From NCBI GenBank assembly GCA_020850615.1, contig JADZEI010000018.1, positions 62,001 through 126,000 of the forward strand: a DNA stretch of 64,000 nt, in the 5' to 3' direction. The translations under genes were made by a program, and so were the position numbers. Below, one piece after another: positions 1-64,000 of the stretch. This stretch comes from Dehalococcoidia bacterium. Its GTDB lineage: Bacteria; Chloroflexota; Dehalococcoidia; Tepidiformales; Tepidiformaceae. The notes beneath the pieces were generated by a model. It saw nothing but the letters and a program-made list of their open reading frames with translations. It was not told the DNA's origin and ran no database searches. Each line of letters opens with the position of its first letter. Position 1 is the first letter of the stretch.

Positions 1-338
1 TCGACGCGCTGGAGCCCCGCGCCGTCGTGCACGGAGAGTTCCTGCCAGCCCGTGGGCGCGACGACGATGTCGCCGGCCGCGAGCCCGGGCGCCCGCGATT
101 CCTCGACCCGGGCGATGCCGGTGCCGCCCATGACGACGCCCGAGACGGGCGCGCCGGCGTAGCTCGCGCTGCCCTGGAGCCCCGCCCGCTGCCCCGCGCC
201 GATGGTGAGCGCGAGCGTGCGGCAGAGCACCTGCCCTTCGCCGGGCGCCAGGGCATCGCCCTCGCGGACCTCGAAGTTCGACGGCTCCAGCGGGCCGGTG
301 GGCACGTTTGCGATGACGACCTGGCGATTGCCGGGCAT
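1..338 (-). CDS. NADP-dependent MDR-family oxidoreductase, N-terminal part (cut by window edge)
   Basis: The reading frame starts at the ATG at 338, right after a strong GAGGAGG ribosome site at about 344-350, and runs off the left edge, so only about 112 residues are seen. They begin MPGNRQVVIANVPTGPLEPS and hold the groups PLEPSNFEV, ALTIGAGQRAGLQG and GVVMGGTGIARVEES, typical of the N-terminal GroES-like half of curA/2-alkenal-reductase-type NADP-dependent medium-chain dehydrogenases/reductases. Such enzymes reduce the double bond of alpha,beta-unsaturated carbonyl compounds with NADPH. The Rossmann half lies outside, so the substrate cannot be judged. It is divergent from the acetoin-type dehydrogenase operon. 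Confidence 0.72.
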   Translation of the reverse strand, partial: MPGNRQVVIANVPTGPLEPSNFEVREGDALAPGEGQVLCRTLALTIGAGQRAGLQGSASYAGAPVSGVVMGGTGIARVEESRAPGLAAGDIVVAPTGWQELSVHDGAGLQRV

Positions 339-529
339 GGGGACCTCCTCGCGGCGGGCGCAGACGCCAGCGCGCGGCGCCGAATCTACGGACTATGGCC
401 GATGGTCGCAAGGGAACGTACCCCGTGGCCGAGACAGTGGCGCCGGTTGTGGCAGAATACGCCCGCCGCCTGCCGGGCTGCCTCACGGCGCCCGCGGCCG
501 TGGACAGCATTCCCTGGAGGCGCTCGGAT

Positions 530-1513
530 ATGGACGTCAACCGGGAGGTCCTGCTGGACCTCCACTATCGCATGTTGCGGATCCGGCTGTTCGAAGAGGA
601 AGCCGGGAAGCTGAGCGAGGCCGGGCGCATCCCGGGCGCGCTCCACCTCTACGTCGGCGAAGAAGCCGTCGCCGCGGGCGTCATGGCCCACCTCACCGAC
701 GCCGACCAGCTCACGAGCACCCATCGCGGCCACGGGCACCTGGTCGCCAAGGGCGGCGACTTCAAGAAGATGTACGCCGAGCTGTTCGGCCGCTCCACCG
801 GCTACTGCAAGGGCAAGGGCGGCAGCATGCACATCGCCGATGTCGACCTCGGCATGCTCGGCGCGAACGGCATCGTCGGAGGCGGGCCACCCATCGCCAT
901 CGGCGCCGCCTTCGCGAACAAGTACCGCGGCACGCGCAACGTGACCGTGTGCTTCTTCGGCGACGGCGCCAGCAACGAGGGCACCTTCCACGAAGCGGCG
1001 AACATGGCCGCGCTCTACCGGCTGCCGGTCGTCTTCGTATGCGAGAACAACGGCTTCGGGGAGTTCACCCCGCAGGCCAAGCACCAGGCCATCCGCGATG
1101 TCGCCGACCGCGCGACCTCATACGGCATGCCCGGGCTCATCGTCGATGGCATGGACGCCGTGGCCGTGTACGAAAGCGCCGGCGAAGCGATCGAGCGTGC
1201 CCGCCGGGGCGAAGGCCCAACCCTGCTCGAAGCCAAGACTTACCGCTTCTTCGACCACGTCGGCGTGCGCGGCATGGGCGTGAGCTACCGCGCCGACGAA
1301 GAAGTGCTCGAATGGCGGAAGCGCGACCCGCTCCTCAGCTTCGAACAGAAGCTCGTCGAGACCGGCGTGACCGACCAGGGCTCGATCAACGCCCTGCGCG
1401 AGCGCGTCCTGTTCGAAATCAACGAGGCGATCACGTTCGCCCAGGAGAGCCCGTTCCCGGACGAGAGCCAGCTCCTCGAAGACGTGTATGCGGTGTCCGG
1501 AGGTGTGCGATGA
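530..1513 (+). CDS. acoA: Thiamine-diphosphate E1 alpha subunit, acetoin dehydrogenase type
   Basis: This is the alpha subunit (327 aa) of the thiamine-diphosphate E1 component of a 2-oxoacid/acetoin dehydrogenase complex. The THRGHGH segment near residue 64, GKGGSMHIAD near 95-104, and the ThDP-magnesium motif from GDGASNEG (144) to ENN (172-174) are all present. I chose the ATG at 530 because CTGGAGG lies about 12 bases upstream and the family starts here; an in-frame ATG at 395 would add 45 residues without family character. The stop overlaps acoB by 4 bp (ATGA). The presence of acoX in the same operon favours acetoin over pyruvate or branched-chain substrates, but that is inferred from context. 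Confidence 0.85.
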   Translation: MDVNREVLLDLHYRMLRIRLFEEEAGKLSEAGRIPGALHLYVGEEAVAAGVMAHLTDADQLTSTHRGHGHLVAKGGDFKKMYAELFGRSTGYCKGKGGSMHIADVDLGMLGANGIVGGGPPIAIGAAFANKYRGTRNVTVCFFGDGASNEGTFHEAANMAALYRLPVVFVCENNGFGEFTPQAKHQAIRDVADRATSYGMPGLIVDGMDAVAVYESAGEAIERARRGEGPTLLEAKTYRFFDHVGVRGMGVSYRADEEVLEWRKRDPLLSFEQKLVETGVTDQGSINALRERVLFEINEAITFAQESPFPDESQLLEDVYAVSGGVR

Positions 1514-2517
1514 CGACCGCGGAAGCCCCAGCGGCGCGCGAAATCCCCTACGTCTCGGCGGTGAACGAGGCCATCCGCCAGCTCATGGAAGCCGACCCCG
1601 ATGTCTTCATAGCCGGTGAGGACGTTGCCGGCTATGGCGGCGTCTTCGGCGTCTCGCGCGGGCTCCTCGGGGAGTTCGGCGAACGGCGCGTGGTCGACAC
1701 ACCCATCAGCGAGTCCGCCATCGTCGGGCTCGGCGTGGGCGCCGCCGCGGCCGGGCTGCGGCCCATCATCGACATTATGTTCATGGACTTCATGGGCGTC
1801 TGCATGGACGAAGTCGTGAACCAGATGGCGAAGATGCGCTACATGTTCGGCGGCAAGGCACGCCTGCCGCTGACGCTCCACACCATGGCCGGCGGCGGCA
1901 TGAACATGGCCGCCCAGCACAGCCAGTGCCTCGAGGCGTGGTTCTGCCACATCCCCGGGCTCAAGGTGGTCATGCCCTCCGGTGCCTACGAAGCCAAGGG
2001 CCTCATGGTCGCGGCCGTCCGGGATGACAACCCCGTGATCGTCGTGAACAACAAGCTCTCGCTCGGCATGAAGGCGCACGTGCCGGAGGAGCTCTACGAG
2101 ATCCCGCTCGGCAAGGCCAACATCGTCCGGCCGGGCACGAACTTCACCATCGTCGCCACCGGCCGCATGGTCCACGAGAGCGTCCGCGCCGCCGAGATGC
2201 TCACCGCCGACGGCCTCGATGTCGAGGTCATCGACCCGCGGACCCTGCAGCCGTTCGACACCGAGACGTGCGTCGAGTCGGTGCGGAAGACGCACCGCGC
2301 CCTCGTGGCCCACGAAGCGGTGCGCTTCGGTGGCATCGGCGCCGAGTTCGCCGCCCAGATCCAGGAGGAGGCGTTCGACTACCTCGACGCGCCGGTCGGC
2401 CGCGTCGGTGCGCCGTTCGCCCCCGTGCCGTTCAGCCCCGCGCTCGAAAAGCACTACATCCCGACGGCGGACACAATCGCGGCCGAGGTGCGGCGCCTGC
2501 TCGGGAAGCAGGGCTGA
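1510..2517 (+). CDS. acoB: Thiamine-diphosphate E1 beta subunit, acetoin dehydrogenase type
   Basis: This 335-aa protein is the transketolase-like beta subunit that completes the alpha2beta2 E1 active site. Visible family features are VNEAIRQLMEADPDVFIAGE, the VVDTPISESAIVGLGVGAA block and the C-terminal transketolase domain with VEVIDPRTLQPFDTET. Its ATG is embedded in the acoA stop as ATGA, indicating translational coupling and one transcript. The length is normal for PdhB/AcoB proteins (about 325-340 aa). Which 2-oxo compound is decarboxylated cannot be read from the sequence; the neighbouring AcoX-like gene is the reason for the acetoin assignment. Confidence 0.85.
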   Translation: MTTAEAPAAREIPYVSAVNEAIRQLMEADPDVFIAGEDVAGYGGVFGVSRGLLGEFGERRVVDTPISESAIVGLGVGAAAAGLRPIIDIMFMDFMGVCMDEVVNQMAKMRYMFGGKARLPLTLHTMAGGGMNMAAQHSQCLEAWFCHIPGLKVVMPSGAYEAKGLMVAAVRDDNPVIVVNNKLSLGMKAHVPEELYEIPLGKANIVRPGTNFTIVATGRMVHESVRAAEMLTADGLDVEVIDPRTLQPFDTETCVESVRKTHRALVAHEAVRFGGIGAEFAAQIQEEAFDYLDAPVGRVGAPFAPVPFSPALEKHYIPTADTIAAEVRRLLGKQG

Positions 2518-2522
2518 CGGCG

Positions 2523-3533
2523 GTGGGGATCGGCCTCATCGGCATCGTCGCGAACCCGGCGTCCGGCAAGGACATCCGCCGGCTGGTCGCGCACGCCTCC
2601 GTCTTCGACAACAACGAGAAGCGGAACATGGTCCGCCGCGCGCTGCTCGGGGCGATCGGCGCGGGCGCGACCGAGTTCATCGGCATGCCCACGCCGGCGC
2701 GCCTGGTCGAGGACGCGTTCGAAGGGCTGGAGGACCGCGCTACGCTCCGCCTGGCGGAGGTGCCCGGCACCGCCAGCCAGCTCGACACCACCCGCGCAGC
2801 GATGCAGATGCGCGACGCCAGCTGCGCGGTCGTGCTCACCTTCGGCGGCGACGGCACGAACCGGGCGTTCGCGAAGGGCTGGCTCGGCGCGCCGCTCATC
2901 CCTGTCTCCACCGGCACGAACAATGTCTTCCCCCGGATGATGGAGGCCACGGTCGCCGGAGCCGCCGCGGGGCTCATCGCGACCGGCGCGGTGGCGGCGG
3001 ACGAAGTGAGCCGCCCGTCGAAGCGGATCCAGGTGCGCCTCGCGGACGGCCGCGAGGATGTCGCGCTCATCGACGCGGTCCACCTTGACGAGCGGTTCAT
3101 CGGCGCGCGCGCCGTCTGGGTCGCGGAGACGATCCGCACGTTCGTCCTGGCGCGCGCGGAGCCGGACGTGGTCGGCCTCTCGGCCGTCGGCGGGCTGCTC
3201 CACCCGGTCAGCGACGACGCGGACGAGGGGCTGCTGGTCGAAGCCGGCGAGGGCGGCGGTGGTGTGCGGGCGCCCATCGCCCCGGGGCTCTACTCGGATG
3301 TGCCGATCCGGCGCAGCGCTGTGCTCGCGCTCGGCGAGCCGGTCACGGTGCCCGGCCCTGGAACGATCGCGCTCGACGGCGAGCGGGAAGTGGTGCTCAA
3401 GCCGGGCGAGACGGCCGAGCTCCGCGTGCTGCGCGACGGGCCCTGCGTCATCGCTGTGCCCGCGACGCTTCGGCTCGGGGCCTGCCGCGGCGTGTTCATG
3501 ATTCGCAACGAAGGGGCGTCGGATGGCGACTGA
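2523..3533 (+). CDS. acoX: AcoX-like ATP-NAD kinase family protein
   Basis: This 336-aa protein belongs to the ATP-NAD/AcoX kinase family (COG3199). It begins GIGLIGIVANPASGKDIRRL and carries the nucleotide-binding GGDGTNR motif at residues 108-114, as in NAD kinases and diacylglycerol kinases. AcoX genes occur in acetoin catabolic operons; the enzymatic role in acetoin use is not well defined. The start is taken as the GTG at 2523, six bases after the acoB stop, where the family homology begins; the frame stays open upstream only as an overlap with acoB. The stop overlaps the E2 gene by 11 bp. Its position between E1 beta and E2 is the best evidence that this complex is acetoin-type. Confidence 0.8.
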   Translation: MGIGLIGIVANPASGKDIRRLVAHASVFDNNEKRNMVRRALLGAIGAGATEFIGMPTPARLVEDAFEGLEDRATLRLAEVPGTASQLDTTRAAMQMRDASCAVVLTFGGDGTNRAFAKGWLGAPLIPVSTGTNNVFPRMMEATVAGAAAGLIATGAVAADEVSRPSKRIQVRLADGREDVALIDAVHLDERFIGARAVWVAETIRTFVLARAEPDVVGLSAVGGLLHPVSDDADEGLLVEAGEGGGGVRAPIAPGLYSDVPIRRSAVLALGEPVTVPGPGTIALDGEREVVLKPGETAELRVLRDGPCVIAVPATLRLGACRGVFMIRNEGASDGD

Positions 3534-4935
3534 GGTGTTGATCCCGAAGCTCGGGATGACGATGACCGAAGGCACGGTCGCGGAGTGGCTCATCCCGGAT
3601 GGCGGCCACGCCGAGGCCGGCGAAATCGTCTTCCGGCTCGAAACGGAGAAGATCGAGTTCCAGGTCGAGGCCGAGGCCGCCGGCACGGTGCGTCACCTGG
3701 TGCCCGCGGGCACCACGCTCGAACCCGGCACGGTCGTGGCTTACATCCTCGCCGAGGGCGAGGCGCTCCCGGCGGGCGCCGGCGCTGCGCCAGCAGCTGC
3801 TCCCGCGGCAGCCGCTCCGCCGCCTGCCACCGCAGCCACGCCCCAGGCGGCGGCACCGACCAGCGGCGAGCTCTCCGCCACGCCGATCGCGCGGCGCCTC
3901 GCCCGCGAGGCCGGTATCGAGCTCGCCGCGATCCAGGGAACCGGCCCGGGCGGCCGGATCGTCGAAGCCGACGTGCGCGCGGCCATCGCCGCGCCGAAGC
4001 CCGCCGTGGCTCCGCGCCCCGCGCCACAGGCCGCGCCCGGCCGCGAAGCTCCCGCCTCGCCGCTCGCCCGCAAGCGCGCGGAAGCGCTCGGCGTGGACCT
4101 TGCCACCGTCACCGGGACCGGCCCGGGTGGCCGCATCACGGTCGAAGACGTAGAGGCGGCGCATTCCGCACCCGCTCCAGTCCCTGCTCCGGCGGCGCCG
4201 CGCGTGACCGCTCCGCCGGCGGGCGGCGACTGGGCGCCCGCGCCGGCACCTGGCCAGGTCATCCCGGTGCGCGGGATGCGCAAGGCCATCGCCACCCGCA
4301 TGTACGCCAGCCTCCAGGAGTCGGCGCAGCTCACCATGGGCATGGACGTCGAGATGGACGAGGCCATCAGGCTGCGCACCCAGCTCGTCGAGGAATGGTC
4401 GTCCGATGGCGTGCGCGTCACCTACACCGACCTCGTGATCCGGGCGGCCGCGAAGGCACTGCAACGCCACCCCAACCTGAACGCCCGCTACAGCCCCGAA
4501 GCGATCACGCTCGAAGCCGATGTGCACATGGGCATGGCGGTCGCCCTCGACGACGGGCTCGTCGTGCCCGTGATCCGCAACGCCGGCGTCCTGCCGCTCA
4601 AGGAGATCTCCCGCGAGTCCTCGCGCGTGGCCGCCGCCGCACGCGAAGGCAAGCTCGGGATGGATGAGATGAGCGGCAGCACCTTCACGATCACCGCGCT
4701 CGGTGCGTCCGGCGTCGACTTCTTCACGCCGATCATCAACCCACCCAACGTCGCGATCCTCGGCGTCGGTCAGATCCGCGACGGGGTCGGCTGGGACGGT
4801 GACCGCCCGGTGCGGCGCCGCGTGCTCACCCTGAGCCTGACGATCGACCATCGCGCGGTCGACGGTGCCCCGGGGGCGATGTTCCTCGCGGAAGTGCGCG
4901 ACCTGCTCCAGGCTCCCTACCGGCTGCTCGTCTGA
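3523..4935 (+). CDS. acoC: Dihydrolipoamide acyltransferase (E2) with two peripheral-subunit-binding domains
   Basis: This is the E2 core of the complex (470 aa). Residues 1-80 form one lipoyl domain with the lipoylated Lys43 in LETEKIEF. An Ala/Pro-rich linker leads to a peripheral-subunit-binding domain at about 119-155, then a second linker and a second such domain at about 178-213; both contain GTGPGGRI. The chloramphenicol-acetyltransferase-like catalytic domain occupies about 245-470 and ends with the active-site motif DHRAVDG (His443, Asp447). Two binding domains in one chain is unusual, since E2 proteins normally have one. The gene overlaps acoX by 11 bp and its stop overlaps the E3 start (TGATG). 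Confidence 0.87.
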   Translation: MATEVLIPKLGMTMTEGTVAEWLIPDGGHAEAGEIVFRLETEKIEFQVEAEAAGTVRHLVPAGTTLEPGTVVAYILAEGEALPAGAGAAPAAAPAAAAPPPATAATPQAAAPTSGELSATPIARRLAREAGIELAAIQGTGPGGRIVEADVRAAIAAPKPAVAPRPAPQAAPGREAPASPLARKRAEALGVDLATVTGTGPGGRITVEDVEAAHSAPAPVPAPAAPRVTAPPAGGDWAPAPAPGQVIPVRGMRKAIATRMYASLQESAQLTMGMDVEMDEAIRLRTQLVEEWSSDGVRVTYTDLVIRAAAKALQRHPNLNARYSPEAITLEADVHMGMAVALDDGLVVPVIRNAGVLPLKEISRESSRVAAAAREGKLGMDEMSGSTFTITALGASGVDFFTPIINPPNVAILGVGQIRDGVGWDGDRPVRRRVLTLSLTIDHRAVDGAPGAMFLAEVRDLLQAPYRLLV

Positions 4936-6290
4936 TGGAGAGCTACGACGTCGCGGTAATCGGCGGCGGCCCGGCCGGTTACGCGGCCGCGCTGCGCGCC
5001 GCCGCGCTCGGCGCCCGCGTGGCCCTGGTCGAAGCGGAGAAGCCGGGTGGCGCCTGCGTCCACCACACGTGCATCCCGACGAACATCATGCTCGGCGCCG
5101 CCCACACCCACATGGAGGCGCGCGAGCTCGACGTGATGGGCGTGTTCCAGGCCGGCGAGAAGTTCAACCTCGCCCGCAGCGCAGCCCGCAAGGACGCGCT
5201 CGTCCGGAAGATGGCCGACGGCATCGCCGCGGCCCTCCGGATGCGGAAGGTCGTCCTCATCGGCGGCCGCGCCTCGTTCCTGGGCGCACACACGCTCGCC
5301 GTGACCGGCGCCGGCGAGGCCTGGGCCGACGCGATCATCGTTGCCACCGGCTCCCGCTGGGAGGTCCCGTCCATCCCGGGCGTCCACGCCGACCGCGTGC
5401 TCACGGTCGACCAGGTGCAGGCCTTGCCCGAACCGCCGGCCTCCGCGCTCGTGCTGGCCGACGGCCCCGCCGATACCGCGTTCGGCGTCGAATACGCCAC
5501 GCTGCTCGCGCTCGGCGACACGGAGGTCACCGTCGCGACCGCGCGCGAACGCCTGCTCCCCGGCCTGGACCCGCTGATCGAAGCCATCGCCGTCCAGTCG
5601 CTCACTGACCTCGGCGTGGCGGTGCACACCGGCGCGACCGTCGAGGGCCGGGACTGGCAGCTCGCGACCGTGCGCTCAGCCGCCGGCGAGGCCGTGGTCG
5701 CGGCGGAGGTCATCGTCGCCGCCGACCCGCGCGTACCGGCGCTCGCGTCGCTGAACCTCGCCGCGGCGGGCGTCCAGTCCGGCACGACCATCGCGGTCGA
5801 CGGCTCCTGCCGAACGAACGTGGCGCACATCTTCGCCGCCGGCGACGTCACGGGCGGGGCGATGCTCACGAACGCCGCCTCGCACATGGGCGAAGTCGCG
5901 GGCGCGAACGCGGCTGGCGGCGACGAGCGCACGGCGCTGAAATACGTGCCCCACCTGCTCCACACCGTCCCCGAAGTGGCCTGGATCGGGCTCACGGAGG
6001 AGCGGGCCCGTGCGCAGGGTCGCGACATCGCGACCGGCACCTTCGACCTCGGCTACAACGCCCGCGCGATCACCCTTGGGGCGCGCGAAGGGCTGGTCAA
6101 GGTCGTCGTGGACCGCGCCACCGGCGAGCTCGCCGGGGTCCACGCAGCCGGCCCCGACGCCGCCGAGCTCCTCGCGGTCGCAGCCACGGTCATGCAGGCC
6201 GAGATCCCCGCCGAGAACCTCGCCTCGCTCGTCGCCTGGCACCCGAGCATCGCCGAAGGCCTGGTCGAAGCGGTCCGCCGCACGCTCTGA
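4935..6290 (+). CDS. Dihydrolipoamide dehydrogenase-like flavoprotein (E3)
   Basis: This 451-aa pyridine-nucleotide-disulfide oxidoreductase should reoxidise the dihydrolipoyl groups of the adjacent E2 with NAD+. It starts with the FAD-binding VIGGGPAGYAAALRAA motif and has the redox pair Cys41 and Cys46 in GGACVHHTCIPTN; the usual Lys after CIPS is Asn here. FAADDVTGG-like sequence (FAAGDVTGGAML) closes the FAD domain, and the C-terminal dimer domain supplies the catalytic His436-Glu441 pair in WHPSIAEGL. The NAD-binding glycine motif (ALVLADGPADTAFGVEYA) is degenerate compared with well-studied E3 proteins, so cofactor preference is uncertain. It is the last gene of the operon, joined to acoC by TGATG. 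Confidence 0.82.
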   Translation: MESYDVAVIGGGPAGYAAALRAAALGARVALVEAEKPGGACVHHTCIPTNIMLGAAHTHMEARELDVMGVFQAGEKFNLARSAARKDALVRKMADGIAAALRMRKVVLIGGRASFLGAHTLAVTGAGEAWADAIIVATGSRWEVPSIPGVHADRVLTVDQVQALPEPPASALVLADGPADTAFGVEYATLLALGDTEVTVATARERLLPGLDPLIEAIAVQSLTDLGVAVHTGATVEGRDWQLATVRSAAGEAVVAAEVIVAADPRVPALASLNLAAAGVQSGTTIAVDGSCRTNVAHIFAAGDVTGGAMLTNAASHMGEVAGANAAGGDERTALKYVPHLLHTVPEVAWIGLTEERARAQGRDIATGTFDLGYNARAITLGAREGLVKVVVDRATGELAGVHAAGPDAAELLAVAATVMQAEIPAENLASLVAWHPSIAEGLVEAVRRTL

Positions 6291-6330
6291 CGGCGACGAG
6301 CTGACTCTGTCTCGGACACGAAGCAGCAGT

Positions 6331-6432
6331 TCCCCTCTCCCTCGGGGAGAGGGGTTAGGGGTGAGGGTGCGTGGCGGCTTGGCAAGTCCGGTCGCTGGGG
6401 GCGCGCCGTCCCTCACCCCGACCCTCTCCCAG
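6331..6432. repeat. Interspersed palindromic repeat (long imperfect inverted repeat)
   Basis: Two related arms, about gagaggggttaggggtgagg near 6345-6366 and cctcaccccgaccctctccc near 6412-6430, are reverse complements with a few mismatches and enclose a GC-rich loop. The left arm is itself preceded by a small CTCTCCCTCGGGGAGAG hairpin. Elements of this CCCTCACCC-type are scattered in many genomes as non-coding REP-like or miniature elements. It lies in the intergenic space between converging operons. No second copy was noticed in this window. Confidence 0.6.
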
Positions 6433-6475
6433 AGGGAGAGATTGCGCGGCCGTAGGCCGCACGAGGGATGAAAAC

Positions 6476-6501
6476 GCGCTCTGGCGATCCCGCCAGAGCG
6501 C
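6476..6501. terminator. Perfect 11-bp hairpin, probable bidirectional terminator
   Basis: GCGCTCTGGCG (6476-6486) and CGCCAGAGCGC (6491-6501) form a perfect 11-bp stem around the 4-base loop ATCC. It sits between the end of the E3 gene (6290) and the end of the oppositely oriented carboxyltransferase gene (6532), where a shared terminator is expected. AAAA at 6471-6474 would give a U-run only for minus-strand transcripts. Confidence 0.65.
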
Positions 6502-6531
6502 ATGTTCAAGGCAGGGAGGTGGCCGGGGCTA

Positions 6532-8073
6532 CTAGGGCCGCACGCCCGGGTACGACTTCGGACCCGCCGGGCGCGGCATGTTCCGGATCGCCACCTCGAG
6601 GTGCCGGATGATCAGGCGGCGCGTATCGCGCGGGTCGATGATCTCCTCGACCCCGAACGCGTCCGCCGTCGCGAACGGCGAGCGCAGCCGGAGCAGCCGC
6701 TCCTCGAGCTCCTTGCGGCGGGCCGCCGGGTCGGGTGCGTTCTCGATTTCGCGCCGGAAGGCCGCATCCACGCCGCCTTCGATCGGCAGCGAGCCCCACT
6801 CGCCGGAGGGCCAGGCGAGGCGCAGGTTCAGCCCCGAAGCGCGGCTCGTGGCATTGCCGGCGAGCCCGTAGCACTTCCGGACGACCACGGTGACCATCGG
6901 CACCGTCGCCTTGTAGGCCATCCAGAAGGCGCGGACGCCCCGGCGCAGCGCCCCGCTCTTCTCGGCGCCGGGCCCAATCATCACGCCCGGTACGTCGGCG
7001 AAGTTGATCAGCGGCAGGTTGAAGAAGTCGCACATCTCGATGAAGTGCGTCTGCTTGTCCGCTGCCGGGCCATCGATCGCGCCGCCAATCCACTTCGGGT
7101 CGTTCGCCAGCACACCGACCGCGTGGCCGTTCATCCGGGCGAACCCGACGACCGCCGAGCGCCCGTACCGCGGCTGGATTTCGAAGAAATCGCCGTCGTC
7201 GACGACGTGCGCGATCAGCTTGCGCACGTCGTACGGGCGGTTGCGCGATTCGGGCACGATCGACGCCAGCTCCTCGGCGCGGCGGTCCGGCGAATCCGTG
7301 GGCTCCTTGTACGGCGGCAGCTCGCACGCGTTCGCGGGAAGGAAGCTCAGGAACCGGCGCACCTGCGCGAAGCAGTCCGCCTCCGTCGGCGCGTCGTTAT
7401 GCGCGACGCCGCTCTGGTCGACGTGGATCGCTGCACCGCCCAGGTCTTCCTTGCTGATGTCGAGCCCAATCGCGCGCTTCACGACCGGCGGTCCCGCGGC
7501 GAAGAGCTGCCCCTGCCCGCGGACCATGCAGAGGAAGTGCGACAGCATCGCGTCGACCGCGGGCGCCCCGGCCGCGGGCCCAACGCACGCCCCGACCACC
7601 GGGACTTCCGAGAGCAGGTCGATGGGAAGCGACCAGTCGGACGAGTTCGCCAGGTAGGTGTGGCCGAGCTCCTCGACCTGCTGGATGTCGGCGCCGGCGC
7701 CTTCGAGGAATCGGATCAGCGGCACTCGATAGTGCCGCGCCATCTTCTCGGCGAAGCGCTGCTTCGGGCGGCCACCGGTCCCCCGGACCGTGCGGTCCTC
7801 GCCGCCGATGACCACATCGCGCCCGTCGATCTGCGCCAGGCCTATGATGTACCCCGAGGGCTTGAAGTCCTCGAGGATGCCGTCGATGTAGGTGGACTTG
7901 CCCGCGAGGCCGCCGACTTCGAGGAACGACCCCGGGTCGACAAGCAGGTCGACCCGCTCGCGGATGGTCAGCCGGCCGGCGTCGTGCTGTTGCTGGACCC
8001 GCTCGGGGCCGCCCATGTGCAGCGCCAGCTCCTGCCGGCGGCGGATCTCCTCAATCGCCTTTTCCCATCCCAT
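6532..8073 (-). CDS. Acyl-CoA carboxylase beta (carboxyltransferase) subunit, PccB family
   Basis: This 513-aa protein is a biotin-dependent carboxyltransferase of the propionyl-/methylmalonyl-CoA type. The family start (GWEKAIEEIRRRQ, then GRLTIRERVDLLVDPGSFLE) follows the ATG at 8073, preceded by GAGGTGAC. The crotonase-like N and C halves include EDRTVRGTGG, ISKEDLGGAAIH and FADVPGVMIG, and the end EEIIDPRDTRRLI is typical. It would transfer CO2 between carboxybiotin and an acyl-CoA. No biotin carboxylase gene is in the window; the 69-residue biotin carrier at 27936 is the only visible partner. It is the last gene of module A, 103 bases after the CoA-transferase pair. Confidence 0.85.
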   Translation of the reverse strand: MGWEKAIEEIRRRQELALHMGGPERVQQQHDAGRLTIRERVDLLVDPGSFLEVGGLAGKSTYIDGILEDFKPSGYIIGLAQIDGRDVVIGGEDRTVRGTGGRPKQRFAEKMARHYRVPLIRFLEGAGADIQQVEELGHTYLANSSDWSLPIDLLSEVPVVGACVGPAAGAPAVDAMLSHFLCMVRGQGQLFAAGPPVVKRAIGLDISKEDLGGAAIHVDQSGVAHNDAPTEADCFAQVRRFLSFLPANACELPPYKEPTDSPDRRAEELASIVPESRNRPYDVRKLIAHVVDDGDFFEIQPRYGRSAVVGFARMNGHAVGVLANDPKWIGGAIDGPAADKQTHFIEMCDFFNLPLINFADVPGVMIGPGAEKSGALRRGVRAFWMAYKATVPMVTVVVRKCYGLAGNATSRASGLNLRLAWPSGEWGSLPIEGGVDAAFRREIENAPDPAARRKELEERLLRLRSPFATADAFGVEEIIDPRDTRRLIIRHLEVAIRNMPRPAGPKSYPGVRP

Positions 8074-8176
8074 CGATGTCACCTCATCCCAGGTTCTCGC
8101 GGCGAGCCGCGGTCGCACACGCGGCGCGGTTGCCCGCGGCCACGGTTTCGTTCGTAGCGTGCCTTCGCGGCGAAGG

Positions 8177-9406
8177 CTAGCGGAGCGGCCGGTCCCCGAT
8201 GACGCGGGCTTCGCGCAGCTTCTCCATCTCCGAAGCTGTGAGCCCAAGCCGGCCGGCGAGCACCTCTTCGTTATGTTGCCCCAGCGTCGGCGCAGGCGCC
8301 TCCACCCGCGCGGGCGTGCGCGACGCCCGGATCCACGGCCCGGGGTAGAGATGGAATCCCACGTACTCCCGGTCCAGCCCGACGAAGAACTCCCGCTCGG
8401 CGAGGTGCGGGTCGGCGAGCAGGTCCGCGGGCGATGCCACCGGCGCCGCCGGCACCTTCGCCGCCTGGAGCCGCTGGACGAGCTCGGCACGGTTGCAGCC
8501 GGCTGTCACCGCCTCGATCGCGGCGTCGAGTTCCTGACGGTGCGCGAGCCGGGACGCCAGCGTCACGTATTGCGGCGCGCGCAGCGCCTCGCTGCCCAGC
8601 GCGTCCACCAGCGCCTGCCACTGCTCGTCCGTCACGGCGGCGATGGTGACCCAGTCGTCTTCGGCATCCGTGCGATAGCACCCGTGGGGCGCGACGGTGC
8701 GACTGGCGTTGCCCATCCGCGGGGGCGGCGTGCCGGTCACCTGCGTCTCGATCAGCGCCGGTGCGACGAGCTGCGTGCCGGCTTCGATGTGCGAGACCTC
8801 GATGTGCTGGCCGCGGCCGGTGCGGCGCCGCATACGCAGGGCAGCGAGCAGCGCGTACGTCGCGTGCAGCCCGATCACGGGGTCCCAGGACGTGCCCTGG
8901 ATGCGGGGCGGCCCACCCTCGTACCCGGTGAGCCCCTGGACGCCGCACATCGACTCCACCGTCGTGCCGAGCGCCGGCAGGTCGCTCCACGAGGTGTCAC
9001 TCCCATACGCGGGCATCGACACACTGATGATTCGCGGGTTCACGGCCGCGAGGTCGGCGTGCTCGAGGCGGAGCTGCTTCACGACATGCGCCGTGAAGTT
9101 CTCGATGAACACGTCCGCTTCCGCGACCAGCCGCAGGAGCAGCTCCCGCCCCTGCTCGGAGGCGAGATCGAGCGTGACGTCCTTCTTGTTGCGGTTGATG
9201 CCGTTGAAGAACCAGGAGCGCTCGTGGGTGAGCCCGTCGTCGACGCCGGCCGCGGAGCCGCGCCACCAGTCCAGCCGCTGGATTGACTCGACCTTCACGA
9301 CGTCCGCGCCGAAGTCACCGAGGAGCACGCCGGCCATCGGCCCGGCCCAGCCCTGCGAGATGTCGACGACCTTGACCCCTTCGAGTGCCGCGCGCGGAGC
9401 CGCCAT
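8177..9406 (-). CDS. Family III CoA-transferase (CaiB/BaiF), catalytic-Asp-containing partner
   Basis: This 409-aa protein is a CaiB/BaiF/formyl-CoA-transferase family enzyme that moves CoA between carboxylic acids. It opens with LEGVKVVDISQGWAGPMAG, then GADVVKVES and NRNKKDVTLDL. The Asp that forms the aspartyl-CoA anhydride aligns at Asp175 in GTSWDPVIG. Its start overlaps the stop of the upstream CoA-transferase by one base, so the two are co-translated. Because that partner lacks the Asp, the two may form a heteromer with a single type of active site, as known for benzylsuccinate CoA-transferase BbsEF. The substrate is unknown. Confidence 0.85.
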   Translation of the reverse strand: MAAPRAALEGVKVVDISQGWAGPMAGVLLGDFGADVVKVESIQRLDWWRGSAAGVDDGLTHERSWFFNGINRNKKDVTLDLASEQGRELLLRLVAEADVFIENFTAHVVKQLRLEHADLAAVNPRIISVSMPAYGSDTSWSDLPALGTTVESMCGVQGLTGYEGGPPRIQGTSWDPVIGLHATYALLAALRMRRRTGRGQHIEVSHIEAGTQLVAPALIETQVTGTPPPRMGNASRTVAPHGCYRTDAEDDWVTIAAVTDEQWQALVDALGSEALRAPQYVTLASRLAHRQELDAAIEAVTAGCNRAELVQRLQAAKVPAAPVASPADLLADPHLAEREFFVGLDREYVGFHLYPGPWIRASRTPARVEAPAPTLGQHNEEVLAGRLGLTASEMEKLREARVIGDRPLR

Positions 9407-10596
9407 CACAGCACCCCCTGTTCGCGCAGCGCCGTGACTGCCCCGGGTTCGAGCCCGATCGCCGCGAACAGCTCCGCGTTGGCAGACCCGGTATCGGGCG
9501 CAGCTTCGGCACGCCACGCGCCCTCGCCGAACCGGATGGCCGGCCCGGGGAAGCGAAGCCCGGCGAACGGCCCCTCCGTCTGTTCGACGTAGAAGTCGCG
9601 CTCGCGGTGGGGCGGCAGTTCGAGGATTTCGGCCATGTCCGGCACGGCTGCGAACACGAGCCGCTCCTTCGCGCAGGCTTCGAACAGCTCCCAGCGCGGC
9701 TTGTCCTTAAGCCAACCGGTGATGAGCTCCTTGAGGACGACGCGGTTCTGGACACGGAGGTCCGGCGTCTGGAAGCGCGGGTCGTTCGCCAGTTCGTCTC
9801 CGCCGATGACGCGGAAGAACTCGATCGGCCGGAAGCCGACCTGGAACTGCACGTAGCCATCGGCGCAGGGATAGATCGCGGCCAGCGGATTGTCGCCGTA
9901 GAGGTCGCCGCAGCGGTGGCGGTGCGAACCGGCGTAGCTGAAGTGCAGCGTATCCAGCGGGATCGTCCCGGCCGCGGTCTCGAGCTCGCTCACCTCGATG
10001 AGCTGCCCGAAGCCGTGCCGTTCCTTCGCTTCGAGGCCCACCAGCGCGCCGATCGCCGCCGAGGTGCCGGCGAGATAGCTGATGTAGGGCGCGCCCGGGT
10101 AGAGCGGCGCCTTGTCCGGGTCGCCCATAGGGTAGGTCCAGCCGCCGAGCGCGGCCATCGTCAGCGGCACGTGAACGTCGCCGGCGTATGGCCCGGTGAG
10201 CCCGCACGGCGTGATGCACACCTCGACGAGCTGCTCGTGCTCGCCGTCCGCCGGCATGCCCAGTGCCTCGCGCCCCGCGGCATCGAGCGAGTGGACGAAC
10301 ACGTCCGCGGTTTCGAGCAGGCGATGGAGGATGGCCGCGCCGTCCGCGGTCGTCCAGTCCAGCGTGACGCTCTGCTTGGACGTGTTGAGGAAGGCGAACA
10401 GCCCGCCCGCGTCGGACCACGCCCCGCCGGCCGGCGCAGGCGGGTGCTGGCGGAGCGCGTCGCCGCCCGGGCGCTCCACCTTGATCACGGTGGCGCCGTA
10501 GTCGGCGAGGAGCTTGCCGCAGTAGCCCGCGCCGATCGTGTCGCCGAGCTCGATGACGGTGATGCCCGAGGTAACGCCCTCGGAGACGGATGTCAC
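9406..10596 (-). CDS. Family III CoA-transferase homologue lacking the catalytic Asp
   Basis: This 396-aa CaiB/BaiF-family protein (GITVIELGDTIGAGYCGKLL, then GATVIKVERPGGD) is the upstream member of a CoA-transferase pair. At the position of the catalytic Asp it has Ser173, in PGAPYISYLAG, where active members read G-x-P-x-x-D-x-x-x-G. It is therefore probably not active alone. The GTG start at 10596 lies in a GTGA overlap with the preceding permease stop; longer in-frame extensions show no family similarity. The stop shares one base with the next CoA-transferase start. A structural or regulatory subunit of a heteromeric transferase is the simplest reading. Confidence 0.8.
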   Translation of the reverse strand: MTSVSEGVTSGITVIELGDTIGAGYCGKLLADYGATVIKVERPGGDALRQHPPAPAGGAWSDAGGLFAFLNTSKQSVTLDWTTADGAAILHRLLETADVFVHSLDAAGREALGMPADGEHEQLVEVCITPCGLTGPYAGDVHVPLTMAALGGWTYPMGDPDKAPLYPGAPYISYLAGTSAAIGALVGLEAKERHGFGQLIEVSELETAAGTIPLDTLHFSYAGSHRHRCGDLYGDNPLAAIYPCADGYVQFQVGFRPIEFFRVIGGDELANDPRFQTPDLRVQNRVVLKELITGWLKDKPRWELFEACAKERLVFAAVPDMAEILELPPHRERDFYVEQTEGPFAGLRFPGPAIRFGEGAWRAEAAPDTGSANAELFAAIGLEPGAVTALREQGVL

Positions 10597-11510
10597 AGGT
10601 TCGCCCTCCGGTTGCGCAATCGCGGGTCGAGGATATCTCGCAGGGCGTCGCCAAGGACATTGAACGCGAGCACCGCGAGGAAGATCGCGACCCCCGGGCC
10701 CACCGCCATCCACATCTGCTGTTGCAGGTACGGGAAACCGTTCTGAAGCATCGAGCCCCAGGCGGGCGTCGGCGGCTGCACGCCGAGCCCGAGGAAGCTC
10801 AGCGACGCCTCCGTGAGGATGGCGAACGCCAGGCCGAGCGAGCACTGCACGATGACCGCGGGGATCGTCGCCGGGAACACGTGTACGGCCATGAGGCGCA
10901 GGTTGCTCGCGCCGAGGCTCCGCGCCGCGAGCACGTAGTCGAGCTCCCGTGCGGCCAGCGCTTCGCCGCGGACCAGCCGGGCATAGCCCGGGGCCGCGAT
11001 CAGCCCGATCGCGAACATCGCGTTCCAGATGCCCGCCCCCAGGGCCGAGATCAGCGCGATCGCCAGCAACAGCGGCGGCACAGCGATGACGACATCGACC
11101 ATGCGCATGAGCAGCGTGTCCGTGAGCCCGCCGCGGAAGCCGGCGGCGAGGCCGATTGGGACGCCCACGATGAACGCCATCGTCACCGAGACCAGGCCGA
11201 CGAACATCGAGATCCGCGCCCCATAGATGACGCGGCTGAACACGTCCCGGCCGATCGGGTCGGTCCCGAGCCAGTGGTCGGCGGAAGGATTCGCCCGGAC
11301 GGCGTAGAGGTCCTGCACATCCGGGTCGTCGAGCGGCAGGATCGGCGCCGTCGCCGCGAGCAGCACGAGCAGGATGATGACGGAGCCCGCGATGCGGATC
11401 GTGGGGTCGCGCAGGACGCGCCCCAGGACGGGTGGGATGCGGCGGCGTTGCGGCGCGCGCAGCCCGGCGCCGGAAAGCGAATCCGCGGCCTTGCTCCCCT
11501 GCGCACTCAC
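10593..11510 (-). CDS. ABC transporter permease, DppC/OppC type
   Basis: This 305-aa membrane protein has about six transmembrane segments, the first near residues 38-58 (IRIAGSVIILLVLLAATAPI). It carries the N-terminal OppC-type segment with HWLGTDPIGRDVFSRVIYGA and the cytoplasmic EAA loop EALAARELDYVLAARSLGAS that docks on the ATPase. With the DppB-like protein upstream it should form the channel of an oligopeptide/nickel-type importer. The start is GTG at 11510. It overlaps the following CoA-transferase by 4 bp, which ties transport to CoA activation. No ATPase gene accompanies it. Confidence 0.88.
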   Translation of the reverse strand: MSAQGSKAADSLSGAGLRAPQRRRIPPVLGRVLRDPTIRIAGSVIILLVLLAATAPILPLDDPDVQDLYAVRANPSADHWLGTDPIGRDVFSRVIYGARISMFVGLVSVTMAFIVGVPIGLAAGFRGGLTDTLLMRMVDVVIAVPPLLLAIALISALGAGIWNAMFAIGLIAAPGYARLVRGEALAARELDYVLAARSLGASNLRLMAVHVFPATIPAVIVQCSLGLAFAILTEASLSFLGLGVQPPTPAWGSMLQNGFPYLQQQMWMAVGPGVAIFLAVLAFNVLGDALRDILDPRLRNRRANL

Positions 11511-11531
11511 AGCTGGTTCTCCCGCACGGCG

Positions 11532-12476
11532 TCAGGCATACCGGATCCTCGGGTTGACGTAGGCATAGAGCAGGTCCACCAGCAGGCTGATGGTCAGGAC
11601 GCCGGTGCCGATGAGCAACACCACCGCCTGGATCGTCGGGCTGTCGTGCCCCGTGACGGCCGTGAGCGCGAGGCGGCCCAGCCCCGGCAGGCCGAACACG
11701 GATTCGATGATGATCGTGCCGCCGAGCAACGCGCTGAGCTGGAGGCCCAGCACCGTCAGCGTCGGGATCATCGCGTTGCGCAGCGCGTGCCGCACCACCA
11801 CGGTGAACTTGCGCAGGCCCTTCGCCCGGGCCGTGCGCACGTAGTCCTCGGCGAGGACGCCGACCATGCTGGTGCGCATCATCCGCGCGATGATCGCGGT
11901 CGGCGTCAGCACCAGCGTCGCGGCCGGCAGGATGACGTGCCGGATGTGCTCGACCGGGTCCTCGCTGAACGGGATCCAGCCAGTCGCCGGCAGCCAGTGC
12001 AGCTTCACCGAGAAGAACAGCACGAGCAGCGTGGCGAGGAAGAAGTTCGGCAGTGCTACGCCGGCCACGGCGAACACCATGGCCAGGCGGTCGACGATGC
12101 TGCCCGGCCGCACCGCAGCGATGACCCCCAGCGGGATGCCGAGCAGCGTCGCCACGACGAGCGCCACGAGCGCGAGCTCCAGCGTGACCGGGAACCGATC
12201 CTGGAGCTGCTGGGTGATCGGCTGGCGGTTTACGTAGGAGCGGCCGAAGTCGCCCTGCGCGGCGTTGCCGAGCCAGTCGAGATAGCGGACGACCATCGGG
12301 CGGTCGAGACCGAGCTCCTGTTCCACCTGCCGTTTCGCCTCCGGGTTCGCGTTCTCCCCGAGGATGGCGCCCGTCGGGTCGCCGGGCACCACGGAGTTCA
12401 ACACGAACGCGAAGATCGTGAGCAGGAGGAGCAGGGGCACGATCAGGAGGACACGCCTCAAGATATACGCGGTCAC
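11532..12476 (-). CDS. ABC transporter permease, DppB/OppB type
   Basis: This 314-aa inner-membrane protein begins ILRRVLLIVPLLLLLTIFAF, the usual first helix of DppB/OppB permeases, followed by the periplasmic region PGDPTGAILGENANPEA. The EAA loop is LAEDYVRTARAKGLRKFTVV and the family end LLYAYVNPRIRYA is intact. It pairs with the DppC-like permease 21 bases downstream. The start is the GTG at 12476, 25 bases after the binding-protein gene stop. The substrate is not necessarily a peptide: in this neighbourhood an organic acid or amphipathic compound is more likely, but this is inference. Confidence 0.88.
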   Translation of the reverse strand: MTAYILRRVLLIVPLLLLLTIFAFVLNSVVPGDPTGAILGENANPEAKRQVEQELGLDRPMVVRYLDWLGNAAQGDFGRSYVNRQPITQQLQDRFPVTLELALVALVVATLLGIPLGVIAAVRPGSIVDRLAMVFAVAGVALPNFFLATLLVLFFSVKLHWLPATGWIPFSEDPVEHIRHVILPAATLVLTPTAIIARMMRTSMVGVLAEDYVRTARAKGLRKFTVVVRHALRNAMIPTLTVLGLQLSALLGGTIIIESVFGLPGLGRLALTAVTGHDSPTIQAVVLLIGTGVLTISLLVDLLYAYVNPRIRYA

Positions 12477-12501
12477 CGGACGTGCCCTCCCGAGTTGCGG
12501 A

Positions 12502-14181
12502 CTAGCCGTCGAGCCAGACGTCGCCGACGCGCATGTAGGTGTCCCAGCCGACCTGCAGGTTCTTCACCTTCGTCTTCATCGGGACAAGGATGTCGACGTG
12601 GACGTTCGGGATCCGGGGGATGCCGAGGTCGAAGATCATGTCCTGCGCCTGCCAGTACAGGTCCTTGCGCTTCGCCTGGTCCGTCTCCGCCGCCGCCTGG
12701 TCGATGAGCTGGTCCAGCGCATCGCTCTTGAAGCGGTGGTAGTTGAACTGGCCGGCCGAATGGAAGTTCGGGCGGAAGATGCTGTCCGGATCCGGGCTGT
12801 ACTGGGGCGTGAACGACGGCGTCGCCTGGAAGTCGCCGTCGTACAGGTACTGGGTGCCCGCGGTCGCCGGCAGCACCTCGATCGTGACGTCGATCCCGTA
12901 CGGCTTGACCATCTGCTTGATCGTCTCGGCGCGTTCCGTGGAGCCGGCGAGCTTGAAGGTGAAGGCGAAGCCGCTCGGGCTGCCACCCTTCTGGAGGTGC
13001 TCCTTCACCTTGGCCTCGCGCTCGGCCTTCGGCAGGTTGAAGCCCTTGAAGTTCGGGTTGTATGCCCAGGTCGCCGGGTTGATCGGGCCGCCGGCCGGCT
13101 TGCCGAAGCCGCCGTGGTTGCCAGCGAGGATCGCGTCGCGGTCGAGTGCGTAGCCCAGCGCCTTGAGCAGGTCCGCGTTGTCGAACGGCGCCTTGCCGCG
13201 GTTGAGCCGGAACTCGGTGAACGAGTGGCTCGGCAGCTGGAGCACTTCCACGCCCGAGATCGCCTTGAGCTGGATGATCTCGCCCGCCGGCGCGCTGATG
13301 CTGTAGTGGATGATGTCGACTTCGCCCGCCTGCATCGCGGTCACGAGCGCGGCACCGGTGGCGACGATCTTGTACTCGATGCCGTCCATGTGCGGGCCCT
13401 TGCCCGCGGCCGTGCCCCAGTACTCCTTGTTCGCGGTCGTCGTGATGCGGCTGTCGAGCGCCACCTGGTCGATCTTGTAGGGGCCCGTGCCGACCGGCTT
13501 GCTGTTGAAGTCCTGACCGAGCTTCTCGATCGCGTCCGGCGACGGCATCGCGCCCGCGATCGTGGCCATGTTCGCGACGATCGGGCCGTACTGCGGCTGC
13601 TTCAGCTTGAAGACGACCGTCGTCTCGTCCGGTACGGTGACCGTCTCGACCTGCGACCACTGGCTATAGACGCGGCTCTTGGTGCCGAGCCCGAGCGTCC
13701 GCTCGACGTTCCGCTTCACCGCCGTGGCGTTGAACGGCGTCCCGTCGTGGAACTTCACGTCGGAGCGCAGCTTCAGCGAAACCTGGCCGTCCTTCGCTTC
13801 GTAGGAAGTCGCAAGGTTCGGCTTCACGGCGCCGGTGTTGTCGGTCACGAAGAGGGTGTCGTAGAGCGCGAAGAGCAGCGCCCAGTCGGCCGCAGAGGTG
13901 CTGGCGTTCGGTTCGAACTGGCCGAGCATGGTGCCGCCGCCGACGACGAGCTTGCCGCCCTTCTTCGCCTGGCTCGTCGGGGAAGCCGCGCTGGTGCCGG
14001 TCGCCGCGGTCGTACCGGTGGAGGTGGCGCCGCCATCGCTCGTGTCGTCGTCATCGTCGTCGCCACAGCCCACGGTGGCCGCGGCGGCCAGCCCGAGCGC
14101 GGCGAAGCTCGCGCCACCAATGAGACGGCGGCGGCCCAGCCGGCGCGTGCTCAGCCTGGTCCAGTAGTTGTCCCGTTCCAT
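12502..14181 (-). CDS. ABC transporter substrate-binding lipoprotein (SBP family 5) with Tat signal, module A
   Basis: This 559-aa protein is a family 5 (DppA/OppA-like) extracellular solute-binding protein. Its N terminus has a twin-arginine region (Arg13-14 and Arg17-19 in TRRLGRRRLIGG), a hydrophobic stretch and a lipobox ending at Cys39 (ATVGC), followed by six Asp residues and a Ser/Thr-rich linker. Export folded through Tat and lipid anchoring are therefore likely. The fold shows VSLKLRSDVKFHDGTPFNAT and the PRIPNVHVDILVPMKTKVKN end. The start at 14181 has GGGAAGGGAAC upstream. It has a near-consensus promoter (14261-14289) with a TetR-type palindrome at the transcription start. Confidence 0.88.
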   Translation of the reverse strand: MERDNYWTRLSTRRLGRRRLIGGASFAALGLAAAATVGCGDDDDDDTSDGGATSTGTTAATGTSAASPTSQAKKGGKLVVGGGTMLGQFEPNASTSAADWALLFALYDTLFVTDNTGAVKPNLATSYEAKDGQVSLKLRSDVKFHDGTPFNATAVKRNVERTLGLGTKSRVYSQWSQVETVTVPDETTVVFKLKQPQYGPIVANMATIAGAMPSPDAIEKLGQDFNSKPVGTGPYKIDQVALDSRITTTANKEYWGTAAGKGPHMDGIEYKIVATGAALVTAMQAGEVDIIHYSISAPAGEIIQLKAISGVEVLQLPSHSFTEFRLNRGKAPFDNADLLKALGYALDRDAILAGNHGGFGKPAGGPINPATWAYNPNFKGFNLPKAEREAKVKEHLQKGGSPSGFAFTFKLAGSTERAETIKQMVKPYGIDVTIEVLPATAGTQYLYDGDFQATPSFTPQYSPDPDSIFRPNFHSAGQFNYHRFKSDALDQLIDQAAAETDQAKRKDLYWQAQDMIFDLGIPRIPNVHVDILVPMKTKVKNLQVGWDTYMRVGDVWLDG

Positions 14182-14237
14182 GTTCCCTTCCCTCCGAACG
14201 CTGTTACCGCCTGCTCGCGGGCGCACTCACGCGAGGC

Positions 14238-14253
14238 ACGAACGGTCGTTCGT
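14238..14253. promoter_or_regulatory. Predicted TetR operator, copy 1 (module A promoter)
   Basis: acgaacggtcgttcgt has perfect 7-bp arms around GT. It begins 7 bp downstream of the -10 element of the binding-protein promoter, over the expected transcription start, a position that would block initiation. The same core is at 27232-27247 and 28332-28347, with a near copy at 41043-41058. A weaker partial site, acgaacggtcatagac, lies at 14323-14338 upstream of the -35. Confidence 0.7.
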
Positions 14254-14260
14254 TTCAGCG

Positions 14261-14289
14261 CTTATACGCGCGCAGATCCACAGTGTCAA
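14261..14289 (-). promoter_or_regulatory. Sigma-70 type promoter of the module A binding-protein operon
   Basis: On the minus strand TTGACA (14284-14289) and TATAAG (14261-14266) are separated by exactly 17 bp. The gene starts at 14181, leaving a leader of roughly 75 bases. This is one of the most consensus-like promoters in this GC-rich window. Confidence 0.72.
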
Positions 14290-14330
14290 CTGGCATATTC
14301 GTTATCGTTTGACACCGTACGAACGAACGG

Positions 14331-15884
14331 TCATAGACACGTCGGCCAAGACGCCAGCGGCTTGCGATACTCCCGCCCCGGCGCCGGACGGTCGCATTCC
14401 GCCAGCGCGCGCACCAGGATCGGCCGCGTCTCCGCCGGATCGATGATCTCGTCGAGGTTCATGATCCCGGCGGCGCCGTAAGGCGTCGTGTCCTTGCTCC
14501 ATTCGGCGATGAGCCGGGCGCGCTCCGCCGCCGGGTCCTCGACGCCGTCGAGCTTGCCTGCGTGGACCACGTTGACGCCCACCGCGGGGTCCATGAACGA
14601 GATCTCGGCGCCGGGCCAGGCGAAGAGGAAGTCCCCGCCCATGGCGTTCCCGGCGAGCGCGTAGTACGCCAGCCCGAACGCCTTCCGCAGCACCACCGTG
14701 ACCTTCGGCACCTCGGCCAGGGCCAGCGCTTCGAAGAACATGATCGCCTTGTTCAACAGCCGCTCGTGCTCCGGCTGCTTGCCCACGATGTAGCCGGGCA
14801 CATCCTGGAGGAACACCAGCGGCAGGTTGAACGTGTCGCAGAGCGCGATGAACCGCGCGCCCTTGTCGCAGCAGTCCGGGTCCAGGGCACCGGCGAAGTA
14901 CATCGGGTTCGAGGCAAGGATGCCGACCGAACGCCCGCCCAGCCGCGCGAACGCGGTGATCAGCGAGCGGCCGAACTCCGGCTTGAGCTCGAGCAGCGCC
15001 GGCGAGCCGTCCGGGCGCGGATCGACAAGGCGCGCAAGCACGCGGTGCGTGTCGTACGCGCGGTTCCGAGCGGTCGGGACGACGTCGTACAGCTTCTCGT
15101 CGGCTGCGGGCGGCGGGCAGGGCAGGAGTTCCGGCTTCGACCAGCGGTTCTGCGGCAGGTACGACAGCACATCCCGGATGAGCGCGAGCGCGTGGTCCTC
15201 GTCGTCGGCGGCGATGTCGATCTGCCCGGTCTTGCGCAGATGCACGTCGACGCCGCCGAGATCCTCCAGGCTCACCTTCTCCGTCGTCGCGATCTCGATC
15301 ACGCGCGGCGACGACACGGCGAGGCACGCGCCCCGCGCCTGGATCACCACGTCCGAGAACGCCGCTTCGAACGACGAGCCGCCGAACGAGTCGCCAAGGA
15401 TCGCGGTCACCATTGGCACCGCTCGCTGGCGGCGGGCCGTCTGCACCGACGGGTGGATCCGCGTGAAGCCCTCGGCGCCGAGTGTGTCCGGCAGCCGCGC
15501 GCCTCCCGTCTCGCCCAGGTAGACAAACGGGTGCCCGTTGTCGACGGCGAGCTCGAGCGCCTTGTGGGTGCGCTTGCTCGCCACGTAGGCCGAGCTGCCG
15601 CGAAACACCGTCACATCATCGCCCGCCACGGAGATCGGCCGCCCGGCCACGGTCGCGAGCCCGCTGACCTTGCCGTCGCCGGGGCTGATGTCCTTCGCCT
15701 CGGGCCGCTCCGAGCGCGCAAACGTGCCAAACTCGAAGAAGCTGCCCGCGTCCACGAGCCGGTCGATCCGCTCGCGCACGGTGAGCCGGCCGCGGGCGTG
15801 CTGCCGTTCGATCTTGTCGATGCCGCCCATCTCGGTGCGGATCTTTTCGCGGCGGGCCCGCATCTCCTCAACGATGTCGCGCAT
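14331..15884 (-). CDS. Acyl-CoA carboxylase beta (carboxyltransferase) subunit, PccB family
   Basis: This is a complete 517-aa carboxyltransferase: the usual start MRDIVEEMRARREKIRTEMG, then GRLTVRERIDRLVDAGSFFE, the oxyanion-hole region GETGGARLPD, VSLEDLGGVDVH and FLQDVPGYIVG. The start at 15884 follows GGAGG. It differs clearly from the other two carboxyltransferases (6532 and 19799), so the three probably act on different acyl-CoAs. The gene lies upstream of the module A binding protein but that gene has its own promoter. It is divergent from the CoA-transferase at 15973, with 88 bases between them. The biotin carboxylase partner is not in the window. Confidence 0.86.
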   Translation of the reverse strand: MRDIVEEMRARREKIRTEMGGIDKIERQHARGRLTVRERIDRLVDAGSFFEFGTFARSERPEAKDISPGDGKVSGLATVAGRPISVAGDDVTVFRGSSAYVASKRTHKALELAVDNGHPFVYLGETGGARLPDTLGAEGFTRIHPSVQTARRQRAVPMVTAILGDSFGGSSFEAAFSDVVIQARGACLAVSSPRVIEIATTEKVSLEDLGGVDVHLRKTGQIDIAADDEDHALALIRDVLSYLPQNRWSKPELLPCPPPAADEKLYDVVPTARNRAYDTHRVLARLVDPRPDGSPALLELKPEFGRSLITAFARLGGRSVGILASNPMYFAGALDPDCCDKGARFIALCDTFNLPLVFLQDVPGYIVGKQPEHERLLNKAIMFFEALALAEVPKVTVVLRKAFGLAYYALAGNAMGGDFLFAWPGAEISFMDPAVGVNVVHAGKLDGVEDPAAERARLIAEWSKDTTPYGAAGIMNLDEIIDPAETRPILVRALAECDRPAPGREYRKPLASWPTCL

Positions 15885-15972
15885 GGTCGTCCTCCTGGGT
15901 GGTCTGGCCCGAACGGGCGAAGGTGGTTAGAACTGAGGCGGGCGGCTGCGAAACCACCCGCGAGGTGCACAC

Positions 15973-17199
15973 ATGACCGGCTTCCCCCCGGCTGGCCGCC
16001 GCCGGCCGCTCGTCATCGATCTCACGTCCGCGTGGTCCGGGCCGCAGTGCACGTCCGTCCTCGCCGACCAGGGCTGGGACGTGGTCAAGGTCGAAAGCTC
16101 GACCCGGCCCGACGTGACTCGCCGCCTCGGCCCCTGGGCCAACGGCGAGCCCGGCCTCGAACGCAGCGGCTACTTCCAGACGCTCAACCGCGGCAAGCGC
16201 AGCATCGCCATCGACCTGCGGACGCCGGGCGGCAAGGATCTCGCCCGCCAGCTCTGCCTCCGCGCCGACGTCGTGGTCGAGAACTTTTCGCCGGGCGTGA
16301 TGCAGCGCCTCGGGCTCGACTACGCCTCGCTCTCGCCCGAGGCGCCCGGGCTGATCGTCGCCTCGATCAGCGGCTACGGCGCCGAAGGCCCGGAGTCGGC
16401 GTACGTGGCCTACGGGCAGACCATCGAGGCCGTTGCCGGGCTGGACGCCGCGACCGGGTACGGCGGCGACGAGCCCATGGCCTGCGGCGCGCCCATCGCC
16501 GACCACGTGGGCGGCATGACCGCCGCCTCGGCCATCCTCGCCGCCTACTACCGGCGCGAGACGGCCGATGGGCGCGGGTGCCACATCGACCTCTCGATGG
16601 TCGAAGCGCTGCTTGCGCTCATGCCCGCCGGGCCGATCGAGTACCAGCTCGATGACGTCGTCCGGATGCCCGCCGGCAATCGCGACAGCCTGCTCGCGCC
16701 CCACGGCTGCTACCCGGCGAAGGGCGACGACGCCTGGGTCGCGATATCCGTCACGGACACGGCCGAGTGGCGCGCGCTGGCGGAGGTGCTCGGCCTCGGC
16801 GCGACCCTGGACCTCGCCGCGCTGGACGATGCCGCGAGCCGCAAGGCGCACGAAGACGCGATCGATGCCGCGATCCGTGCCGCCACGCGCGCCATCGAGC
16901 CCGGCGCGCTGCAGGAGCAGCTGCGCGCCGCCGGCGTGCCCGCCACGGTCGTGCTCGATGGCAATGGGCTGCGCACCGACGAGACGCTGTCCGCCCGCGG
17001 CTTCTTCGCGGACGTCACCATCGAAGGCGACCGGCCGCGCAGCATCACCGGGCGGCAGGCGCTGTTCTCGTATCTGCCGGCCACCCTGCCTGGCCGCGCG
17101 CCGCGTCTCGGGGAGCACACCGCCGATGTCCTCCACGAAGTCCTCGGCATGGAAGCGGACGCGGTCGCGGAGCTCACGCGTGCGGGCGTGCTGAACTAG
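15973..17199 (+). CDS. Family III CoA-transferase (CaiB/BaiF), catalytic Asp present
   Basis: This 408-aa CaiB/BaiF-family protein begins PLVIDLTSAWSGPQCTSVLA with GWDVVKVESSTRPD and LNRGKRSIAIDLRTPGG. Asp177 in GAPIADHVGG occupies the catalytic position. It is the only plus-strand gene between 6.5 and 27 kb and is divergent from the carboxyltransferase at 14331. It converges with a second CoA-transferase homologue (17228) that has Glu at the catalytic position. GAGGTG about ten bases ahead supports the ATG at 15973. The acid it activates is unknown. Confidence 0.84.
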   Translation: MTGFPPAGRRRPLVIDLTSAWSGPQCTSVLADQGWDVVKVESSTRPDVTRRLGPWANGEPGLERSGYFQTLNRGKRSIAIDLRTPGGKDLARQLCLRADVVVENFSPGVMQRLGLDYASLSPEAPGLIVASISGYGAEGPESAYVAYGQTIEAVAGLDAATGYGGDEPMACGAPIADHVGGMTAASAILAAYYRRETADGRGCHIDLSMVEALLALMPAGPIEYQLDDVVRMPAGNRDSLLAPHGCYPAKGDDAWVAISVTDTAEWRALAEVLGLGATLDLAALDDAASRKAHEDAIDAAIRAATRAIEPGALQEQLRAAGVPATVVLDGNGLRTDETLSARGFFADVTIEGDRPRSITGRQALFSYLPATLPGRAPRLGEHTADVLHEVLGMEADAVAELTRAGVLN

Positions 17200-17227
17200 C
17201 GAAGCGCACGTCACCACGCCACGCCGC

Positions 17228-18283
17228 CTACTCGGCTGCCAGCGAGGGCGTGGAGCGGAACGGCAGGCCGGGCACCTCCACGCGTCGGCCACCGAGCTCC
17301 TGCTCGCGGAAGAACCCGCGGTGGCGGAGCTGCGGCGATGCGAGCACCGCCTGCATCGTGCTGACCGGCGCCAGCGGGATGCGCCGCGCCTGGGCCGCGC
17401 GGTAGACGTCATCGGCGGCCTTGTCCGCGAGCCACTCGACCAGGAAGGGCTCGATCGCGTCCCAGTTCTCGGCCCGGCCCCCGGATGTCTCGAACACGGG
17501 CGAGTCCGCCCAGTCCGGGTTCCCCATGAGGTCGACGAGCGACTGCCACTGGTGCTGCTCGGGGCAGATGACCATGATCCAGCCGTCGCGACAGGGCAGG
17601 AAGTGGTACGGCGCCAGCTCCGGCCGGCTCACGCGAGATACGGCGCGGTCTTCGAACGACGGGAACGCCGAGTACATGCCCATCGCGTAGGCCACCGCCT
17701 GCTGCCCGGAGACGTCGACGGCCGCGGGCTCGCCCGTTTCGCGCCAGCGGTTCAGCGCGGCCAGCGCGGACGTCACCGCGTTCAGCCCCGTCACGAATTC
17801 GGCGATGGGGAAGCCGAGGCGGAGCGGTGGCTCGCCCGGGTTGTTCGCGTAGCGCGGCGTGATCGAGCCGAGCCCGCCGCCGTGGTACTGCAACAGGTCG
17901 GTCGCCGTCCGCATCGCGGGCGGGCCGTCGCCGCCCCATGCCGTCACACAGACGAGCACGGCCGGTGGCGCGAGCCCGAACTCGGCGAGGTCCCCCTCGA
18001 CTTCAGGCGGCGTCCGCGAGGTCAGCACGATGGTCGCGCCCGACATCGCCCGGGCCACCAGCTCGCGGCCGGTCGCGCCCGCCTCCACATCCACGACCGC
18101 CTTCCCCGCGGCGAGGGATTCCGCGACCCGCGGGTCACCGGCGGGCGGCTCGACCAGGTGGCCGGGCGGCACGCGGAACTGCGTCACCGCGGCGCCGTAC
18201 TGGGCCAGCGTGCGCCCGGCGAAGGCCACGGCGGCCCATTCGCCCACCTGCACCACCCCTACACCGTCGAGCGCCCCGGCCAT
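17228..18283 (-). CDS. Family III CoA-transferase homologue with Glu at the catalytic position
   Basis: This 351-aa protein aligns with CaiB/BaiF transferases but is shorter and diverged at the N terminus (GVGVVQVGEWAAVAFAGRTL). The catalytic Asp is replaced by Glu162 in GFPIAEFVTG. The C-terminal part (PVSTMQAVLASPQLRHRGFF) is family-typical. It is the last gene of module B, one base after the hot-dog gene stop. Like the homologues at 9406 and 24311 it may serve as a non-catalytic subunit; a possible partner is the Asp-containing enzyme ending at 17199 on the other strand, though they are not co-transcribed. Confidence 0.75.
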   Translation of the reverse strand: MAGALDGVGVVQVGEWAAVAFAGRTLAQYGAAVTQFRVPPGHLVEPPAGDPRVAESLAAGKAVVDVEAGATGRELVARAMSGATIVLTSRTPPEVEGDLAEFGLAPPAVLVCVTAWGGDGPPAMRTATDLLQYHGGGLGSITPRYANNPGEPPLRLGFPIAEFVTGLNAVTSALAALNRWRETGEPAAVDVSGQQAVAYAMGMYSAFPSFEDRAVSRVSRPELAPYHFLPCRDGWIMVICPEQHQWQSLVDLMGNPDWADSPVFETSGGRAENWDAIEPFLVEWLADKAADDVYRAAQARRIPLAPVSTMQAVLASPQLRHRGFFREQELGGRRVEVPGLPFRSTPSLAAE

Positions 18284-18284
18284 G

Positions 18285-18677
18285 TCACTCCCCCGTGGTC
18301 GCGATCCCGATGGCGACCAGCTCGCGGCGCTGGTTGTAGCACTCCACGCGGTGGGTGTCTCCCTCGGCCGCGACCTCGACCGTGATCTCGTCGCCCGCGA
18401 TGACGGGCCGGAGGAACTTCATGTCGAAGCCGCCGCCAACGAGCCACTGTTCGCCGTACTTCTCGAGCATGAGGTGCGAGAGCGCGCCGCAGTAGTGCAG
18501 CGCCTGCGCCACCGTGCCCGGCAGCCCGATGGAGCGCGCGATCTCCGGGTCCGTGTGGTGGTTCCGCGGGTGCCGTTCGAACTGCGGGTAGCGGTAGCTC
18601 AACATCCCCGCGAACGTGGTCATCGACGCCTGGTCGATCACCCGTGTGATGGCGTCGCGCTTCGGCTCAGAGGTCAT
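18285..18677 (-). CDS. MaoC-like hot-dog domain protein (C-terminal type)
   Basis: This 130-aa single hot-dog domain resembles the dehydratase half of two-part MaoC-type hydratases. Around residues 34-57 it reads RHPRNHHTDPEIARSIGLPG, which corresponds to the hydratase motif D-x-N-P-x-H-x-D but lacks the first Asp. GGGFDMKFLRPVIAGDEITV forms the next strand. It is preceded, with an 11-bp overlap, by a second hot-dog protein, so the two probably form a heterodimer acting on an unsaturated or hydroxy acyl-CoA. Hydratase activity is uncertain because of the altered motif. Confidence 0.72.
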   Translation of the reverse strand: MTSEPKRDAITRVIDQASMTTFAGMLSYRYPQFERHPRNHHTDPEIARSIGLPGTVAQALHYCGALSHLMLEKYGEQWLVGGGFDMKFLRPVIAGDEITVEVAAEGDTHRVECYNQRRELVAIGIATTGE

Positions 18678-19098
18678 CGCAGGGCTCCCCGGGCGGGATG
18701 TCTACGGTCGTGGCGATGTGGTTGCGTGCGAACAGCGTGCCGTCCTCCCCGCGCGCTTCGTAGGCGACCACCAGGTAGTGGCGGCCGCGCTTCAGGTACT
18801 TCTCTTCGAGCACCCCGGTGACATGCACGGGCGCGTCGACCGGGATCGGCGCGAAGAGCTCGAGGCGGTGCTTCGCGTGCATGCCGGTGAACGGCGGCAG
18901 CACCTGCGCCAGCAGCGCCGAGTAGTCGGACGTGATGATCGTGGGCGGCACAATAGGCCCGTCGAAGGGCGACGCGCCCGTGTACCACGGGTGGTCGATG
19001 CCCACCGCATCGCAGTACGCCGCCACGGCTTCGGCGGTCACCCGGTAGGTCACGGGTTCGAAGACGTGCCCGGCCGGGAGCGTGTGCCAGGTGAGCAT
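18667..19098 (-). CDS. MaoC-like hot-dog domain protein (N-terminal type)
   Basis: This 143-aa protein begins MLTWHTLPAGHVFEPVTYRV and contains YCDAVGIDHPWYTGASPFDG and VDAPVHVTGVLEEKYLKRGR, a pattern of FAS1/MaoC N-terminal hot-dog domains. It pairs with the next gene (18285), as in mycobacterial HadA-HadB-type hydratases, where one chain is structural and the other catalytic. The ATG at 19098 shares a base with the preceding stop (TGATG); a GTG three bases earlier is an equally possible start. Confidence 0.72.
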   Translation of the reverse strand: MLTWHTLPAGHVFEPVTYRVTAEAVAAYCDAVGIDHPWYTGASPFDGPIVPPTIITSDYSALLAQVLPPFTGMHAKHRLELFAPIPVDAPVHVTGVLEEKYLKRGRHYLVVAYEARGEDGTLFARNHIATTVDIPPGEPCDDL

Positions 19099-19802
19099 CA
19101 CGGCCGGGCCATCCCGCGCTGCTTGCCGCGAAACGCCATGATCTCGCCGAGCACTTCCCGCATGTCCCCCGCCGCGACCGCAGGCGTGGACTCCACCGGC
19201 ATCGGCGCGAGCCCCGAGGCCGCCGGCACCGCCCACCGCCGGCCCGGGATGAAGCCGCGGGAGCGATCGAAGGCGTCAATGAGCCACCGCCGCACCAGTG
19301 TCGCCGTGGGGCCGGAGCGGCCCGCATCGAGCTCGGCGCAGCGGATCATCCCGAGCGCCGCGCCGGCCGCGCGCACATCGGGGACGAGCCGGGTCACGAG
19401 GGCGCGGCCCTCGGCGGGCAGCGCCGGCCAGATCGCCTGCGCCGCCGGGATGGTCAGCCGGTCATCGCCGAGCGAGAAGCACGCCGCCAGCAGGACCGCG
19501 TCGAGCGTGCCGCGGTGCACGGCGCGCGGGGCGAGGCGGCGCAGCTCGTGGAGCGAGCCCTCCAGCGACCCGGACGTGCGCGAGCCGAGCACCAGCAGCG
19601 CCTTCGCGGCCAGCATCCGCAGCGTCGGGTCGGGCTCGCGGTAGAGCACCTCGCGCAGCCGCGTGGTCTCGCCGCGCCCGTGGGCCGCGGCGGCGAGGAG
19701 GTCGCCCAGCTGGTGCCAGCGCTCGCTCCATTCGGGCAGTACTTGCAGCGGCGGGGCCACCGGGAATTCGTGTCGCTCGCGGGGCATGGCTGGCGCGGTC
19801 AT
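19098..19802 (-). CDS. Unrecognised helical protein inside module B
   Basis: I do not recognise this 234-aa protein. It is rich in Leu, Ala and Arg and looks wholly alpha-helical, with repeated stretches such as PTLRMLAAKALLVLGSRTSG and RGTLDAVLLAACFSLGDDRL that suggest HEAT-like helical pairs. There is no signal peptide or membrane segment. It is fixed between a carboxyltransferase (4-bp ATGA overlap at its start) and a hot-dog pair (TGATG at its end), so it is probably a subunit or scaffold of the enzymes around it. An internal ATG at 19787 is an alternative start. Confidence 0.6.
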   Translation of the reverse strand: MTAPAMPRERHEFPVAPPLQVLPEWSERWHQLGDLLAAAAHGRGETTRLREVLYREPDPTLRMLAAKALLVLGSRTSGSLEGSLHELRRLAPRAVHRGTLDAVLLAACFSLGDDRLTIPAAQAIWPALPAEGRALVTRLVPDVRAAGAALGMIRCAELDAGRSGPTATLVRRWLIDAFDRSRGFIPGRRWAVPAASGLAPMPVESTPAVAAGDMREVLGEIMAFRGKQRGMARP

Positions 19803-21271
19803 CGGCGTGCGACCGCGCGGAGCGCGCGAATGACCGTCGCGCGCGTCTCCGCGGGCTCGATGACGTCGTCCACGGAGGCGAGGTTGGCCGCTTCCCAGGG
19901 CTCGGCCCGCTCGCTCCACTCCGCGTTCAGGGTGGCGAGCAGCTCCTCGCGTTCCTGGTCGTTCGCCGCTTTCGCCAGCTTCTTCGCGTAGACCAGGTTG
20001 ATCCCCGCTTCGGGCCCCATGAACGCAATCCGCGCGCTCGGCAGCGCGGCCACGTAGTCGGCGCCCCAGCCCGGGCCCGACATCGCGAAGTACGCCAGCC
20101 CATACGACTTCCGCAGCACCACCGAGACCTTGGGGATCGTGGCCGAAGCGAGCGTCCGGATGTACTCCATCGCGTTCACGAGCAGCGCATCCGCCTCCGC
20201 CTGGCGCCCGATCAGGAACCCGGGCACGTCGTGCAGGAACAGCATCGGGATGCGCAGGCGGTCGCACTGCTGGATGAACTTCATCCCCTTGCGGGCGGAC
20301 TCGGCGTCGAGCACGCCGCCGCGCACCATCGGCTGGTTCGCGAAGACCGCGACCGCCTGGCCGCCGATGCGCGCGAAACAGCCCACCGCCGTCGTCCCGT
20401 ATCCCTGCCAGAGGTAGAGCGGCTCGCAGTCGGCGTCGACGATCGCCCGGATGACGCGCTTCACGTCGTAGGCCCGGTTGTAGGAAGCGGGGAGGATGGT
20501 CGCGATCTCGCCGGTCGCGCGGTCATCCGGGTCCGCCGTCGGCCGGCACGGTTCGAGGATGAAATCGAGCAGCGTGCGCACCGTGGCGATGACGTCCGCC
20601 TCGGAGTCCTCGACCCGCGATACCTGGCCGTTCGCCTCGTGCACGTGGGGGCCGCCGAGCTCCTTGCCGGTGATCTCCTCGCCGAGCGCGGCCTTGATCA
20701 GCGGCGGGCCGGAGACCGCGAAGCAGGCATCCCGCGCCATGAACGAGAAGTCCGAGAGCCCGAGCTTGAACGACGGGTCGCCGTACATCTCGCCCATGCA
20801 GCAGGCGATGAGCGTGAACGGCCGGTCGCGCTTCGCGAGCTTGTAAAGGAACGACTCGTTGGCGATGGCGCCGGCGTACCCGAGCGACGAGCCCATCATG
20901 TCGGGGATGCGGCCGCCGCCGCCTTCGCCGAAGGTGATGATCGGGAAGCCGCACTTCGCCGCCTCGTCCAGCACGCGCATCTGCTTCGCCCCGGCCGCGT
21001 GGCCGCCGCTGCCGGCGAGCACCTTGCCATCGAGCGACATCACGCCGACGCGGTGGCCGCCGACCGTGCCGTAGCCCGCGATCACCGCGTCCGAAGGGCT
21101 CTTCTCCGCGCGGCCGTGGTTCATGTCCCGGGCGAGCATGCCCACTTCGAGGAACGAACCCGGGTCGAGCAGCTCGAGCACGCGGTCGCGGGCGCGTGTG
21201 TCCGGCGAGCCGTCCTTCCGCGCGAAACTGCGCTCGAGCTCGAGGCGCGATGGTCCTTCGGTTGTCGTCAT
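19799..21271 (-). CDS. Acyl-CoA carboxylase beta-type carboxyltransferase, divergent
   Basis: This 490-aa protein belongs to the carboxyltransferase family but has an unusual N terminus (ELERSFARKDGSPDTRARDR rather than the GRLTxRERI block) before LLDPGSFLEVGMLARDM. The crotonase-fold signatures GEGGGGRIPDM, ITGKELGGPHVH and FLHDVPGFLIGRQAEAD are present, so both acyl-CoA and carboxybiotin half-sites look intact. GGAGGTCACC precedes the start. It follows the permeases of module B and is translationally coupled to the unknown helical gene. Substrate unknown. Confidence 0.82.
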   Translation of the reverse strand: MTTTEGPSRLELERSFARKDGSPDTRARDRVLELLDPGSFLEVGMLARDMNHGRAEKSPSDAVIAGYGTVGGHRVGVMSLDGKVLAGSGGHAAGAKQMRVLDEAAKCGFPIITFGEGGGGRIPDMMGSSLGYAGAIANESFLYKLAKRDRPFTLIACCMGEMYGDPSFKLGLSDFSFMARDACFAVSGPPLIKAALGEEITGKELGGPHVHEANGQVSRVEDSEADVIATVRTLLDFILEPCRPTADPDDRATGEIATILPASYNRAYDVKRVIRAIVDADCEPLYLWQGYGTTAVGCFARIGGQAVAVFANQPMVRGGVLDAESARKGMKFIQQCDRLRIPMLFLHDVPGFLIGRQAEADALLVNAMEYIRTLASATIPKVSVVLRKSYGLAYFAMSGPGWGADYVAALPSARIAFMGPEAGINLVYAKKLAKAANDQEREELLATLNAEWSERAEPWEAANLASVDDVIEPAETRATVIRALRAVARR

Positions 21272-21293
21272 GGTGACCTCCAGGGGCGTGGGG

Positions 21294-22181
21294 TTAGCGG
21301 CGCCGCCGGACCGGGTCGAACCAGTCCTGGAGCGAGTCGCCGACGATGTTGATTGCGAGGACGAGGATGAAGATGGCGGCCGCGGGGAAGACCAGCATCC
21401 ACCAGGCGATGGCCATGAAGTCGCGGCCGTCCTTGACCATCAGGCCAAGCGAGGTGTTCGGCGACTGCACGCCGAATCCCAGGAAGCTGATCGATGCCTC
21501 CAAAATGATCGCCTGGCCGAACTGCAGCACCGCAAGCACGACGAGCGTGTTCGCGATGTTCGGGAACGTGTGGCGCAGCGCGATCCGCAGCGTCCCAACC
21601 CCGACGGAGCGCGCCGCGAGGATGTACTGCTGCTGGCTCACGACACGGATCTCCGCCCGGGACATGCGCGCGTACTGCACCCAGCCGCCGATGCCAAGCA
21701 CGATGATCGTGGTCCCGAGGCCGGGGCCAATCACGAACGCCAGCACGAGCACGAGCAGGATGCCCGGCACCGACATCTGGAAGTCGACAAGCCGCATGAT
21801 GACCCACTCGGCGATGGACCCGGCATAGCCCGCCATCATCCCGAGCGTGATGCCGATGCTCGCGCTGACGAGCACCGCCAGGAACCCGACCATGAGCGAG
21901 GTGCGCAGGCCAAAGAGCAGCCGGCTCAGCAAGTCCCGGCCGATCTGGTCCGTGCCGATGATGGGCGAGCTCGACCACGACGGCCCCAGCAGCGCGTCGA
22001 CCACGACCGCCTGGGCCGGGTCCTTCGGCGCGAGGACGTTCGCGAGCACGGCCACCAGTGCCGCGATCGCGAGCACCGCGAGCGCGACGAGCGTCCGGAT
22101 CCGGAAGCGAGGCACACGCCGCGGCGGGCGGGCTGCGTCCGCGTCGGGCGCGCCGGCGGTGGTAGCGGTCGCGGCGCTCAT
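21294..22181 (-). CDS. ABC transporter permease, DppC/OppC type, module B
   Basis: This 295-aa membrane protein has the OppC N-terminal helix (IRTLVALAVLAIAALVAVLA), the segment SPIIGTDQIGRDLLSRLLFG, and an EAA loop EIRVVSQQQYILAARSVGVG. It ends in the family pattern DSLQDWFDPVRRRR. Its start overlaps the DppB-like stop by 4 bp (ATGA), so the two permeases are made together. It is the counterpart of the permease at 10593 but only distantly similar, so the two modules are not recent duplicates. Confidence 0.87.
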   Translation of the reverse strand: MSAATATTAGAPDADAARPPRRVPRFRIRTLVALAVLAIAALVAVLANVLAPKDPAQAVVVDALLGPSWSSSPIIGTDQIGRDLLSRLLFGLRTSLMVGFLAVLVSASIGITLGMMAGYAGSIAEWVIMRLVDFQMSVPGILLVLVLAFVIGPGLGTTIIVLGIGGWVQYARMSRAEIRVVSQQQYILAARSVGVGTLRIALRHTFPNIANTLVVLAVLQFGQAIILEASISFLGFGVQSPNTSLGLMVKDGRDFMAIAWWMLVFPAAAIFILVLAINIVGDSLQDWFDPVRRRR

Positions 22182-23104
22182 GCGCGGCCACCGGCCCGGT
22201 AGCGCGGGTCAGCCCACGAATAGGCGATGTCGGTCAGCGCGTTGATCGCGATGAAGATGCTCGACAGTACGAACACGCCGCTCTGGACCACCGCGAAGTC
22301 GCGCGCCTGGACCGCGTCGACCATGAGCCGGCCGATGCCGGGCCACGCGAACACCGTCTCAATGATCACCGTGCCGCCGAGGAAGTACTGCCACTGGAGC
22401 CCGATGATCGTGAGGATCGGCACCGCCGCCGCGCGCAACGCGTGCGTCGTCAGCACCGTCCGCGAGCTCAGGCCCTTCGCCCGCGCTGTGCGGATGTAGT
22501 CCTGCGTCAGCACGTCCGAAACGGCCGCCCGGACGATGCGCGTCTGCGACGCGATCGGGAAGGCCGCAAGCGTGACCGCCGGCAGGATGTACGACTTCCA
22601 CCCCCCTTCGCCGCCGACCGGGAGCCACTGCAGCTTGACCGCGAACAGCCACACCAGCAGCACCGCGAGCACGAAGTTCGGCATCGCCTGCCCTGTCGTC
22701 GTCGCGCCGCCGATGATGCCGTCCAGCGCGCTGCCCCGGCGCGCCGCCGCGAGGATACCGAGCGGCAGGGACACGCTCACCGTCAGGAGGAAGGCCACGC
22801 TCGCGAGCCGGAAGGTCGCCGGGAGCCGGTCGAACACCATGCCCAGCGCGCCCTCGCTCCAGCGGTGCGAAAAGCCGAGGTCGCCGCGCATGAGGTCACC
22901 GAGGAAGGCGACGTATTGCTGCGGCAGCGGCTTGTCCACCCCGAGCTCGGCTTCGAGGGCCGCCTTCTGCTCGTCCGTGTAGTCGAACGGGAGCAGGTAC
23001 GACGTCGGGTCACCGGTGATGCGGATGACGAAGAAGACGAACGTCAGGACCGCCAGGATCGTCAGGATCGCGCCGCCGAATCGCCGGATGACTGTCGCCG
23101 TCAT
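22178..23104 (-). CDS. ABC transporter permease, DppB/OppB type, module B
   Basis: This 308-aa inner-membrane protein starts with IRRFGGAILTILAVLTFVFF and contains ITGDPTSYLLPFDYTDEQ, the EAA loop LTQDYIRTARAKGLSSRTVL and the ending TDIAYSWADPRYRAGG. It sits between two genes with 4-bp ATGA overlaps: the CoA-transferase at 23101 upstream and the DppC-like permease downstream. The insertion of two CoA-transferase genes between binding protein and permease is unusual for this transporter family. Confidence 0.87.
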   Translation of the reverse strand: MTATVIRRFGGAILTILAVLTFVFFVIRITGDPTSYLLPFDYTDEQKAALEAELGVDKPLPQQYVAFLGDLMRGDLGFSHRWSEGALGMVFDRLPATFRLASVAFLLTVSVSLPLGILAAARRGSALDGIIGGATTTGQAMPNFVLAVLLVWLFAVKLQWLPVGGEGGWKSYILPAVTLAAFPIASQTRIVRAAVSDVLTQDYIRTARAKGLSSRTVLTTHALRAAAVPILTIIGLQWQYFLGGTVIIETVFAWPGIGRLMVDAVQARDFAVVQSGVFVLSSIFIAINALTDIAYSWADPRYRAGGRA

Positions 23105-24336
23105 GGCGCGACCGCCGGGAGCGGGTGCTCCTGCACGACCCCCGCCGCCACGAGCTCGTCGACCGCGGCGTCGCTGTAGCCGAGAAGCCCGGTGAGGACC
23201 TCGCGCGTGTGTTGCCCGTGGAGCGGCTCGGGGCGCTGCGGGGCCCGGCCGAACGCCGTGGATGCGAACAGCCCCGTCGGGACCGGCACCTTCCCGGCGA
23301 ACGCATCGGGCACGTCCTGGACGAGGCCGGCTTCGCGCGTCGCCGGGTCCGCGATCGCCTCGCGGACGGAGCGCACCGGCGCGACGCCGATCCCGGCAGC
23401 GCCGAGCTCGTCGAGCACTTGGCCGCTCCCGCGCGACGCGCACCACGCCTCGATGATGGCGTACACCTGCCCGGCATGAGCCATGCGCTCGATGAACCCG
23501 AGCCCGGCGATGCCCTTGAGCTCGACGATCTCGCAGAGCGCGCGCCAGGCCGCCGGTGAGACCGCGCGGATGTACACCCACTCGCCGTCGGCGCAGACGA
23601 AGTTGCCGGACGCGACGCGTGCGTGGTCGCCGCTCGTGCGCTTTTCGCGGCCATCGATCGCGCCCGCGCCGCTGAGCACTTCGGGCAGCTCGAGCACGTT
23701 CGTGGCCATGAGCCCTTCGAGGATGGAGAAGTCTACATGGGTCGAGGCACCCGTGTTGCGCGCCTTGAGCAGCCCTGCCGCGATGGCGGCGACGCAGTGG
23801 ATCGATGCGTTGGTGTCGCCGAAGGAGCAGCGCTCCCACCCGGGCACCTCGCCGTCGTGGTCGGCGGCCATGAGCCCGCTGAGCGAGGTGGTGCTGCGCA
23901 CTTCGCCGGTCATCCGCGAGAACGGGCCCGTCTGGCCCCACCCGGAGATGGACACGTACACGACGTCGGGCCGCACCGCGCGGATGTGCTCGTAACCAAG
24001 GCCGAGCTTGTCGACGACGCCCGGGCGGAAGTTTTCGAGCACCACCTGCGACTGCGCCGCGAGCTGCATCGCGATCCGGTGGCCCGCCTCGCTCGCGAGG
24101 TTGACGCCGATGCCGCGTTTACCGAGGTTCTGTTGCTTGAAGTAGCCCGACTGCCCGCCCGTGAACCGGTATGGGAGGCCGCGCGTGGTGTCGCCGACCG
24201 GGATCGCCTCGACCTTGACGACGTCGGCGCCGGCCTGGGCGAGCACCCGGCTCATGTGCGGGCCCGCCAGCACCGCCGTGAAGTCGAGGACCTGGACGCC
24301 CTTCAGCCACTCAGCGAACAGCGATGTGAACGGCAT
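23101..24336 (-). CDS. Family III CoA-transferase (CaiB/BaiF), catalytic Asp present
   Basis: This 411-aa CoA-transferase reads LKGVQVLDFTAVLAGPHMSR, GADVVKVEAIPVGDT and NLGKRGIGVNL. Asp174 in CSFGDTNAS holds the catalytic position. The ATG at 24336 lies 26 bases inside the preceding gene's coding sequence, and the stop overlaps the permease gene by 4 bp. With the upstream homologue that lacks the Asp, it forms the same kind of pair seen in module A (8177 and 9406), suggesting an alpha-beta CoA-transferase. Substrate unknown. Confidence 0.84.
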   Translation of the reverse strand: MPFTSLFAEWLKGVQVLDFTAVLAGPHMSRVLAQAGADVVKVEAIPVGDTTRGLPYRFTGGQSGYFKQQNLGKRGIGVNLASEAGHRIAMQLAAQSQVVLENFRPGVVDKLGLGYEHIRAVRPDVVYVSISGWGQTGPFSRMTGEVRSTTSLSGLMAADHDGEVPGWERCSFGDTNASIHCVAAIAAGLLKARNTGASTHVDFSILEGLMATNVLELPEVLSGAGAIDGREKRTSGDHARVASGNFVCADGEWVYIRAVSPAAWRALCEIVELKGIAGLGFIERMAHAGQVYAIIEAWCASRGSGQVLDELGAAGIGVAPVRSVREAIADPATREAGLVQDVPDAFAGKVPVPTGLFASTAFGRAPQRPEPLHGQHTREVLTGLLGYSDAAVDELVAAGVVQEHPLPAVAP

Positions 24337-25462
24337 CGAGGTCCTCCCGGTAGTCTGTCGTGGCCCAGCCGGCGCACAGCGTCTCGAACAGGGCGCACGC
24401 CTGTGCCGCGCCCACCGGTTCGAGCGGGTCGCGCTCGCCGTTGATGACGTACGGCGAGGCGAGCCGGTTGCCGGCGACGATCCCCCGCGACGCGACCTGC
24501 TCGTTCTGGACGAGCTCGGCCGGTTCGAGCACCGGCGCCGACGGGATGCGCTGGCCCCAGAGCCGCCGCATGGCCTCGTCGCGCGGGTGCGCCAGGCAGA
24601 ACGCGTCGAGCAGGTCGCGCAGCTCCTGGCCGAACTCGTAGCGGGCGAACGTCTCGATGAAGCGCGGGTCGTCTTCGAGGTCCGGCCGGCCGATCGCGGC
24701 ACAGGTCCGCTGCCACACGCCGCGGCCATAGATGTTGATGACCACCGCGCCGCCATCGGCGCAGTAGTACGGCGCGGCGAGCGGACTGCCGACCATGTCC
24801 GGTGACGAGCTGTCGAACGCCTGCGAGAGCAGCAGCGTCTGCACGGCAATCTCGATCATGCTGAAGGTGGCTTCGTACACGCCGACGTCGACGCGTACGG
24901 GTTCGCCGGTGACGGTCCGCCGGTACAACGCGAGGGCGCCCACGGCTGCAGCGTGCGCCCCCGCGTTGACCTCGGCGATGTCGAAGCGGAGGCCCTCGGG
25001 TGGACGGCCCATGCCGTACACATCCCGGAGGCCCGTGGCCGCCCCGGCGGATTCGTCGGCGCGCAACATCATGCCGGTGGGAGGGGTTACCGCGGGCACG
25101 ATGCGCACGACCGACGGCAGTCCTGCCCCATCGAGGGCGAGGGCTGGTTCGATCAGGTGGGCGAGGGTGCCATCGCCCACCAGGGTGAGGTCGGAGGCGG
25201 CCATGAGCCGGGCGAGCGCCGCCGCCGGTCCGCCACCCAGCACGGCGCGGTGCTTTGCGCCGTTCAGGTGGTACCAGCTCGCGGCCGCCCGGTGGCCGCC
25301 GAACGGTGAGCCATAACCGCGGACCCAGTCCGGCGCAGCGGCGTCTTCGAGCTTGAGGACGTGGGCGCCGAGGGATCGCAGGACGCGGCCCGCGTATCCC
25401 ACGGGCACCCCATCGCCCACTTCGAGGACGGTCACGCCGGAAAGTGGTCCGTGTGCGGTCAT
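24311..25462 (-). CDS. Family III CoA-transferase homologue with Glu at the catalytic position
   Basis: This 383-aa CaiB/BaiF-family protein (LSGVTVLEVGDGVPVGYAGR, then GAHVLKLEDAAAPDW) has Glu164 in LRFDIAEVNAG where the catalytic Asp is expected. It starts in an ATGA overlap with the binding-protein stop and overlaps the following Asp-containing CoA-transferase by 26 bp. The resemblance of its GDGVPVGYAGRVLRSLGA start to the module A protein at 9406 (GDTIGAGYCGKLLADYGA) suggests these two non-catalytic chains belong to one subfamily. Confidence 0.78.
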   Translation of the reverse strand: MTAHGPLSGVTVLEVGDGVPVGYAGRVLRSLGAHVLKLEDAAAPDWVRGYGSPFGGHRAAASWYHLNGAKHRAVLGGGPAAALARLMAASDLTLVGDGTLAHLIEPALALDGAGLPSVVRIVPAVTPPTGMMLRADESAGAATGLRDVYGMGRPPEGLRFDIAEVNAGAHAAAVGALALYRRTVTGEPVRVDVGVYEATFSMIEIAVQTLLLSQAFDSSSPDMVGSPLAAPYYCADGGAVVINIYGRGVWQRTCAAIGRPDLEDDPRFIETFARYEFGQELRDLLDAFCLAHPRDEAMRRLWGQRIPSAPVLEPAELVQNEQVASRGIVAGNRLASPYVINGERDPLEPVGAAQACALFETLCAGWATTDYREDLDAVHIAVR

Positions 25463-27159
25463 GCGGGGATCAGGTCCTCCAGGCGCAGCACCGGGTTCGA
25501 GCCGGCCCGCGGGGTCCAGTTCGCCACGACGCCCGTGCGGATGGCGTAGGCCTCCTGGAGGAGGACCAGCCAGAGCGCGGGCGCTTCGTCGTACATCAGG
25601 TCGAAGGCCTTCTTGAGCGTGGTCGTGCGCTCTTCCGGATTGAACATCGTCCGGGCCTGGTTGATCAGCGTGTCGAACTCGCTGGCGCAGTACTGGCCGT
25701 ACCGGGCCGCGCACGTCCACTTCGAATCAACGCCCTGGAACGGGTCCGGGTACCCGGCCGTCGATGCCCAGGAGAAGATCATGCCCCCGTCCGGGAACGG
25801 AGGGGTGTCGTTGCGAAGCCGCGCAAGCCACGCGTTGTACTCCTCCGTCCGCTCGTCCACCTGCACGCCCGCGTCGCGGAGGTTGCTGGCGACCGCGGCG
25901 CTGAGCGACGCGAGGCCCGGGAGCCGGCCACCGCCGAGATTGTACTGGATGAGCGACAGGTTGCTCGCACCGGCCGCCGCCAGCAGGTCCTTCGCCTTCT
26001 TCAGGTCGAAGTCGTAGCTCTTCTTGATGTCCCACGGCTGCGTCGGATTGGTGACGGCATATGGCTGCGCCATTTCCGACGTGTAGACGTTTTCCGCAAG
26101 TGCCTTCTTGTCGACGGCATAGTTGAGCGCCTGGCGCACCCGCTTGTCGCGAATGAGCTTCGTCATTTCGCTCGCAGTGACGTCCGGGTAGTCCTTAATC
26201 GCGAGCGCGTAGTGCGTGTCGATGTTCGAGTTCTGGATGATCGTCTTGACGCCCGAAACGCCCCTCAGGACGCGGAGCTGCTCGGCGGCGACCGCCTGCA
26301 TCACGTCGACATCGCCGACCTGCACCATCTGCAGGCGGGAGGTGCCGTCCGGGACGATCTTCATCTCGGCGGTCTTGAAGCCGCCCTTGCCGCGGAAGTA
26401 CTCGTCGTTGCGCTCGAAGTTCGCGCCCGTACCGACGGTGCGGTCCTTGAGCTTGTAGGCGCCCGTGCCGATCGGTGCCTTGCCGAAGCCGTCGGCGCCC
26501 GTCGATTCCGTGTACGCCTGGGGCACGATGAAGAGGCCGCCGAAGCCGCCAAGGATGAACCCGGCGTCGGGCTTCTTCATCTTGTAGATGAAGGTGTTGT
26601 CGTCCGGCGTTTCGACCTTGTCGACGTTCGCGAACGCGGTCTTGGTGCCCTTGTTATCGGGGCTCAGCAGCCGGGTGAAGCTGTAGGCGACGTCCTTCGA
26701 GGTGAGTGGGTCGCCGTTGTGGAACTTGACGCCGCTGCGGATCTTGAACGTGATCTGCGTGCCGTCGGGCGTGACTTCGTAGCTTTCGGCGAGGGCCGGG
26801 GTCGAAGCACCCTTGTTGTCCCACTCGTAGAGCTGGTTGAACAGCTGGAACAGGTAGAAGTTGTCGACGCCGCCGGTCGACTGGTGCGGGTCGGCGACGG
26901 TCGGCTCGGAACCGAGGGCGACGCGGACCCGCTCGCCTTCCTTCGTGGTGCGCGTGGTGGTGGCGGAGGCGGACTGCACGGGCGCCTCGCCGCTGACGAT
27001 CGTCTGCGTCGCCGTGACCTCGTCGCCGGTATCGTCGTCGTCATCGTCGCCGCAACCGACGGCCGCAAGCGCGAAACCGCCGGCGATGGCGCCCGTTGCG
27101 CCGCCGAGCATCCGCCGGCGCGAAAGGCGGGCATTCACCCTGGACCAGTAGTCAGACAT
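25459..27159 (-). CDS. ABC transporter substrate-binding lipoprotein (SBP family 5) with Tat signal, module B
   Basis: This 566-aa protein is the second family 5 binding protein. It starts MSDYWSRVNARLSRRRMLGG with a twin-arginine motif at 14-16, a hydrophobic helix and a lipobox ending at Cys36 (ALAAVGC), again followed by six Asp. The core shows QITFKIRSGVKFHNGDPLTS and KDVAYSFTRLLSPDNKGT. I used the ATG at 27159, preceded by GGGAGGGG; an in-frame ATG at 27171 is possible. It leads module B and is transcribed from a TTGACA/TATAAA promoter with a TetR-type palindrome downstream of the -10, divergent from the tetR gene. Confidence 0.88.
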   Translation of the reverse strand: MSDYWSRVNARLSRRRMLGGATGAIAGGFALAAVGCGDDDDDDTGDEVTATQTIVSGEAPVQSASATTTRTTKEGERVRVALGSEPTVADPHQSTGGVDNFYLFQLFNQLYEWDNKGASTPALAESYEVTPDGTQITFKIRSGVKFHNGDPLTSKDVAYSFTRLLSPDNKGTKTAFANVDKVETPDDNTFIYKMKKPDAGFILGGFGGLFIVPQAYTESTGADGFGKAPIGTGAYKLKDRTVGTGANFERNDEYFRGKGGFKTAEMKIVPDGTSRLQMVQVGDVDVMQAVAAEQLRVLRGVSGVKTIIQNSNIDTHYALAIKDYPDVTASEMTKLIRDKRVRQALNYAVDKKALAENVYTSEMAQPYAVTNPTQPWDIKKSYDFDLKKAKDLLAAAGASNLSLIQYNLGGGRLPGLASLSAAVASNLRDAGVQVDERTEEYNAWLARLRNDTPPFPDGGMIFSWASTAGYPDPFQGVDSKWTCAARYGQYCASEFDTLINQARTMFNPEERTTTLKKAFDLMYDEAPALWLVLLQEAYAIRTGVVANWTPRAGSNPVLRLEDLIPA

Positions 27160-27231
27160 AGCCCCTCCCATGGAGAACTTCCGGCCGTTCTTACGCAGCG
27201 ACTCTTGCAAGTTGCTGTCCCCTCGTGCTAA

Positions 27232-27247
27232 ACGAACGGCCGTTCGC
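27232..27247. promoter_or_regulatory. Predicted TetR operator, copy 2 (module B promoter / tetR)
   Basis: acgaacggccgttcgc contains the perfect 14-bp palindrome CGAACGGCCGTTCG. It begins 6 bp downstream of the -10 of the module B promoter and lies in the same intergenic region as the divergent tetR gene, so it could serve both repression of module B and autoregulation. Confidence 0.75.
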
Positions 27248-27253
27248 TCGCCG

Positions 27254-27283
27254 TTTATACCGAGCGTCCCGTAAGCTTGTCAA
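27254..27283 (-). promoter_or_regulatory. Sigma-70 type promoter of the module B operon
   Basis: On the minus strand TTGACA (27278-27283) and TATAAA (27254-27259) are spaced by 18 bp, ahead of the binding-protein gene starting at 27159. The layout, including an operator right after the -10, repeats that at 14238-14289. Confidence 0.72.
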
Positions 27284-27312
27284 TGCAGCCAGCCATCCGG
27301 AGCGTAACGCCT

Positions 27313-27885
27313 ATGACACATCCGACCAGGGAATCCATCCTCGACGCCGCGCGCGACCTCTTCTACGAGAAGGGCATGTCGGCCAGCTCGATGCGGGACA
27401 TCGCCGGCCGGGTGGGCATGGCGCAAAGCTCGCTCTACAACCACTTCGCCACGAAGGAGGCGCTCAGCCTCGCCGTCATGGAGCGCAGCTTCGAGCTCGT
27501 CGACGCCGCCGTGCGCCCCGTGTTCGAATCCGGGCCACCGAGCGTCGACCTCTTCCGCGCCGCCCTGCGCCTGCACGCGCTCCAGCACGTCCACGGGATC
27601 CGGGAGACCACGGTCTTCGAGCTCGAGCGGGAGCACATGCCGCCGCTCATCCGCGACCGGGTGGTGGAGCTCCGCGGCGTCTACGAACGGCGCTACTACA
27701 AGCTCGCCGAGGCACTGGTGCAGGAGGGCTGCTTTACCGAGAAGGAGACCCAGACCCGCGTGCGCATGCTCCTGAGCGCCGGGCGGGACATCAGCCGGTG
27801 GTTCCGAACGGGCGGGCGGCTGACCGAAGAAGAGGTGGCCGACATCTACGCCGACTTGAGCCTGTCGGCGTTGCGGGGGCGGTAA
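27313..27885 (+). CDS. TetR-family transcriptional regulator
   Basis: This 190-aa protein has the TetR DNA-binding domain at residues 4-50: RESILDAARDLFYEKGMSAS, then MRDIAGRVGMAQSSLYNHFA with the recognition helix at about 35-45. The C-terminal helical ligand/dimer domain fills the rest. I chose the ATG at 27313 (GGAG at about 27299); in-frame ATG 27283 lacks a ribosome site and overlaps the divergent promoter. Several TetR regulators of acyl-CoA catabolism bind such palindromes and respond to CoA esters. The CGAACG-NN-CGTTCG sites next to this gene and at three other promoters are its likely targets; this is inference. Confidence 0.87.
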   Translation: MTHPTRESILDAARDLFYEKGMSASSMRDIAGRVGMAQSSLYNHFATKEALSLAVMERSFELVDAAVRPVFESGPPSVDLFRAALRLHALQHVHGIRETTVFELEREHMPPLIRDRVVELRGVYERRYYKLAEALVQEGCFTEKETQTRVRMLLSAGRDISRWFRTGGRLTEEEVADIYADLSLSALRGR

Positions 27886-27893
27886 ACCGAACC

Positions 27894-27920
27894 GGCGGGA
27901 AGCCAGGTGGCACTCCCGCC
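27894..27920. terminator. Hairpin between tetR and the biotin-carrier gene
   Basis: GGCGGGA (27894-27900) pairs with TCCCGCC (27914-27920), and a short GCC/GGC stem can form in the loop. It sits between two converging genes. There is no T-run on either side, so a role as terminator is only suggested by position. Confidence 0.4.
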
Positions 27921-27935
27921 GCGTACCAGTCCGCA

Positions 27936-28145
27936 CTATTCGATGCGAAGAATGATGTCTCCTTCCGAGACAGCCTGGCCAACTTCGACGAGGACTTCCG
28001 TGACACGGCCCGCTTCAGGAGCGGGAACCGGGACTTCCATCTTCATCGATTCCAGGATCACCAGCTCCTGGTCCACTTCAACCTTGTCACCAACGGAAAC
28101 GAGAACTTCGATGACATTCGCGGGCATCGGCGCGGGAATTTCCAT
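27936..28145 (-). CDS. Small solitary biotin carboxyl carrier protein
   Basis: This 69-residue protein is a complete biotinyl/lipoyl domain and nothing more: MEIPAPMPANVIEVLVSVGD, then the biotinylation motif ESMKME with the acceptor Lys at about residue 35, and PAPEAGRVTEVLVEVGQAV. The MKM context indicates biotin rather than lipoate. It would carry carboxybiotin for acyl-CoA carboxylases. Three carboxyltransferase genes lie within 22 kb but no biotin carboxylase, so this free-standing carrier may be shared. It converges with tetR and is divergent from the HpaB-like gene. Confidence 0.82.
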   Translation of the reverse strand: MEIPAPMPANVIEVLVSVGDKVEVDQELVILESMKMEVPVPAPEAGRVTEVLVEVGQAVSEGDIILRIE

Positions 28146-28297
28146 GTGAGCACCCTGCGGCTTGAGATTGGTCTACGCGACACTAACCGCCGGACGAGAA
28201 AAATAAACGCTACCGCTTGCCCGCACAACCGGCGGGAGCCCCCGGACCGGGCGAGGGGGCCGGGGCCGGGCGTTCCCACGGCAGCCCGCGGCCGCGG

Positions 28298-28326
28298 TTG
28301 ACAGCCGGTACCCCGCGATGTACAAG
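28298..28326 (+). promoter_or_regulatory. Sigma-70 type promoter of the HpaB-like gene
   Basis: TTGACA (28298-28303) and TACAAG (28321-28326) are separated by 17 bp on the plus strand. The TetR-type palindrome follows 5 bp later. Transcription would start near 28333, which argues against ATG 28318 as translation start for the downstream gene. Confidence 0.65.
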
Positions 28327-28331
28327 CGATT

Positions 28332-28347
28332 ACGAACGATCGTTCGG
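28332..28347. promoter_or_regulatory. Predicted TetR operator, copy 3 (HpaB-like gene promoter)
   Basis: acgaacgatcgttcgg contains the perfect palindrome CGAACGATCGTTCG and lies 5 bp after the -10 element, the same geometry as copies 1 and 2. The only positions that vary between copies are the centre and the outer flanks. Confidence 0.72.
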
Positions 28348-28416
28348 CGCGCGTCCTCCCGGCCCATGCGGTCCCCCAACGGCACGCCCGGCGACGAACC
28401 TGCAGGAGCTCCACGC

Positions 28417-29853
28417 TTGGGTCTGAAGAATCCTGAATGGTATCGCGAAAGCCTTCGCGACGGCCGCGTCACCTACATCGCCGGTGAGTCCGTCCCCGAC
28501 ATCACCCAGAACGAATGGTTCTCGACGGTCATCGACGTCTGCGCCGAGGACTACAACTACACCGACCCCGCCACCCGCGACCTCCGCGTCTACGAGACCG
28601 AGGACGGGACCGAAGCGCACCGCATCTTCAAGATCCCGACCTCGGTCGACGACCTCGAGAAGCGCATCGCGATGTCCAGCGTCACCGGCATTGCCACCGG
28701 CGTGACCGCCGTCCTGATGGCCCTCTACAACATCAAGGACCAGGTCGCGAAGGTGAACGGCCAGTACGCCGAGAACATCGAGCGCATCTACAAATATTGC
28801 CGCGACAACGATATGCGCGCCGACCAGTGCATCACCGATGCCAAGGGCGACCGTTCGCGGCACCCCAAGGACCAGGACGACCCCGACCTCTACATGCGGA
28901 TCATCGACCGCCAGAAGGACGGCATCGTGGTCCGGGGGGCGAAGCTCCACATCACCGGCGCCAGCCTGGTGCACGAGCAGACGGTCATGCCGACGAAGGC
29001 GATGGGCCCGGGCGAGGAAGAGTGGTCGCTCTCGTTCTCGATCCCGACGAACGCGCCGGGCGTGAAGATCATCAACCGGGCTTACGCGAAGCCGGGCCTG
29101 AGCGAGATGGACTACCCGCTCTCGTCGCACCACAACGCGCCGGAAGGATTCGTCGTCTTCGACGATGTGTTCGTCCCGTGGGACCGCGTGTTCCTTGCGG
29201 GTGAGTACCAGCTCGCGGGTGTGCTCGCGCACTCCCTCGGCCTCTGGGAGCGCGTCGGCGGGCTCATCGGCATGGTCAAGCAGTCCCGCCTCTTCGTGGG
29301 CACGGCGCAGCTCCTCTGCGAGATGAACGGCATCCACAAGGCGTCGCACATCCAGGAGAAGATCTCGGACCTGGTCTTCTACGCCGAGATGCTGCGCATG
29401 TCGCTCGAGTACGCCGTGAAGAACTACAAGACGACCGAGACCGGCATGGTCTACCCGGACCCGCTGGCCGTGAACGTCGGTAAGTTCTATGGCGCCAGCA
29501 ACTACCACGCGATGGTGCAGAAGCTCCACGACATGTCGGGCGCACTCGTCCTGACGCTGCCGACGGAAGCGGACTACCGCAACGAAGAGCTGACCAAGAC
29601 GCTGAACAAGTATCTCCACACCAAGAACGACGTCGCGGTCGAAGACCGGATGCGGGTGTACAACCTGATCCGCGACCTCACCGCCGATAGCTACGGCGGC
29701 TGGGAGCTCGTGACGACGCTGGCGGCGGGCGGTGGCCTGGCGGCGCAGCGGATCGTGACGATGCGGGAGTACGACCTCGAGGGAGCGAAGCAGCAGGCCC
29801 GCGAGGCCGCCGGCATCGGCGGTGGCGCGCACAAGGGCGGCCGCCGGGCGTAG
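28417..29853 (+). CDS. 4-hydroxybutyryl-CoA dehydratase / HpaB-family flavoprotein without Fe-S ligands
   Basis: This about 478-aa protein belongs to the 4-hydroxyphenylacetate-3-hydroxylase (HpaB)/4-hydroxybutyryl-CoA dehydratase (AbfD) family. Segments such as TDAKGDRSRHPKDQDDPDLY, IVVRGAKLHITGAS, GFVVFDDVFVPWDRVFL, HIQEKISDLVFYAEML and LPTEADYRNEELTKTLNKYL follow AbfD more closely than HpaB. AbfD binds [4Fe-4S] through two N-terminal Cys, a His and a third Cys; here those segments read IAMSSVTGIATGV and GLWERVGGLIG, with no Cys or His. It may be a flavin monooxygenase or a redox-type dehydratase. TTG at 28417 with AGGAG ahead is the best start; ATG 28366 and 28318 are alternatives. Confidence 0.75.
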   Translation: MGLKNPEWYRESLRDGRVTYIAGESVPDITQNEWFSTVIDVCAEDYNYTDPATRDLRVYETEDGTEAHRIFKIPTSVDDLEKRIAMSSVTGIATGVTAVLMALYNIKDQVAKVNGQYAENIERIYKYCRDNDMRADQCITDAKGDRSRHPKDQDDPDLYMRIIDRQKDGIVVRGAKLHITGASLVHEQTVMPTKAMGPGEEEWSLSFSIPTNAPGVKIINRAYAKPGLSEMDYPLSSHHNAPEGFVVFDDVFVPWDRVFLAGEYQLAGVLAHSLGLWERVGGLIGMVKQSRLFVGTAQLLCEMNGIHKASHIQEKISDLVFYAEMLRMSLEYAVKNYKTTETGMVYPDPLAVNVGKFYGASNYHAMVQKLHDMSGALVLTLPTEADYRNEELTKTLNKYLHTKNDVAVEDRMRVYNLIRDLTADSYGGWELVTTLAAGGGLAAQRIVTMREYDLEGAKQQAREAAGIGGGAHKGGRRA

Positions 29854-29878
29854 TCCGGGCCGGTTCGCACACAAACCA

Positions 29879-29912
29879 CGAGCCCCGGGCAAAGCGCCCG
29901 GGGCTCGTTTTC
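29879..29912. terminator. Intrinsic terminator (convergent genes)
   Basis: CGAGCCCCGGGC (29879-29890) and GCCCGGGGCTCG (29896-29907) form a 12-bp stem with loop AAAGC, followed by TTTTC on the plus strand. It ends the HpaB-like transcript and probably also terminates the oppositely oriented enoyl-CoA hydratase. Confidence 0.85.
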
Positions 29913-29931
29913 TTCGGCCGAAGAAGCAGGC

Positions 29932-30735
29932 TCAGCGGCCCTTGAACGCCGGCTCGCGGCGCTCCGCGAACGCGCTCAGCCCTTCCTTGAAGTCGTCGCT
30001 CTGGAAGAGCGGCAGGAGCTGCAGGTAGATGTGGTCGACCGCCGCCTCGAACGTCTCTTCCTGCCCGAGGCGCATCATCCGCTTGGTCGACTGGACGCTC
30101 AGCGGCGCGTTGTTCGCGATCTGGCGCGCCCACTTCATGGTTTCGTCCATGAGCTGGTCGTGCGGGACCACGCGGTTCACCAGCCCGAGCTCCAGCGACC
30201 GCTGCGCATCCAGCACGTCGCCGAGGAACGCGACTTCCGCCGCCTTCGCCCAGCCGAGCAGGCGCGGCAGGTACCAGCAGCCGCCCGACTCCGGGAGCAC
30301 GCCCCGCTTCGCGAACACCGCGCCGAGCTTCGCGTTTTCGCTCGCGATGCGGATGTCACAGCCCAGGGCCATGTCCATGCCGTAGCCTGCCGCCGCGCCG
30401 TTCAGCGCGCAGATCATCGGCTTGTCCATCCGGTTGATGACGATCGGCGGCGAGTTGTGCAGGTCGAACAGCCGGTAGCCGCGGCGCCCGCCGCTGAGGT
30501 TGTTGCCGCCCTCCATCTGGTCTTTCAGGTCCAGGCCAGAGCAGAACCCGCGCCCCGCGCCGGTGAACACCACCACCCGGACCTCCGGGTCGATGTTCGC
30601 TTCCTGGAGCACCTTCGAAAGGCCATCCAGCATCGTGCCGCTGATCGCGTTCAGGCGGTCCGGCCGGTTGAGCGTGACCGTCAGGATGTGGTCGGTGAAA
30701 TCGACGAGGAGCTCGTCCGTCGGTGAGGTATACAT
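29932..30735 (-). CDS. Enoyl-CoA hydratase/isomerase (crotonase family)
   Basis: This 267-aa crotonase-fold protein has VTLNRPDRLNAISGTML, the oxyanion-hole segment GRGFCSGLDLKDQ, and ALNGAAAGYGMDMALGCDI. The first catalytic Glu of classical hydratases is Asp here (GYGMDMAL), and the second acidic residue sits in GVLPESGG, a pattern more like enoyl-CoA isomerases than hydratases. It would act on a 2- or 3-enoyl-CoA in beta-oxidation-type reactions. The ATG at 30735 follows GGAGG, but that ribosome site lies inside a hairpin (30740-30762), which suggests translational control. Confidence 0.84.
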   Translation of the reverse strand: MYTSPTDELLVDFTDHILTVTLNRPDRLNAISGTMLDGLSKVLQEANIDPEVRVVVFTGAGRGFCSGLDLKDQMEGGNNLSGGRRGYRLFDLHNSPPIVINRMDKPMICALNGAAAGYGMDMALGCDIRIASENAKLGAVFAKRGVLPESGGCWYLPRLLGWAKAAEVAFLGDVLDAQRSLELGLVNRVVPHDQLMDETMKWARQIANNAPLSVQSTKRMMRLGQEETFEAAVDHIYLQLLPLFQSDDFKEGLSAFAERREPAFKGR

Positions 30736-30739
30736 TGCA

Positions 30740-30762
30740 GCCTCCGGTTCAAATGCGGAGGC
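30740..30762 (-). promoter_or_regulatory. 5'-leader hairpin masking the ribosome site of the enoyl-CoA hydratase
   Basis: In the minus-strand transcript GCCTCCG, a 9-base loop and CGGAGGC form a perfect 7-bp stem. The second arm contains the GGAGG ribosome site, which ends only four bases before the ATG at 30735. Pairing would hide the site, as in RNA thermometers or other translational switches. Confidence 0.5.
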
Positions 30763-30810
30763 ATTGTCGGCGCTGGGGACGGGCGTGTCGAACGGCGCTC
30801 GGGACTGGCG

Positions 30811-31686
30811 TCAGCGCCGCGCCAGGTACTCGTGCAGCGTCAGCCCGCTGTCGCGCACCTTCTTCGCCTCGTCCTTGCCGATGTAGCGAATGTGCCACGG
30901 CTCGTAGGAGTAGCCCGTGATCTGCTCCTTGCCGTCGGGGTAGCTCACCACGAACCCGTGCTTCCAGGCATTCTCCGCGACCCACCCCGCCTCAGCCGTC
31001 CCGATGAAGCTTTCGAGCCCGAACCCGGCGCTCTCGCTCGAGACATCGACCGTGGTGCCGAGCTGGTGCTCGCTGTGGCCCGGGTGCGCGCTGATCCGGT
31101 CGGCGCAGGCGACATCGCCGCCGCAGCCGCTCAGATTCGCGTTGTACGCGGCAACCTGCCCCTGGTAGCTCCGGTATGCGCTAATCGCGTACAGATCGAA
31201 GCCATCGACCGCCGCCGCGTTGATCAGCGCGACGAACGCGGTCCGCGCATCGGCGCGCATGAGCTGCTCGCCCTGCCGCGACATTGCCGCCGGGATCGCT
31301 TCGAGGTCGCCGGGGACACACCCCGCGTCCAGGTAGTTCTGCTTGTTGATCGGCGCGAGGATGTCGCCGCAGGTGAGCAGCCGGCCGGTGGATGGTGTGG
31401 CCGTCGTCGTCTCCCGCGTCTGCGTCGCCGAGGCGGTGGTGCTCGCCGTGTTCGTTGCCGTGGAAGGCTCGTTCGTGGCGTCGCCGCCCGCCGGCTGCGT
31501 CGGCTGGCCGCCCGGTGCCGCTGCGTCCGTCGTCCCCCCGCCGTCGCGGGCGAGCGAGACGATCACGAACGCGAACACCAGTATCGCCGCGCCGAGCGCC
31601 ACAACCGAGGCGATGAACCAGGGGTGCCATGCGTTGGCAGCGGTCGTGTCGTCCTCGGCGGTGCGGGCCGTGGCGCCTTGCTCCAT
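30811..31686 (-). CDS. Membrane-anchored M15 (VanY-type) D-alanyl-D-alanine carboxypeptidase
   Basis: This 291-aa protein has an N-terminal cytoplasmic tail, one membrane helix at about 24-46 (FIASVVALGAAILVFAFVIV), a Thr/Ala/Ser-rich linker to about residue 100, and a C-terminal peptidase M15B domain. Zinc-site motifs are visible: SAYRSYQGQ, HPGHSEHQLGTTVDV (His and Asp ligands) and EPWHIRYIG with the last His. Such enzymes remove the terminal D-Ala from peptidoglycan stem peptides. Two Cys pairs (LTCGDI, AGCVPGD; SGCGGDVACAD) could form disulfides outside the membrane. It stands alone between the enoyl-CoA hydratase and a hydrolase pair. Confidence 0.83.
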   Translation of the reverse strand: MEQGATARTAEDDTTAANAWHPWFIASVVALGAAILVFAFVIVSLARDGGGTTDAAAPGGQPTQPAGGDATNEPSTATNTASTTASATQTRETTTATPSTGRLLTCGDILAPINKQNYLDAGCVPGDLEAIPAAMSRQGEQLMRADARTAFVALINAAAVDGFDLYAISAYRSYQGQVAAYNANLSGCGGDVACADRISAHPGHSEHQLGTTVDVSSESAGFGLESFIGTAEAGWVAENAWKHGFVVSYPDGKEQITGYSYEPWHIRYIGKDEAKKVRDSGLTLHEYLARR

Positions 31687-31749
31687 GCCTTCACCTTACG
31701 GGCAGGCTCGCTTGATGCCTACCTCGCGTACGAAGTTCTTACGCTGCCG

Positions 31750-32565
31750 TTACGCTCCGCCCGCCTCCCGCAGATGCCGCACGCGCGGGTCGCGCTCCAC
31801 CTCGTCGAGGAACGCGCGGAGCAGCGCGTTGGTCACGGCAGGCTGCTCGAGCTGGAAGAAGTGCCCGGCGCCCGCGATCGGCTCCTGGCGCACGAACATC
31901 AGCGTGTTGCGCAGCCGCTCCGGGTTGCCGAGCGGTTTCGCCGCCCAGATCGCCATGAACGGCTTCTCGTCCGCCTTCTTGAGCAGTTCGCCCATCCGCG
32001 TCGTGAACAGCTCGGCGTTCGAGAGCATGCCCGACCCGATATCGGCCGGGCAGCTCAGCATCATGTCCAGGACGAAGCTGCGGACCTCCGGCGGGGTGGA
32101 TTCGGTGAAGAACGTGCCCTCGAGGTAGCCGCGCATCGGCTCCATCGAGCCCGCCTCGCGGATGCGCCGCACCGATTCAGCAAACCCGCCGCCGGAGGCC
32201 CCGGTCAGCGGCGAATCCCCCATGACCGTTCCGAGGACGAGCTCCGGGTGGCGGTCGTTCAGCAGGAGCGCAACCAGGCCCCCGAGGCTATGCCCCACGA
32301 TGACCGACGGCCCGAGCCCGAGCTCCCGGATCAGCGCGGCCACGTCATCGGCTGCCTGGGTGGTGTCGAACGGCGGCACCGCCTCCGACTCGCCCCGCCC
32401 CCGCAGGTCCACCGAGATGGCCCGGTGGTCGCGCGTTATGTCCTCGAACTGCGGCGCCCACGCGCGCCGGTCGCACGCCCAGCCGTGGATGAACACGATT
32501 GCCGGTGTCCCGGTGCCCGCATCGTCGAACGTGATCCGGGCACCGTTGAGCGTCAGCTCCGCCAT
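31750..32565 (-). CDS. Alpha/beta-fold hydrolase
   Basis: This 271-aa alpha/beta hydrolase has the oxyanion motif FIHGWACDRRAW, DLRGRGESE, the nucleophile elbow GHSLGG with Ser93, and the C-terminal catalytic His in IAGAGHFFQLEQP. It resembles esterase/lactonase members of the 3-oxoadipate enol-lactonase branch, but the substrate is not predictable. Its start overlaps the preceding hydrolase gene by 13 bp, so two different alpha/beta hydrolases are translated together. No signal peptide is present. Confidence 0.82.
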   Translation of the reverse strand: MAELTLNGARITFDDAGTGTPAIVFIHGWACDRRAWAPQFEDITRDHRAISVDLRGRGESEAVPPFDTTQAADDVAALIRELGLGPSVIVGHSLGGLVALLLNDRHPELVLGTVMGDSPLTGASGGGFAESVRRIREAGSMEPMRGYLEGTFFTESTPPEVRSFVLDMMLSCPADIGSGMLSNAELFTTRMGELLKKADEKPFMAIWAAKPLGNPERLRNTLMFVRQEPIAGAGHFFQLEQPAVTNALLRAFLDEVERDPRVRHLREAGGA

Positions 32566-34037
32566 CCGAATCGCTTCTTCTTCTTTGGCGGCGCCTGCTT
32601 GCCGAGGAGCGCCGGTGCCTTGCGGGCCGCAACCAGCGCGAGGCCCGCGACCGAGCGGCCCCGCTTCGCCGCCTTCTTTCCGCTCGACTTGAGCTCCTCG
32701 CGGTCGACGTGGGCGGCCGCTTCGCGCACCGTCGCCGGGGCGTGGCGGGCCTGCTCGCCGAGCTGGTGCGCGATGTCCGTGGCTGTCGCGCGCGCCCGTT
32801 CGAGGTCCACGTTCGAAGCCGCCGTCCGGGCACGGGCCACGCCGTCTCGCCCGACCACCGAAAGGTCGTTCAGGAGCTCAAGGGCGCGCTGCCGCGTGCG
32901 CTCCAGGTCCGCGTTCGAAGGCGCATGCAGCGCACCCACCGGCACGCCCGCGATCCGGCGGGCGGCGTGCGCTTCGGCTGCGCGGCGCGCCTCCGCTTCC
33001 TGGCGGCGGCGTGCTTTCCGCGACTTTGCGCCCTTCGTTGCCGCGAATACACCGGCGAGGGCGAGCGTCGCGCCAAGGCCAACCGCGACGAGCGTGAGCA
33101 CGCCGGGCCGCTTACGGCGGGCGCCGTCCTGCGCGCCGACCAGCTCGATTAGCGGCGGGGGTTCGTCTTCGGCGGCTGCTTCGAAGCGGCCCGCTGCGAC
33201 ATCTTCGAGGAACTCGTTGACCGCGGCCGTGAAGTCGTCCGGGTTGTCGCCCGGCACGCTGTGGCCGGCGCCGGGCACGACGACCAGGCGGCAGCGCTGC
33301 ATCTCGCGCGCGGCCCGCTCCGCCGTGTCCTGCGTGAGCACGTCGCTCTCGGTGCCGCGGACGAGCAGCGTCGGCACCGGGATCTGCCGGTAGATCTGCC
33401 ACATCTCGTCGTTGGAGAGCTCGCTCCCGATCCGCAGGCCGCTGTCCTGCTCCCGGAAGCGGCGGTCGAACTTCCACGTCCACTTGCCGTTCTCGAGCTG
33501 GCGCAGCCTGTGGCTCATCCGCTCGCGGATGTTGTCGATGCTGCGGCGCGGGTTGAAGCGGTGCGCCATCTCCACGAACTCTTCGAACTCGAGCTCGTCC
33601 GGCCCGCGCGTGAAGCGGACGATGTTGTCGACGCCTTCCTTCGCTGCCTCGGGGCCCACGTCGACGAGGACGAGCGCGCGCACGCGGTCCGGGTGCTGGA
33701 CCGTGTATGCCACGGAGTTCAGGCCGCCCATCGAGTGCCCCACCAGGAGGAACGTCTTGAGCCCGAGCTCCTCCCGGAATGCCTCCAGGTCATCCACAAA
33801 CGACTGGCGCGTGTAGTCGCCCTCTTCGGACCACTCGCTGTCGCCGTGGCCGCGCTGGTCGAGCGCGATCAGGCGGAAGCGGTCCTGCATGCGCTGGGCG
33901 AACTCGTCGAACATGTGGCCGCTCACGCCGAAGCCGTGGAGCATCACGATCGCGGGCGCGTTCGCATCGCCCCATTCCTGGTAGTGCAGCTTCAGGTTGC
34001 GCACGTGGGCGTCGCGTTCCACGTAGCCGTACGTCAT
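32553..34037 (-). CDS. Alpha/beta hydrolase with C-terminal membrane segment and basic helical tail
   Basis: This 494-aa protein has an N-terminal alpha/beta hydrolase domain (about 1-290): MLHGFGVSGHMFDE, DQRGHGDSEW, nucleophile Ser102 in GHSMGG, and the catalytic His in VPGAGHSVPGDNP. After an acidic linker comes a membrane helix at about 320-345 (PGVLTLVAVGLGATLALAGV), then about 150 residues of Ala/Arg/Lys-rich, probably coiled-coil sequence ending PPKKKKRFGWRS. The extra region is not part of the usual 270-aa hydrolase and would tether the enzyme to the membrane with a positively charged tail. GAGGTG precedes the ATG at 34037. Confidence 0.78.
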   Translation of the reverse strand: MTYGYVERDAHVRNLKLHYQEWGDANAPAIVMLHGFGVSGHMFDEFAQRMQDRFRLIALDQRGHGDSEWSEEGDYTRQSFVDDLEAFREELGLKTFLLVGHSMGGLNSVAYTVQHPDRVRALVLVDVGPEAAKEGVDNIVRFTRGPDELEFEEFVEMAHRFNPRRSIDNIRERMSHRLRQLENGKWTWKFDRRFREQDSGLRIGSELSNDEMWQIYRQIPVPTLLVRGTESDVLTQDTAERAAREMQRCRLVVVPGAGHSVPGDNPDDFTAAVNEFLEDVAAGRFEAAAEDEPPPLIELVGAQDGARRKRPGVLTLVAVGLGATLALAGVFAATKGAKSRKARRRQEAEARRAAEAHAARRIAGVPVGALHAPSNADLERTRQRALELLNDLSVVGRDGVARARTAASNVDLERARATATDIAHQLGEQARHAPATVREAAAHVDREELKSSGKKAAKRGRSVAGLALVAARKAPALLGKQAPPKKKKRFGWRS

Positions 34038-34152
34038 AGTGGGCACCTCGCGGCTGGCGCCGTGGGGGCGCTCAGGGGTACCGGCGATGATAGCATTGCC
34101 GCGCCCAGAGGGACGCCCGCAGCCGACCTGCCCGGTGGCGCTGTGATGAAAG

Positions 34153-34803
34153 CTACGAAAGCCCCGGCAAGCCCTGTTCCGCAAGCAGCTCGTTATAGAT
34201 CCGCACGATCCCGTCGCCCTGGTACGCGAAGCCCCCGCCCGGGTTGAACGAGTAGTCATAGGCCGCGCGCACCGCGTATTCGCCCGTGTAGCCCGCGCGT
34301 TCGCCCGCGTGCCATGCCTCCGCGAGGCCCCGGGCCGCTCGGTCCGCGTTGACCTCGGGGTCGAAGCGCGCATCGCCCATCCCGTGGCCGTAGCCCTGGT
34401 CGTGCAGCTGGAAGAGGCCCACGGAGTGCCCGCTATCGCCGATCGCGTCCGGGTTCCCGCCGCTCTCGCCGATCATGACCGCCTTCAGGAAGAGCGGCGG
34501 CACGTTGTACTTCTGCCCCAGCCGGTTCAGCATCCCGTCCCACTGGTCCGGGCTCGCCATCCCGCTCGAAACCACCGGCGTGTGCGGCGTCGTGGTGCGG
34601 GCGGATGCTTGCGCGGCCGGCTTGCGCTGGATCGCGCTGTTCGCACGCGCCGTAGCCCGGAACTCCGGCACCGGCGACGGCACGGTGAAGTTCGCTGCGT
34701 TCGACACTTCGGCGATACGCCCGCGGACGGCGAGCTCGCGCGCCTGGTGCAGCGATACGTGCGCGGTGGACGGCAGGCCAGAGGCGGCCGGGTCGATAGC
34801 CAT
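34153..34803 (-). CDS. Lytic-transglycosylase-like (SLT domain) protein
   Basis: This 216-aa protein has a low-complexity N-terminal 80 residues and a C-terminal lysozyme-like transglycosylase domain. The catalytic Glu113 sits in VMIGESGGNPDAIGDSGHSV, followed by GLFQLHDQG, the usual SLT pattern. These enzymes cleave the glycan strands of peptidoglycan. No clear signal peptide is seen at the chosen start, so export is unproven. Such domains also occur in phage tail proteins, but no phage genes surround it. It lies next to other single genes with no evident operon partner. Confidence 0.72.
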   Translation of the reverse strand: MAIDPAASGLPSTAHVSLHQARELAVRGRIAEVSNAANFTVPSPVPEFRATARANSAIQRKPAAQASARTTTPHTPVVSSGMASPDQWDGMLNRLGQKYNVPPLFLKAVMIGESGGNPDAIGDSGHSVGLFQLHDQGYGHGMGDARFDPEVNADRAARGLAEAWHAGERAGYTGEYAVRAAYDYSFNPGGGFAYQGDGIVRIYNELLAEQGLPGLS

Positions 34804-34894
34804 TCCGAAACCAGCCTAGTACGGTGAACCGCATCCTCCGTATCCGGCCTCTGCCGGGTGTGAGGGGCGAAAACCCCCATTCGAGGTGGCAACA

Positions 34895-35407
34895 ATGCCT
34901 GAATCGCGCGTCCCCGACCCGACGTTGATGGCGCGTTTGCAGTTGAGCGTGAAGGGCGTGGACTGGGCGGCATCGCTGGTCGCCCACCGCCAGCACGAGC
35001 AGCACCTGGGCCAGTGGTCCGCCCACCAGAACCTCTGGCACCTGGTCGAAGTCGAGACGCTCGTGTTCCAGCCACGGATCGAGCGGATCCTCCGCGAGGA
35101 CCGGCCCACCTTCGCCCGCTGGCGCAACGACGCCGAGTTCGGCGACGACTATCCGGTGCGGCGCGACATCACCGAGCTCGCCGAGCAGTTCATGTCCGAA
35201 CGCGCGAAGACCGTCGAGACGCTGAAGGCCCTGACCCCCGAGCAATGGCTCCGCACGGGGCTCTGGCCCGACGGGCGCGAAGTGGACCTCGGCTGGGTAG
35301 CCGAGCACGTCCTCGCCCACGCGCTGGACCACTTCGTCATATTGCTCACGCTGCACGGCGACATGGAGCCGCTCCAGGCCCGCCGCTGGATGGCTGAAGG
35401 CCCCTGA
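34895..35407 (+). CDS. DinB-family metal-binding protein
   Basis: This 170-aa four-helix-bundle protein belongs to the DinB/YfiT-like superfamily. The three conserved His of the metal site are visible: NLWHLVEVE near residue 47, and AHALDH near 143-148. Members are thiol-dependent transferases or have no known role. The ATG at 34895 lies just after GAGGTGG; a GTG at 34886 would overlap that ribosome site. It converges with the PHP-domain gene, only three bases apart. Confidence 0.75.
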   Translation: MPESRVPDPTLMARLQLSVKGVDWAASLVAHRQHEQHLGQWSAHQNLWHLVEVETLVFQPRIERILREDRPTFARWRNDAEFGDDYPVRRDITELAEQFMSERAKTVETLKALTPEQWLRTGLWPDGREVDLGWVAEHVLAHALDHFVILLTLHGDMEPLQARRWMAEGP

Positions 35408-35410
35408 CCC

Positions 35411-36001
35411 CTACCCCAGCGCGACCGCCTCATACGCCCCGGACCTGAGGGCCGCCAGCAGGCCCTCCTCGTCCTCGATCCGCGCCTCGAATCGTGTCGC
35501 GGCGCGGCCCACTTCCGCCGCGGTATGGGCGTCCGAGCCGCCGATTCCCGGCAGCGGGAATCCGTGCGCCAGGCCCTTCGCCGCGACGTTCTGCAGCCGC
35601 GAGTCGCTGCCGTTGATCGCCTCCACCGAGGAGCACGCGGTGACCAGCTCGTGGTCGATGCGAAAGAGGCCGTCCCGCGCCGGGTGCGCCAGGTAGAGCA
35701 GCGCGCCTGCGGGCTTCGCGGCAGCCGCCGCGGCGGCGAGCGTCGGCAACGGCCCCGTGCCCGCCGGCAGGCCAAACGCGAGGATGTGTCCGCGGTCCGT
35801 GGTCAGTTCGACCGCGGCGAGCACCACGAAGCCGGTGCGGCGGCGCAGGTCCGCCAGCTCGTCCGCCGGCCAGGCCGCGTCGTGCTCGGCGAGGCAGATC
35901 CCGTCGAGGCCGCGCTCCCGCGCGAGGTCCACGAGCTCTTCCGGCCGCAGCGAGCTGCACTGCGACCGCGGCAGGGCGTGGCAGTGGAGGTCGATCAGCA
36001 T
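35411..36001 (-). CDS. PHP-domain phosphoesterase-like protein
   Basis: This 196-aa protein has the PHP metal-binding motifs: DLHCHALPRS at the N terminus, LAEHDAAWPADEL, and GIGGSDAHTAAEVG near the C terminus. PHP proteins are metal-dependent phosphoesterases, for example RNase AM and histidinol phosphatase relatives. It directly follows the LysR gene stop with no gap, so they may share a transcript. The protein is shorter than RNase AM (about 290 aa); substrate unknown. Confidence 0.76.
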   Translation of the reverse strand: MLIDLHCHALPRSQCSSLRPEELVDLARERGLDGICLAEHDAAWPADELADLRRRTGFVVLAAVELTTDRGHILAFGLPAGTGPLPTLAAAAAAAKPAGALLYLAHPARDGLFRIDHELVTACSSVEAINGSDSRLQNVAAKGLAHGFPLPGIGGSDAHTAAEVGRAATRFEARIEDEEGLLAALRSGAYEAVALG

Positions 36002-36922
36002 CTACCGCGGCAGCCGCGTCCCGTAGATCTCGCCGAGCAGGTCCAGGAACGCGGACATCGGCCCCGACTGCGGCTTGTTCCGCCGGTACATCACCGCGAT
36101 CTCCCGCACCACCGGCTCGGCCGATTCGATGTGCACCTTGTTCAGCGTCCCCAGCCGGATCTCCCGGTCGACCGAGAGCTCGGGCAGCAGGGCGATGCCA
36201 AGGTTGGCTTCGACCATCTTCTTCGTGGCTTCGATCGAGTCGAGCTGCATCTGCTGGTGCGGCACCACGCCCAGGTCCCGGAAGAGGTTCATGATCATGC
36301 CGTAGTAGCCGGAGTCGCGGTCGAAGAGGATGAGCGACTCGTCCGAGAGCTCCTCCACCTTCACGGACCCGCGCTTTGCGTACCGGTGCTGCGACGACAC
36401 CACGAGCACGAGCTCGTCCTGGTACAGCTGGATCGTGCGGATGTCCGGGTGGTTTATTGGCCGCCCGAACCCGATCTGCACGTCGTCGTCGAGCACGAGC
36501 TGCAGCACTTCGTCCGAGTGGCCCGTGCGCACGACCACGTCCACGCCCTCGCGGTTGTCGCAGAAGATCTTGAGGAGCTGCGGCAGCACGTAGGTGCCCA
36601 CCGCGGGCGCGGTGCCGATGCTGAGCCGCCCGGCCGTGCCCTCGCGCGTGCCTTCGAGCACCATCAGCCCATCGTTCAGGGTGCGGAGGACGCGCTGGGC
36701 GTAGGGCAGGAACGCGCGCCCCGCGTCCGTCAGCTTCACGCCCCGGCCCATGCGTTCGAAAAGCGGCTGCCCGACCTCCCGTTCCAGCGACTGGATGCGG
36801 TTCGAGAGCGACGGCTGGGCGACGTTCAGCAGCTCCGCCGCGCGGCTGAAGCTGCCGCAATCGGCGGCGGCGATGAAGGCATCCAGTTGGGCGAGTTCCA
36901 CGATGGCAGACCCGTAAGCCAT
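36002..36922 (-). CDS. LysR-family transcriptional regulator
   Basis: This 306-aa protein has the LysR helix-turn-helix at residues 7-66 (LAQLDAFIAAADCGSFSRAA, then LLNVAQPSLSNRIQSLEREV) and a periplasmic-binding-protein-like effector domain starting GRLSIGTAPAVGTYVLPQ. It is divergent from the acyl-CoA dehydrogenase/kinase operon, the classic arrangement for LysR control of the neighbouring genes. A candidate binding site is in the shared promoter region at 36961-36990. The inducer is unknown; an acyl-CoA or hydroxy-acid intermediate is plausible. Confidence 0.87.
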   Translation of the reverse strand: MAYGSAIVELAQLDAFIAAADCGSFSRAAELLNVAQPSLSNRIQSLEREVGQPLFERMGRGVKLTDAGRAFLPYAQRVLRTLNDGLMVLEGTREGTAGRLSIGTAPAVGTYVLPQLLKIFCDNREGVDVVVRTGHSDEVLQLVLDDDVQIGFGRPINHPDIRTIQLYQDELVLVVSSQHRYAKRGSVKVEELSDESLILFDRDSGYYGMIMNLFRDLGVVPHQQMQLDSIEATKKMVEANLGIALLPELSVDREIRLGTLNKVHIESAEPVVREIAVMYRRNKPQSGPMSAFLDLLGEIYGTRLPR

Positions 36923-36960
36923 AGAAATGGGCTATGAATAACACTACCGCACAGGACAGA

Positions 36961-36990
36961 GATAGACCAGAGCTTGAGATCTATCGATCT
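36961..36990. promoter_or_regulatory. Candidate LysR-type binding site (dyads in divergent promoter region)
   Basis: GATAGA (36961-36966) and TCTATC (36980-36985) are perfect inverted arms 13 bp apart, and AGATC-TATC-GATCT (36977-36990) is a second, overlapping dyad. The stretch is AT-richer than its surroundings and lies between the lysR and acyl-CoA dehydrogenase starts. Confidence 0.45.
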
Positions 36991-37119
36991 AATTCGCGAA
37001 CCAGCCGGTGCCTTTCCGCGCCCTCCACACGGCATCGCGCCATAGTCGCCTACCCCGCCGTGACTGCGCTCCGGCCCAGGCGTAGAGTTCCCGGTGCAAT
37101 TCCAGCCCGTGAGGAACCT

Positions 37120-38364
37120 ATGACCGCGCCGCACGCGCACGCCAGCGACCGCAAGCTTACCAATGAGGAGATCAACGACCTTCGCAACCGCGTGAAGGCG
37201 TTCATGGCCTTCGACATCTACCCCAACGAGGCCTTCTTCCACGAGAACCACGCCCGCCGCACGAAGGCCGGCCAGGAGCGGATGAAGGACCTCCAGGCCA
37301 AGACGAAGGCCATGGGCATGTGGGCGCCGCACCTGCCGAAGGAAGCCGGCGGCATGGGCATCGGCTTCATGCCCTATGTCTACATGAACGAGATCCTCGG
37401 CCGCAGTGGCATCGCCCCGCTCGCCTTCGGCTCGCAGGCCCCCGATTCCGGCAACGCCGAGATCCTCTTCCAGTTCGGCACGAAGGACCTGCAGGACCGT
37501 TACATGAAGCCGCTCGTCAACGGCGACATCTGGTCCTCCTACTCCATGACCGAGCCCGCCGTCTCCGGCGCCGACCCCACCGGCCTCCAGACCACCGCCA
37601 CCCGCGACGGCGACGAGTGGGTCATCAACGGGCGCAAGTGGTTCACCAGCCAGGGCGAAGGCGCCACCTTCGCCATCGCCATGGTCGCCACCGAGCTCGA
37701 CCAGCCGCCCCACAAGCGCTTCTCCCAGATCGTCGTACCCTGCGACACCCCCGGATTCAACATCGTCCGGCCCGTGCCCGTCATGGGCGAAACCGACGGC
37801 TCCCACGCTGAGGTCGTGTACGACAACGTCCGCGTGCCGCTGACGAACGTGCTCGGCGAATCCGGCGGCGGCTTCCGCATCGCCCAGAAGCGCCTCGGCC
37901 CCGGCCGCATCCACCACTGCATGCGCTGGCTCGGCCAGATGCAGCGCGCCTTCGAGCTCATGGTCGACTACTCGCTCCACCGCGAGGTCTTCGGTTCGAC
38001 CCTGAGCGAGAAGCAGACCGTCCAGAACTGGATCGCCGATAGTTACGTCGAGATCCAGGCCTCCCGCCTGCTCACGCTCGACGCCGCCCGCAAGATCGAC
38101 ACCGGCGACGAGGCGCGCGTCGAGATCTCCGCGATCAAGTTCTTCGGCGCCTCGATCCTGCACAACGTCATCGACCGCGCCATCCAGGTGCACGGCGCCC
38201 GCGGCGTGTCCGGCGATACGCCGCTCGAGGCGATGTACCGCAACGCCCGCGCCGCCCGCATCTACGACGGCCCGGACGAGACGCACCGGATGGTCGTCTC
38301 CCGCCGCATCCTCCAGAGCTTCAAGGCCGGCAACGGCTGGGAGTTCGGGGTCGGCGGTCTCTGA
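37120..38364 (+). CDS. Acyl-CoA dehydrogenase, ACAD10/11-like
   Basis: This 414-aa FAD-dependent acyl-CoA dehydrogenase has SSYSMTEPAVSGADPTGLQT (flavin/substrate strand), WVINGRKWFTSQGE, and the end RAARIYDGPDETHRMVVSRR. The DGPDExH ending resembles the ACAD10/ACAD11 group rather than MCAD-type enzymes, whose catalytic Glu is elsewhere in an EGT motif. It is followed after 34 bases by an aminoglycoside-phosphotransferase-fold kinase gene, the two domains that are fused in ACAD10/11. That pairing suggests it processes 4-hydroxyacyl-CoAs. The ATG at 37120 follows GAGG. Confidence 0.85.
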   Translation: MTAPHAHASDRKLTNEEINDLRNRVKAFMAFDIYPNEAFFHENHARRTKAGQERMKDLQAKTKAMGMWAPHLPKEAGGMGIGFMPYVYMNEILGRSGIAPLAFGSQAPDSGNAEILFQFGTKDLQDRYMKPLVNGDIWSSYSMTEPAVSGADPTGLQTTATRDGDEWVINGRKWFTSQGEGATFAIAMVATELDQPPHKRFSQIVVPCDTPGFNIVRPVPVMGETDGSHAEVVYDNVRVPLTNVLGESGGGFRIAQKRLGPGRIHHCMRWLGQMQRAFELMVDYSLHREVFGSTLSEKQTVQNWIADSYVEIQASRLLTLDAARKIDTGDEARVEISAIKFFGASILHNVIDRAIQVHGARGVSGDTPLEAMYRNARAARIYDGPDETHRMVVSRRILQSFKAGNGWEFGVGGL

Positions 38365-38398
38365 ATCGCGGTTCGCCGCGGCCTGCTGGAGGTTGGTC

Positions 38399-39397
38399 AT
38401 GGAGCTCGAGGAGATCGAAGACCGGCTGGTGCCGTTCGTCCGCACCCACCTGGAGGACCCGTTCGCGAAGGTCATGAACGTGGAGCGGGGGCCCGGCCAC
38501 GCCGGCTTCTCCTACCTGTTCGACGTCCTCAGCGAAGGGAAGCTGACGCGCTACTTCATGCGCCTCCCTCCGCCGGGCGTGAAGCTCGAAGGCACCGCCG
38601 ACGTCCTCCGGCAGGTCGCGGCCCTCAACGCGCTCGAAGGCACCAGCGTGCCGCACGCGCCCGTCGTCTGGAGCGGCGCCGACGAGAAGTGGTTCGGCGT
38701 GCCCTACTTCATCCAGCCCCGGGTGGAGGGCGATGTGCTCCGTGGCGACTGGCTCCTGCGGTTCAACGAAGCCCAGAAGCGCGACATGGCCCGCCAGGGG
38801 ATGACCGCCCTCGCCGGCATCCACAAGGTGGACCCGGCGAAGGCCAGCTACCTCGGCGACTTCTGGGGCTTCGAATTCGACGTCACCCGCTGGGACCGCT
38901 TCTACGAGCGAGCCGCCGAGCCGGAGCGGCTCGCGCTCCAGCCGCGCGTCCGCGAGCTGCTGCTGGAGAACATCCCCCAGGGCACCCGCATCGGCATCTA
39001 TCACGGCGACTTCCAGTGGGCGAACATGATGTTCGGCGAAGACGCGAAGCTCCTCGCCGTCATCGACTGGGAGCTCTGCGGCATCGGCGCGACCCTGAAC
39101 GATGTCGGCTGGATCTGCGCCTTCAACGACCCCACCGCCTGGACGAACCCCGAGACGCGCATCTCCGGCGGCATGCCCCAGGCGGACGAGCTGGAGGCGA
39201 TGTATCGCGAAGCCTGGGGCGGCGACCCCGGCGACATCCGCTGGTTCAAGGCGCTCGCGACCTACAAGTTCGGCATCATCACCGGCTTCAACCTGATGCT
39301 CCACCGCCGGGGCAAGCGCCACGACCCCCACTGGGAAGACATCGGCCCCTCCGCCCAAACCAACATGGAGTATTCGCTGCGGATGCTGGGAGGGTAG
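38399..39397 (+). CDS. Aminoglycoside-phosphotransferase-fold kinase (ACAD10/11 kinase or LvaA-like)
   Basis: This 332-aa protein has the APH/choline-kinase fold: catalytic loop YHGDFQWANMMF and metal-binding Asp in AVIDWELCGIG. In human ACAD10/11 and in the Pseudomonas levulinate pathway (LvaA), kinases of this kind phosphorylate the 4-hydroxyl of a 4-hydroxyacyl-CoA before elimination. Association with an ACAD gene fits that role; resistance to aminoglycosides is unlikely. The ATG at 38399 follows CTGGAGG; a TTG at 38393 would overlap it. Confidence 0.8.
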   Translation: MELEEIEDRLVPFVRTHLEDPFAKVMNVERGPGHAGFSYLFDVLSEGKLTRYFMRLPPPGVKLEGTADVLRQVAALNALEGTSVPHAPVVWSGADEKWFGVPYFIQPRVEGDVLRGDWLLRFNEAQKRDMARQGMTALAGIHKVDPAKASYLGDFWGFEFDVTRWDRFYERAAEPERLALQPRVRELLLENIPQGTRIGIYHGDFQWANMMFGEDAKLLAVIDWELCGIGATLNDVGWICAFNDPTAWTNPETRISGGMPQADELEAMYREAWGGDPGDIRWFKALATYKFGIITGFNLMLHRRGKRHDPHWEDIGPSAQTNMEYSLRMLGG

Positions 39398-39430
39398 GCG
39401 CGGGCGGAGTCGAAGTTCGTGCAGGGCGCG

Positions 39431-40102
39431 ATGGACCTCTTGCTCGCAGATGAACTCCTGCTGATTGCACTCGGCGCCCCGGGGCGAATCCCCGGGGACG
39501 TGGAAGTCCGGCTGCCCTACGTCCTGGCCGGTGCGCTGCTCGCGGAGCTGGTCGCAACGGGCCGGGTCCGGTGCACCGGTGACCGCTTCGCGCCGTTTGA
39601 CGTGTGGCCGACCGGCCGTCCGGGCTTCGATTCCATCCTGTACCGGTTGCGGACATCGAACAGCGTCGGCGTTGAGCGCTGGCTGTGGAAAGCCGCCTCC
39701 ATCCCCCGGCTGACAGCGCGCCTCCGCGGCGATCTCGTGAGCTCGGGGAGGCTGGGGCGGCGGCGCCGGTTCGCCTGGTCGCCGTTCCCTCGGATCTTCG
39801 TGCCCGCCAGTGAGTGGCAGCTGCAGGCCGTCGCCGCCGGGGTGCTGGACAGTCTCGATGCCCGCTCGGTCGCACTCGGTCAGCTCGCATTGGTCGCGCG
39901 GCTCGTGGACCGGGTCTCCAGCGCGGCGGGAGGAACGTCCGCACGGACCACGCTCCCCGGATCATGGTCCGATGAGGCGTTCAGCCGCTCGATGGCGACA
40001 GCCTTCGGCTCCGCGCGCGAACTGGAAGTCGAGCTCGCACAGCTCTTCCGGACCACCACGCAGCTGGCTGACAGGGCCGACCGGGACGCGCACAGCCCCT
40101 GA
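39431..40102 (+). CDS. GPP34 (GOLPH3/Vps74-like) family protein
   Basis: This 223-aa protein begins DLLLADELLLIALGAPGRIP and continues VRLPYVLAGALLAELVATGR, the characteristic first helices of the GPP34 family named after yeast and human Golgi phosphoproteins. In eukaryotes the fold binds phosphatidylinositol-4-phosphate; the bacterial role is unknown. A later segment, SEWQLQAVAAGVLDSLDARS, fits the helical core. No signal peptide. The ATG at 39431 has GGG five bases upstream; a GTG at 39419 is an alternative. It follows the kinase gene by 33 bases and may be read through from it. Confidence 0.65.
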   Translation: MDLLLADELLLIALGAPGRIPGDVEVRLPYVLAGALLAELVATGRVRCTGDRFAPFDVWPTGRPGFDSILYRLRTSNSVGVERWLWKAASIPRLTARLRGDLVSSGRLGRRRRFAWSPFPRIFVPASEWQLQAVAAGVLDSLDARSVALGQLALVARLVDRVSSAAGGTSARTTLPGSWSDEAFSRSMATAFGSARELEVELAQLFRTTTQLADRADRDAHSP

Positions 40103-40128
40103 GTCACCCCGCGCGCCTGCCCAGACGC

Positions 40129-40989
40129 TTACTCGTACTTGAAGAAGCCCCGCCCCGTCTTCCGCCCCAGGTGCCCCAGCGACACCAGCCGCCGCAGCAG
40201 CGTCGGCGACTTGAACCGCGGCTCCCCGTACTCCTCGAACATGCTCTCCGCGATGAAGTGCAGCGTATCGAGGCCGATCAGGTCCGCGGTCGCGAGCGGG
40301 CCCATCGTGTGGTTCAGGCCCACCTTGCAGGCGTTGTCGATGTCCTCCGCCGTCGCGACGCCACTATCGAGCAGCCGGATCGCATCGAAGATGAAGGGCA
40401 CGAGCAGCCGGTTTGCGATGAACCCCGGCGTGTCCTTCACCTGCACCGGCACGCGGCCGAGCCGCTCGCAGATCCGGAGCGCGTCCCGCAGCGTTTCGTC
40501 GCTCGTGCTCGCCGTCGAGACGATTTCGACCAGCTTGAGCGCCCACGGCGGGTTGAAGAAGTGCAGCCCGATGACGCGGTCCGGCCGGCCGCTGGCAGCG
40601 GCGAGGTCGCTCAGCGGCAGCGAGCTCGTGTTGCTCGCGAGCAGCGCCTCGGGCTTCGCCAGCTCCCCCAGCCGCCGGAACAGCCCGACCTTCACGTCCA
40701 CGTCCTCGACGACCGCCTCGATGACCAGGTCGCAGTTCGCGATCGACTTCAGCGTGTCGATGTCGCCCTTGCCGGAGAGGCGCTGGATGGCGTTCTCGGC
40801 GTCGCCCTTGGAGATGCGGCCGCGCTCGGCCTCGCGTTCGAGGCGTTTGGAGATGCTAGCGATGGACGCGTCCACGCGGGGCTGGTCGATGTCGACGAGC
40901 ACGGTATCGAAGCCGTTGTAGGCGGCCACCTGGGCGATGCCGCTGCCCATGAGCCCCGAGCCGATCACACCCAGCCGCTGATACTCCAT
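40129..40989 (-). CDS. 3-hydroxyacyl-CoA / 3-hydroxybutyryl-CoA dehydrogenase
   Basis: This 286-aa NAD-dependent dehydrogenase starts MEYQRLGVIGSGLMGSGIAQ with the Rossmann motif GSGLMGSG. It has ASNTSSLPLSDLAAAS, the catalytic His in GLHFFNPPWALKLVEIV, and the C-terminal helical domain with LGRKTGRGFFKYE. It oxidises (S)-3-hydroxyacyl-CoA to 3-oxoacyl-CoA. The ATG at 40989 has GGAGG upstream; a GTG at 41001 is possible. A TACAAT -10 (41019-41024, minus) places a TetR-type palindrome over its -35 region, linking it to the 27-kb regulator. Confidence 0.88.
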   Translation of the reverse strand: MEYQRLGVIGSGLMGSGIAQVAAYNGFDTVLVDIDQPRVDASIASISKRLEREAERGRISKGDAENAIQRLSGKGDIDTLKSIANCDLVIEAVVEDVDVKVGLFRRLGELAKPEALLASNTSSLPLSDLAAASGRPDRVIGLHFFNPPWALKLVEIVSTASTSDETLRDALRICERLGRVPVQVKDTPGFIANRLLVPFIFDAIRLLDSGVATAEDIDNACKVGLNHTMGPLATADLIGLDTLHFIAESMFEEYGEPRFKSPTLLRRLVSLGHLGRKTGRGFFKYE

Positions 40990-41018
40990 GCCTGCCTCCA
41001 CCGCCCCGTATTGCCCGG

Positions 41019-41024
41019 ATTGTA
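41019..41024 (-). promoter_or_regulatory. Probable -10 element of the 3-hydroxyacyl-CoA dehydrogenase promoter
   Basis: On the minus strand this reads TACAAT, close to consensus. The corresponding -35 position, 17 bp upstream (41042-41047, TTCGCT), lies inside the palindrome at 41043-41058, so a bound repressor would cover it. Confidence 0.5.
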
Positions 41025-41040
41025 CCGGCTGCCAGCAGAC

Positions 41041-41060
41041 GAGCGAACGGTCATTCGCTC
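41041..41060. promoter_or_regulatory. Predicted TetR operator, copy 4 (divergent region)
   Basis: gagcgaacggtcattcgctc has 9-bp arms with one mismatch around GT. Its core gcgaacggtcattcgc (41043-41058) matches operator copy 1 at all but one position of the 14-bp palindrome. It lies between the divergent 3-hydroxyacyl-CoA dehydrogenase and the hot-dog/CoA-transferase operon. Confidence 0.65.
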
Positions 41061-41121
41061 AGCGCGCCGCGCGGCCACGCCGGGCCCGGTGCTATGCTTC
41101 CGCCCACAACAGGAGCTGGAC

Positions 41122-41580
41122 GTGACCGAAGAAGCACAGAGCCTCATCACGGACGAACACCGCGCCACCATCGGCCGGCGCAGTGCCGGCCACCACGCGA
41201 CGGTGCACGAAAAGGACGCCCGCCGCATGCGCGACATCCTCGGCGACACCGACCCCCGCTGGGCCGACGGCACCGGCATGGCGCCGCCCTACATCGTCGC
41301 CGGCCTCGCCGGCCGCCGCCCGGACATGCCGCGCATCCTCCCCGGCGGCCTGCTCACCACCCAGGAGTGGAAGTTCACCCGCGCCTTCCGCATCGGCGAG
41401 AAGCTCTCCGGCTACAACGAGATCGTCGACATCCGCGAGCGGCTCGGCGGGCGCTACGGGCACAGCGTCCTCGTGACCACCGCTACCTACTGGTACGACG
41501 CCAACGAGGACCTGGTCGCGAGCATCTTCGCCACCTACACCCAGTTCGACCCGAAGGGCGCGAAGAAGGACGAGGAATGA
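41122..41580 (+). CDS. MaoC-like hot-dog domain protein (N-terminal type)
   Basis: This 152-aa protein has a hot-dog fold pattern of FAS1/MaoC N-terminal domains: MAPPYIVAGLAGRRPDMPRI, EWKFTRAFRIGEKLSGYNEI and SVLVTTATYWYDANEDLVAS. The hydratase residues are not visible, so it is probably the structural half of a two-chain hydratase with the next gene. The GTG start at 41122 follows AGGAGCTGG; no ATG fits. The stop overlaps the next start by 4 bp (ATGA). It is the first gene of an operon running to 44972 and facing a TetR-type operator. Confidence 0.72.
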   Translation: MTEEAQSLITDEHRATIGRRSAGHHATVHEKDARRMRDILGDTDPRWADGTGMAPPYIVAGLAGRRPDMPRILPGGLLTTQEWKFTRAFRIGEKLSGYNEIVDIRERLGGRYGHSVLVTTATYWYDANEDLVASIFATYTQFDPKGAKKDEE

Positions 41581-42002
41581 GCCAGAAGTACTTCGAGGAC
41601 GTCTCCGTCGACGACGAGATCGCGCCGCTCGAGCGCACGCCGACCGCCGAGATGGCCGTCGACTTCTTCGGCCGCGACAACCCGTTCAATCCCGCATTCG
41701 CCGACGCCGAGGCGGGCAAGCGGCTCGGTCTCGGGGGCGCGCTCGTCCCCGGCATGATGAAGATCGCCTGGATGACGCAGTACGTCTCCGACTGGGCCGG
41801 GCCCGAATGCTTCGTCAAGAGCGTGCGTGTCGCCTACCGCCGCCCCGACCTCGCAGGCAAGCCGCTCGTGCTCTCCGGGCGCGTCGTCGACAAGCGGGAG
41901 GAGGACGGCGAGCCCATCGCGGAGCTCGAAGTCGTCACCATCGCTGATGGCCAGCCCTCCGTGCGCGGGAACGTGGTCCTGCGGATGCCGTCGCGCGGTT
42001 AG
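41577..42002 (+). CDS. MaoC-like hot-dog domain protein (C-terminal type)
   Basis: This 141-aa hot-dog protein reads FFGRDNPFNPAFADAEAGKR and LGGALVPGMM. It corresponds to the R-specific hydratase motif D-x-N-P-x-H-x-D and HGMM, but the catalytic His is Asn and the second His is Pro. It is co-translated with the preceding hot-dog gene. A heteromeric hydratase or thioesterase acting on CoA esters made by the downstream CoA-transferases is plausible, but the altered motif leaves activity open. Confidence 0.7.
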   Translation: MSQKYFEDVSVDDEIAPLERTPTAEMAVDFFGRDNPFNPAFADAEAGKRLGLGGALVPGMMKIAWMTQYVSDWAGPECFVKSVRVAYRRPDLAGKPLVLSGRVVDKREEDGEPIAELEVVTIADGQPSVRGNVVLRMPSRG

Positions 42003-42067
42003 CGCACGATTGATCGATTCGATAACGCGGGTTTGTGCGACACCGCCACACCCGTAGAATCCGCGGC

Positions 42068-43261
42068 ATGTCCCAGCCACTCTCCGGGTTGCGCGTGCTC
42101 GAAATCGGCACGTTCGTGTCGGCGCCGTTCTGCGGCAAGCTCTTCGCCGGGTACGGCGCCGAGGTCATCAAGGTCGAACCGCCGGGCGGCGACATCGCCC
42201 GGCACCACGGCCCCTTCCGCCACGGCAAGCCGGACCCGGAGACCAGCGCCCTCTTCCTCTACCTGAACACGGGCAAGAAGTCGGTCGAGCTCGACCTCCG
42301 CACCCCCGCCGGGCTCGATGCCTTCCTCCAGCTTGCCGCCACCGCGGATGTCGTGATCGACAACTTCCGCCCGTCGGACATGCGGGCGCTGGGCCTCACC
42401 TACGAACGGCTGCGCGAGGTGAACCCGCGCCTCACCCTGGTGTCGATCACCGCCTTCGGCCAGGACGGCCCCTACGCGGACTACCGCGCGAACAACCTCG
42501 TCGCCTTCGCCATGGGCGGCCAGATGTTCATCACCGGGACGGTCGAGGACGGCCCCGTGAAGAACGGCGGCTACCAGGCGGACTACCAGGGCGGGCTGAA
42601 TGCGTTCTCCGCCGCGAGCGTCGCCATCCTCGCGGCCGAACGCGACGGTATCGGCCAGCACGTCGACATCTCGGTGCAGCAGTGCATGGCCCCGATCCTC
42701 GAGGCCGCGATCCCGTACTACAGCTACATGGGCCAGTGGCTCGGGCTCCGGCGCGGCAACCACATGGCCAGCTACATCGGCATCTACCCCTGCATCGATG
42801 GACACGTCGGCGTCCACGTCATGGCCCGGAACTGGGACCCGTTCCTCGACTGCATCGAACGCCCCGACCTGCGCGACGACCCCCGCTTCGTCACCCAGGT
42901 CGAGCGCACGCTGAACAACGACGACCTGCTGGCCGAGCTCTACGGCTGGGCCGCCACCGTGAAGAAGCGCGAAATCTACGAACGCGCCGGCCGGATGCGC
43001 GCTCCCATCGCTTTCGTGCACACGATGGCCGACATCATCGAGAGCCCCCAGCTCAACGCCCGCGGCTTCCTCCAGCGCATCGACCACCCCGTCGCCGGCG
43101 AGGCGGTGTACGTCGGCCCGCCGTGGTGGATGGGCCCGGACGCGTGGTCCGCCGGCCGCGCGCCGCTGCTCGGCGAGCACACGGACGCGGTGTTGCGCGA
43201 CCTGGCCGGCCTTTCGGATGCTGACATGCGGCGCCTGCGCGGCGCGGAGGTGACGGCATGA
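42068..43261 (+). CDS. Family III CoA-transferase (CaiB/BaiF)
   Basis: This 397-aa CoA-transferase starts LSGLRVLEIGTFVSAPFCGK, with GAEVIKVEPPGGD and NTGKKSVELDLRTP. The catalytic Asp172 is in GGYQADYQGG. It activates an unknown carboxylic acid by transferring CoA. It is translationally linked (ATGA) to the small unknown gene at 43258, which in turn is linked to another CoA-transferase at 43731. Both transferases here have the catalytic Asp, unlike the pairs in modules A and B. Confidence 0.85.
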   Translation: MSQPLSGLRVLEIGTFVSAPFCGKLFAGYGAEVIKVEPPGGDIARHHGPFRHGKPDPETSALFLYLNTGKKSVELDLRTPAGLDAFLQLAATADVVIDNFRPSDMRALGLTYERLREVNPRLTLVSITAFGQDGPYADYRANNLVAFAMGGQMFITGTVEDGPVKNGGYQADYQGGLNAFSAASVAILAAERDGIGQHVDISVQQCMAPILEAAIPYYSYMGQWLGLRRGNHMASYIGIYPCIDGHVGVHVMARNWDPFLDCIERPDLRDDPRFVTQVERTLNNDDLLAELYGWAATVKKREIYERAGRMRAPIAFVHTMADIIESPQLNARGFLQRIDHPVAGEAVYVGPPWWMGPDAWSAGRAPLLGEHTDAVLRDLAGLSDADMRRLRGAEVTA

Positions 43262-43734
43262 ACCGGGAGGATGTGGCCCGCGCGGCCGCCTTTTTCGAAG
43301 CCAGCGACGACATCGAGCTGCTCCACCAGGTCGTCGAGGAGATCGCGCCACGGGCGAAGCGGATGGTGGCAGCCTACGTCAGCCGCGGCGAGGAGGACGC
43401 CATCCCCGGCCCCTCGGACCTGCGCCCGGCCCGCACGCCGGCAACCAAGGCCGAGGCGCTCAAGACGCTCAAGGCCGTGAGCGACTTCCCCCTGCTCCAG
43501 ATGCTCGCCCGCACCATCGGCCGGCGCATCGAGACCATCGAGATCACCGCCTCCGCGGAGTTCCCGGAAGGCGCGCGGGTCATCGTCCCGGCCGAGGGAC
43601 GCTACCCCCGGCGGGGCGCGGAGCTGGCCGGCGAGGTCGAGGCCACCGGGACATCGCTGCAGGTGCGGCTCGACAACGGCGAGACCTGGAACGGCCCGCC
43701 CAGCCTCGCCCGCCTCGAAGGGGGTGCGCCATGA
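43258..43734 (+). CDS. Unrecognised small protein between two CoA-transferases
   Basis: I do not recognise this 158-aa protein. The N-terminal 100 residues look helical (ARAAAFFEASDDIELLHQVV, then KAEALKTLKAVSDFPLLQML). The last 50 residues resemble a small beta-barrel (GARVIVPAEGRYPRRGAELA, then EATGTSLQVRLDNGETWNGP). No signal peptide or membrane helix. Its ATGA overlaps on both sides place it in a strict three-gene unit with the CoA-transferases, so a role as accessory subunit is likely. Confidence 0.65.
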   Translation: MNREDVARAAAFFEASDDIELLHQVVEEIAPRAKRMVAAYVSRGEEDAIPGPSDLRPARTPATKAEALKTLKAVSDFPLLQMLARTIGRRIETIEITASAEFPEGARVIVPAEGRYPRRGAELAGEVEATGTSLQVRLDNGETWNGPPSLARLEGGAP

Positions 43735-44972
43735 CGCCACCGCTGGCCGGAACGCGAGTCATCGACCTGACCATGGTCTGGGCGGGCCCCTTCGGCACGC
43801 GCGGCCTCGGCGACTTCGGCGCCGAGGTCATCAAAGTCGAATCGCCAACCCAGTGGGACATGCTGCGCAGCCTCGGGCTCATCCCGCGCGAGATCGACCA
43901 CTGGTACGACATGTCCGCCTACTTCAACCACAACAACCGCAACAAGTACGGACTGGCGCTCGACCTGCGCCAGCCCGAAGGGCGCGACGTGCTCCTGAAG
44001 CTCGCCGCCGTCAGCGACGTCATCATCGAGAACTACCGCTCGGACGTGATGGAGAACCTTGGCCTTGGCTACGAGGAGCTGAAGGCGGTGAACCCGCGCA
44101 TCGTTTACGTCTCCATGCCCGGCCACGGCAAGACTGGCCCGGAGGCGCAGTACATCGCCTATGGCTCGAACGTGGAGCAGCTCGCCGGGCTGGTCAGCGT
44201 CTCCGGCTACGAAGGCGGCGAGCCGCTCAAGACAGGGTTCAGCTACGGCGACCCGATGGCCGGCACGGCCCTCATCGGCGCCGTCGCCATGGCCCTGCGC
44301 CACCGCAACCGCACCGGCGAGGGGTCGTACGTCGAGCTCGCCCAGCGCGAGAACCTGGGCATGTTCGTCGGCGAATTCGTCGTCGACTACAGCATGAACG
44401 GCGAGCTCCGCCAGCCCATCGGCAACCGCCACCCCCACGTCGCGCCGCACAACCGCTACCCCAGCGGCGGCGACGACCGCTGGGTCGTCCTCGCCTGCGA
44501 AGACGACGCGCAGTTTGCGGGCCTCTGCAACGCCATGCAGCGGCCCGACCTGCTCTCGGACCCGCGCTTCACGACCAACGCCCTGCGCAAGGCGAACGAA
44601 GAGGAGCTCGACGCGATCATCGCCGAATGGACTACCGCCCGCGGCCACTACGAGGCCATGCACGTGCTCCAGCGGTTCGGCGTGGCCGCCGGCGCCGTCC
44701 TGACCACGCCCGAAGTGATGTCCGACCCGCAGCTGCGCTCGCGCGGCGCCTGGGTGTCGCACACGCACCCCTACGCCGGCACGTGGGAGGTCGAGGCACC
44801 AGTCTGGAAGCTGCCGCGCACGCCCTCGCATGTGCGCATGCCCGCGCCCGCGTTCGGCCAGCACAACAGCTACGTCCTCCGCGACCTGCTCGGCCTCGAT
44901 GAGGGCGCGATCGCGTCGCTCTACGCCACCGGCGTCACCTCCGACATCCCGGACACCAGCCTGCACCAGTAG
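43731..44972 (+). CDS. Family III CoA-transferase (CaiB/BaiF)
   Basis: This 413-aa CoA-transferase reads LAGTRVIDLTMVWAGPFGTR, GAEVIKVESPTQWD and NRNKYGLALDLRQPEG. The catalytic Asp174 is in FSYGDPMAG. It is the last gene of the hot-dog/CoA-transferase operon and overlaps the small unknown protein by 4 bp. Its DLTMVWAGPFGTR start resembles crotonobetainyl/2-methylcitraconyl-type transferases, but no substrate can be assigned from sequence alone. Confidence 0.85.
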   Translation: MTPPLAGTRVIDLTMVWAGPFGTRGLGDFGAEVIKVESPTQWDMLRSLGLIPREIDHWYDMSAYFNHNNRNKYGLALDLRQPEGRDVLLKLAAVSDVIIENYRSDVMENLGLGYEELKAVNPRIVYVSMPGHGKTGPEAQYIAYGSNVEQLAGLVSVSGYEGGEPLKTGFSYGDPMAGTALIGAVAMALRHRNRTGEGSYVELAQRENLGMFVGEFVVDYSMNGELRQPIGNRHPHVAPHNRYPSGGDDRWVVLACEDDAQFAGLCNAMQRPDLLSDPRFTTNALRKANEEELDAIIAEWTTARGHYEAMHVLQRFGVAAGAVLTTPEVMSDPQLRSRGAWVSHTHPYAGTWEVEAPVWKLPRTPSHVRMPAPAFGQHNSYVLRDLLGLDEGAIASLYATGVTSDIPDTSLHQ

Positions 44973-44994
44973 GCCCGGTGGTAGGATGGAGCGG

Positions 44995-45159
44995 ATGACG
45001 ACGATCCAGATCGAGCTCGATGACGACCTCCTCGCGCGCGTAGACGAGTGCGCCGCGCGCGGGATGACGGGGCGCTACTCAGAAGCGCTTTCGTCGTCCA
45101 GGCTCATCGCCCCATGGAAGACCGCGACGATTCGGACAACGTCGGGTTCGACCAGGTAG
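44995..45159 (+). pseudogene. Truncated ribbon-helix-helix antitoxin remnant
   Basis: The frame from ATG 44995 (or 44986) begins MTTIQIELDDDLLARVDECA, a convincing ribbon-helix-helix N terminus of a type II antitoxin, followed by GMTGRYSEAL. After about residue 32 it runs into sequence antisense to the RelE/ParE-like toxin and has no further antitoxin character before the stop at 45159. It is most simply the broken end of an antitoxin gene, cut by the neighbouring toxin-antitoxin unit. Confidence 0.5.
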
Positions 45160-45356
45160 AGGATTCGGTAGGAGCCGGCCACGACTTCGCGGAAACCCTC
45201 GAGCTGGAACTCGTCCACCACTCGACCGGAGAAGGGGAATCGGCGCAACCGCCCCGCCGCCGACCGTATACGACGATGGGCCGCACGCGGGTCGCCGCGA
45301 AAGCGCAGGAGCCAGTCGGAGATCCGCTCCACATCCTCGCGGCTGCCCTCGGCCAC
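45075..45356 (-). CDS. RelE/ParE-family toxin
   Basis: This 93-aa protein has the compact RelE/ParE fold: SDWLLRFRGDPRAAHRRIRS, LRRFPFSGRVVDEFQLEGFR and YRILYLVEPDVVRIVAVFHG, the last strand being typical of this toxin family. Members either cleave ribosome-bound mRNA or poison gyrase. The GTG start at 45356 immediately follows the antitoxin stop. Its 3' end overlaps the antitoxin remnant on the other strand by 85 bases. Confidence 0.78.
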   Translation of the reverse strand: MAEGSREDVERISDWLLRFRGDPRAAHRRIRSAAGRLRRFPFSGRVVDEFQLEGFREVVAGSYRILYLVEPDVVRIVAVFHGAMSLDDESASE

Positions 45357-45548
45357 TCAATCCTCACCGGTCAGGCCGAAGTGCGCCCAGAACTCCTCGT
45401 CGGTGTAGACCCGCCCTTCGCGAATGTCCTTGAGCCCCTGTTCGATCCGGGATCGGATATAGAGCCGGCGCAGCAGGTCGTCCCAGCTTATTTCGTCGGG
45501 CAGCTGGTCGACGATCTCGCGAATCTGGTCTTTCGTTACGACAGTCAC
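45357..45548 (-). CDS. Antitoxin of the RelE/ParE toxin
   Basis: This 63-aa protein (VVTKDQIREIVDQLPDEISW, then LYIRSRIEQGLKDIREGRVY and TDEEFWAHFGL) is of the small helical antitoxin kind often found before RelE/ParE toxins. The start is taken as GTG at 45548 behind GGGGGAG; the open frame further upstream shows no family character. It abuts the toxin gene with no gap, so both are on one transcript and the antitoxin probably represses it. Confidence 0.74.
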   Translation of the reverse strand: MTVVTKDQIREIVDQLPDEISWDDLLRRLYIRSRIEQGLKDIREGRVYTDEEFWAHFGLTGED

Positions 45549-45591
45549 GGATTGCTCCCCCGGCGGCCGGCCGGTTCGGCCAGTATACCCG

Positions 45592-45771
45592 TTAGAGACC
45601 CAACCTCTGGCGAACCTCAGCGGTCGTGTAGGACCGCCCCTCGCGGAGCTCGGCAAGGCTCTTTTCGACGATGATCCGTTCGTAGACCTTCTGGAAGAGG
45701 TCGTCCCAGGTGGCGCCGTCCGGGAGGTTGTGGACGAGCTTCAACGCGTCTTCTTTGATGCCGGTTGCCAT
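45592..45771 (-). CDS. Orphan antitoxin-like small protein
   Basis: This 59-aa frame reads MATGIKEDALKLVHNLPDGA, then TWDDLFQKVYERIIVEKSLA and ELREGRSYTTAEVRQRLGL. It is a paralogue of the antitoxin at 45357: LP-D-x-x-x-W-D-D-L, the glutamate-rich helix, EGR-Y-T and the GL end line up. No toxin gene follows it, so it may be an orphan that protects against a toxin elsewhere, or the remainder of a duplicated module. Confidence 0.62.
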   Translation of the reverse strand: MATGIKEDALKLVHNLPDGATWDDLFQKVYERIIVEKSLAELREGRSYTTAEVRQRLGL

Positions 45772-45804
45772 GGAGCCCCCACCCTCGAAGTTGTCCCTTC
45801 CAGT

Positions 45805-47268
45805 CTACGCCACGCCGTAGCGCAGCATTCGCCCGCTGCCCACGCCGGTGTGCCGCCCCGCCTCCAGCGCCACCTCGCCGTTGACCAGCACCATGGCGAT
45901 GCCCTCGGGCTCCTGCTGCGGGTCCTCGTACGTTGCCGTGTCGCGGACCATGGCGGGGTCGAACAGGACGAGGTCGGCATAGTAGCCCTCCCGCACCAGC
46001 CCGCGGCCGGCCAGTCCGAAGCGCTCGCAGGGCAGGCTCGTCATGCGGCGCACGGCCTCTTCGAGCGACAGCACGCCGCGCTCCCTGACGTACTCGCCGA
46101 GCACGCGCGGCATGGTCCCGTAGAGCCGCGGGTGCGGCCGCCCGCGCAGGTCCGGTATCCCGTCGGACCCGATCATCATCTGGGGATGGCGGAGGTTCGT
46201 CTCGATGTCCTTCTCGTCGATGATGAAGTGGATGCAGAGGACCTCCTTCCCGCGCGGTGAGGTGAGCACCTGGCGCACGGCCTCGTCGAGCGACCAGCCC
46301 AGCTCCTCGGCGATCGCCGGGAGCATCCGGCCCTCCCACTCCGTGTGGTCCGGGCATGTGGCGAGCATGACGTTCGCAGCCCAGGCGGTGTCGATCCGGT
46401 CCAGGTTCACGTACTGCCACATGGGCCCACTCCCGGCGGTGTACGGGTAGACGTCGAGGGTCACGTCCTGGCCCGCGGCAGCTGCCCGATCGATCAGCGC
46501 CAGCGACTCGCCCACCTTGCCCCAGTTCCGTGGGCCCGCGGCCTTGTGGTGCGAGATGTGCACCTTGCAGCCCGACTCGCGGCCGATCAGCAGCGCCTCC
46601 TCGACCGCCTCGAGCAGCTTGTCGGCCTCGTTCCGCAAATGGGTCGCGTAGATGCCGCCGCGGACGCCGGCTTCGCGCGCCAGGGCGACGATCTCGTCCG
46701 TCTCCGCGAAGCGCCCGGGCTGGTAGATGAGGCCCGTCGAGAAGCCCACGGCGCCCTGCTCCATCGCTCGCGCGACGTCCGCGCGCATCCGGGCCAGCTC
46801 GGCGGCGGCCGGCGCGCGGTCTTCGTACCCCATCGCCAGCCCGCGGACCCGGTTGTGCCCGACCAGCATCGCGTTGTTGATCGCGGGGCGCTGCGCCATG
46901 CAGGCGGCGAAGTAGCCGTCCAAATCGGTCCACTCGGCCGCACCGCCCGCGATATCGTTCGGGAACGTCCGGCCCGGGTCGTTGGGGATGGCGCTCGACC
47001 CGCAGTTGCCGCTGATCTCGCTGGTCACGCCCTGGGCGAGCTTGAACTGCATCCCCGGGTAGCGGACGAACGCCCCGTCGTCGTGCGAGTGCACGTCCAC
47101 GAAGCCGGGCGAGAGGACCATGCCCCGCCCGTCGACTTCGCGGCGCCCGCCGGGCGCTTCGCCCACGGCGACGATGCGCCGGCCTTCGACGGCAACATCG
47201 GCCGCGAAGGCCGGCGACCCGGAGCCATCGATGACGCGGACGTTGCGGAACGTGATATCGGCGGGCAT
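45805..47268 (-). CDS. N-acyl-D-amino-acid deacylase / dihydroorotase-like amidohydrolase
   Basis: This 487-aa amidohydrolase-superfamily enzyme has the metal motif FVDVHSHDDGAF, GNCGSSAIPND, the zinc-ligand region CKVHISHHKAAG, and the catalytic Asp in MMIGSDGIPDL. The Cys in GNCG is characteristic of D-aminoacylases. It likely hydrolyses an N-acyl amino acid or cyclic amide. I prefer ATG 47268, preceded by GGGGGTGG; a GTG at 47277 would lie within that ribosome site. It is divergent from the YyaL-type gene. Confidence 0.83.
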   Translation of the reverse strand: MPADITFRNVRVIDGSGSPAFAADVAVEGRRIVAVGEAPGGRREVDGRGMVLSPGFVDVHSHDDGAFVRYPGMQFKLAQGVTSEISGNCGSSAIPNDPGRTFPNDIAGGAAEWTDLDGYFAACMAQRPAINNAMLVGHNRVRGLAMGYEDRAPAAAELARMRADVARAMEQGAVGFSTGLIYQPGRFAETDEIVALAREAGVRGGIYATHLRNEADKLLEAVEEALLIGRESGCKVHISHHKAAGPRNWGKVGESLALIDRAAAAGQDVTLDVYPYTAGSGPMWQYVNLDRIDTAWAANVMLATCPDHTEWEGRMLPAIAEELGWSLDEAVRQVLTSPRGKEVLCIHFIIDEKDIETNLRHPQMMIGSDGIPDLRGRPHPRLYGTMPRVLGEYVRERGVLSLEEAVRRMTSLPCERFGLAGRGLVREGYYADLVLFDPAMVRDTATYEDPQQEPEGIAMVLVNGEVALEAGRHTGVGSGRMLRYGVA

Positions 47269-47418
47269 CGGCGCCACCCCCTGTGGTGCGCGGGAGCGTA
47301 GGTCGCCCGCCGCGGCGCGTCAAAGCCGGGGCCGCGGCCTTCTGTGGCACGGCGGGGAGCTGCTTTCGGGTTCGCACCCGGGCCGCTACGGTGGATCGAC
47401 CACCCGGAGGTGTCCCCC

Positions 47419-49479
47419 ATGCCCAATCGCCTCGCCAACGAGACCAGCCCCTACCTGCTCCAGCACGCGGACAACCCCGTGGACTGGTACCCCTGGGGCG
47501 ACGAGGCATTCGCCAGGGCGCGCGACGAGGACAAGCCGATCCTGCTCTCGGTCGGGTACAGCTCGTGCCACTGGTGCCACGTCATGGCCCATGAGTCGTT
47601 CGAGGACGAGGCGACCGCCGCGATGATGAACCGCTGGTTCGTGAACGTGAAGGTCGACCGCGAAGAGCGCCCCGACGTGGACGGCGTCTACATGACGGCG
47701 GTGCAGGCCATCACCGGCCAGGGCGGCTGGCCGATGACCGTGTTCATGACGCCGGACGGGCGGCCGTTCTATGCGGGCACGTACTTCCCGCCGAGCGACG
47801 GCCACGGCCGGCCCGGGTTCCCGCGCGTGCTCGAAGCGCTGCACGAGGCGTGGACGAACGAGCGCGCGCAGCTCCTCAGCTCCGCCGAGGGCATCACCGA
47901 GCACCTCCAGGCGCTGGCGAACCGCACCGGCGCCAGCGGGCCGGCGGACATCTCGCCCGAACGCACCCAGGCCGCACTCGAGACCTTCCGAAACGCGTTC
48001 GACGAGGAGTGGGGAGGCTTCGGGCACGCGCCGAAGTTCCCGGCGCCGGGAAACCTGGAGTTTCTGCTCGCCTACGCCGCCCGCGCGCCGGAGGACACAG
48101 CCGAGCCCTCGGCGGCGCAGATGGCGCTGCTGACGATGGTGCGGATGGCCTCCGGCGGCATGTACGACCAGCTCGGCGGCGGCTTCGCCCGCTACAGCGT
48201 GGACCGCTACTGGCTGGTGCCGCACTTCGAGAAGATGCTCTACGACAACGCCCAGCTGGCCCGGCTCTATATGCACGCCTACCAGCTCACCGGCGACGAG
48301 TACTACGAGCGCATCGCCCGCGAGACGCTTGCCTACCTCGAGCGGGAGATGCTGGATCCCGAAGGCGGCTTCTACAGCGCCCAGGATGCCGACAGCGAGG
48401 GCATCGAGGGCAAGTTCTTCGTCTGGCTCCCGTCCGAGGTGGTCGAGGTGCTGGGGGCGGAGGACGGCGCCATGTTCAACGCCTGGTTTGCGGTCACCGA
48501 GGAGGGGAACTTCCGCGACCCGCACCACCCCGAGTTCGGCACCAGGAACGTCCTGACGAGTTGGCAGCCGGCCGGGCGCGTCGCCGAGCAGTTCGGCATC
48601 ACCACCGCGGCGCTCGCCACGAAGATAGCGGACCTCCGCGCCCGCATGCTCGCGGAGCGCGAGAAGCGCGTGAAGCCGGGCCTCGACGACAAGGTACTCG
48701 TCTCCTGGAACGGGCTCGCGCTCGCCGCTTTCGCCGAGGCGTCGCGCGTGTTCGACGACCGGCACTACCGCGACGTGGCGCTCGCCAACGCGGCGTTCGT
48801 GCGGGCGCGCATGTGGCGCGACGGGCGCCTGCTCCACACCTACAAGGGCGGCGTCGCCCGCATCGACGGCATGATCGAGGACTACAGCTACTACGGCCTC
48901 GGGCTCGTCGAGCTCTACCGGGCGACGGGCGACCTGGCCCACCTCGAATGGGCGGCGGAGCTGCTCGGCGTCCTCCTCCGCGACTTTCGCGACCCGGCCG
49001 GCGGGTTCTTCGAAACGGGCGCCGGGGGCGAGCAACTCCTCCTGCGGCAGAAGTCGTACTTCGACGAGGCTACGCCCAGCGGCAACGGCGCGACCGCGCT
49101 GCTCGCGCTCTGGCTCGGGCGGTACTACGCGAAGCCGGAGTGGGAGCAGGTCGCGGCCGAGGTGCTCGGACAGGCGCAGGAGCTCATGCGCCAGGCACCC
49201 ACGGGGTTCGGCGCGCTCTGGCAGTGCCTCGAATTCCTGCTCGCGCCGCACCGCGAGGTCGCGATTATCGGCGACGACGCGGGCCGGCGCCCGTTCGAGC
49301 GCGTCGCCGGCATGACCTACCTGCCCTGGACGGCGGTCGCGTCGTCCTCGACGGGTACGGGGCTGCCGGTGTTCGAAGGGCGCGCGGCAACGGGCGAAAC
49401 GCTCGCCTACGTGTGCGAGGACATGGTCTGCGGGTTGCCCGCGCGGACGCCGGAGGAGCTGGCCGCGCAGCTGGGCTGA
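47419..49479 (+). CDS. Thioredoxin-fold YyaL/SSP411-family protein
   Basis: This 686-aa protein has an N-terminal thioredoxin-like domain starting [20 protein letters not shown] with the redox motif [14 protein letters not shown], and a long C-terminal six-hairpin glycosidase-like barrel (from about 200: [35 protein letters not shown]). The family (YyaL, spermatogenesis-associated protein 20) is widely conserved but its reaction is not established. CCGGAGGTG precedes the ATG at 47419. It appears monocistronic. Confidence 0.85.
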
Positions 49480-49551
49480 CGGCGCGGCGTGGTGCGCGCT
49501 GGGGCGGCGGAACGTAGGATTCGCTCACCCAACCCCACCGAGGTGTCGCAC

Positions 49552-50343
49552 ATGGAGTTCTGCCGCTACGAGAAGAAGGGCCACGTCGCCTACGTCACGA
49601 TCACCCGGCCCGAGGTGATGAACGCGATCCACCCGCCCGCGAGCCAGGAGCTCGACCAGGTCTGGAACGACTTCGCGGCCGACGACGACGCCTGGGTGGC
49701 GGTGCTCACCGGCGAAGGCCAGCGCGCCTTCAGCGCCGGCAACGACCTCAAGTACACCGCCGAGATGTCGAAGCTGCCCGCCGACCAGCGGCCGAAGATG
49801 TTCTTCCCGGCATCGGGTTTCGGCGGCATCACCAGCCGGCACGACCTTTTCAAGCCGATCATCGCCCGCGTCAACGGCTTCGCCCTGGGCGGCGGCCTCG
49901 AAATGGCGCTGGCCTGCGACATCATCATCGCCGCCGAACACGCCGAGCTCGGCCTGCCGGAGCCGCGCCGTGGGCTGATCGCGGGCGCGAACGGCGTGCA
50001 CCGCCTGCCGCGGCAGATCCCGCTGCACACGGCGCTCGGGTTCATGCTCACCGGCCGCCACATCCCGGCGAAGCGCGCCTACGAGCTCGGCCTCGTGAAC
50101 GAAGTGGTGCCGTACGAGCAGCTCGACGCGACCGTCGACGCGTACGTCGAGGACATCCTGAAGTGCGCCCCTATCTCGGTCCGCGCCACGAAGGAAGCGG
50201 CGCTCCGCGGGCTCGAGGTCTCCCTCCCCGAGGCGGAGAAGGGCAAGTACGAGTGGGAGCTCAAGCGCCGCACGAGCGAGGACAGCATCGAGGGCCCGCG
50301 CGCCTTCGCCGAGAAGCGCACGCCGAACTGGCAGGGGCGGTAG
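49552..50343 (+). CDS. Enoyl-CoA hydratase (crotonase family)
   Basis: This 263-aa crotonase has the two catalytic Glu of true hydratases: NGFALGGGLEMALACD and GLPEPRRGLIAGANG. The oxyanion-hole segment is QRAFSAGNDLK. It should hydrate 2-enoyl-CoA to 3-hydroxyacyl-CoA. In contrast, the homologue at 29932 lacks the first Glu, so the two are not redundant. CGAGGTG lies about 9 bases before ATG 49552. A strong terminator follows. Confidence 0.87.
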   Translation: MEFCRYEKKGHVAYVTITRPEVMNAIHPPASQELDQVWNDFAADDDAWVAVLTGEGQRAFSAGNDLKYTAEMSKLPADQRPKMFFPASGFGGITSRHDLFKPIIARVNGFALGGGLEMALACDIIIAAEHAELGLPEPRRGLIAGANGVHRLPRQIPLHTALGFMLTGRHIPAKRAYELGLVNEVVPYEQLDATVDAYVEDILKCAPISVRATKEAALRGLEVSLPEAEKGKYEWELKRRTSEDSIEGPRAFAEKRTPNWQGR

Positions 50344-50382
50344 GGGGCCGAGGTTCCCAGTTCCCCGTTCCCAGAGGCGAGT

Positions 50383-50414
50383 GAGGCCCCGGAGCTGTGC
50401 TCCGGGGCCTCTTT
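50383..50414. terminator. Intrinsic terminator (convergent genes)
   Basis: GAGGCCCCGGAGC (50383-50395) and GCTCCGGGGCCTC (50399-50411) form a perfect 13-bp stem with loop TGT, followed by TTT. It separates the enoyl-CoA hydratase from the oppositely oriented CoA-transferase. Confidence 0.82.
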
Positions 50415-50444
50415 GCATCGACCAACCACGGGTGCCGGCGGCCG

Positions 50445-51659
50445 CTATCCGAAGACTCCCGTGGCTGCGTAGTTGGCGAGGTCGTCGCCTTCGATGCCGA
50501 GCTCGGCGAGGACGTCGTAGGTGTGCTCGCCGGGGGCGGGCGCCGGGCCGCGCACGCCGATGTCCGCGCCGCGGATGTTGAACGGCGTGTCGAGGATCTC
50601 GAAATCGCCGAACCGCGGGTGGTCCTGGATCGTCGTGAACACGCCCATGGCGCGCGGCTGGGGGTCGGCGATGACCTCGGTGACGGTCGGGATGGGCGCG
50701 TAGATCATCCCGTGCTCGTCGAGGATCCGCATCCAGTCGGCGTAGTCCTTCTCCGCGAAGAGCGCCTCGACCGCCGGGATGAGGACCTCGTTGTGGTCAC
50801 CGCGGCTCTCGACCGTCGCGTACCGCTCGTCGGCGAGCCACTCCTCGTGGCCGAGCATCGTGCAGAGCTTCGGCCAGTAGTCCGCGGTCGGCATCATCAG
50901 GAAGATGTAGCGCCCGTCGCGCGTCATGTAGATGTTCGCGGTGGGGTTGCGCGCTTCCTTGCGCGTGCGCTTCAGTGGGACCTCGTTCGCGGCAGCCGCG
51001 GCTTCGATGTCGAGCCCGAGCGTCCACATGCCGGTCTGCTGCAGGGCGATGTCGACGAACTGGCCCTCACCGGTCTGGTCGCGCAGGCGGAGGGCGACCA
51101 TGATCGCGGCGAGCATGTTCAGCCCGGTCGTGTGGTCGCCCATGCCGCCGCGGCAGCTCGACGGCGCTGCGCCCGCTTCGCCCATGAGGGCCATGATCCC
51201 GGAGCGCGCCCAGAAGCTCGTATGGTCGTATCCCGCCCGATTCGCATCCGGCCCCACGGAACCATACCCCGTCACCGAGGCGAAGATGGCCGTGGGGTTG
51301 ATGGCGTGCACGTCCTCGGGGGTGAACCCGTACTTCGCCCGGCGGGCCGGCACCAGGTTCGTCACCACGATGTCTGCCTTCGCGGCCAGCTTCATCAGGA
51401 TTTCGCGCCCCTCGGGCTTGTCGATGTCGAGCGAAATCGAGCGCTTGCCGCGGTTGTCGAGCTCGAACGCGGGGCTGTGCTCGAACGGCGTCTGGTATCC
51501 CGCGCTGCTCATCAGCAGGTAGCGGAACGCATCGCCCTGGGGCGGCTCCACCTTCACGACATCGGCGCCGAGGTCGGCGAGCAGGGCGGCGCAGCTCGGC
51601 CCGGCGAGCCAGTTCGCGACTTCGAGCACGCGGATGCCCGCGAGCGGGGGTGTGGCCAT
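50445..51659 (-). CDS. Family III CoA-transferase (CaiB/BaiF)
   Basis: This 404-aa CoA-transferase reads LAGIRVLEVANWLAGPSCAA, GADVVKVEPPQGDAFR and LDNRGKRSISLDIDKPEG. The catalytic Asp175 is in GGMGDHTTG. Its transcript begins after a 13-bp hairpin at 51737-51767 that separates it from the racemase gene. GGAGGGACAACC precedes the ATG at 51659. With the racemase and the enoyl-CoA hydratase it could belong to branched-chain acyl-CoA degradation. Confidence 0.85.
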   Translation of the reverse strand: MATPPLAGIRVLEVANWLAGPSCAALLADLGADVVKVEPPQGDAFRYLLMSSAGYQTPFEHSPAFELDNRGKRSISLDIDKPEGREILMKLAAKADIVVTNLVPARRAKYGFTPEDVHAINPTAIFASVTGYGSVGPDANRAGYDHTSFWARSGIMALMGEAGAAPSSCRGGMGDHTTGLNMLAAIMVALRLRDQTGEGQFVDIALQQTGMWTLGLDIEAAAAANEVPLKRTRKEARNPTANIYMTRDGRYIFLMMPTADYWPKLCTMLGHEEWLADERYATVESRGDHNEVLIPAVEALFAEKDYADWMRILDEHGMIYAPIPTVTEVIADPQPRAMGVFTTIQDHPRFGDFEILDTPFNIRGADIGVRGPAPAPGEHTYDVLAELGIEGDDLANYAATGVFG

Positions 51660-51736
51660 GGTTGTCCCTCCAGGAGTGTCGGTGCGGCCGTGGCCGCGTC
51701 CCGCCGGTGCGCCTGCCGCGCGGTAGGCCCGCACGG

Positions 51737-51767
51737 CGAGATGGGAGGCTCCGCGCCTCCCATCTCG
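51737..51767 (-). other. 13-bp hairpin between the racemase and CoA-transferase genes
   Basis: CGAGATGGGAGGC (51737-51749) and GCCTCCCATCTCG (51755-51767) form a perfect stem around TCCGC. No U-run follows on the minus strand, so it may be a processing or stabilising element or a Rho-independent-like pause rather than a full terminator. Confidence 0.55.
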
Positions 51768-51792
51768 GACCTGTCCCGGTGACCGGGCGGCG

Positions 51793-52935
51793 CTACTTGA
51801 TCGCGCCGGCCTCGCGTAGCTTCGCGACCTCGGCGTCGGACCAGCCCCACGCCTTGAGGGCGGTGTTGGTGTCCTGGCCCGCGTGCGAGGGCGCCTTGTG
51901 GATGGTCCCGGGCGTGCGGCTGAAACGCGGCGCCGGGGCCGGCTGCTTCACGCCGCCGACTTCGACGAAGGTGCTGCGGTGCTTGTTGTGCGGGTGGTCC
52001 GGCGCTTCGGCGAGCGAGAGCACGGGCGCGTAGCAGATGTCCGAGCCGAGCATGATCGCGTCCCATTCGTCGCGCGTCTTCGTCTTGAACAGCTCGGCGA
52101 ACTTCTTCTTCAGGTCGCGCCAGCCGTTGCGGTCCATCTGGGCCGGGATCTGCTCCTTGTCGAGCCCCGTCTTCTCCATCAGCTCGGCGTAGAATTGCGG
52201 TTCGATCGAGCCGAGGGAGATGTACTTCCCGTCCTTCGTCTCGTACGTGTTGTAGAAGTGGGTGCCCGTGTCGAGCATGTTCAGGCCGCGGTCGTCGATC
52301 TGCGCGCCGGCCGCGAACGAGCCGTAGAACATCGCCATGAGCAGCGCCGCGCCGTCGACCATCGCGGCGTCCACGACCTGGCCCTGGCCCGACTTGCCGC
52401 GCTCCACGAGCGCTGCCACGACGCCGAGCGCGAGCAGCATGCCCCCGCCACCGAAGTCGCCGACGAGGTTGAGCGGCGGGACCGGGGCTTCGCCTTCGCG
52501 GCCGATGGCGTGCAGCGCGCCCGAGAGCGCGATGTAGTTGATGTCGTGGCCGGAGGCCTTCGCCATCGGGCCTTCCTGGCCCCAGCCGGTCATCCGGCCA
52601 TAGACGAGCTTCGGGTTGCGCTTCAGGCAGACGTCCGGGCCGAGGCCGAGGCGCTCCATGACGCCCGGGCGGAAGCCTTCGATGATCGCGTCGGCGCTTT
52701 CGACCATCTTCAGGACAAGCTCGATGCCGTCCGGGTTCTTCAGGTCCACGCCGATGTTCGGGCGGTTGCGGGTCAGCAGGTCACCGGCCGGCCGGTCGGG
52801 GAACGACGCGGGCACGCGCTCGGCGCGGTCGACGCGGATGACGTCGGCGCCGAGGTCTGCGAGCACCATGGCGCAGAACGGCCCGGGCCCGATGCCGGCG
52901 ATTTCGATGACCTTGATCCCTTCGAGTGGTCCCAT
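51793..52935 (-). CDS. Alpha-methylacyl-CoA racemase
   Basis: This 380-aa family III protein has the racemase residues known from the mycobacterial enzyme MCR: His130 in ASGHDINYIALSG, Asp160 in NLVGDFGGGGM and Glu245 in GSIEPQFYAEL, each shifted by four relative to MCR. It interconverts (R)- and (S)-2-methylacyl-CoA so that branched fatty acids, or sterol side chains, can enter beta-oxidation. This is the one CaiB-like protein here whose activity can be assigned with confidence. The ATG is at 52935 and GGAGGC lies upstream. Confidence 0.88.
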   Translation of the reverse strand: MGPLEGIKVIEIAGIGPGPFCAMVLADLGADVIRVDRAERVPASFPDRPAGDLLTRNRPNIGVDLKNPDGIELVLKMVESADAIIEGFRPGVMERLGLGPDVCLKRNPKLVYGRMTGWGQEGPMAKASGHDINYIALSGALHAIGREGEAPVPPLNLVGDFGGGGMLLALGVVAALVERGKSGQGQVVDAAMVDGAALLMAMFYGSFAAGAQIDDRGLNMLDTGTHFYNTYETKDGKYISLGSIEPQFYAELMEKTGLDKEQIPAQMDRNGWRDLKKKFAELFKTKTRDEWDAIMLGSDICYAPVLSLAEAPDHPHNKHRSTFVEVGGVKQPAPAPRFSRTPGTIHKAPSHAGQDTNTALKAWGWSDAEVAKLREAGAIK

Positions 52936-53033
52936 GATGCCTCCGAGGTTGGTGATTGAGTCGCCAGAGCTTAATCCGTCGCGCGCTTTTCCGCTCGTTC
53001 GCGGCTGATCGCCCGGCGTGGCAGTGTTTACGC

Positions 53034-53789
53034 ATGCCGGGGACCACCGCCGACGCCATCCACGAGAACTACATCGCGGCGCTCGCCCTGGTGGCTGCGG
53101 TCGGCCCGCACTCGGAGCTGGCGCGCTACGGCGACCTGCTGCTCATCGACGCCGGCATGGACGAACCGTCCCTCAACACCGCGGTGCTGGTGCCCGGCGC
53201 GGCCAATGCCGCCTTCTACCTGGCGATGGCGGAGCGCTGGTTCGCGGCCCGCCGCCAGCCGATCCGCGTCATCGCCCGCGAGGGGCTCGACCAGGAGCTC
53301 GCGCAGGCCGCCCTCGAAGCCGGCTACCAGGAGTGGTTCCGCGAGCCCGGGCTCGTGTTCGAAGGCGAGCTGCTGCCGGTGCCTGCGCTGCTCGACGTGC
53401 ACCGGGTCGACAGCGCGGAGGGCGCGGCCGAGTACGCGCGCATCGAGCCGGGCCGCCCGGAGGACACGGCCGTCGCCGAGACCATCGCCCGGGCAGCTGC
53501 GGGCGCGAGCGGCTGCGACCTGTTCGTCGGCCGCCTGGACGGCGTCGCGGTGGCGCGGGCGATGGTCTTCGTTACCGGCGAGGCCGCGGGCATCTACAAC
53601 GTCTACGTCCGGCCCGAGCACCGCCGCCTGGGCCTCGGCAGGGCGATGACCCTGGCCGCGATGGCGGCTGGCCGGTCCCGGGGCGCGCGCATCTTCGGGC
53701 TCCAGGCGACGCCGGAGGGCGCGGCGCTCTACCGGGCGATGGGCTTCGAACACGCCTACGAGCTCGTCTCGTACTGCCGGCCGGTGTGA
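53034..53789 (+). CDS. GNAT-family N-acetyltransferase
   Basis: This 251-aa protein ends in a GNAT domain (about 125-251) with the acetyl-CoA binding motif RPEHRRLGLGRAMTLAAMAA and the downstream strand GARIFGLQATPEGAALYRAM followed by GFEHAYELVSYCRP. The first 120 residues form a diverged second GNAT-like half. The substrate amine is unknown. It ends four bases from the convergent response-regulator gene. Confidence 0.77.
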   Translation: MPGTTADAIHENYIAALALVAAVGPHSELARYGDLLLIDAGMDEPSLNTAVLVPGAANAAFYLAMAERWFAARRQPIRVIAREGLDQELAQAALEAGYQEWFREPGLVFEGELLPVPALLDVHRVDSAEGAAEYARIEPGRPEDTAVAETIARAAAGASGCDLFVGRLDGVAVARAMVFVTGEAAGIYNVYVRPEHRRLGLGRAMTLAAMAAGRSRGARIFGLQATPEGAALYRAMGFEHAYELVSYCRPV

Positions 53790-53793
53790 GGGG

Positions 53794-54501
53794 TCAGGCC
53801 GCGCGCGGCGGCGTGGCGAGCGTGTAGCCGGCGCCCCAGCGGTTCACGATGTACCGCGGGCGGGATGGGTCATCTTCGAGCTTCTGACGCAGGTAGCGCA
53901 CGTAGAGGCGCAGGTAGTGCGATTCCCCGGCGTACTGGTCGCCCCAGACGCGCGCGATCAGCGCCCGCGAGGGCACGACTTCGCCCGGGCGCTCCGCCAG
54001 CGACACCAGCAGCCGGTACTCGGTCGGGCTGAGCGCGACGAGCTCGCCGTGCTTGCGGACCACCTGTGCGCCGAGGTCGATCTCGATGTCGCCGACGTGC
54101 ACCACTTCGGCCGGGGGTTCGTGCGCCGGGACCGCGCCCTCGAACCGGAGCCGCCGCCAGAGCGCCCGCAGGCGCAGGTCGATCTCCTCGGCCGGGCAAT
54201 CCTGGCGGCAGTACGCATCCGCGCCGGCTTCGAAGACGCGCACCATCTCGGCGAGCGTGCCGGCGCAGGCGACGACGAGCACGGGCACCGGTGTGGCGCT
54301 CCGCAGCGACGTGACGACATCGGCGGGGAACCCGAGCTCCCGCCCGAGGTCCACGATGACCGCCTCGGGGTTCGCGGCGGACAGGACGAGCCGGGCCTGG
54401 GGCGGCTCGCCGCAGATGACCACGCGGTAGCCGGAGGATTCGAGCCGCCGGGCGCGGTCGGCCGCACGTTCGAGCGAGTGGCTGACGACGAGGAGGCGCA
54501 T
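53794..54501 (-). CDS. OmpR-family response regulator with atypical receiver domain
   Basis: This 235-aa protein has an N-terminal receiver-like domain (1-115) and a C-terminal winged-helix domain (about 135-235: VALSPTEYRLLVSLAERPGE, then SHYLRLYVRYLRQKLEDDPS). The receiver keeps an Asp at the phosphorylation strand (AVIVDLGR) but has Ser-His in place of the acidic pair (LLVVSHS) and Arg-Gln in place of the conserved Lys (AYCRQDCP), so ordinary phosphorylation is doubtful. No histidine kinase is adjacent. A GTG at 54555 is an alternative start. Confidence 0.78.
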   Translation of the reverse strand: MRLLVVSHSLERAADRARRLESSGYRVVICGEPPQARLVLSAANPEAVIVDLGRELGFPADVVTSLRSATPVPVLVVACAGTLAEMVRVFEAGADAYCRQDCPAEEIDLRLRALWRRLRFEGAVPAHEPPAEVVHVGDIEIDLGAQVVRKHGELVALSPTEYRLLVSLAERPGEVVPSRALIARVWGDQYAGESHYLRLYVRYLRQKLEDDPSRPRYIVNRWGAGYTLATPPRAA

Positions 54502-54623
54502 CCCCACCAGTGGCGGAAGATCGGCGAGGCCGGGGAACGGAGCATCGGTGTGCACGCGGCGGCCCCCTCGTTTTCGGCGATTCCCCGATGTCGAGCAAGG
54601 CACGTCCGTCCGAAAGCTAGGGT

Positions 54624-55349
54624 ATGCGCCGAACCCTGTCGTTCGCGACCCTGCTCACCGTCGGAGCCTGCTGCTCGCTGGGCGTCGTGGGGATGCGGTT
54701 CGCAGACCTCACGGCCGCGGGCGCCACGCCCCTCACGATCGAAGAATCGGCAGAACCGGCGCCCGGCGGCGACACCGTCACCGAACCGACCCCGGCTGTC
54801 ACCGAGCCGACACCGGCCGCCGAGGTGGCACAGGTGCAGCAGACGGCCCCGGCGGCGACACCGGAAGCACCGGCCGCGACGCCCGCCGCTCCCACGGTGG
54901 CTCCCACGCTCGTCGTGCCCCAGCTCGTCGCCAACCCGAACGCGATCCTCGTCCAGGACGAGGGCAAGGCCGGCGGCCTGGTCGACCTGATGAACGGCGC
55001 CCGGCTCGAAGAGGGGCTCACCATCCTCGAACGGGACGCGGCGCTCGACGGCGTGGCGATGGCCCGCGCGCAGGACCTGGTGAAGAACGGCTACTTCGAC
55101 CACTACGGGCCCGAAGGCCAGAGCGCGTTCTCCGAGCTGGCCGTCCGCGGCATCCGCTACCGCCTCGCCGGGGAGAACCTGGCCCGGAACAACTACCCCG
55201 AAGGGCGCACGGTCGAAGCCGCTTACGACGCGCTGATGGCGAGCCCGGGCCACCGCGCGAACATCCTCGAGCCGCGATTCAGCACCGTCGGGGTGGCCGC
55301 GGTCCTGGCCGGCAAGGCGTGGCTCTACGTCATCGTGTTCACGAACTGA
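54624..55349 (+). CDS. Secreted CAP-domain (SCP/PR1-like) protein
   Basis: This 241-aa protein has an N-terminal signal-like hydrophobic segment (LSFATLLTVGACCSLGVVGM), a Pro/Thr/Ala-rich linker to about residue 105, and a CAP domain. CAP motifs are visible in ARAQDLVKNGYFDHYGPEGQ, AGENLARNNYP and MASPGHRANILEPRFSTVGV, including the His/Glu cavity residues. Bacterial CAP proteins are envelope-associated with largely unknown roles. The gene is divergent from the response regulator. Confidence 0.82.
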   Translation: MRRTLSFATLLTVGACCSLGVVGMRFADLTAAGATPLTIEESAEPAPGGDTVTEPTPAVTEPTPAAEVAQVQQTAPAATPEAPAATPAAPTVAPTLVVPQLVANPNAILVQDEGKAGGLVDLMNGARLEEGLTILERDAALDGVAMARAQDLVKNGYFDHYGPEGQSAFSELAVRGIRYRLAGENLARNNYPEGRTVEAAYDALMASPGHRANILEPRFSTVGVAAVLAGKAWLYVIVFTN

Positions 55350-55441
55350 CCGCCGTATTCCGGCTACCCGATGCATGGAATTGATACCGGAAGGGCACGC
55401 GTGCGGCGCTTTTTTCGAGCGCGGGGACAGAGAATCCCCGC

Positions 55442-55744
55442 ATGAACAGCAATGCTACTGAGGAACTCGATACTTGCGGACCGGATGGGCACCCCCGGGT
55501 CGGGGATGACGTCCTGCTCTTCCGCGGGGTGCGGCTCGGGGCCGTGCGCATGATTGCGCAGGGCGCGTTCCAGGTGGCAACCGGCGACCTGCTCGTCTGG
55601 ATCCGGAACGAGGCCATCCTGGCCCGCACGCACCACGGTGTGCGGCTGCTCTGCGACCGCGACAACCTGCACCTCTACGCAGGCCGGGGGACGGCGGCGG
55701 CGCCGGCACCCGGTGGCTTTCGCACCCCCGCCGTCGTCGCCTGA
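55442..55744 (+). CDS. Small protein of unknown function
   Basis: This 100-aa frame starts MNSNATEELDTCGPDGHPRV. The central part, VGDDVLLFRGVRLGAVRMIA followed by FQVATGDLLVWIRNEAILAR, looks like a small beta-barrel similar to PRC-barrel/DUF2171-type proteins, but I cannot assign it. It sits between the CAP-domain gene and a bidirectional terminator. There is no membrane segment. Confidence 0.5.
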   Translation: MNSNATEELDTCGPDGHPRVGDDVLLFRGVRLGAVRMIAQGAFQVATGDLLVWIRNEAILARTHHGVRLLCDRDNLHLYAGRGTAAAPAPGGFRTPAVVA

Positions 55745-55765
55745 CCACGACGCCCACACAAGCAC

Positions 55766-55790
55766 GAAGGCCGCTCACTGAGCGGCCTTC
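55766..55790. terminator. Hairpin terminator between converging genes
   Basis: GAAGGCCGCTCA (55766-55777) and TGAGCGGCCTTC (55779-55790) are perfect inverted arms, in practice a 10-bp stem with a 5-base loop. It lies between the small unknown protein and pyrE, which converge here; ATCATTT follows on the plus strand. Confidence 0.7.
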
Positions 55791-55809
55791 ATCATTTCGG
55801 AGCTGGAGT

Positions 55810-56454
55810 TCAGCGCGCCGAGCGGGACTCGATGTACTCCATGGAGCGACGGTAGACCTCTTCCTGGATGTGCCCGGCGGACATGAGGTAGGTGACGATC
55901 TGTTCGATCGTGAGGATGCTGACGAGGTTGATGCCGGCTGCCTTGAGGGCGCTGCGGCCGCCTTCGAGCCGGTCGATCAGCGTCACCGCGTCGCGGACGA
56001 CGAGGCCGGCCTCGGAGAGCGTCGCAGCCGTCTGGAGGATGCTGCCGCCGCCGGTGATCAGGTCGTCGATGATGAGGCAGGTCTGCCCGCGGACGTAGAT
56101 GCCTTCGATGACGTCGGCCTTATCGGTCGCCGGCGGGTGGATGTAGATCATCGGCGTGGTGATCGCCAGCGAGAACGCCGTCGCCACGTGGAGGCCACCG
56201 AACGGCACGCCGGCGACGAGCGAGAACGGCTGCACGTGCGGGTTCCGCATCGACATCAGCGTCTCGAGCTCCTCCCGGATGATCCGGGCGCAGCGCGCGA
56301 GGGCCTTGGGGTTGCTGATCAGCCGGCGCAGGTTGATGTAGACGGGGGAGTGGACAGCGGTCCGGCCGAGCGTGAAGTCGCCGAACTCGATGGCGTTCAA
56401 CTTCCAGAGCTCTTCCGCGAGCCAGAGGTTGCCGGCAGGCTTCGACTTGGGCAA
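55810..56454 (-). CDS. pyrE: Orotate phosphoribosyltransferase
   Basis: This roughly 214-aa type I phosphoribosyltransferase carries the PRPP-binding motif CLIIDDLITGGGS and orotate-PRTase-like elements EFGDFTLGRTAVHSPVYINL and LVAGVPFGGLHVA. It converts orotate and PRPP to orotidine 5'-phosphate in pyrimidine synthesis. I prefer the TTG start at 56454, with CGGAG just ahead, because the next upstream start (ATG 56529) overlaps what looks like a TTGACA-type promoter. The longer form would add 25 unremarkable residues. Confidence 0.83.
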   Translation of the reverse strand: MPKSKPAGNLWLAEELWKLNAIEFGDFTLGRTAVHSPVYINLRRLISNPKALARCARIIREELETLMSMRNPHVQPFSLVAGVPFGGLHVATAFSLAITTPMIYIHPPATDKADVIEGIYVRGQTCLIIDDLITGGGSILQTAATLSEAGLVVRDAVTLIDRLEGGRSALKAAGINLVSILTIEQIVTYLMSAGHIQEEVYRRSMEYIESRSAR

Positions 56455-56553
56455 TGCATTCTCCGGGAAACAGCTGTCGGGCGCCCGGCAGCCGCACGAT
56501 ACATCGAGCGCGCTGCCGTGGTACGTCAAGATGTCAAGAAACCCGCTTCCACG

Positions 56554-57528
56554 CTAGCGACCGCGGGGCTCTGCCGGGCGGTTCACCGCATTGGGCGGCT
56601 CCTTGCCGTCCAGCACCGCGATCACGTTCCGCGCGGCCATCTCCGCCATGCGCGACCGCGTGGCCACGCTCGCGCTGGCGATGTGGGGTGTGATGATGAC
56701 GTTCGGGAGCGTGTAGAGCGCGTGGTCGAGCGGCAGCGGCTCCGGGTCGGTCACATCGAGCGCGGCCCCCGCGATGCGCCGCTCCCGCAGCGCGGCGACG
56801 AGCGCCTCCTGGTCCACAACTCCGCCCCGGGCCGTGTTCACGAAGACGGCGCCGGGCTTCATCGCCGCGAACGCATCCCGGCCAAACATGTGTTGGGTCT
56901 GGCCGGTCAGCGGGACGTGCACCGAGACGAAGTCGGAGGCCGCGAGGAGCTCGCGCAGGCCCGCGACGCGGCTCACGCCGGGCACGTCCCGCGGCGTGCG
57001 GGTGTACGCGAGCACGCGCATGTCGAAGCCCAGCGCCCGGCGGGCGACCGCCTGCCCGATCTCGCCGAGGCCAACGATGCCGAGCGTCGCGCCGTGCACG
57101 TCGGGCCCGAGGAACCCGGTCGGCGACCAGGTCTTCCAGCCGCCGGCGCGCGTGTCGCGGTCGCTTTCGACCACGCGCCTGGCCGCGGCCAGGAGCAGCG
57201 CGAAGGCGAAGTCGGCCGTGGTCTCGGCGAGCACGCCCGGCGTGTTCGTCAGCCAGACGCCGTGCTCCGCCGCGACCGCCGGGTCGACGTTGTCGTAGCC
57301 CACGGCCACGTTCGCGACGACGCGCAGGTTGGGACAGTCGTCGAGCAACTCGCCGGTGATCCGGTCGGTCAGGAGCGTGATCGCGGCATCGGCGTCGCGC
57401 AGCCGCTCGCGGAGGACGTCGGCGGGCGGCGGGAGCTCGCCCGGCCAGGTGTCGACGGTGTGGCCGGCGCTTCGCAGCAATTCCAGGGGGCGGCCGGGCA
57501 GTTCGCGGGTGACGTAGACATGCGCCAT
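56554..57528 (-). CDS. D-isomer-specific 2-hydroxyacid dehydrogenase (glyoxylate/hydroxypyruvate reductase-like)
   Basis: This 324-aa NAD(P)-dependent dehydrogenase has VANVAVGYDNVD, the Rossmann motif GIVGLGEIGQAVARRAL, the catalytic Arg in NTARGGVVDQEAL and the His in VIITPHIASAS. It reduces 2-oxoacids to D-2-hydroxyacids, most like glyoxylate/hydroxypyruvate reductases. I used ATG 57528, where the family begins (MAHVYVTRELPG); an ATG at 57564 adds 12 residues. It lies upstream of, and in the same direction as, pyrE but with a separate promoter region. Confidence 0.85.
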   Translation of the reverse strand: MAHVYVTRELPGRPLELLRSAGHTVDTWPGELPPPADVLRERLRDADAAITLLTDRITGELLDDCPNLRVVANVAVGYDNVDPAVAAEHGVWLTNTPGVLAETTADFAFALLLAAARRVVESDRDTRAGGWKTWSPTGFLGPDVHGATLGIVGLGEIGQAVARRALGFDMRVLAYTRTPRDVPGVSRVAGLRELLAASDFVSVHVPLTGQTQHMFGRDAFAAMKPGAVFVNTARGGVVDQEALVAALRERRIAGAALDVTDPEPLPLDHALYTLPNVIITPHIASASVATRSRMAEMAARNVIAVLDGKEPPNAVNRPAEPRGR

Positions 57529-57612
57529 TGGCGGAGTGTGCCCGATGCCTAAGAAGCGAGCCATAGCGGGCCCGGCCCCCGCGGGCGAGAATGGATCGAC
57601 CAGGAGGAGAGC

Positions 57613-58887
57613 ATGACCGCACCCACGGAGACCGCAATCGGGACGCCAGCACGGGTATCGCCGAGCGCATCAGTGCTCGGGTCGGTGCGGGACGCAGCGG
57701 CCCGGCTGGGGACCGAGCCCGAGATTGTGGACCTGCTCTCCACATCGTGGCGCGAGCTGCGCGCCCAGCTCCCCGTGCGGATGGACAACCGCAAGATCCA
57801 GATCTTCGAGGGCTACCGCGTGCAGCACAACGGCGCGCGCGGGCCCTACAAGGGCGGCATCCGCTTCCACCTCAGCGCCGACATCGACGAAGTGCGCGCG
57901 CTGGCGATGCTCATGACCTACAAGTGCGCTCTCATGGAGCTGCCCTATGGCGGGGCCAAGGGCGGCGTGATGTGCGACCCGGCGCGCATGAGCGACACCG
58001 AGTTGAACCGCCTCTCGCGCACGTACATGCAGCACATCCACATGATCCTCGGCCTGAACCGGGACATCCCCGCGCCCGACATGGGCACGAACGCCCAGAC
58101 GATGGCCTGGCTCATGGATGCTTACGGCCAGCTGCACGGGCACACGCCCGGCATCGTCACCGGGAAGCCCGTGGAGCTCGGCGGCAGCTACGGGCGCGAC
58201 CAGGCGACGGGCCGCGGCACCGCCGTCTGCATGCGCGAACACGCCCGCTCGGAGCGCATCGACCCGCGCGACATCCGCGTCGTCATCCAGGGCTACGGCA
58301 ATGTGGGCAGCTGGACGGCCCGCATCGCGAGCGAATACGGGTTCATGGTCATCGCCGTCAGCGACGTGAAGGGCGGCATCTGCAACCCGGACGGCATCGA
58401 CATCGCCCAGCTCGACCGGCACTTCGCGATCGCGCGCTCGGTTGCGGGCTTCGAAGGCGCCGAGCCGATCACGAACGACCAGATCCTCGAGCTGGATTGC
58501 GACTACCTGGTGCCCGCCGCGATCGGCGAGGTCATCACCGGCCGTAACGCGGCGAACATCCGCGCGCGGGTCGTGGTCGAAGCCGCGAACCACCCGGTCA
58601 CGCCCGATGCGGACGAGATCCTCGCGCGCCGGGGCATCACCGTCCTGCCCGACATCATCGTCAACGCGGGCGGCGTCACCGTTTCGTACTTCGAATGGAC
58701 GCAGAACATCCAGGTCTTCCGCTGGCCGCTGGAACGGGTAAACGAAGAGCTCGAGAACCGGATGCTGAGCGCCTTCGGGCAGCTCATGGCCCGGGCGGCG
58801 AAGGACGGCACGCGGCCGCGCCAGGCCGCCTTCGACATCGCCCTGGACCGCGTAGCGACGGCCATTCGGCTCCGAGGATTCGTCTAA
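57613..58887 (+). CDS. gdhA: Glutamate dehydrogenase (Glu/Leu/Phe/Val dehydrogenase family)
   Basis: This 424-aa hexameric-type dehydrogenase has GYRVQHNGARGPYKGGIRFH, the catalytic Lys in LPYGGAKGGVMCDP, GTNAQTMAWLMDAY and the Rossmann motif VIQGYGNVGSWTA. It interconverts glutamate with 2-oxoglutarate and ammonia. The length and motifs fit NAD-linked glutamate dehydrogenases of about 420 aa. AGGAGGAG precedes ATG 57613. Divergent from the hydroxyacid dehydrogenase. Confidence 0.9.
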   Translation: MTAPTETAIGTPARVSPSASVLGSVRDAAARLGTEPEIVDLLSTSWRELRAQLPVRMDNRKIQIFEGYRVQHNGARGPYKGGIRFHLSADIDEVRALAMLMTYKCALMELPYGGAKGGVMCDPARMSDTELNRLSRTYMQHIHMILGLNRDIPAPDMGTNAQTMAWLMDAYGQLHGHTPGIVTGKPVELGGSYGRDQATGRGTAVCMREHARSERIDPRDIRVVIQGYGNVGSWTARIASEYGFMVIAVSDVKGGICNPDGIDIAQLDRHFAIARSVAGFEGAEPITNDQILELDCDYLVPAAIGEVITGRNAANIRARVVVEAANHPVTPDADEILARRGITVLPDIIVNAGGVTVSYFEWTQNIQVFRWPLERVNEELENRMLSAFGQLMARAAKDGTRPRQAAFDIALDRVATAIRLRGFV

Positions 58888-58935
58888 TCAGCCCGTTCGC
58901 GGGATGGGCGCCGCCGTGCCTACAATCGAAGGCGC

Positions 58936-60237
58936 ATGATTGGCGCCTGGGCGAATCGCACCTTCGCCGCACTTTCGAACCCGCACTACCGGATCCTCTG
59001 GATCGGGACCACCCTCGCATTCCTCGCCTACATGATGTCGAGCATCGCCCAGAGCGTCGTGGCGTTCGACCTGACCGGGAAGAACGGCGCCGTGGGGGCG
59101 GTGGCGCTGGGCATGGGCGTCGCCCAGATGATGGTCGCGCCGTTCGGCGGCGTCCTCGCGGACCGGGTTTCGAAGCGGAAGCTCCTGCTCTTCGGGCAGG
59201 GCACCATCGCCACCACGTTTATCGCGGTGGGCGTGCTCATCATCACCGACGCGATCAACCTGCCGGTGCTTATCGTCTCCACGTTCGTGATGGGCATCGT
59301 CTTCTCGTTCATCGCGCCGGCCCGGCAGGCGTGGATCGGCGACCTGCTCTCGAAGGAGGACCTCGCCAACGGGGTGGCGCTCCAGCAGGTTTCGATGACC
59401 GGCACGCGCGTGTTCGGCCCGTTCCTGGCAGCGCTGCTGCTGGCGGTCCCGTTCAGCGGCACGGGCGGCACCTACCTGTTCATGGGCGGGATGATCACGA
59501 TCGTCGTCGTCACCCTGGCGCAGCTCCCGGCCACGCCCACGAAGCCGCGGGCCGCCGGCGCCAGCGTGGCCGGCGATTTCATGCTCGGCGTCCGCCACAT
59601 GAAGGAGCGGCCCCGGCTGATGGTCCTCGGCCTCTCGTTCATGGCGTTCGTCGCGTTCGGGTTCACGTACCAGTTCGTGCTGCCCGGGTTTCTCGAACAC
59701 GAGCTCGGCCGGGAGCCGGAGGACGTGACCTACCTGCTCGGCGTGGGCGCCGTCGCCGGGCTCGTGGTCACGGTCGGGATGGCGTCCCAGGTCGATAGCC
59801 CGCGCGCCTGGTGGTACATGATCGGCGGCGGTGTCGCGCTCGGCCTCGCGCTCATGGCCACCGCCGTCGCGGGCAACTTCGCCGCGGCGCTCGTTGCGAT
59901 GTTCGTGGTCGGCGCCGGCTCGGGCGCGTTCCAGATGCTGAACAACAGCCTGACGATGCAGGAATCGGACCCGGCGTACTACGGCCGGGTTATGTCCATC
60001 ACGATGCTCGCGTGGGGGCTCAACGGCATCGCCGGCTACCCGTTCGGGCTCATCGCCGACGCCGCGGGCGAGCGGCCCACGATGATGATCATGGGGATCG
60101 CGGTGCTCGCCACCACGGTGGTCACCGCGCTCGTGCTGCGGGCGTTGCCCGCGCGGCCGGCCGCCATGCCGGCCGCCAGCTCCCTGGCGCCGGAGCCGGC
60201 GCCGCCTACCAGGACCGACATCGGCACGACCCGCTAG
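58936..60237 (+). CDS. MFS transporter
   Basis: This 433-aa membrane protein has about 11-12 transmembrane segments and MFS signatures such as APFGGVLADRVSKRKLLLFG between helices 2 and 3. Other segments include IVFSFIAPARQAWIGDLLSK and ALVAMFVVGAGSGAFQMLNN. It belongs to the drug/enterobactin-exporter-like MFS group; the substrate is unknown. It follows gdhA by 48 bases and may be co-transcribed. Confidence 0.83.
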   Translation: MIGAWANRTFAALSNPHYRILWIGTTLAFLAYMMSSIAQSVVAFDLTGKNGAVGAVALGMGVAQMMVAPFGGVLADRVSKRKLLLFGQGTIATTFIAVGVLIITDAINLPVLIVSTFVMGIVFSFIAPARQAWIGDLLSKEDLANGVALQQVSMTGTRVFGPFLAALLLAVPFSGTGGTYLFMGGMITIVVVTLAQLPATPTKPRAAGASVAGDFMLGVRHMKERPRLMVLGLSFMAFVAFGFTYQFVLPGFLEHELGREPEDVTYLLGVGAVAGLVVTVGMASQVDSPRAWWYMIGGGVALGLALMATAVAGNFAAALVAMFVVGAGSGAFQMLNNSLTMQESDPAYYGRVMSITMLAWGLNGIAGYPFGLIADAAGERPTMMIMGIAVLATTVVTALVLRALPARPAAMPAASSLAPEPAPPTRTDIGTTR

Positions 60238-60270
60238 GGGCCGTGCGCCAGCAGAGGGGGAACACCGCAC

Positions 60271-60492
60271 ATGGGTCGCGAAGAGCTCGCCGCATTGATC
60301 CGGATCCTGACCGAGATGCAGGAACAGGGCCTTTCCAGCCCCGCCATCGGCACCTGGAAGATCGGGTTCGACAAGAAGCGGCAGGCCTTCGTCTTCGACA
60401 AGTGCGAGAACGAGGGTTACTGCGAAGAGCGCCCGGCGGTCGTGGCCCTCGATGGGCACGTGATCGACCCCGGCGGCCCGCTCTTCGGCTAG
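60271..60492 (+). CDS. Small protein of unknown function
   Basis: This 73-aa frame reads MGREELAALIRILTEMQEQG, then TWKIGFDKKRQAFVFDKCEN and EGYCEERPAVVALDGHVIDP. It has a GGGGAA ribosome site and two Cys nine residues apart. I do not recognise it. It lies between the MFS transporter and an SDR dehydrogenase. Confidence 0.55.
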   Translation: MGREELAALIRILTEMQEQGLSSPAIGTWKIGFDKKRQAFVFDKCENEGYCEERPAVVALDGHVIDPGGPLFG

Positions 60493-60549
60493 CGCACCAC
60501 GCCCGCCCCTGTGTAGACTGCGCCCGCACATCCGAAGGGGGTTCGAACC

Positions 60550-61365
60550 ATGGGCAAGCTGGATGGTAAGGTCGCGGTCGTCACTGGCGCCGCATCGGGG
60601 AACGGGCGCGGCATGGCGATCGCCTACGCGCGCGAAGGCGCGGATGTCGTCGTCGCCGACGTCGACCCGGCGGGCATGGAAGAGACAGCCAGGCTGGTGA
60701 AGCAGCAGGAGCGCCGCGCCCTGGTCCACCGCTGCGACGTTTCGAAGAAAGACGACATCGACGCACTGATCGCGGCCACGGTCGCCGAGTTCGGGCGCGT
60801 GGACATCGCGGTCGCGAACGCCGGCGTCGCCGAGCAGGACACCGACTGCTTCACGATGACCGAAGCGCAGTGGGACCGGACGATCGACATCAACCTCAAG
60901 GGCGTGTTCTTCACGCTCCAGGCGGCGGCGAACCAGATGCGCGCCCAGGGGACCGGCGGCCGGCTCATCGCCATCGCCAGCATCATGGCGGAATGGGGGT
61001 CGTCGGGGGCGCCGGCCTACTGCGCGAGCAAGGGCGGCGTCCGCCAGCTCGTCCGCTCGTTTGGGCAGGCCTGTGGGCCCTATGGCATTACCTGCAACGG
61101 CATCGGCCCCGGCTTCATCGAAACGAACATGACCACGCGCATCCAGGAGAGCCCGGAGGTGCGGCAGATGCTCGAAGACCGCACGCCCGTCGGCTACATC
61201 GGCGACCCCGACGACGTCTCGAACGTCGCGGTCTTCCTCGCGAGCCCGGAGTCGCGTTTCATGAACGGGACGGTCGTCTACCCGGATGGCGGGATCACGT
61301 CCGGCAACTACAGCAACGCGATGCGGCTGCTCGGTGAGCAGATGAAGGCGGCCGCCCAGGGGTAA
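60550..61365 (+). CDS. Short-chain dehydrogenase/reductase (SDR)
   Basis: This 271-aa classical SDR has the cofactor motif VVTGAASGNGRGMAIAYA, the NAG motif (VANAGVAEQD), and the catalytic Ser-Tyr-Lys in IASIMAEWGSSGAPAYCASK. It ends PDGGITSGNYSNAMRLLGEQ. ADVDPAG at the end of strand 2 suggests NAD rather than NADP. The substrate alcohol is unknown. It is followed by a small gene three bases later. Confidence 0.85.
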   Translation: MGKLDGKVAVVTGAASGNGRGMAIAYAREGADVVVADVDPAGMEETARLVKQQERRALVHRCDVSKKDDIDALIAATVAEFGRVDIAVANAGVAEQDTDCFTMTEAQWDRTIDINLKGVFFTLQAAANQMRAQGTGGRLIAIASIMAEWGSSGAPAYCASKGGVRQLVRSFGQACGPYGITCNGIGPGFIETNMTTRIQESPEVRQMLEDRTPVGYIGDPDDVSNVAVFLASPESRFMNGTVVYPDGGITSGNYSNAMRLLGEQMKAAAQG

Positions 61366-61368
61366 CGC

Positions 61369-61575
61369 ATGCAGACCGACTTCTACGAAGCCGACCCCTT
61401 CTCCGGGAACAAGGGCGAGCACTACGGCAGCATCGATTCGGACTACCGCTGGGAGAAAGGCGACGAGGTCTGGATCGAGACGAAGGGCAAGCGCACGAAG
61501 ATGCGCATCACCTGGGTGAATGTCACCGTGAAGGACGGCGTTGTCTCGCGGGAGCTGCTCGGGCTCAAGCTCTGA
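61369..61575 (+). CDS. Small protein of unknown function after the SDR gene
   Basis: This 68-aa protein reads MQTDFYEADPFSGNKGEHYG, then SIDSDYRWEKGDEVWIETKG and KRTKMRITWVNVTVKDGVVS. It looks like one small beta-barrel domain, acidic at the N terminus. The start is three bases after the SDR stop, so the two are co-translated. I do not recognise a family. A strong terminator follows it. Confidence 0.58.
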   Translation: MQTDFYEADPFSGNKGEHYGSIDSDYRWEKGDEVWIETKGKRTKMRITWVNVTVKDGVVSRELLGLKL

Positions 61576-61578
61576 TCC

Positions 61579-61621
61579 GCCGGGCGGGCGCCGCGGTGGC
61601 ACCCGCCCGGCTTGCGTTTTC
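61579..61621 (+). terminator. Intrinsic terminator
   Basis: GCCGGGCGGGCGCC (61579-61592) pairs with GGCACCCGCCCGGC (61598-61611), with one mismatch, and is followed by TTGCGTTTT. It closes the SDR/small-protein transcript. Confidence 0.78.
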
Positions 61622-61645
61622 ACATCACATGGATTGAGAGTAGAC

Positions 61646-61686
61646 GTTCGGCCGGTTCATGCGTTTGTTGCGCAATCCGGCCGAAC
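61646..61686. promoter_or_regulatory. Two-part inverted repeat upstream of the LCP gene
   Basis: GTTCGGCCGG (61646-61655) and CCGGCCGAAC (61677-61686) are perfect inverted arms. Inside them TGCG (61660-61663) pairs with CGCA (61671-61674). It lies 47 bases before the LCP start and is separate from the terminator upstream. It could be a protein-binding site or a structured leader. Confidence 0.5.
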
Positions 61687-61732
61687 ATCACGATCGTTAT
61701 GGAAGTGAACCGCGCATGAAAGGGCGGCCCGC

Positions 61733-62896
61733 ATGACCGAGCGCGAAGACACTGGCCGGACCGCATCGTTCCTCGCCCGGGCGATGTTCGCGTTGGCGGT
61801 GATCTGCGCCTCGCTCGCGACGACGTACACGGCCGTGGCGTCGCTCGCCCGGGTGACGCCCGCGCTCTTCCCCGGCCAGCAACTCAGCGACATCGTCCCC
61901 AATGCCGTGACCAACATCCCGGTCGTGTCGGAGCTCCCCAAGCAGGTGATCCCGAAGCAGGTGATCATCACCGAGCCTGATGCCTCCAGCATCTTCAATC
62001 GCCCGATCCAGTTCCTGGTCGTCGGCATCGACCGGCGCGAAGGCCAGGACTACGCCGCGGCCTACAACACCGACACGATCATGGTGGCGAGCGTGCACCC
62101 CGTGACCAAGGAGATCCGCGTCCTCAGCATCCCCCGCGACCTCTACGTGACCATCCACGCGCCGAGCGGCGAGGAGTACCAGGACCGCATCAATGCGTCC
62201 TTTGGGGTGGGCGTCGGCAGCACGAACGACTGGGAAGCCGGGCTCGAACAGCTGGCGAAAGATGTCGAACTCAACTTCGAGATCGAGATCGACCACTATG
62301 TGGCGGTCGACATCGTCTCGGCCGAGCGGCTCTTCGATGCGATGGGCGGGATCGATGTCTCCATCCCCTACGAGATCGCCGTCCCGGACGGCCTCTGGTA
62401 CAGCAACGACGACAAGACGCCGGAGTACCTCTACTTCCCGGCCGGGCCGCAGCACCTGGACGGCTATCACGCGGTCGCCTTCAGCCGGGTGCGCGAACCA
62501 GACGACGACCTCCACCGCATCCGCCGCCAGCAGGTCGTCATGCAGGCGTTCGTGTCGAAGGCGTTCGCGGGCGGCTTCCTGAAGGACCCGCTGGCGATGT
62601 GGGACGCCTACGGCGACGCCGTCCACAACAACGTCCCCACGGGCAAGATGGCCGGCTACGGACTCCTGTTGAAGCAGACGCGCGGCAACATGTCCGTCTT
62701 CTCGCTCGCCGACCCGGTAGCGGGCATCCCGACGATCAGCGACTTCCGTTCGCCCTACGGCGCCGCGGTGTTGCGTTGGAACGAGGAGAACGCGCGGTAC
62801 TGGTTCGACCGGATCATCAACCCGCTGGGCGCGGAGCCCACGCCCGAGCCAACCGTCGAGGCGGAAGGCGGGGCAGGGAGCCGCGCCGGCCCCTGA
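61733..62896 (+). CDS. LytR-CpsA-Psr (LCP) family protein
   Basis: This 387-aa protein has a short cytoplasmic N terminus, one membrane helix at about 13-38 and an extracytoplasmic LCP domain: IQFLVVGIDRREGQDYAAAY, NTDTIMVASVHPVTKEIRVL and SIPRDLYVTIHAPSGEEYQ. ALSRVRxxxxD-like sequence (AFSRVREPDDDLHRIRRQQ) supplies the conserved Arg residues. LCP enzymes ligate glycopolymers to the cell wall from a lipid carrier. The tail after about residue 360 is Pro/Glu/Gly-rich. Confidence 0.85.
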   Translation: MTEREDTGRTASFLARAMFALAVICASLATTYTAVASLARVTPALFPGQQLSDIVPNAVTNIPVVSELPKQVIPKQVIITEPDASSIFNRPIQFLVVGIDRREGQDYAAAYNTDTIMVASVHPVTKEIRVLSIPRDLYVTIHAPSGEEYQDRINASFGVGVGSTNDWEAGLEQLAKDVELNFEIEIDHYVAVDIVSAERLFDAMGGIDVSIPYEIAVPDGLWYSNDDKTPEYLYFPAGPQHLDGYHAVAFSRVREPDDDLHRIRRQQVVMQAFVSKAFAGGFLKDPLAMWDAYGDAVHNNVPTGKMAGYGLLLKQTRGNMSVFSLADPVAGIPTISDFRSPYGAAVLRWNEENARYWFDRIINPLGAEPTPEPTVEAEGGAGSRAGP

Positions 62897-62923
62897 GTCC
62901 CGGGCCTACGCCTGCTTGCATTC

Positions 62924-62946
62924 ATCGTTGTTTATCGATAGAGTAG
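62924..62946. promoter_or_regulatory. Candidate ArsR-family operator upstream of arsR-like gene
   Basis: The stretch TTCATCG-N5-TATCGATAG, just before the arsR start, recurs as TTCATCG-N3-TATCG at about 63325-63339 before the MMPL gene. Both are AT-rich islands in GC-rich surroundings. A shared site suggests that the regulator controls itself and the transporter. Confidence 0.42.
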
Positions 62947-62951
62947 CCAAC

Positions 62952-63284
62952 ATGCCAGGTTCCCTCTCCCCGCAGCTTCTCGAACACGTAGCCGAGCGCT
63001 TCCGCGTCCTGGGCGATCCGACGCGGCTGCGCATCCTCCAGGTCCTCCTCGCGGACGGCGAGCTCAACGTCGGCGAGCTCGTCGAGCGGCTCCAGCTGAG
63101 CCAGGCGAACGTGAGCAAGCATCTCCGTCTGCTCCACGAAGCGGGCATGGTGAGCCGCCGCCCCCAGGGCACCGCGGCCTACTACGATGTCGCCGACCCC
63201 ACCATCACCCAGCTCTGCGACGTCGTCTGCGACCGCCTCCGCGAGCAACAGGCCGAGGAGGCGCGGATCTTCACGACCGCCTGA
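62952..63284 (+). CDS. ArsR-family transcriptional regulator
   Basis: This 110-aa winged-helix protein has the ArsR pattern RFRVLGDPTRLRILQVLLAD, then LVERLQLSQANVSKHLRLLH and EAGMVSRRPQGTAAYYDVAD. No Cys cluster for a classical metal site is seen in the recognition helix (only Cys93 and Cys97 in LCDVVCDRL near the C terminus). ATG 62952 is chosen; a TTG at 62916 would overlap the likely operator. The MMPL gene 71 bases downstream is the probable target. Confidence 0.82.
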   Translation: MPGSLSPQLLEHVAERFRVLGDPTRLRILQVLLADGELNVGELVERLQLSQANVSKHLRLLHEAGMVSRRPQGTAAYYDVADPTITQLCDVVCDRLREQQAEEARIFTTA

Positions 63285-63355
63285 CACCTCCGGCGCGCCC
63301 CGCCCGGCAATCCACCACCCACGTTTCATCGCTCTATCGTTCAGGAGTTTAGTAG

Positions 63356-64000
63356 ATGTCAAACGCCCCCCTTGCCGCCCTTGGCCGCTGGTCCCACGCC
63401 AACCGGCTCGCCGTCATCGCCGTCTGGGCCGTGCTCACCGTCGGGCTCGGCGTGTTCGCCCCGAAGCTCGAGCACGCGCTCTCCGGCGCGATGTGGGAAG
63501 TCAACAACAGTGACTCGCTCGAGGCGCGCCAGGTGCTGGAGCGCGAATTCGGTGGGTTCTCGTCCCAGTCCGCGGTCGCGGTCTTCCATAGCGAGACACT
63601 GACGTACGACCAGCCCGCCTACCAGGAGCTCATCGCCGAGGCGACCGCGATCCTGGCCGCCGAAGAGGCGCTCAGCCCGGCCGCGCCGCCCCAGCCCAGC
63701 CCCGACGGCCGCACGGTCATGCTCCAGGCGGGCTCGCTCGTGAACCCGACGGAGTCGGTCCGGGCCGCCGAGCGCGTCGCCGACGAGATCGGTGAGCTCG
63801 GTACCAGCGAGGTCCAGGTCGCGCTCACGGGGTCGCCCGCCTTCTGGGCCGACTTCAACGCGGTCAACCGCGAGGGCATGCTGAAGGCCGAGTTGCTTAC
63901 CTGGCCGGTGACGGCGGTCATCCTCGTCGTCGCCTTCGGTACGCTCGCCGCGGCCGGGCTGCCGCTCATCCTCACCGCCGCCGGGCTGCTCAGCTCGATG
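63356..64000 (+). CDS. MMPL/RND-family transporter, N-terminal part (cut by window edge)
   Basis: The 215 residues visible start MSNAPLAALGRWSHANRLAV, pass a first membrane helix (LAVIAVWAVLTVGLGVFAP), a large periplasmic domain beginning LSGAMWEVNNSDSLEARQVL, and enter a second helix (LLTWPVTAVILVVAFGTLAA). This is the typical order of MMPL-family exporters of lipids or drugs. AGGAG at about 63343 supports the ATG at 63356. The gene runs off the right edge. Confidence 0.83.
   Translation, partial: MSNAPLAALGRWSHANRLAVIAVWAVLTVGLGVFAPKLEHALSGAMWEVNNSDSLEARQVLEREFGGFSSQSAVAVFHSETLTYDQPAYQELIAEATAILAAEEALSPAAPPQPSPDGRTVMLQAGSLVNPTESVRAAERVADEIGELGTSEVQVALTGSPAFWADFNAVNREGMLKAELLTWPVTAVILVVAFGTLAAAGLPLILTAAGLLSSM

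Follow-up and report, generated by a model that had tools for sequence, protein, structure and literature searches.

The window, i.e., the whole stretch of 64,000 nucleotides that was analysed, carries two gene clusters on the minus strand, here called modules A and B. Each encodes an SBP_bac_5 binding protein and two BPD_transp_1 permeases, as in Dpp-type ABC importers, together with two tandem CoA_transf_3 (CaiB-family) subunits and a carboxyltransferase with a full-length Carboxyl_trans domain. Module A (6532-14181) has the Pfam-based order SBP_5–DppB–DppC–CaiB–CaiB–carboxyltransferase. It is composed of the binding protein (12502..14181, PF00496 5e-68) with a Tat-type lipoprotein leader (RRRLIGG...GCG), a DppB-like permease (11532..12476, PF00528 1.7e-40, PF19300), a DppC-like permease (10593..11510, PF00528 3.4e-34), CaiB subunit 1 with Pro at the position of the catalytic Asp (9406..10596, PF02515 4.5e-67), the BbsEF chain-B-like CaiB subunit 2 with Gly at this position (8177..9406, PF02515 4.9e-112) and a carboxyltransferase of the acyl-CoA carboxylase beta type (6532..8073, PF01039 5e-95). 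Module B (17228-27159) has the order SBP_5–CaiB–CaiB–DppB–DppC–carboxyltransferase–unknown–two hot-dog genes–CaiB. Its binding protein (25459..27159, PF00496 7e-70) also carries a Tat-type lipoprotein leader (RRRMLGG...GCG) and is followed by a divergent CaiB subunit 1 that keeps the Asp (24311..25462, PF02515 2.9e-40), CaiB subunit 2 (23101..24336, PF02515 7e-84), the DppB-like (22178..23104, PF00528 6e-41) and DppC-like (21294..22181, PF00528 1e-26) permeases and the carboxyltransferase (19799..21271, PF01039 2e-94). The next gene (19098..19802, 234 aa) had no Pfam or NCBIfam match, and its predicted model is helical and of low confidence (pLDDT 61). The last three genes encode a FAS1-dehydratase-like hot-dog protein (18667..19098, PF13452 4e-4), a MaoC-like hot-dog protein (18285..18677, PF01575 6.5e-10) and a third CaiB, which keeps the Asp (17228..18283, PF02515 3.5e-51). 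No ATPase gene was found in either module.

The part list that an earlier note on this DNA had given for both modules was confirmed above the Pfam cut-off for all named parts except the hot-dog gene 18667-19098, which falls just below it. The gene order differs between the modules, as claimed there, with SBP–DppB–DppC–CaiB–CaiB in A and SBP–CaiB–CaiB–DppB–DppC in B. Joining by 4-bp overlaps holds for module B, with four such junctions (among them SBP/CaiB, CaiB/DppB and DppB/DppC), but in module A only the DppC/CaiB junction is of this kind, the CaiB/CaiB genes overlap by 1 bp, and gaps of 25 nt (SBP-DppB), 21 nt (DppB-DppC) and 103 nt (CaiB to carboxyltransferase) separate the others. A recent duplication of the modules, against which the note had already argued, was rejected, as the two binding proteins are 28% identical and widely separated on the SBP tree. 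A further carboxyltransferase (14331..15884, minus strand, PF01039 4.5e-108) lies upstream of module A and is linked to it by position only. Between the modules there is a lone convergent CaiB on the plus strand (15973..17199, PF02515 5e-96) with Gly at the catalytic position, and it is uncertain whether it is part of one of the modules.

Linkage of this kind is not limited to the window. The genome statistics were based on family searches plus 40 sequence stretches of the genome. Nine SBP_5 importer operons abut or contain a same-strand CaiB gene, against about 0.5-0.9 expected, and of 26 SBP clusters, 9 have a CaiB cluster at a distance of 5 kb or less, where 2.6 would be expected (P = 0.0007 by shuffling). 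At least seven further loci besides modules A and B are laid out in a similar way, and the nine importer operons constitute a broader pattern than the two modules noted earlier. One sister operon (C4:289-297 kb) has the order SBP-BC-CT-DppB-DppC-CaiB and thus its own biotin carboxylase. The genome contains about 70 CaiB genes, and pairs of CoA-transferase genes with no transporter next to them are frequent.

A search of other genomes for the same adjacency, which the earlier note had proposed, found permease-CoA-transferase coupling in further genera and families of this class as well as in other phyla. Absence of the arrangement from relatives, which the note had named as evidence against its idea, is therefore not what is seen. 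The module A order SBP–DppB–DppC–CaiB–CaiB returns, with roughly 33% identity, in additional families of the class; several families have SBP-DppB-DppC-(hot-dog or ECH)-CaiB-CaiB (L251, L252, L257, L258, L261 and L107), and L110 has DppB-DppC-SBP-CaiB-CaiB. Equivalent clusters are present on Bosea, Haematobacter and Rhodococcus plasmids. The Haematobacter plasmid combines SBP_5 and Dpp permease/ATPases with a fused BC-BCCP-CT and a fused CaiB pair, and the Rhodococcus qingshengii plasmid series SBP-permease-permease-ATPase-ATPase-ACAD-ACAD-CaiB-CaiB-MaoC-MaoC-thiolase is a complete acyl-CoA degradation set. In four same-family relatives a CaiB gene is nearby in a minority of the SBP_5 loci. 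When named genomes were searched with module A CaiB subunit 2, SBP_5/Dpp genes were nearby in no more than 3 of 80 loci; a link to this importer is therefore not a general property of CaiB relatives. Among the matches listed there was no close orthologue of module A or B outside the genome; the best identities there were 36% (A) and 32% (B) for the binding proteins, and 38% was the best outside identity for CaiB subunit 1.

The predicted model of the module A binding protein (pLDDT 78) has a cluster-C fold, with PDB matches including DppA, GbpA and AgaA. Its fold neighbours among solved binding proteins are mostly peptide binders, and the fold comparison does not discriminate ligand class. The Dpp/Opp dipeptide ABC importers share the fold, the domain families and the permease pair with the modules. 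In DppA, however, Asp408 holds the peptide amino terminus, and in a pairwise alignment to DppA this residue is replaced by Tyr in the module A protein. In a noisier multiple alignment the module B protein has Thr here and the equivalent is missing in 10 of 10 CaiB-linked binding proteins. It is also missing in most of the other binding proteins of the genome, so this loss does not mark out the CaiB-linked ones; it would fit non-peptide acids as ligands. Grouping of the CaiB-linked binding proteins in a single clade was rejected, as the label changes 6 times along the tree. The modules further differ from Dpp/Opp systems in lacking DppD/DppF in the operon and in having CoA enzymes as partner genes; an orphan DppD/DppF ATPase pair is encoded elsewhere in the genome.

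In most of the CaiB pairs, one partner has Asp at the catalytic position and the other Gly, which provides a way to tell which CaiB genes make up one enzyme. Glu, Asn, His or Ala stands in place of Asp in some further pairs, and fused pairs in a single chain are also present elsewhere in the genome. In module B, the Asp is kept in subunit 1, where it aligns with the catalytic Asp of 4ed9, and in the third CaiB, and subunit 2 has Val, not Gly; the top PDB match of this subunit was succinate-HMG CoA-transferase (9br7, 3e-52). The module A pair is Pro/Gly, with the nucleophile in neither subunit, and such a pair is also found in a second genus (L261). The Asp-bearing CaiB closest to module A is 17228-18283. 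The top PDB match of module A subunit 2 was chain B of benzylsuccinate CoA-transferase (9fn0_B, E 9e-64). BbsEF (succinyl-CoA:benzylsuccinate CoA-transferase, PDB 9fn0) is likewise built of two distinct subunits of the CaiB family with adjacent genes and, like most pairs here, has Asp in one chain and Gly in the other. The module pairs are distant from it in sequence, module A lacks the Asp in both subunits, and the pairs here accompany an ABC importer and are in many cases fused. A CoA-transferase step in module A appears doubtful, because the catalytic Asp is in neither subunit of the pair.

Actinobacterial acyl-CoA carboxylases have several beta subunits with few alpha subunits in common. 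The present genome resembles this arrangement, with about 16 carboxyltransferases and 3 biotin carboxylases, one of which is in the sister operon; biotin carboxylase and BCCP are not encoded within the modules. The carboxyltransferases are nearest to propionyl-CoA carboxylase beta, the top PDB match of the module A protein being 1vrg (338 bits), but all three in the window have GLA where PCC beta has the GGA motif.

Taken together, each module is likely to be an operon whose products take up a carboxylic acid and, coupled to this uptake, activate it with CoA. The acid would be captured outside the membrane by a Tat-exported family 5 lipoprotein and imported by the DppB/DppC channel, which would be powered by DppD/DppF ATPases that may be encoded elsewhere and shared. 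In the next step, a BbsEF-like heteromeric class III CoA-transferase would put CoA on the acid without ATP use, from an endogenous donor, probably succinyl-CoA. The acyl-CoA may be passed to the carboxyltransferase, sharing one of the few biotin carboxylases of the genome, and in module B also to the MaoC-type hot-dog hydratases, and the products would enter beta-oxidation. Importers of this genome annotated as peptide transporters thus probably take up organic acids, which are CoA-activated on entry, since similar layouts occur at at least seven other loci and in distant bacteria. The earlier note had proposed organic-acid import with direct conversion to CoA esters; the recurrent coupling and the missing DppA Asp agree with this, but for module A, with a pair that lacks a catalytic Asp, the direct conversion is doubtful.

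The residues of the module A and L261 pairs, the substitutions for Asp in other pairs and the isomerases and racemases among solved CaiB-family members would also suit other CoA-ester chemistry by the importer-linked pairs (isomerase, racemase, a DddD-like lyase or migration of CoA within the molecule) or a regulatory role of one subunit, and the module A pair may be transferase-inactive and lean on a third CaiB. We give this a modest chance, as the first subunit keeps its Asp in most pairs, like BbsEF, and module B has it twice. With similarly low probability, module A may represent a distinct, conserved Asp-less CaiB heterodimer class, linked to an importer of the peptide type and to a carboxyltransferase, that would carry out a CoA-ester reaction new to the family or hand the acid, once imported, to another CaiB. 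Ordinary uptake of peptides or amino-acid derivatives, with the CaiB adjacency due to a genome packed with CaiB genes, is in line with the SBP_5/DppBC family membership and the fold neighbours of the binding protein. It is very unlikely, however, since the clustering exceeds what gene density gives (fewer than one same-strand operonic case expected), gene order is conserved across families and phyla, and the amine-binding Asp is lost.

Slightly more remote still is that the carboxyltransferases are decarboxylases, so that dicarboxylates would be imported, activated with CoA and then decarboxylated in the manner of methylmalonyl-CoA or glutaconyl-CoA. The best NCBIfam model was indeed mmdA, far under its cut-off (358 of 998.8 bits), but the closest matches by structure are beta chains of propionyl-CoA carboxylase, and a biotin carboxylase accompanies the carboxyltransferase in the sister operon and the Haematobacter cluster. 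The Na+-decarboxylase form of this reading was rejected, as a family search found no OAD_beta, the sodium-pump membrane subunit, in the genome.

Pairing of an importer with a CaiB-family CoA-transferase is known from the caiTABCDE carnitine operon, the bai bile-acid operon and the ddd DMSP genes. As in these and in TTT/Liv loci, a dedicated uptake gene stands beside a CoA-activating gene and downstream acyl-CoA enzymes. The importers there are of the BCCT, MFS, TTT or Liv-type ABC families, whereas here they are SBP_5/DppBC peptide-type ABC systems with many paralogues, often without their own ATPases. Loci in which a CaiB pair adjoins a TTT- or Liv-type transporter were also seen in this analysis. 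Expansion of CaiB/BaiF paralogues was described in the related SAR202 Chloroflexi (Landry et al. 2017, PMC5395668), where CoA-transferases were proposed to attach CoA to newly imported substrates, as suggested here; the passages of that paper drawn on here describe neither pairing of subunits nor linkage to ABC importers or carboxyltransferases. The earlier claim of an undescribed system was therefore too strong: with importer plus CoA-transferase operons established and the SAR202 expansion published, the modules are a variant of a known theme. None of the papers in the collection searched dealt with a COG1804–COG0747 link.

SBP_5/DppBC systems are usually annotated as peptide or nickel importers. 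Judging from operon context, many of them probably import carboxylic acids destined for CoA thioesters, in this genome as well as in CaiB-rich bacteria from three or more phyla. The operon context leads to concrete ligand screens, in which an importer is combined with its own CoA-transferase, for uncultured Chloroflexota that are believed to feed on recalcitrant organic matter. Two genes on the plus strand lie beside module B. A TetR regulator divergent from it (27313..27885, PF00440, PF17932) is, by its position, probably the regulator of this module, and the adjoining HpaB-like flavin monooxygenase (28417..29853, PF11794/PF03241) matched TIGR02309 with 211 bits, under the cut-off of 480.

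The two importer modules described in the earlier note, both on the minus strand, were borne out by gene models built from codon-position G+C and by family assignment with Pfam. Module A (6532-14181) has the order SBP_5–DppB–DppC–CaiB–CaiB–CT, where SBP_5 is a Dpp-type binding protein (SBP), DppB and DppC are permeases (B and C), CaiB is a member of the class III CoA-transferase family (CoA_transf_3) and CT is a carboxyltransferase (Carboxyl_trans). Module B (17228-27159) has the order SBP_5–CaiB–CaiB–DppB–DppC–CT–unknown–hot-dog–hot-dog–CaiB. The 4-bp overlaps said to join the genes were present at four junctions in module B and one in module A and not at the remaining junctions, and the spacing is operonic in both. 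Pfam found no ATPase genes in module A or module B. The interval between them holds an additional CT (14331-15884, minus strand) and an opposite-strand CaiB (15973-17199), and module B is divergently flanked by a TetR gene and an HpaB-like gene. Another part of the window (395-6290, plus strand) encodes 2-oxoacid dehydrogenase E1, E2 and E3, with an NAD-kinase-domain gene (2268-3533) within the cluster, and the contig has one more E1 gene a few kb upstream of the window, adjoining an SBP_5 gene (L010).

The host genome is a 4.17 Mb draft of about 70% G+C, with the window on contig 18, and family searches located about 30 SBP_5 places, about 70 CoA_transf_3 matches and 18 Carboxyl_trans matches. 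Of the 26 SBP clusters, 9 have a CaiB cluster no more than 5 kb away, as compared to 2.6 expected (P = 0.0007). Ten CaiB-linked importers were found in 40 genome stretches read, and in nine of them CaiB is the immediate same-strand neighbour, where a simple gene-count model gives 0.5-0.9. Their layout varies, such as SBP-B-C-[fused CaiB-CaiB]-ECH-LLM-ECH-CT-CT and SBP-CaiB-B-C on contig C87, SBP-B-C-D-F-[fused CaiB-CaiB] on C22 (D and F being the DppD and DppF ATPases), B-C-D-F-ECH-SBP-CaiB-CaiB on C36, CaiB-CaiB-SBP-B-C-ACAD-ferredoxin-KorA on C9, and LLM-ECH-[CaiB-CaiB]-SBP-B-C-D-F and SBP-biotin carboxylase-CT-B-C-CaiB on C4. The association was made or reshuffled repeatedly, because the CaiB-linked SBPs share about 25% identity and are dispersed over the SBP tree. 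In some other SBP_5 operons of this genome, the neighbour is a CoA-transferase of family I or what looks like an acyl-CoA ligase. Locus L025 (C21:135001-154000) shows a comparable linkage in which the CoA-transferase belongs to a different family: it contains two SBP_5/DppBC sets, with DppD/F coming after one of them, and family I CoA-transferase and thiolase/ChsH2-like genes on their flanks. Directly 3' of the C36 CaiB pair, putative CRISPR-Cas-like genes (L003 13340-18000; Cas3-HD, helicase, Cas5-like starts) were recognized by eye. The 13 oligo_HPY (Dpp ATPase) domains of the genome stand against about 24 permease pairs, and no permease lies near at least one DppD/DppF pair (L040 7329-9342); we infer that ATPases are shared between importers.

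The nearest named records to the window CaiB in a similarity search were Chloroflexi, Dehalococcoidia and SAR202 assemblies, interspersed with more distant phyla, which makes a Dehalococcoidia-like Chloroflexota the likely host. CaiB was close by in 10 of 20 loci, taken from across the class, that surround the closest homologues of the module A and module B binding proteins (SBP A and SBP B), a set that includes short contigs and two loci accepted at a slightly looser distance, versus 8 of 39 unselected SBP_5 stretches from four same-family genomes (Fisher P = 0.035). The order SBP–DppB–DppC–CaiB–CaiB was found again at L251, L258, L261 and L107, while L252 (SBP–B–C–hot-dog–hot-dog–CaiB–CaiB) unites the components of both modules, an ECH gene separates permease from CaiB at L257, and L110, from another family, reads B–C–SBP–CaiB–CaiB. 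Outside the phylum, the same combination occurs on plasmid records of Bosea (fused CaiB near SBP_5-permease-permease-ATPase-ATPase), Haematobacter (SBP_5/Dpp genes, a single-chain BC-BCCP-CT and a fused CaiB pair), Rhodococcus rhodochrous and R. qingshengii (SBP_5 importer and CaiB with a complete acyl-CoA series). Further CaiB pairs adjoin Liv-type ABC or TTT systems, and the common theme is an importer with a CaiB pair, the importer class being variable. The Haematobacter plasmid pOT1-2 (L281) bears the full list of SBP_5/Dpp, single-chain acyl-CoA carboxylase and fused CaiB pair; because conjugation is predicted for this plasmid, such modules may be passed from one species to another.

Operons combining an importer with CaiB-family genes are known, cai, bai and ddd among them. 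The importer–CaiB linkage is real and conserved, is of this already known importer and CoA-transferase type, and is useful for annotation. Landry et al. 2017 (PMC5395668) reported a CaiB/BaiF expansion in SAR202, which they proposed links freshly imported substrates to CoA pathways. The main text of Saw et al. 2020 (PMC6946804) contains none of the terms CaiB, COG1804, CoA transferase and transporter, and a literature search, with subscription journals mostly outside its scope, found no paper with both COG1804 and COG0747.

The second CaiB of module A is nearest to chain B of the heteromeric succinyl-CoA:benzylsuccinate CoA-transferase BbsEF (PDB 9fn0, E 9e-64), where the alignments place Asp (chain A) and Gly (chain B) at the catalytic-aspartate position of the family. 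The CaiB pairs of this genome mostly carry Asp in the first and Gly in the second subunit or domain, though in a minority the first has Glu, Asn, His, Ala or Pro; the plasmid pairs are also Asp/Gly, with some Glu and one Gly at the first position. Module B keeps Asp in its first CaiB subunit and in its third CaiB. The module A pair is Pro/Gly, and its sequence therefore does not allow assignment to the BbsEF-type transferases; a sequencing error is unlikely, because L261, a module from another genus with this gene layout, is likewise Pro/Gly. The module A pair may act alongside an Asp-bearing CaiB. Two further pairs lie in the window. One (42035-44972, plus strand) has Asn/Gly, an intervening 158-aa gene of no Pfam family that overlaps each CaiB gene by 4 bp, and acyl-CoA dehydrogenase and 3-hydroxyacyl-CoA dehydrogenase genes nearby; the other (50445-52935, minus strand) has Asp in both genes, in contrast to the Asp/Gly pairs. 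Fused two-domain CaiB proteins of about 740-840 aa (L001, L002, L005, L007, L014, L015, L018, L019, L035, L036) usually have Asp in the first domain and Gly in the second, and those at L014 and L007:17979 have Asp in domain 2 instead.

The carboxyltransferases would more likely carboxylate the activated acid, or a breakdown product, than act in decarboxylation, because their closest solved relatives are propionyl-CoA carboxylase (PCC) beta chains, the family search found no OAD_beta in this genome, and biotin carboxylase accompanies CT in one sister module and in Haematobacter. The PCC beta specificity motif GGA is GLA in the aligned CT residues, so the acyl substrate is not nameable from the motif.

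Both SBP A and SBP B carry a Tat-type lipoprotein leader. The SBP A model (pLDDT 78) has a cluster-C fold matching DppA, GbpA, AgaA, AapF and others, and this predicted fold leaves the ligand unfixed. SBP A has Tyr at DppA position 408 (numbering of the 1dpe alignment), the position at which DppA binds the peptide amino group. Asp occurs at this position in none of the ten CaiB-linked SBPs and in only 2 of 30 SBPs overall, in a genome-wide alignment that is noisy there; the apparent loss of Asp408 argues against ordinary peptides and is not specific to CaiB-linked SBPs. Genomes G056 (contig C5:181290-193884) and G001 (contig C4:164332-175019) each have five SBP_5 genes in a tandem array.
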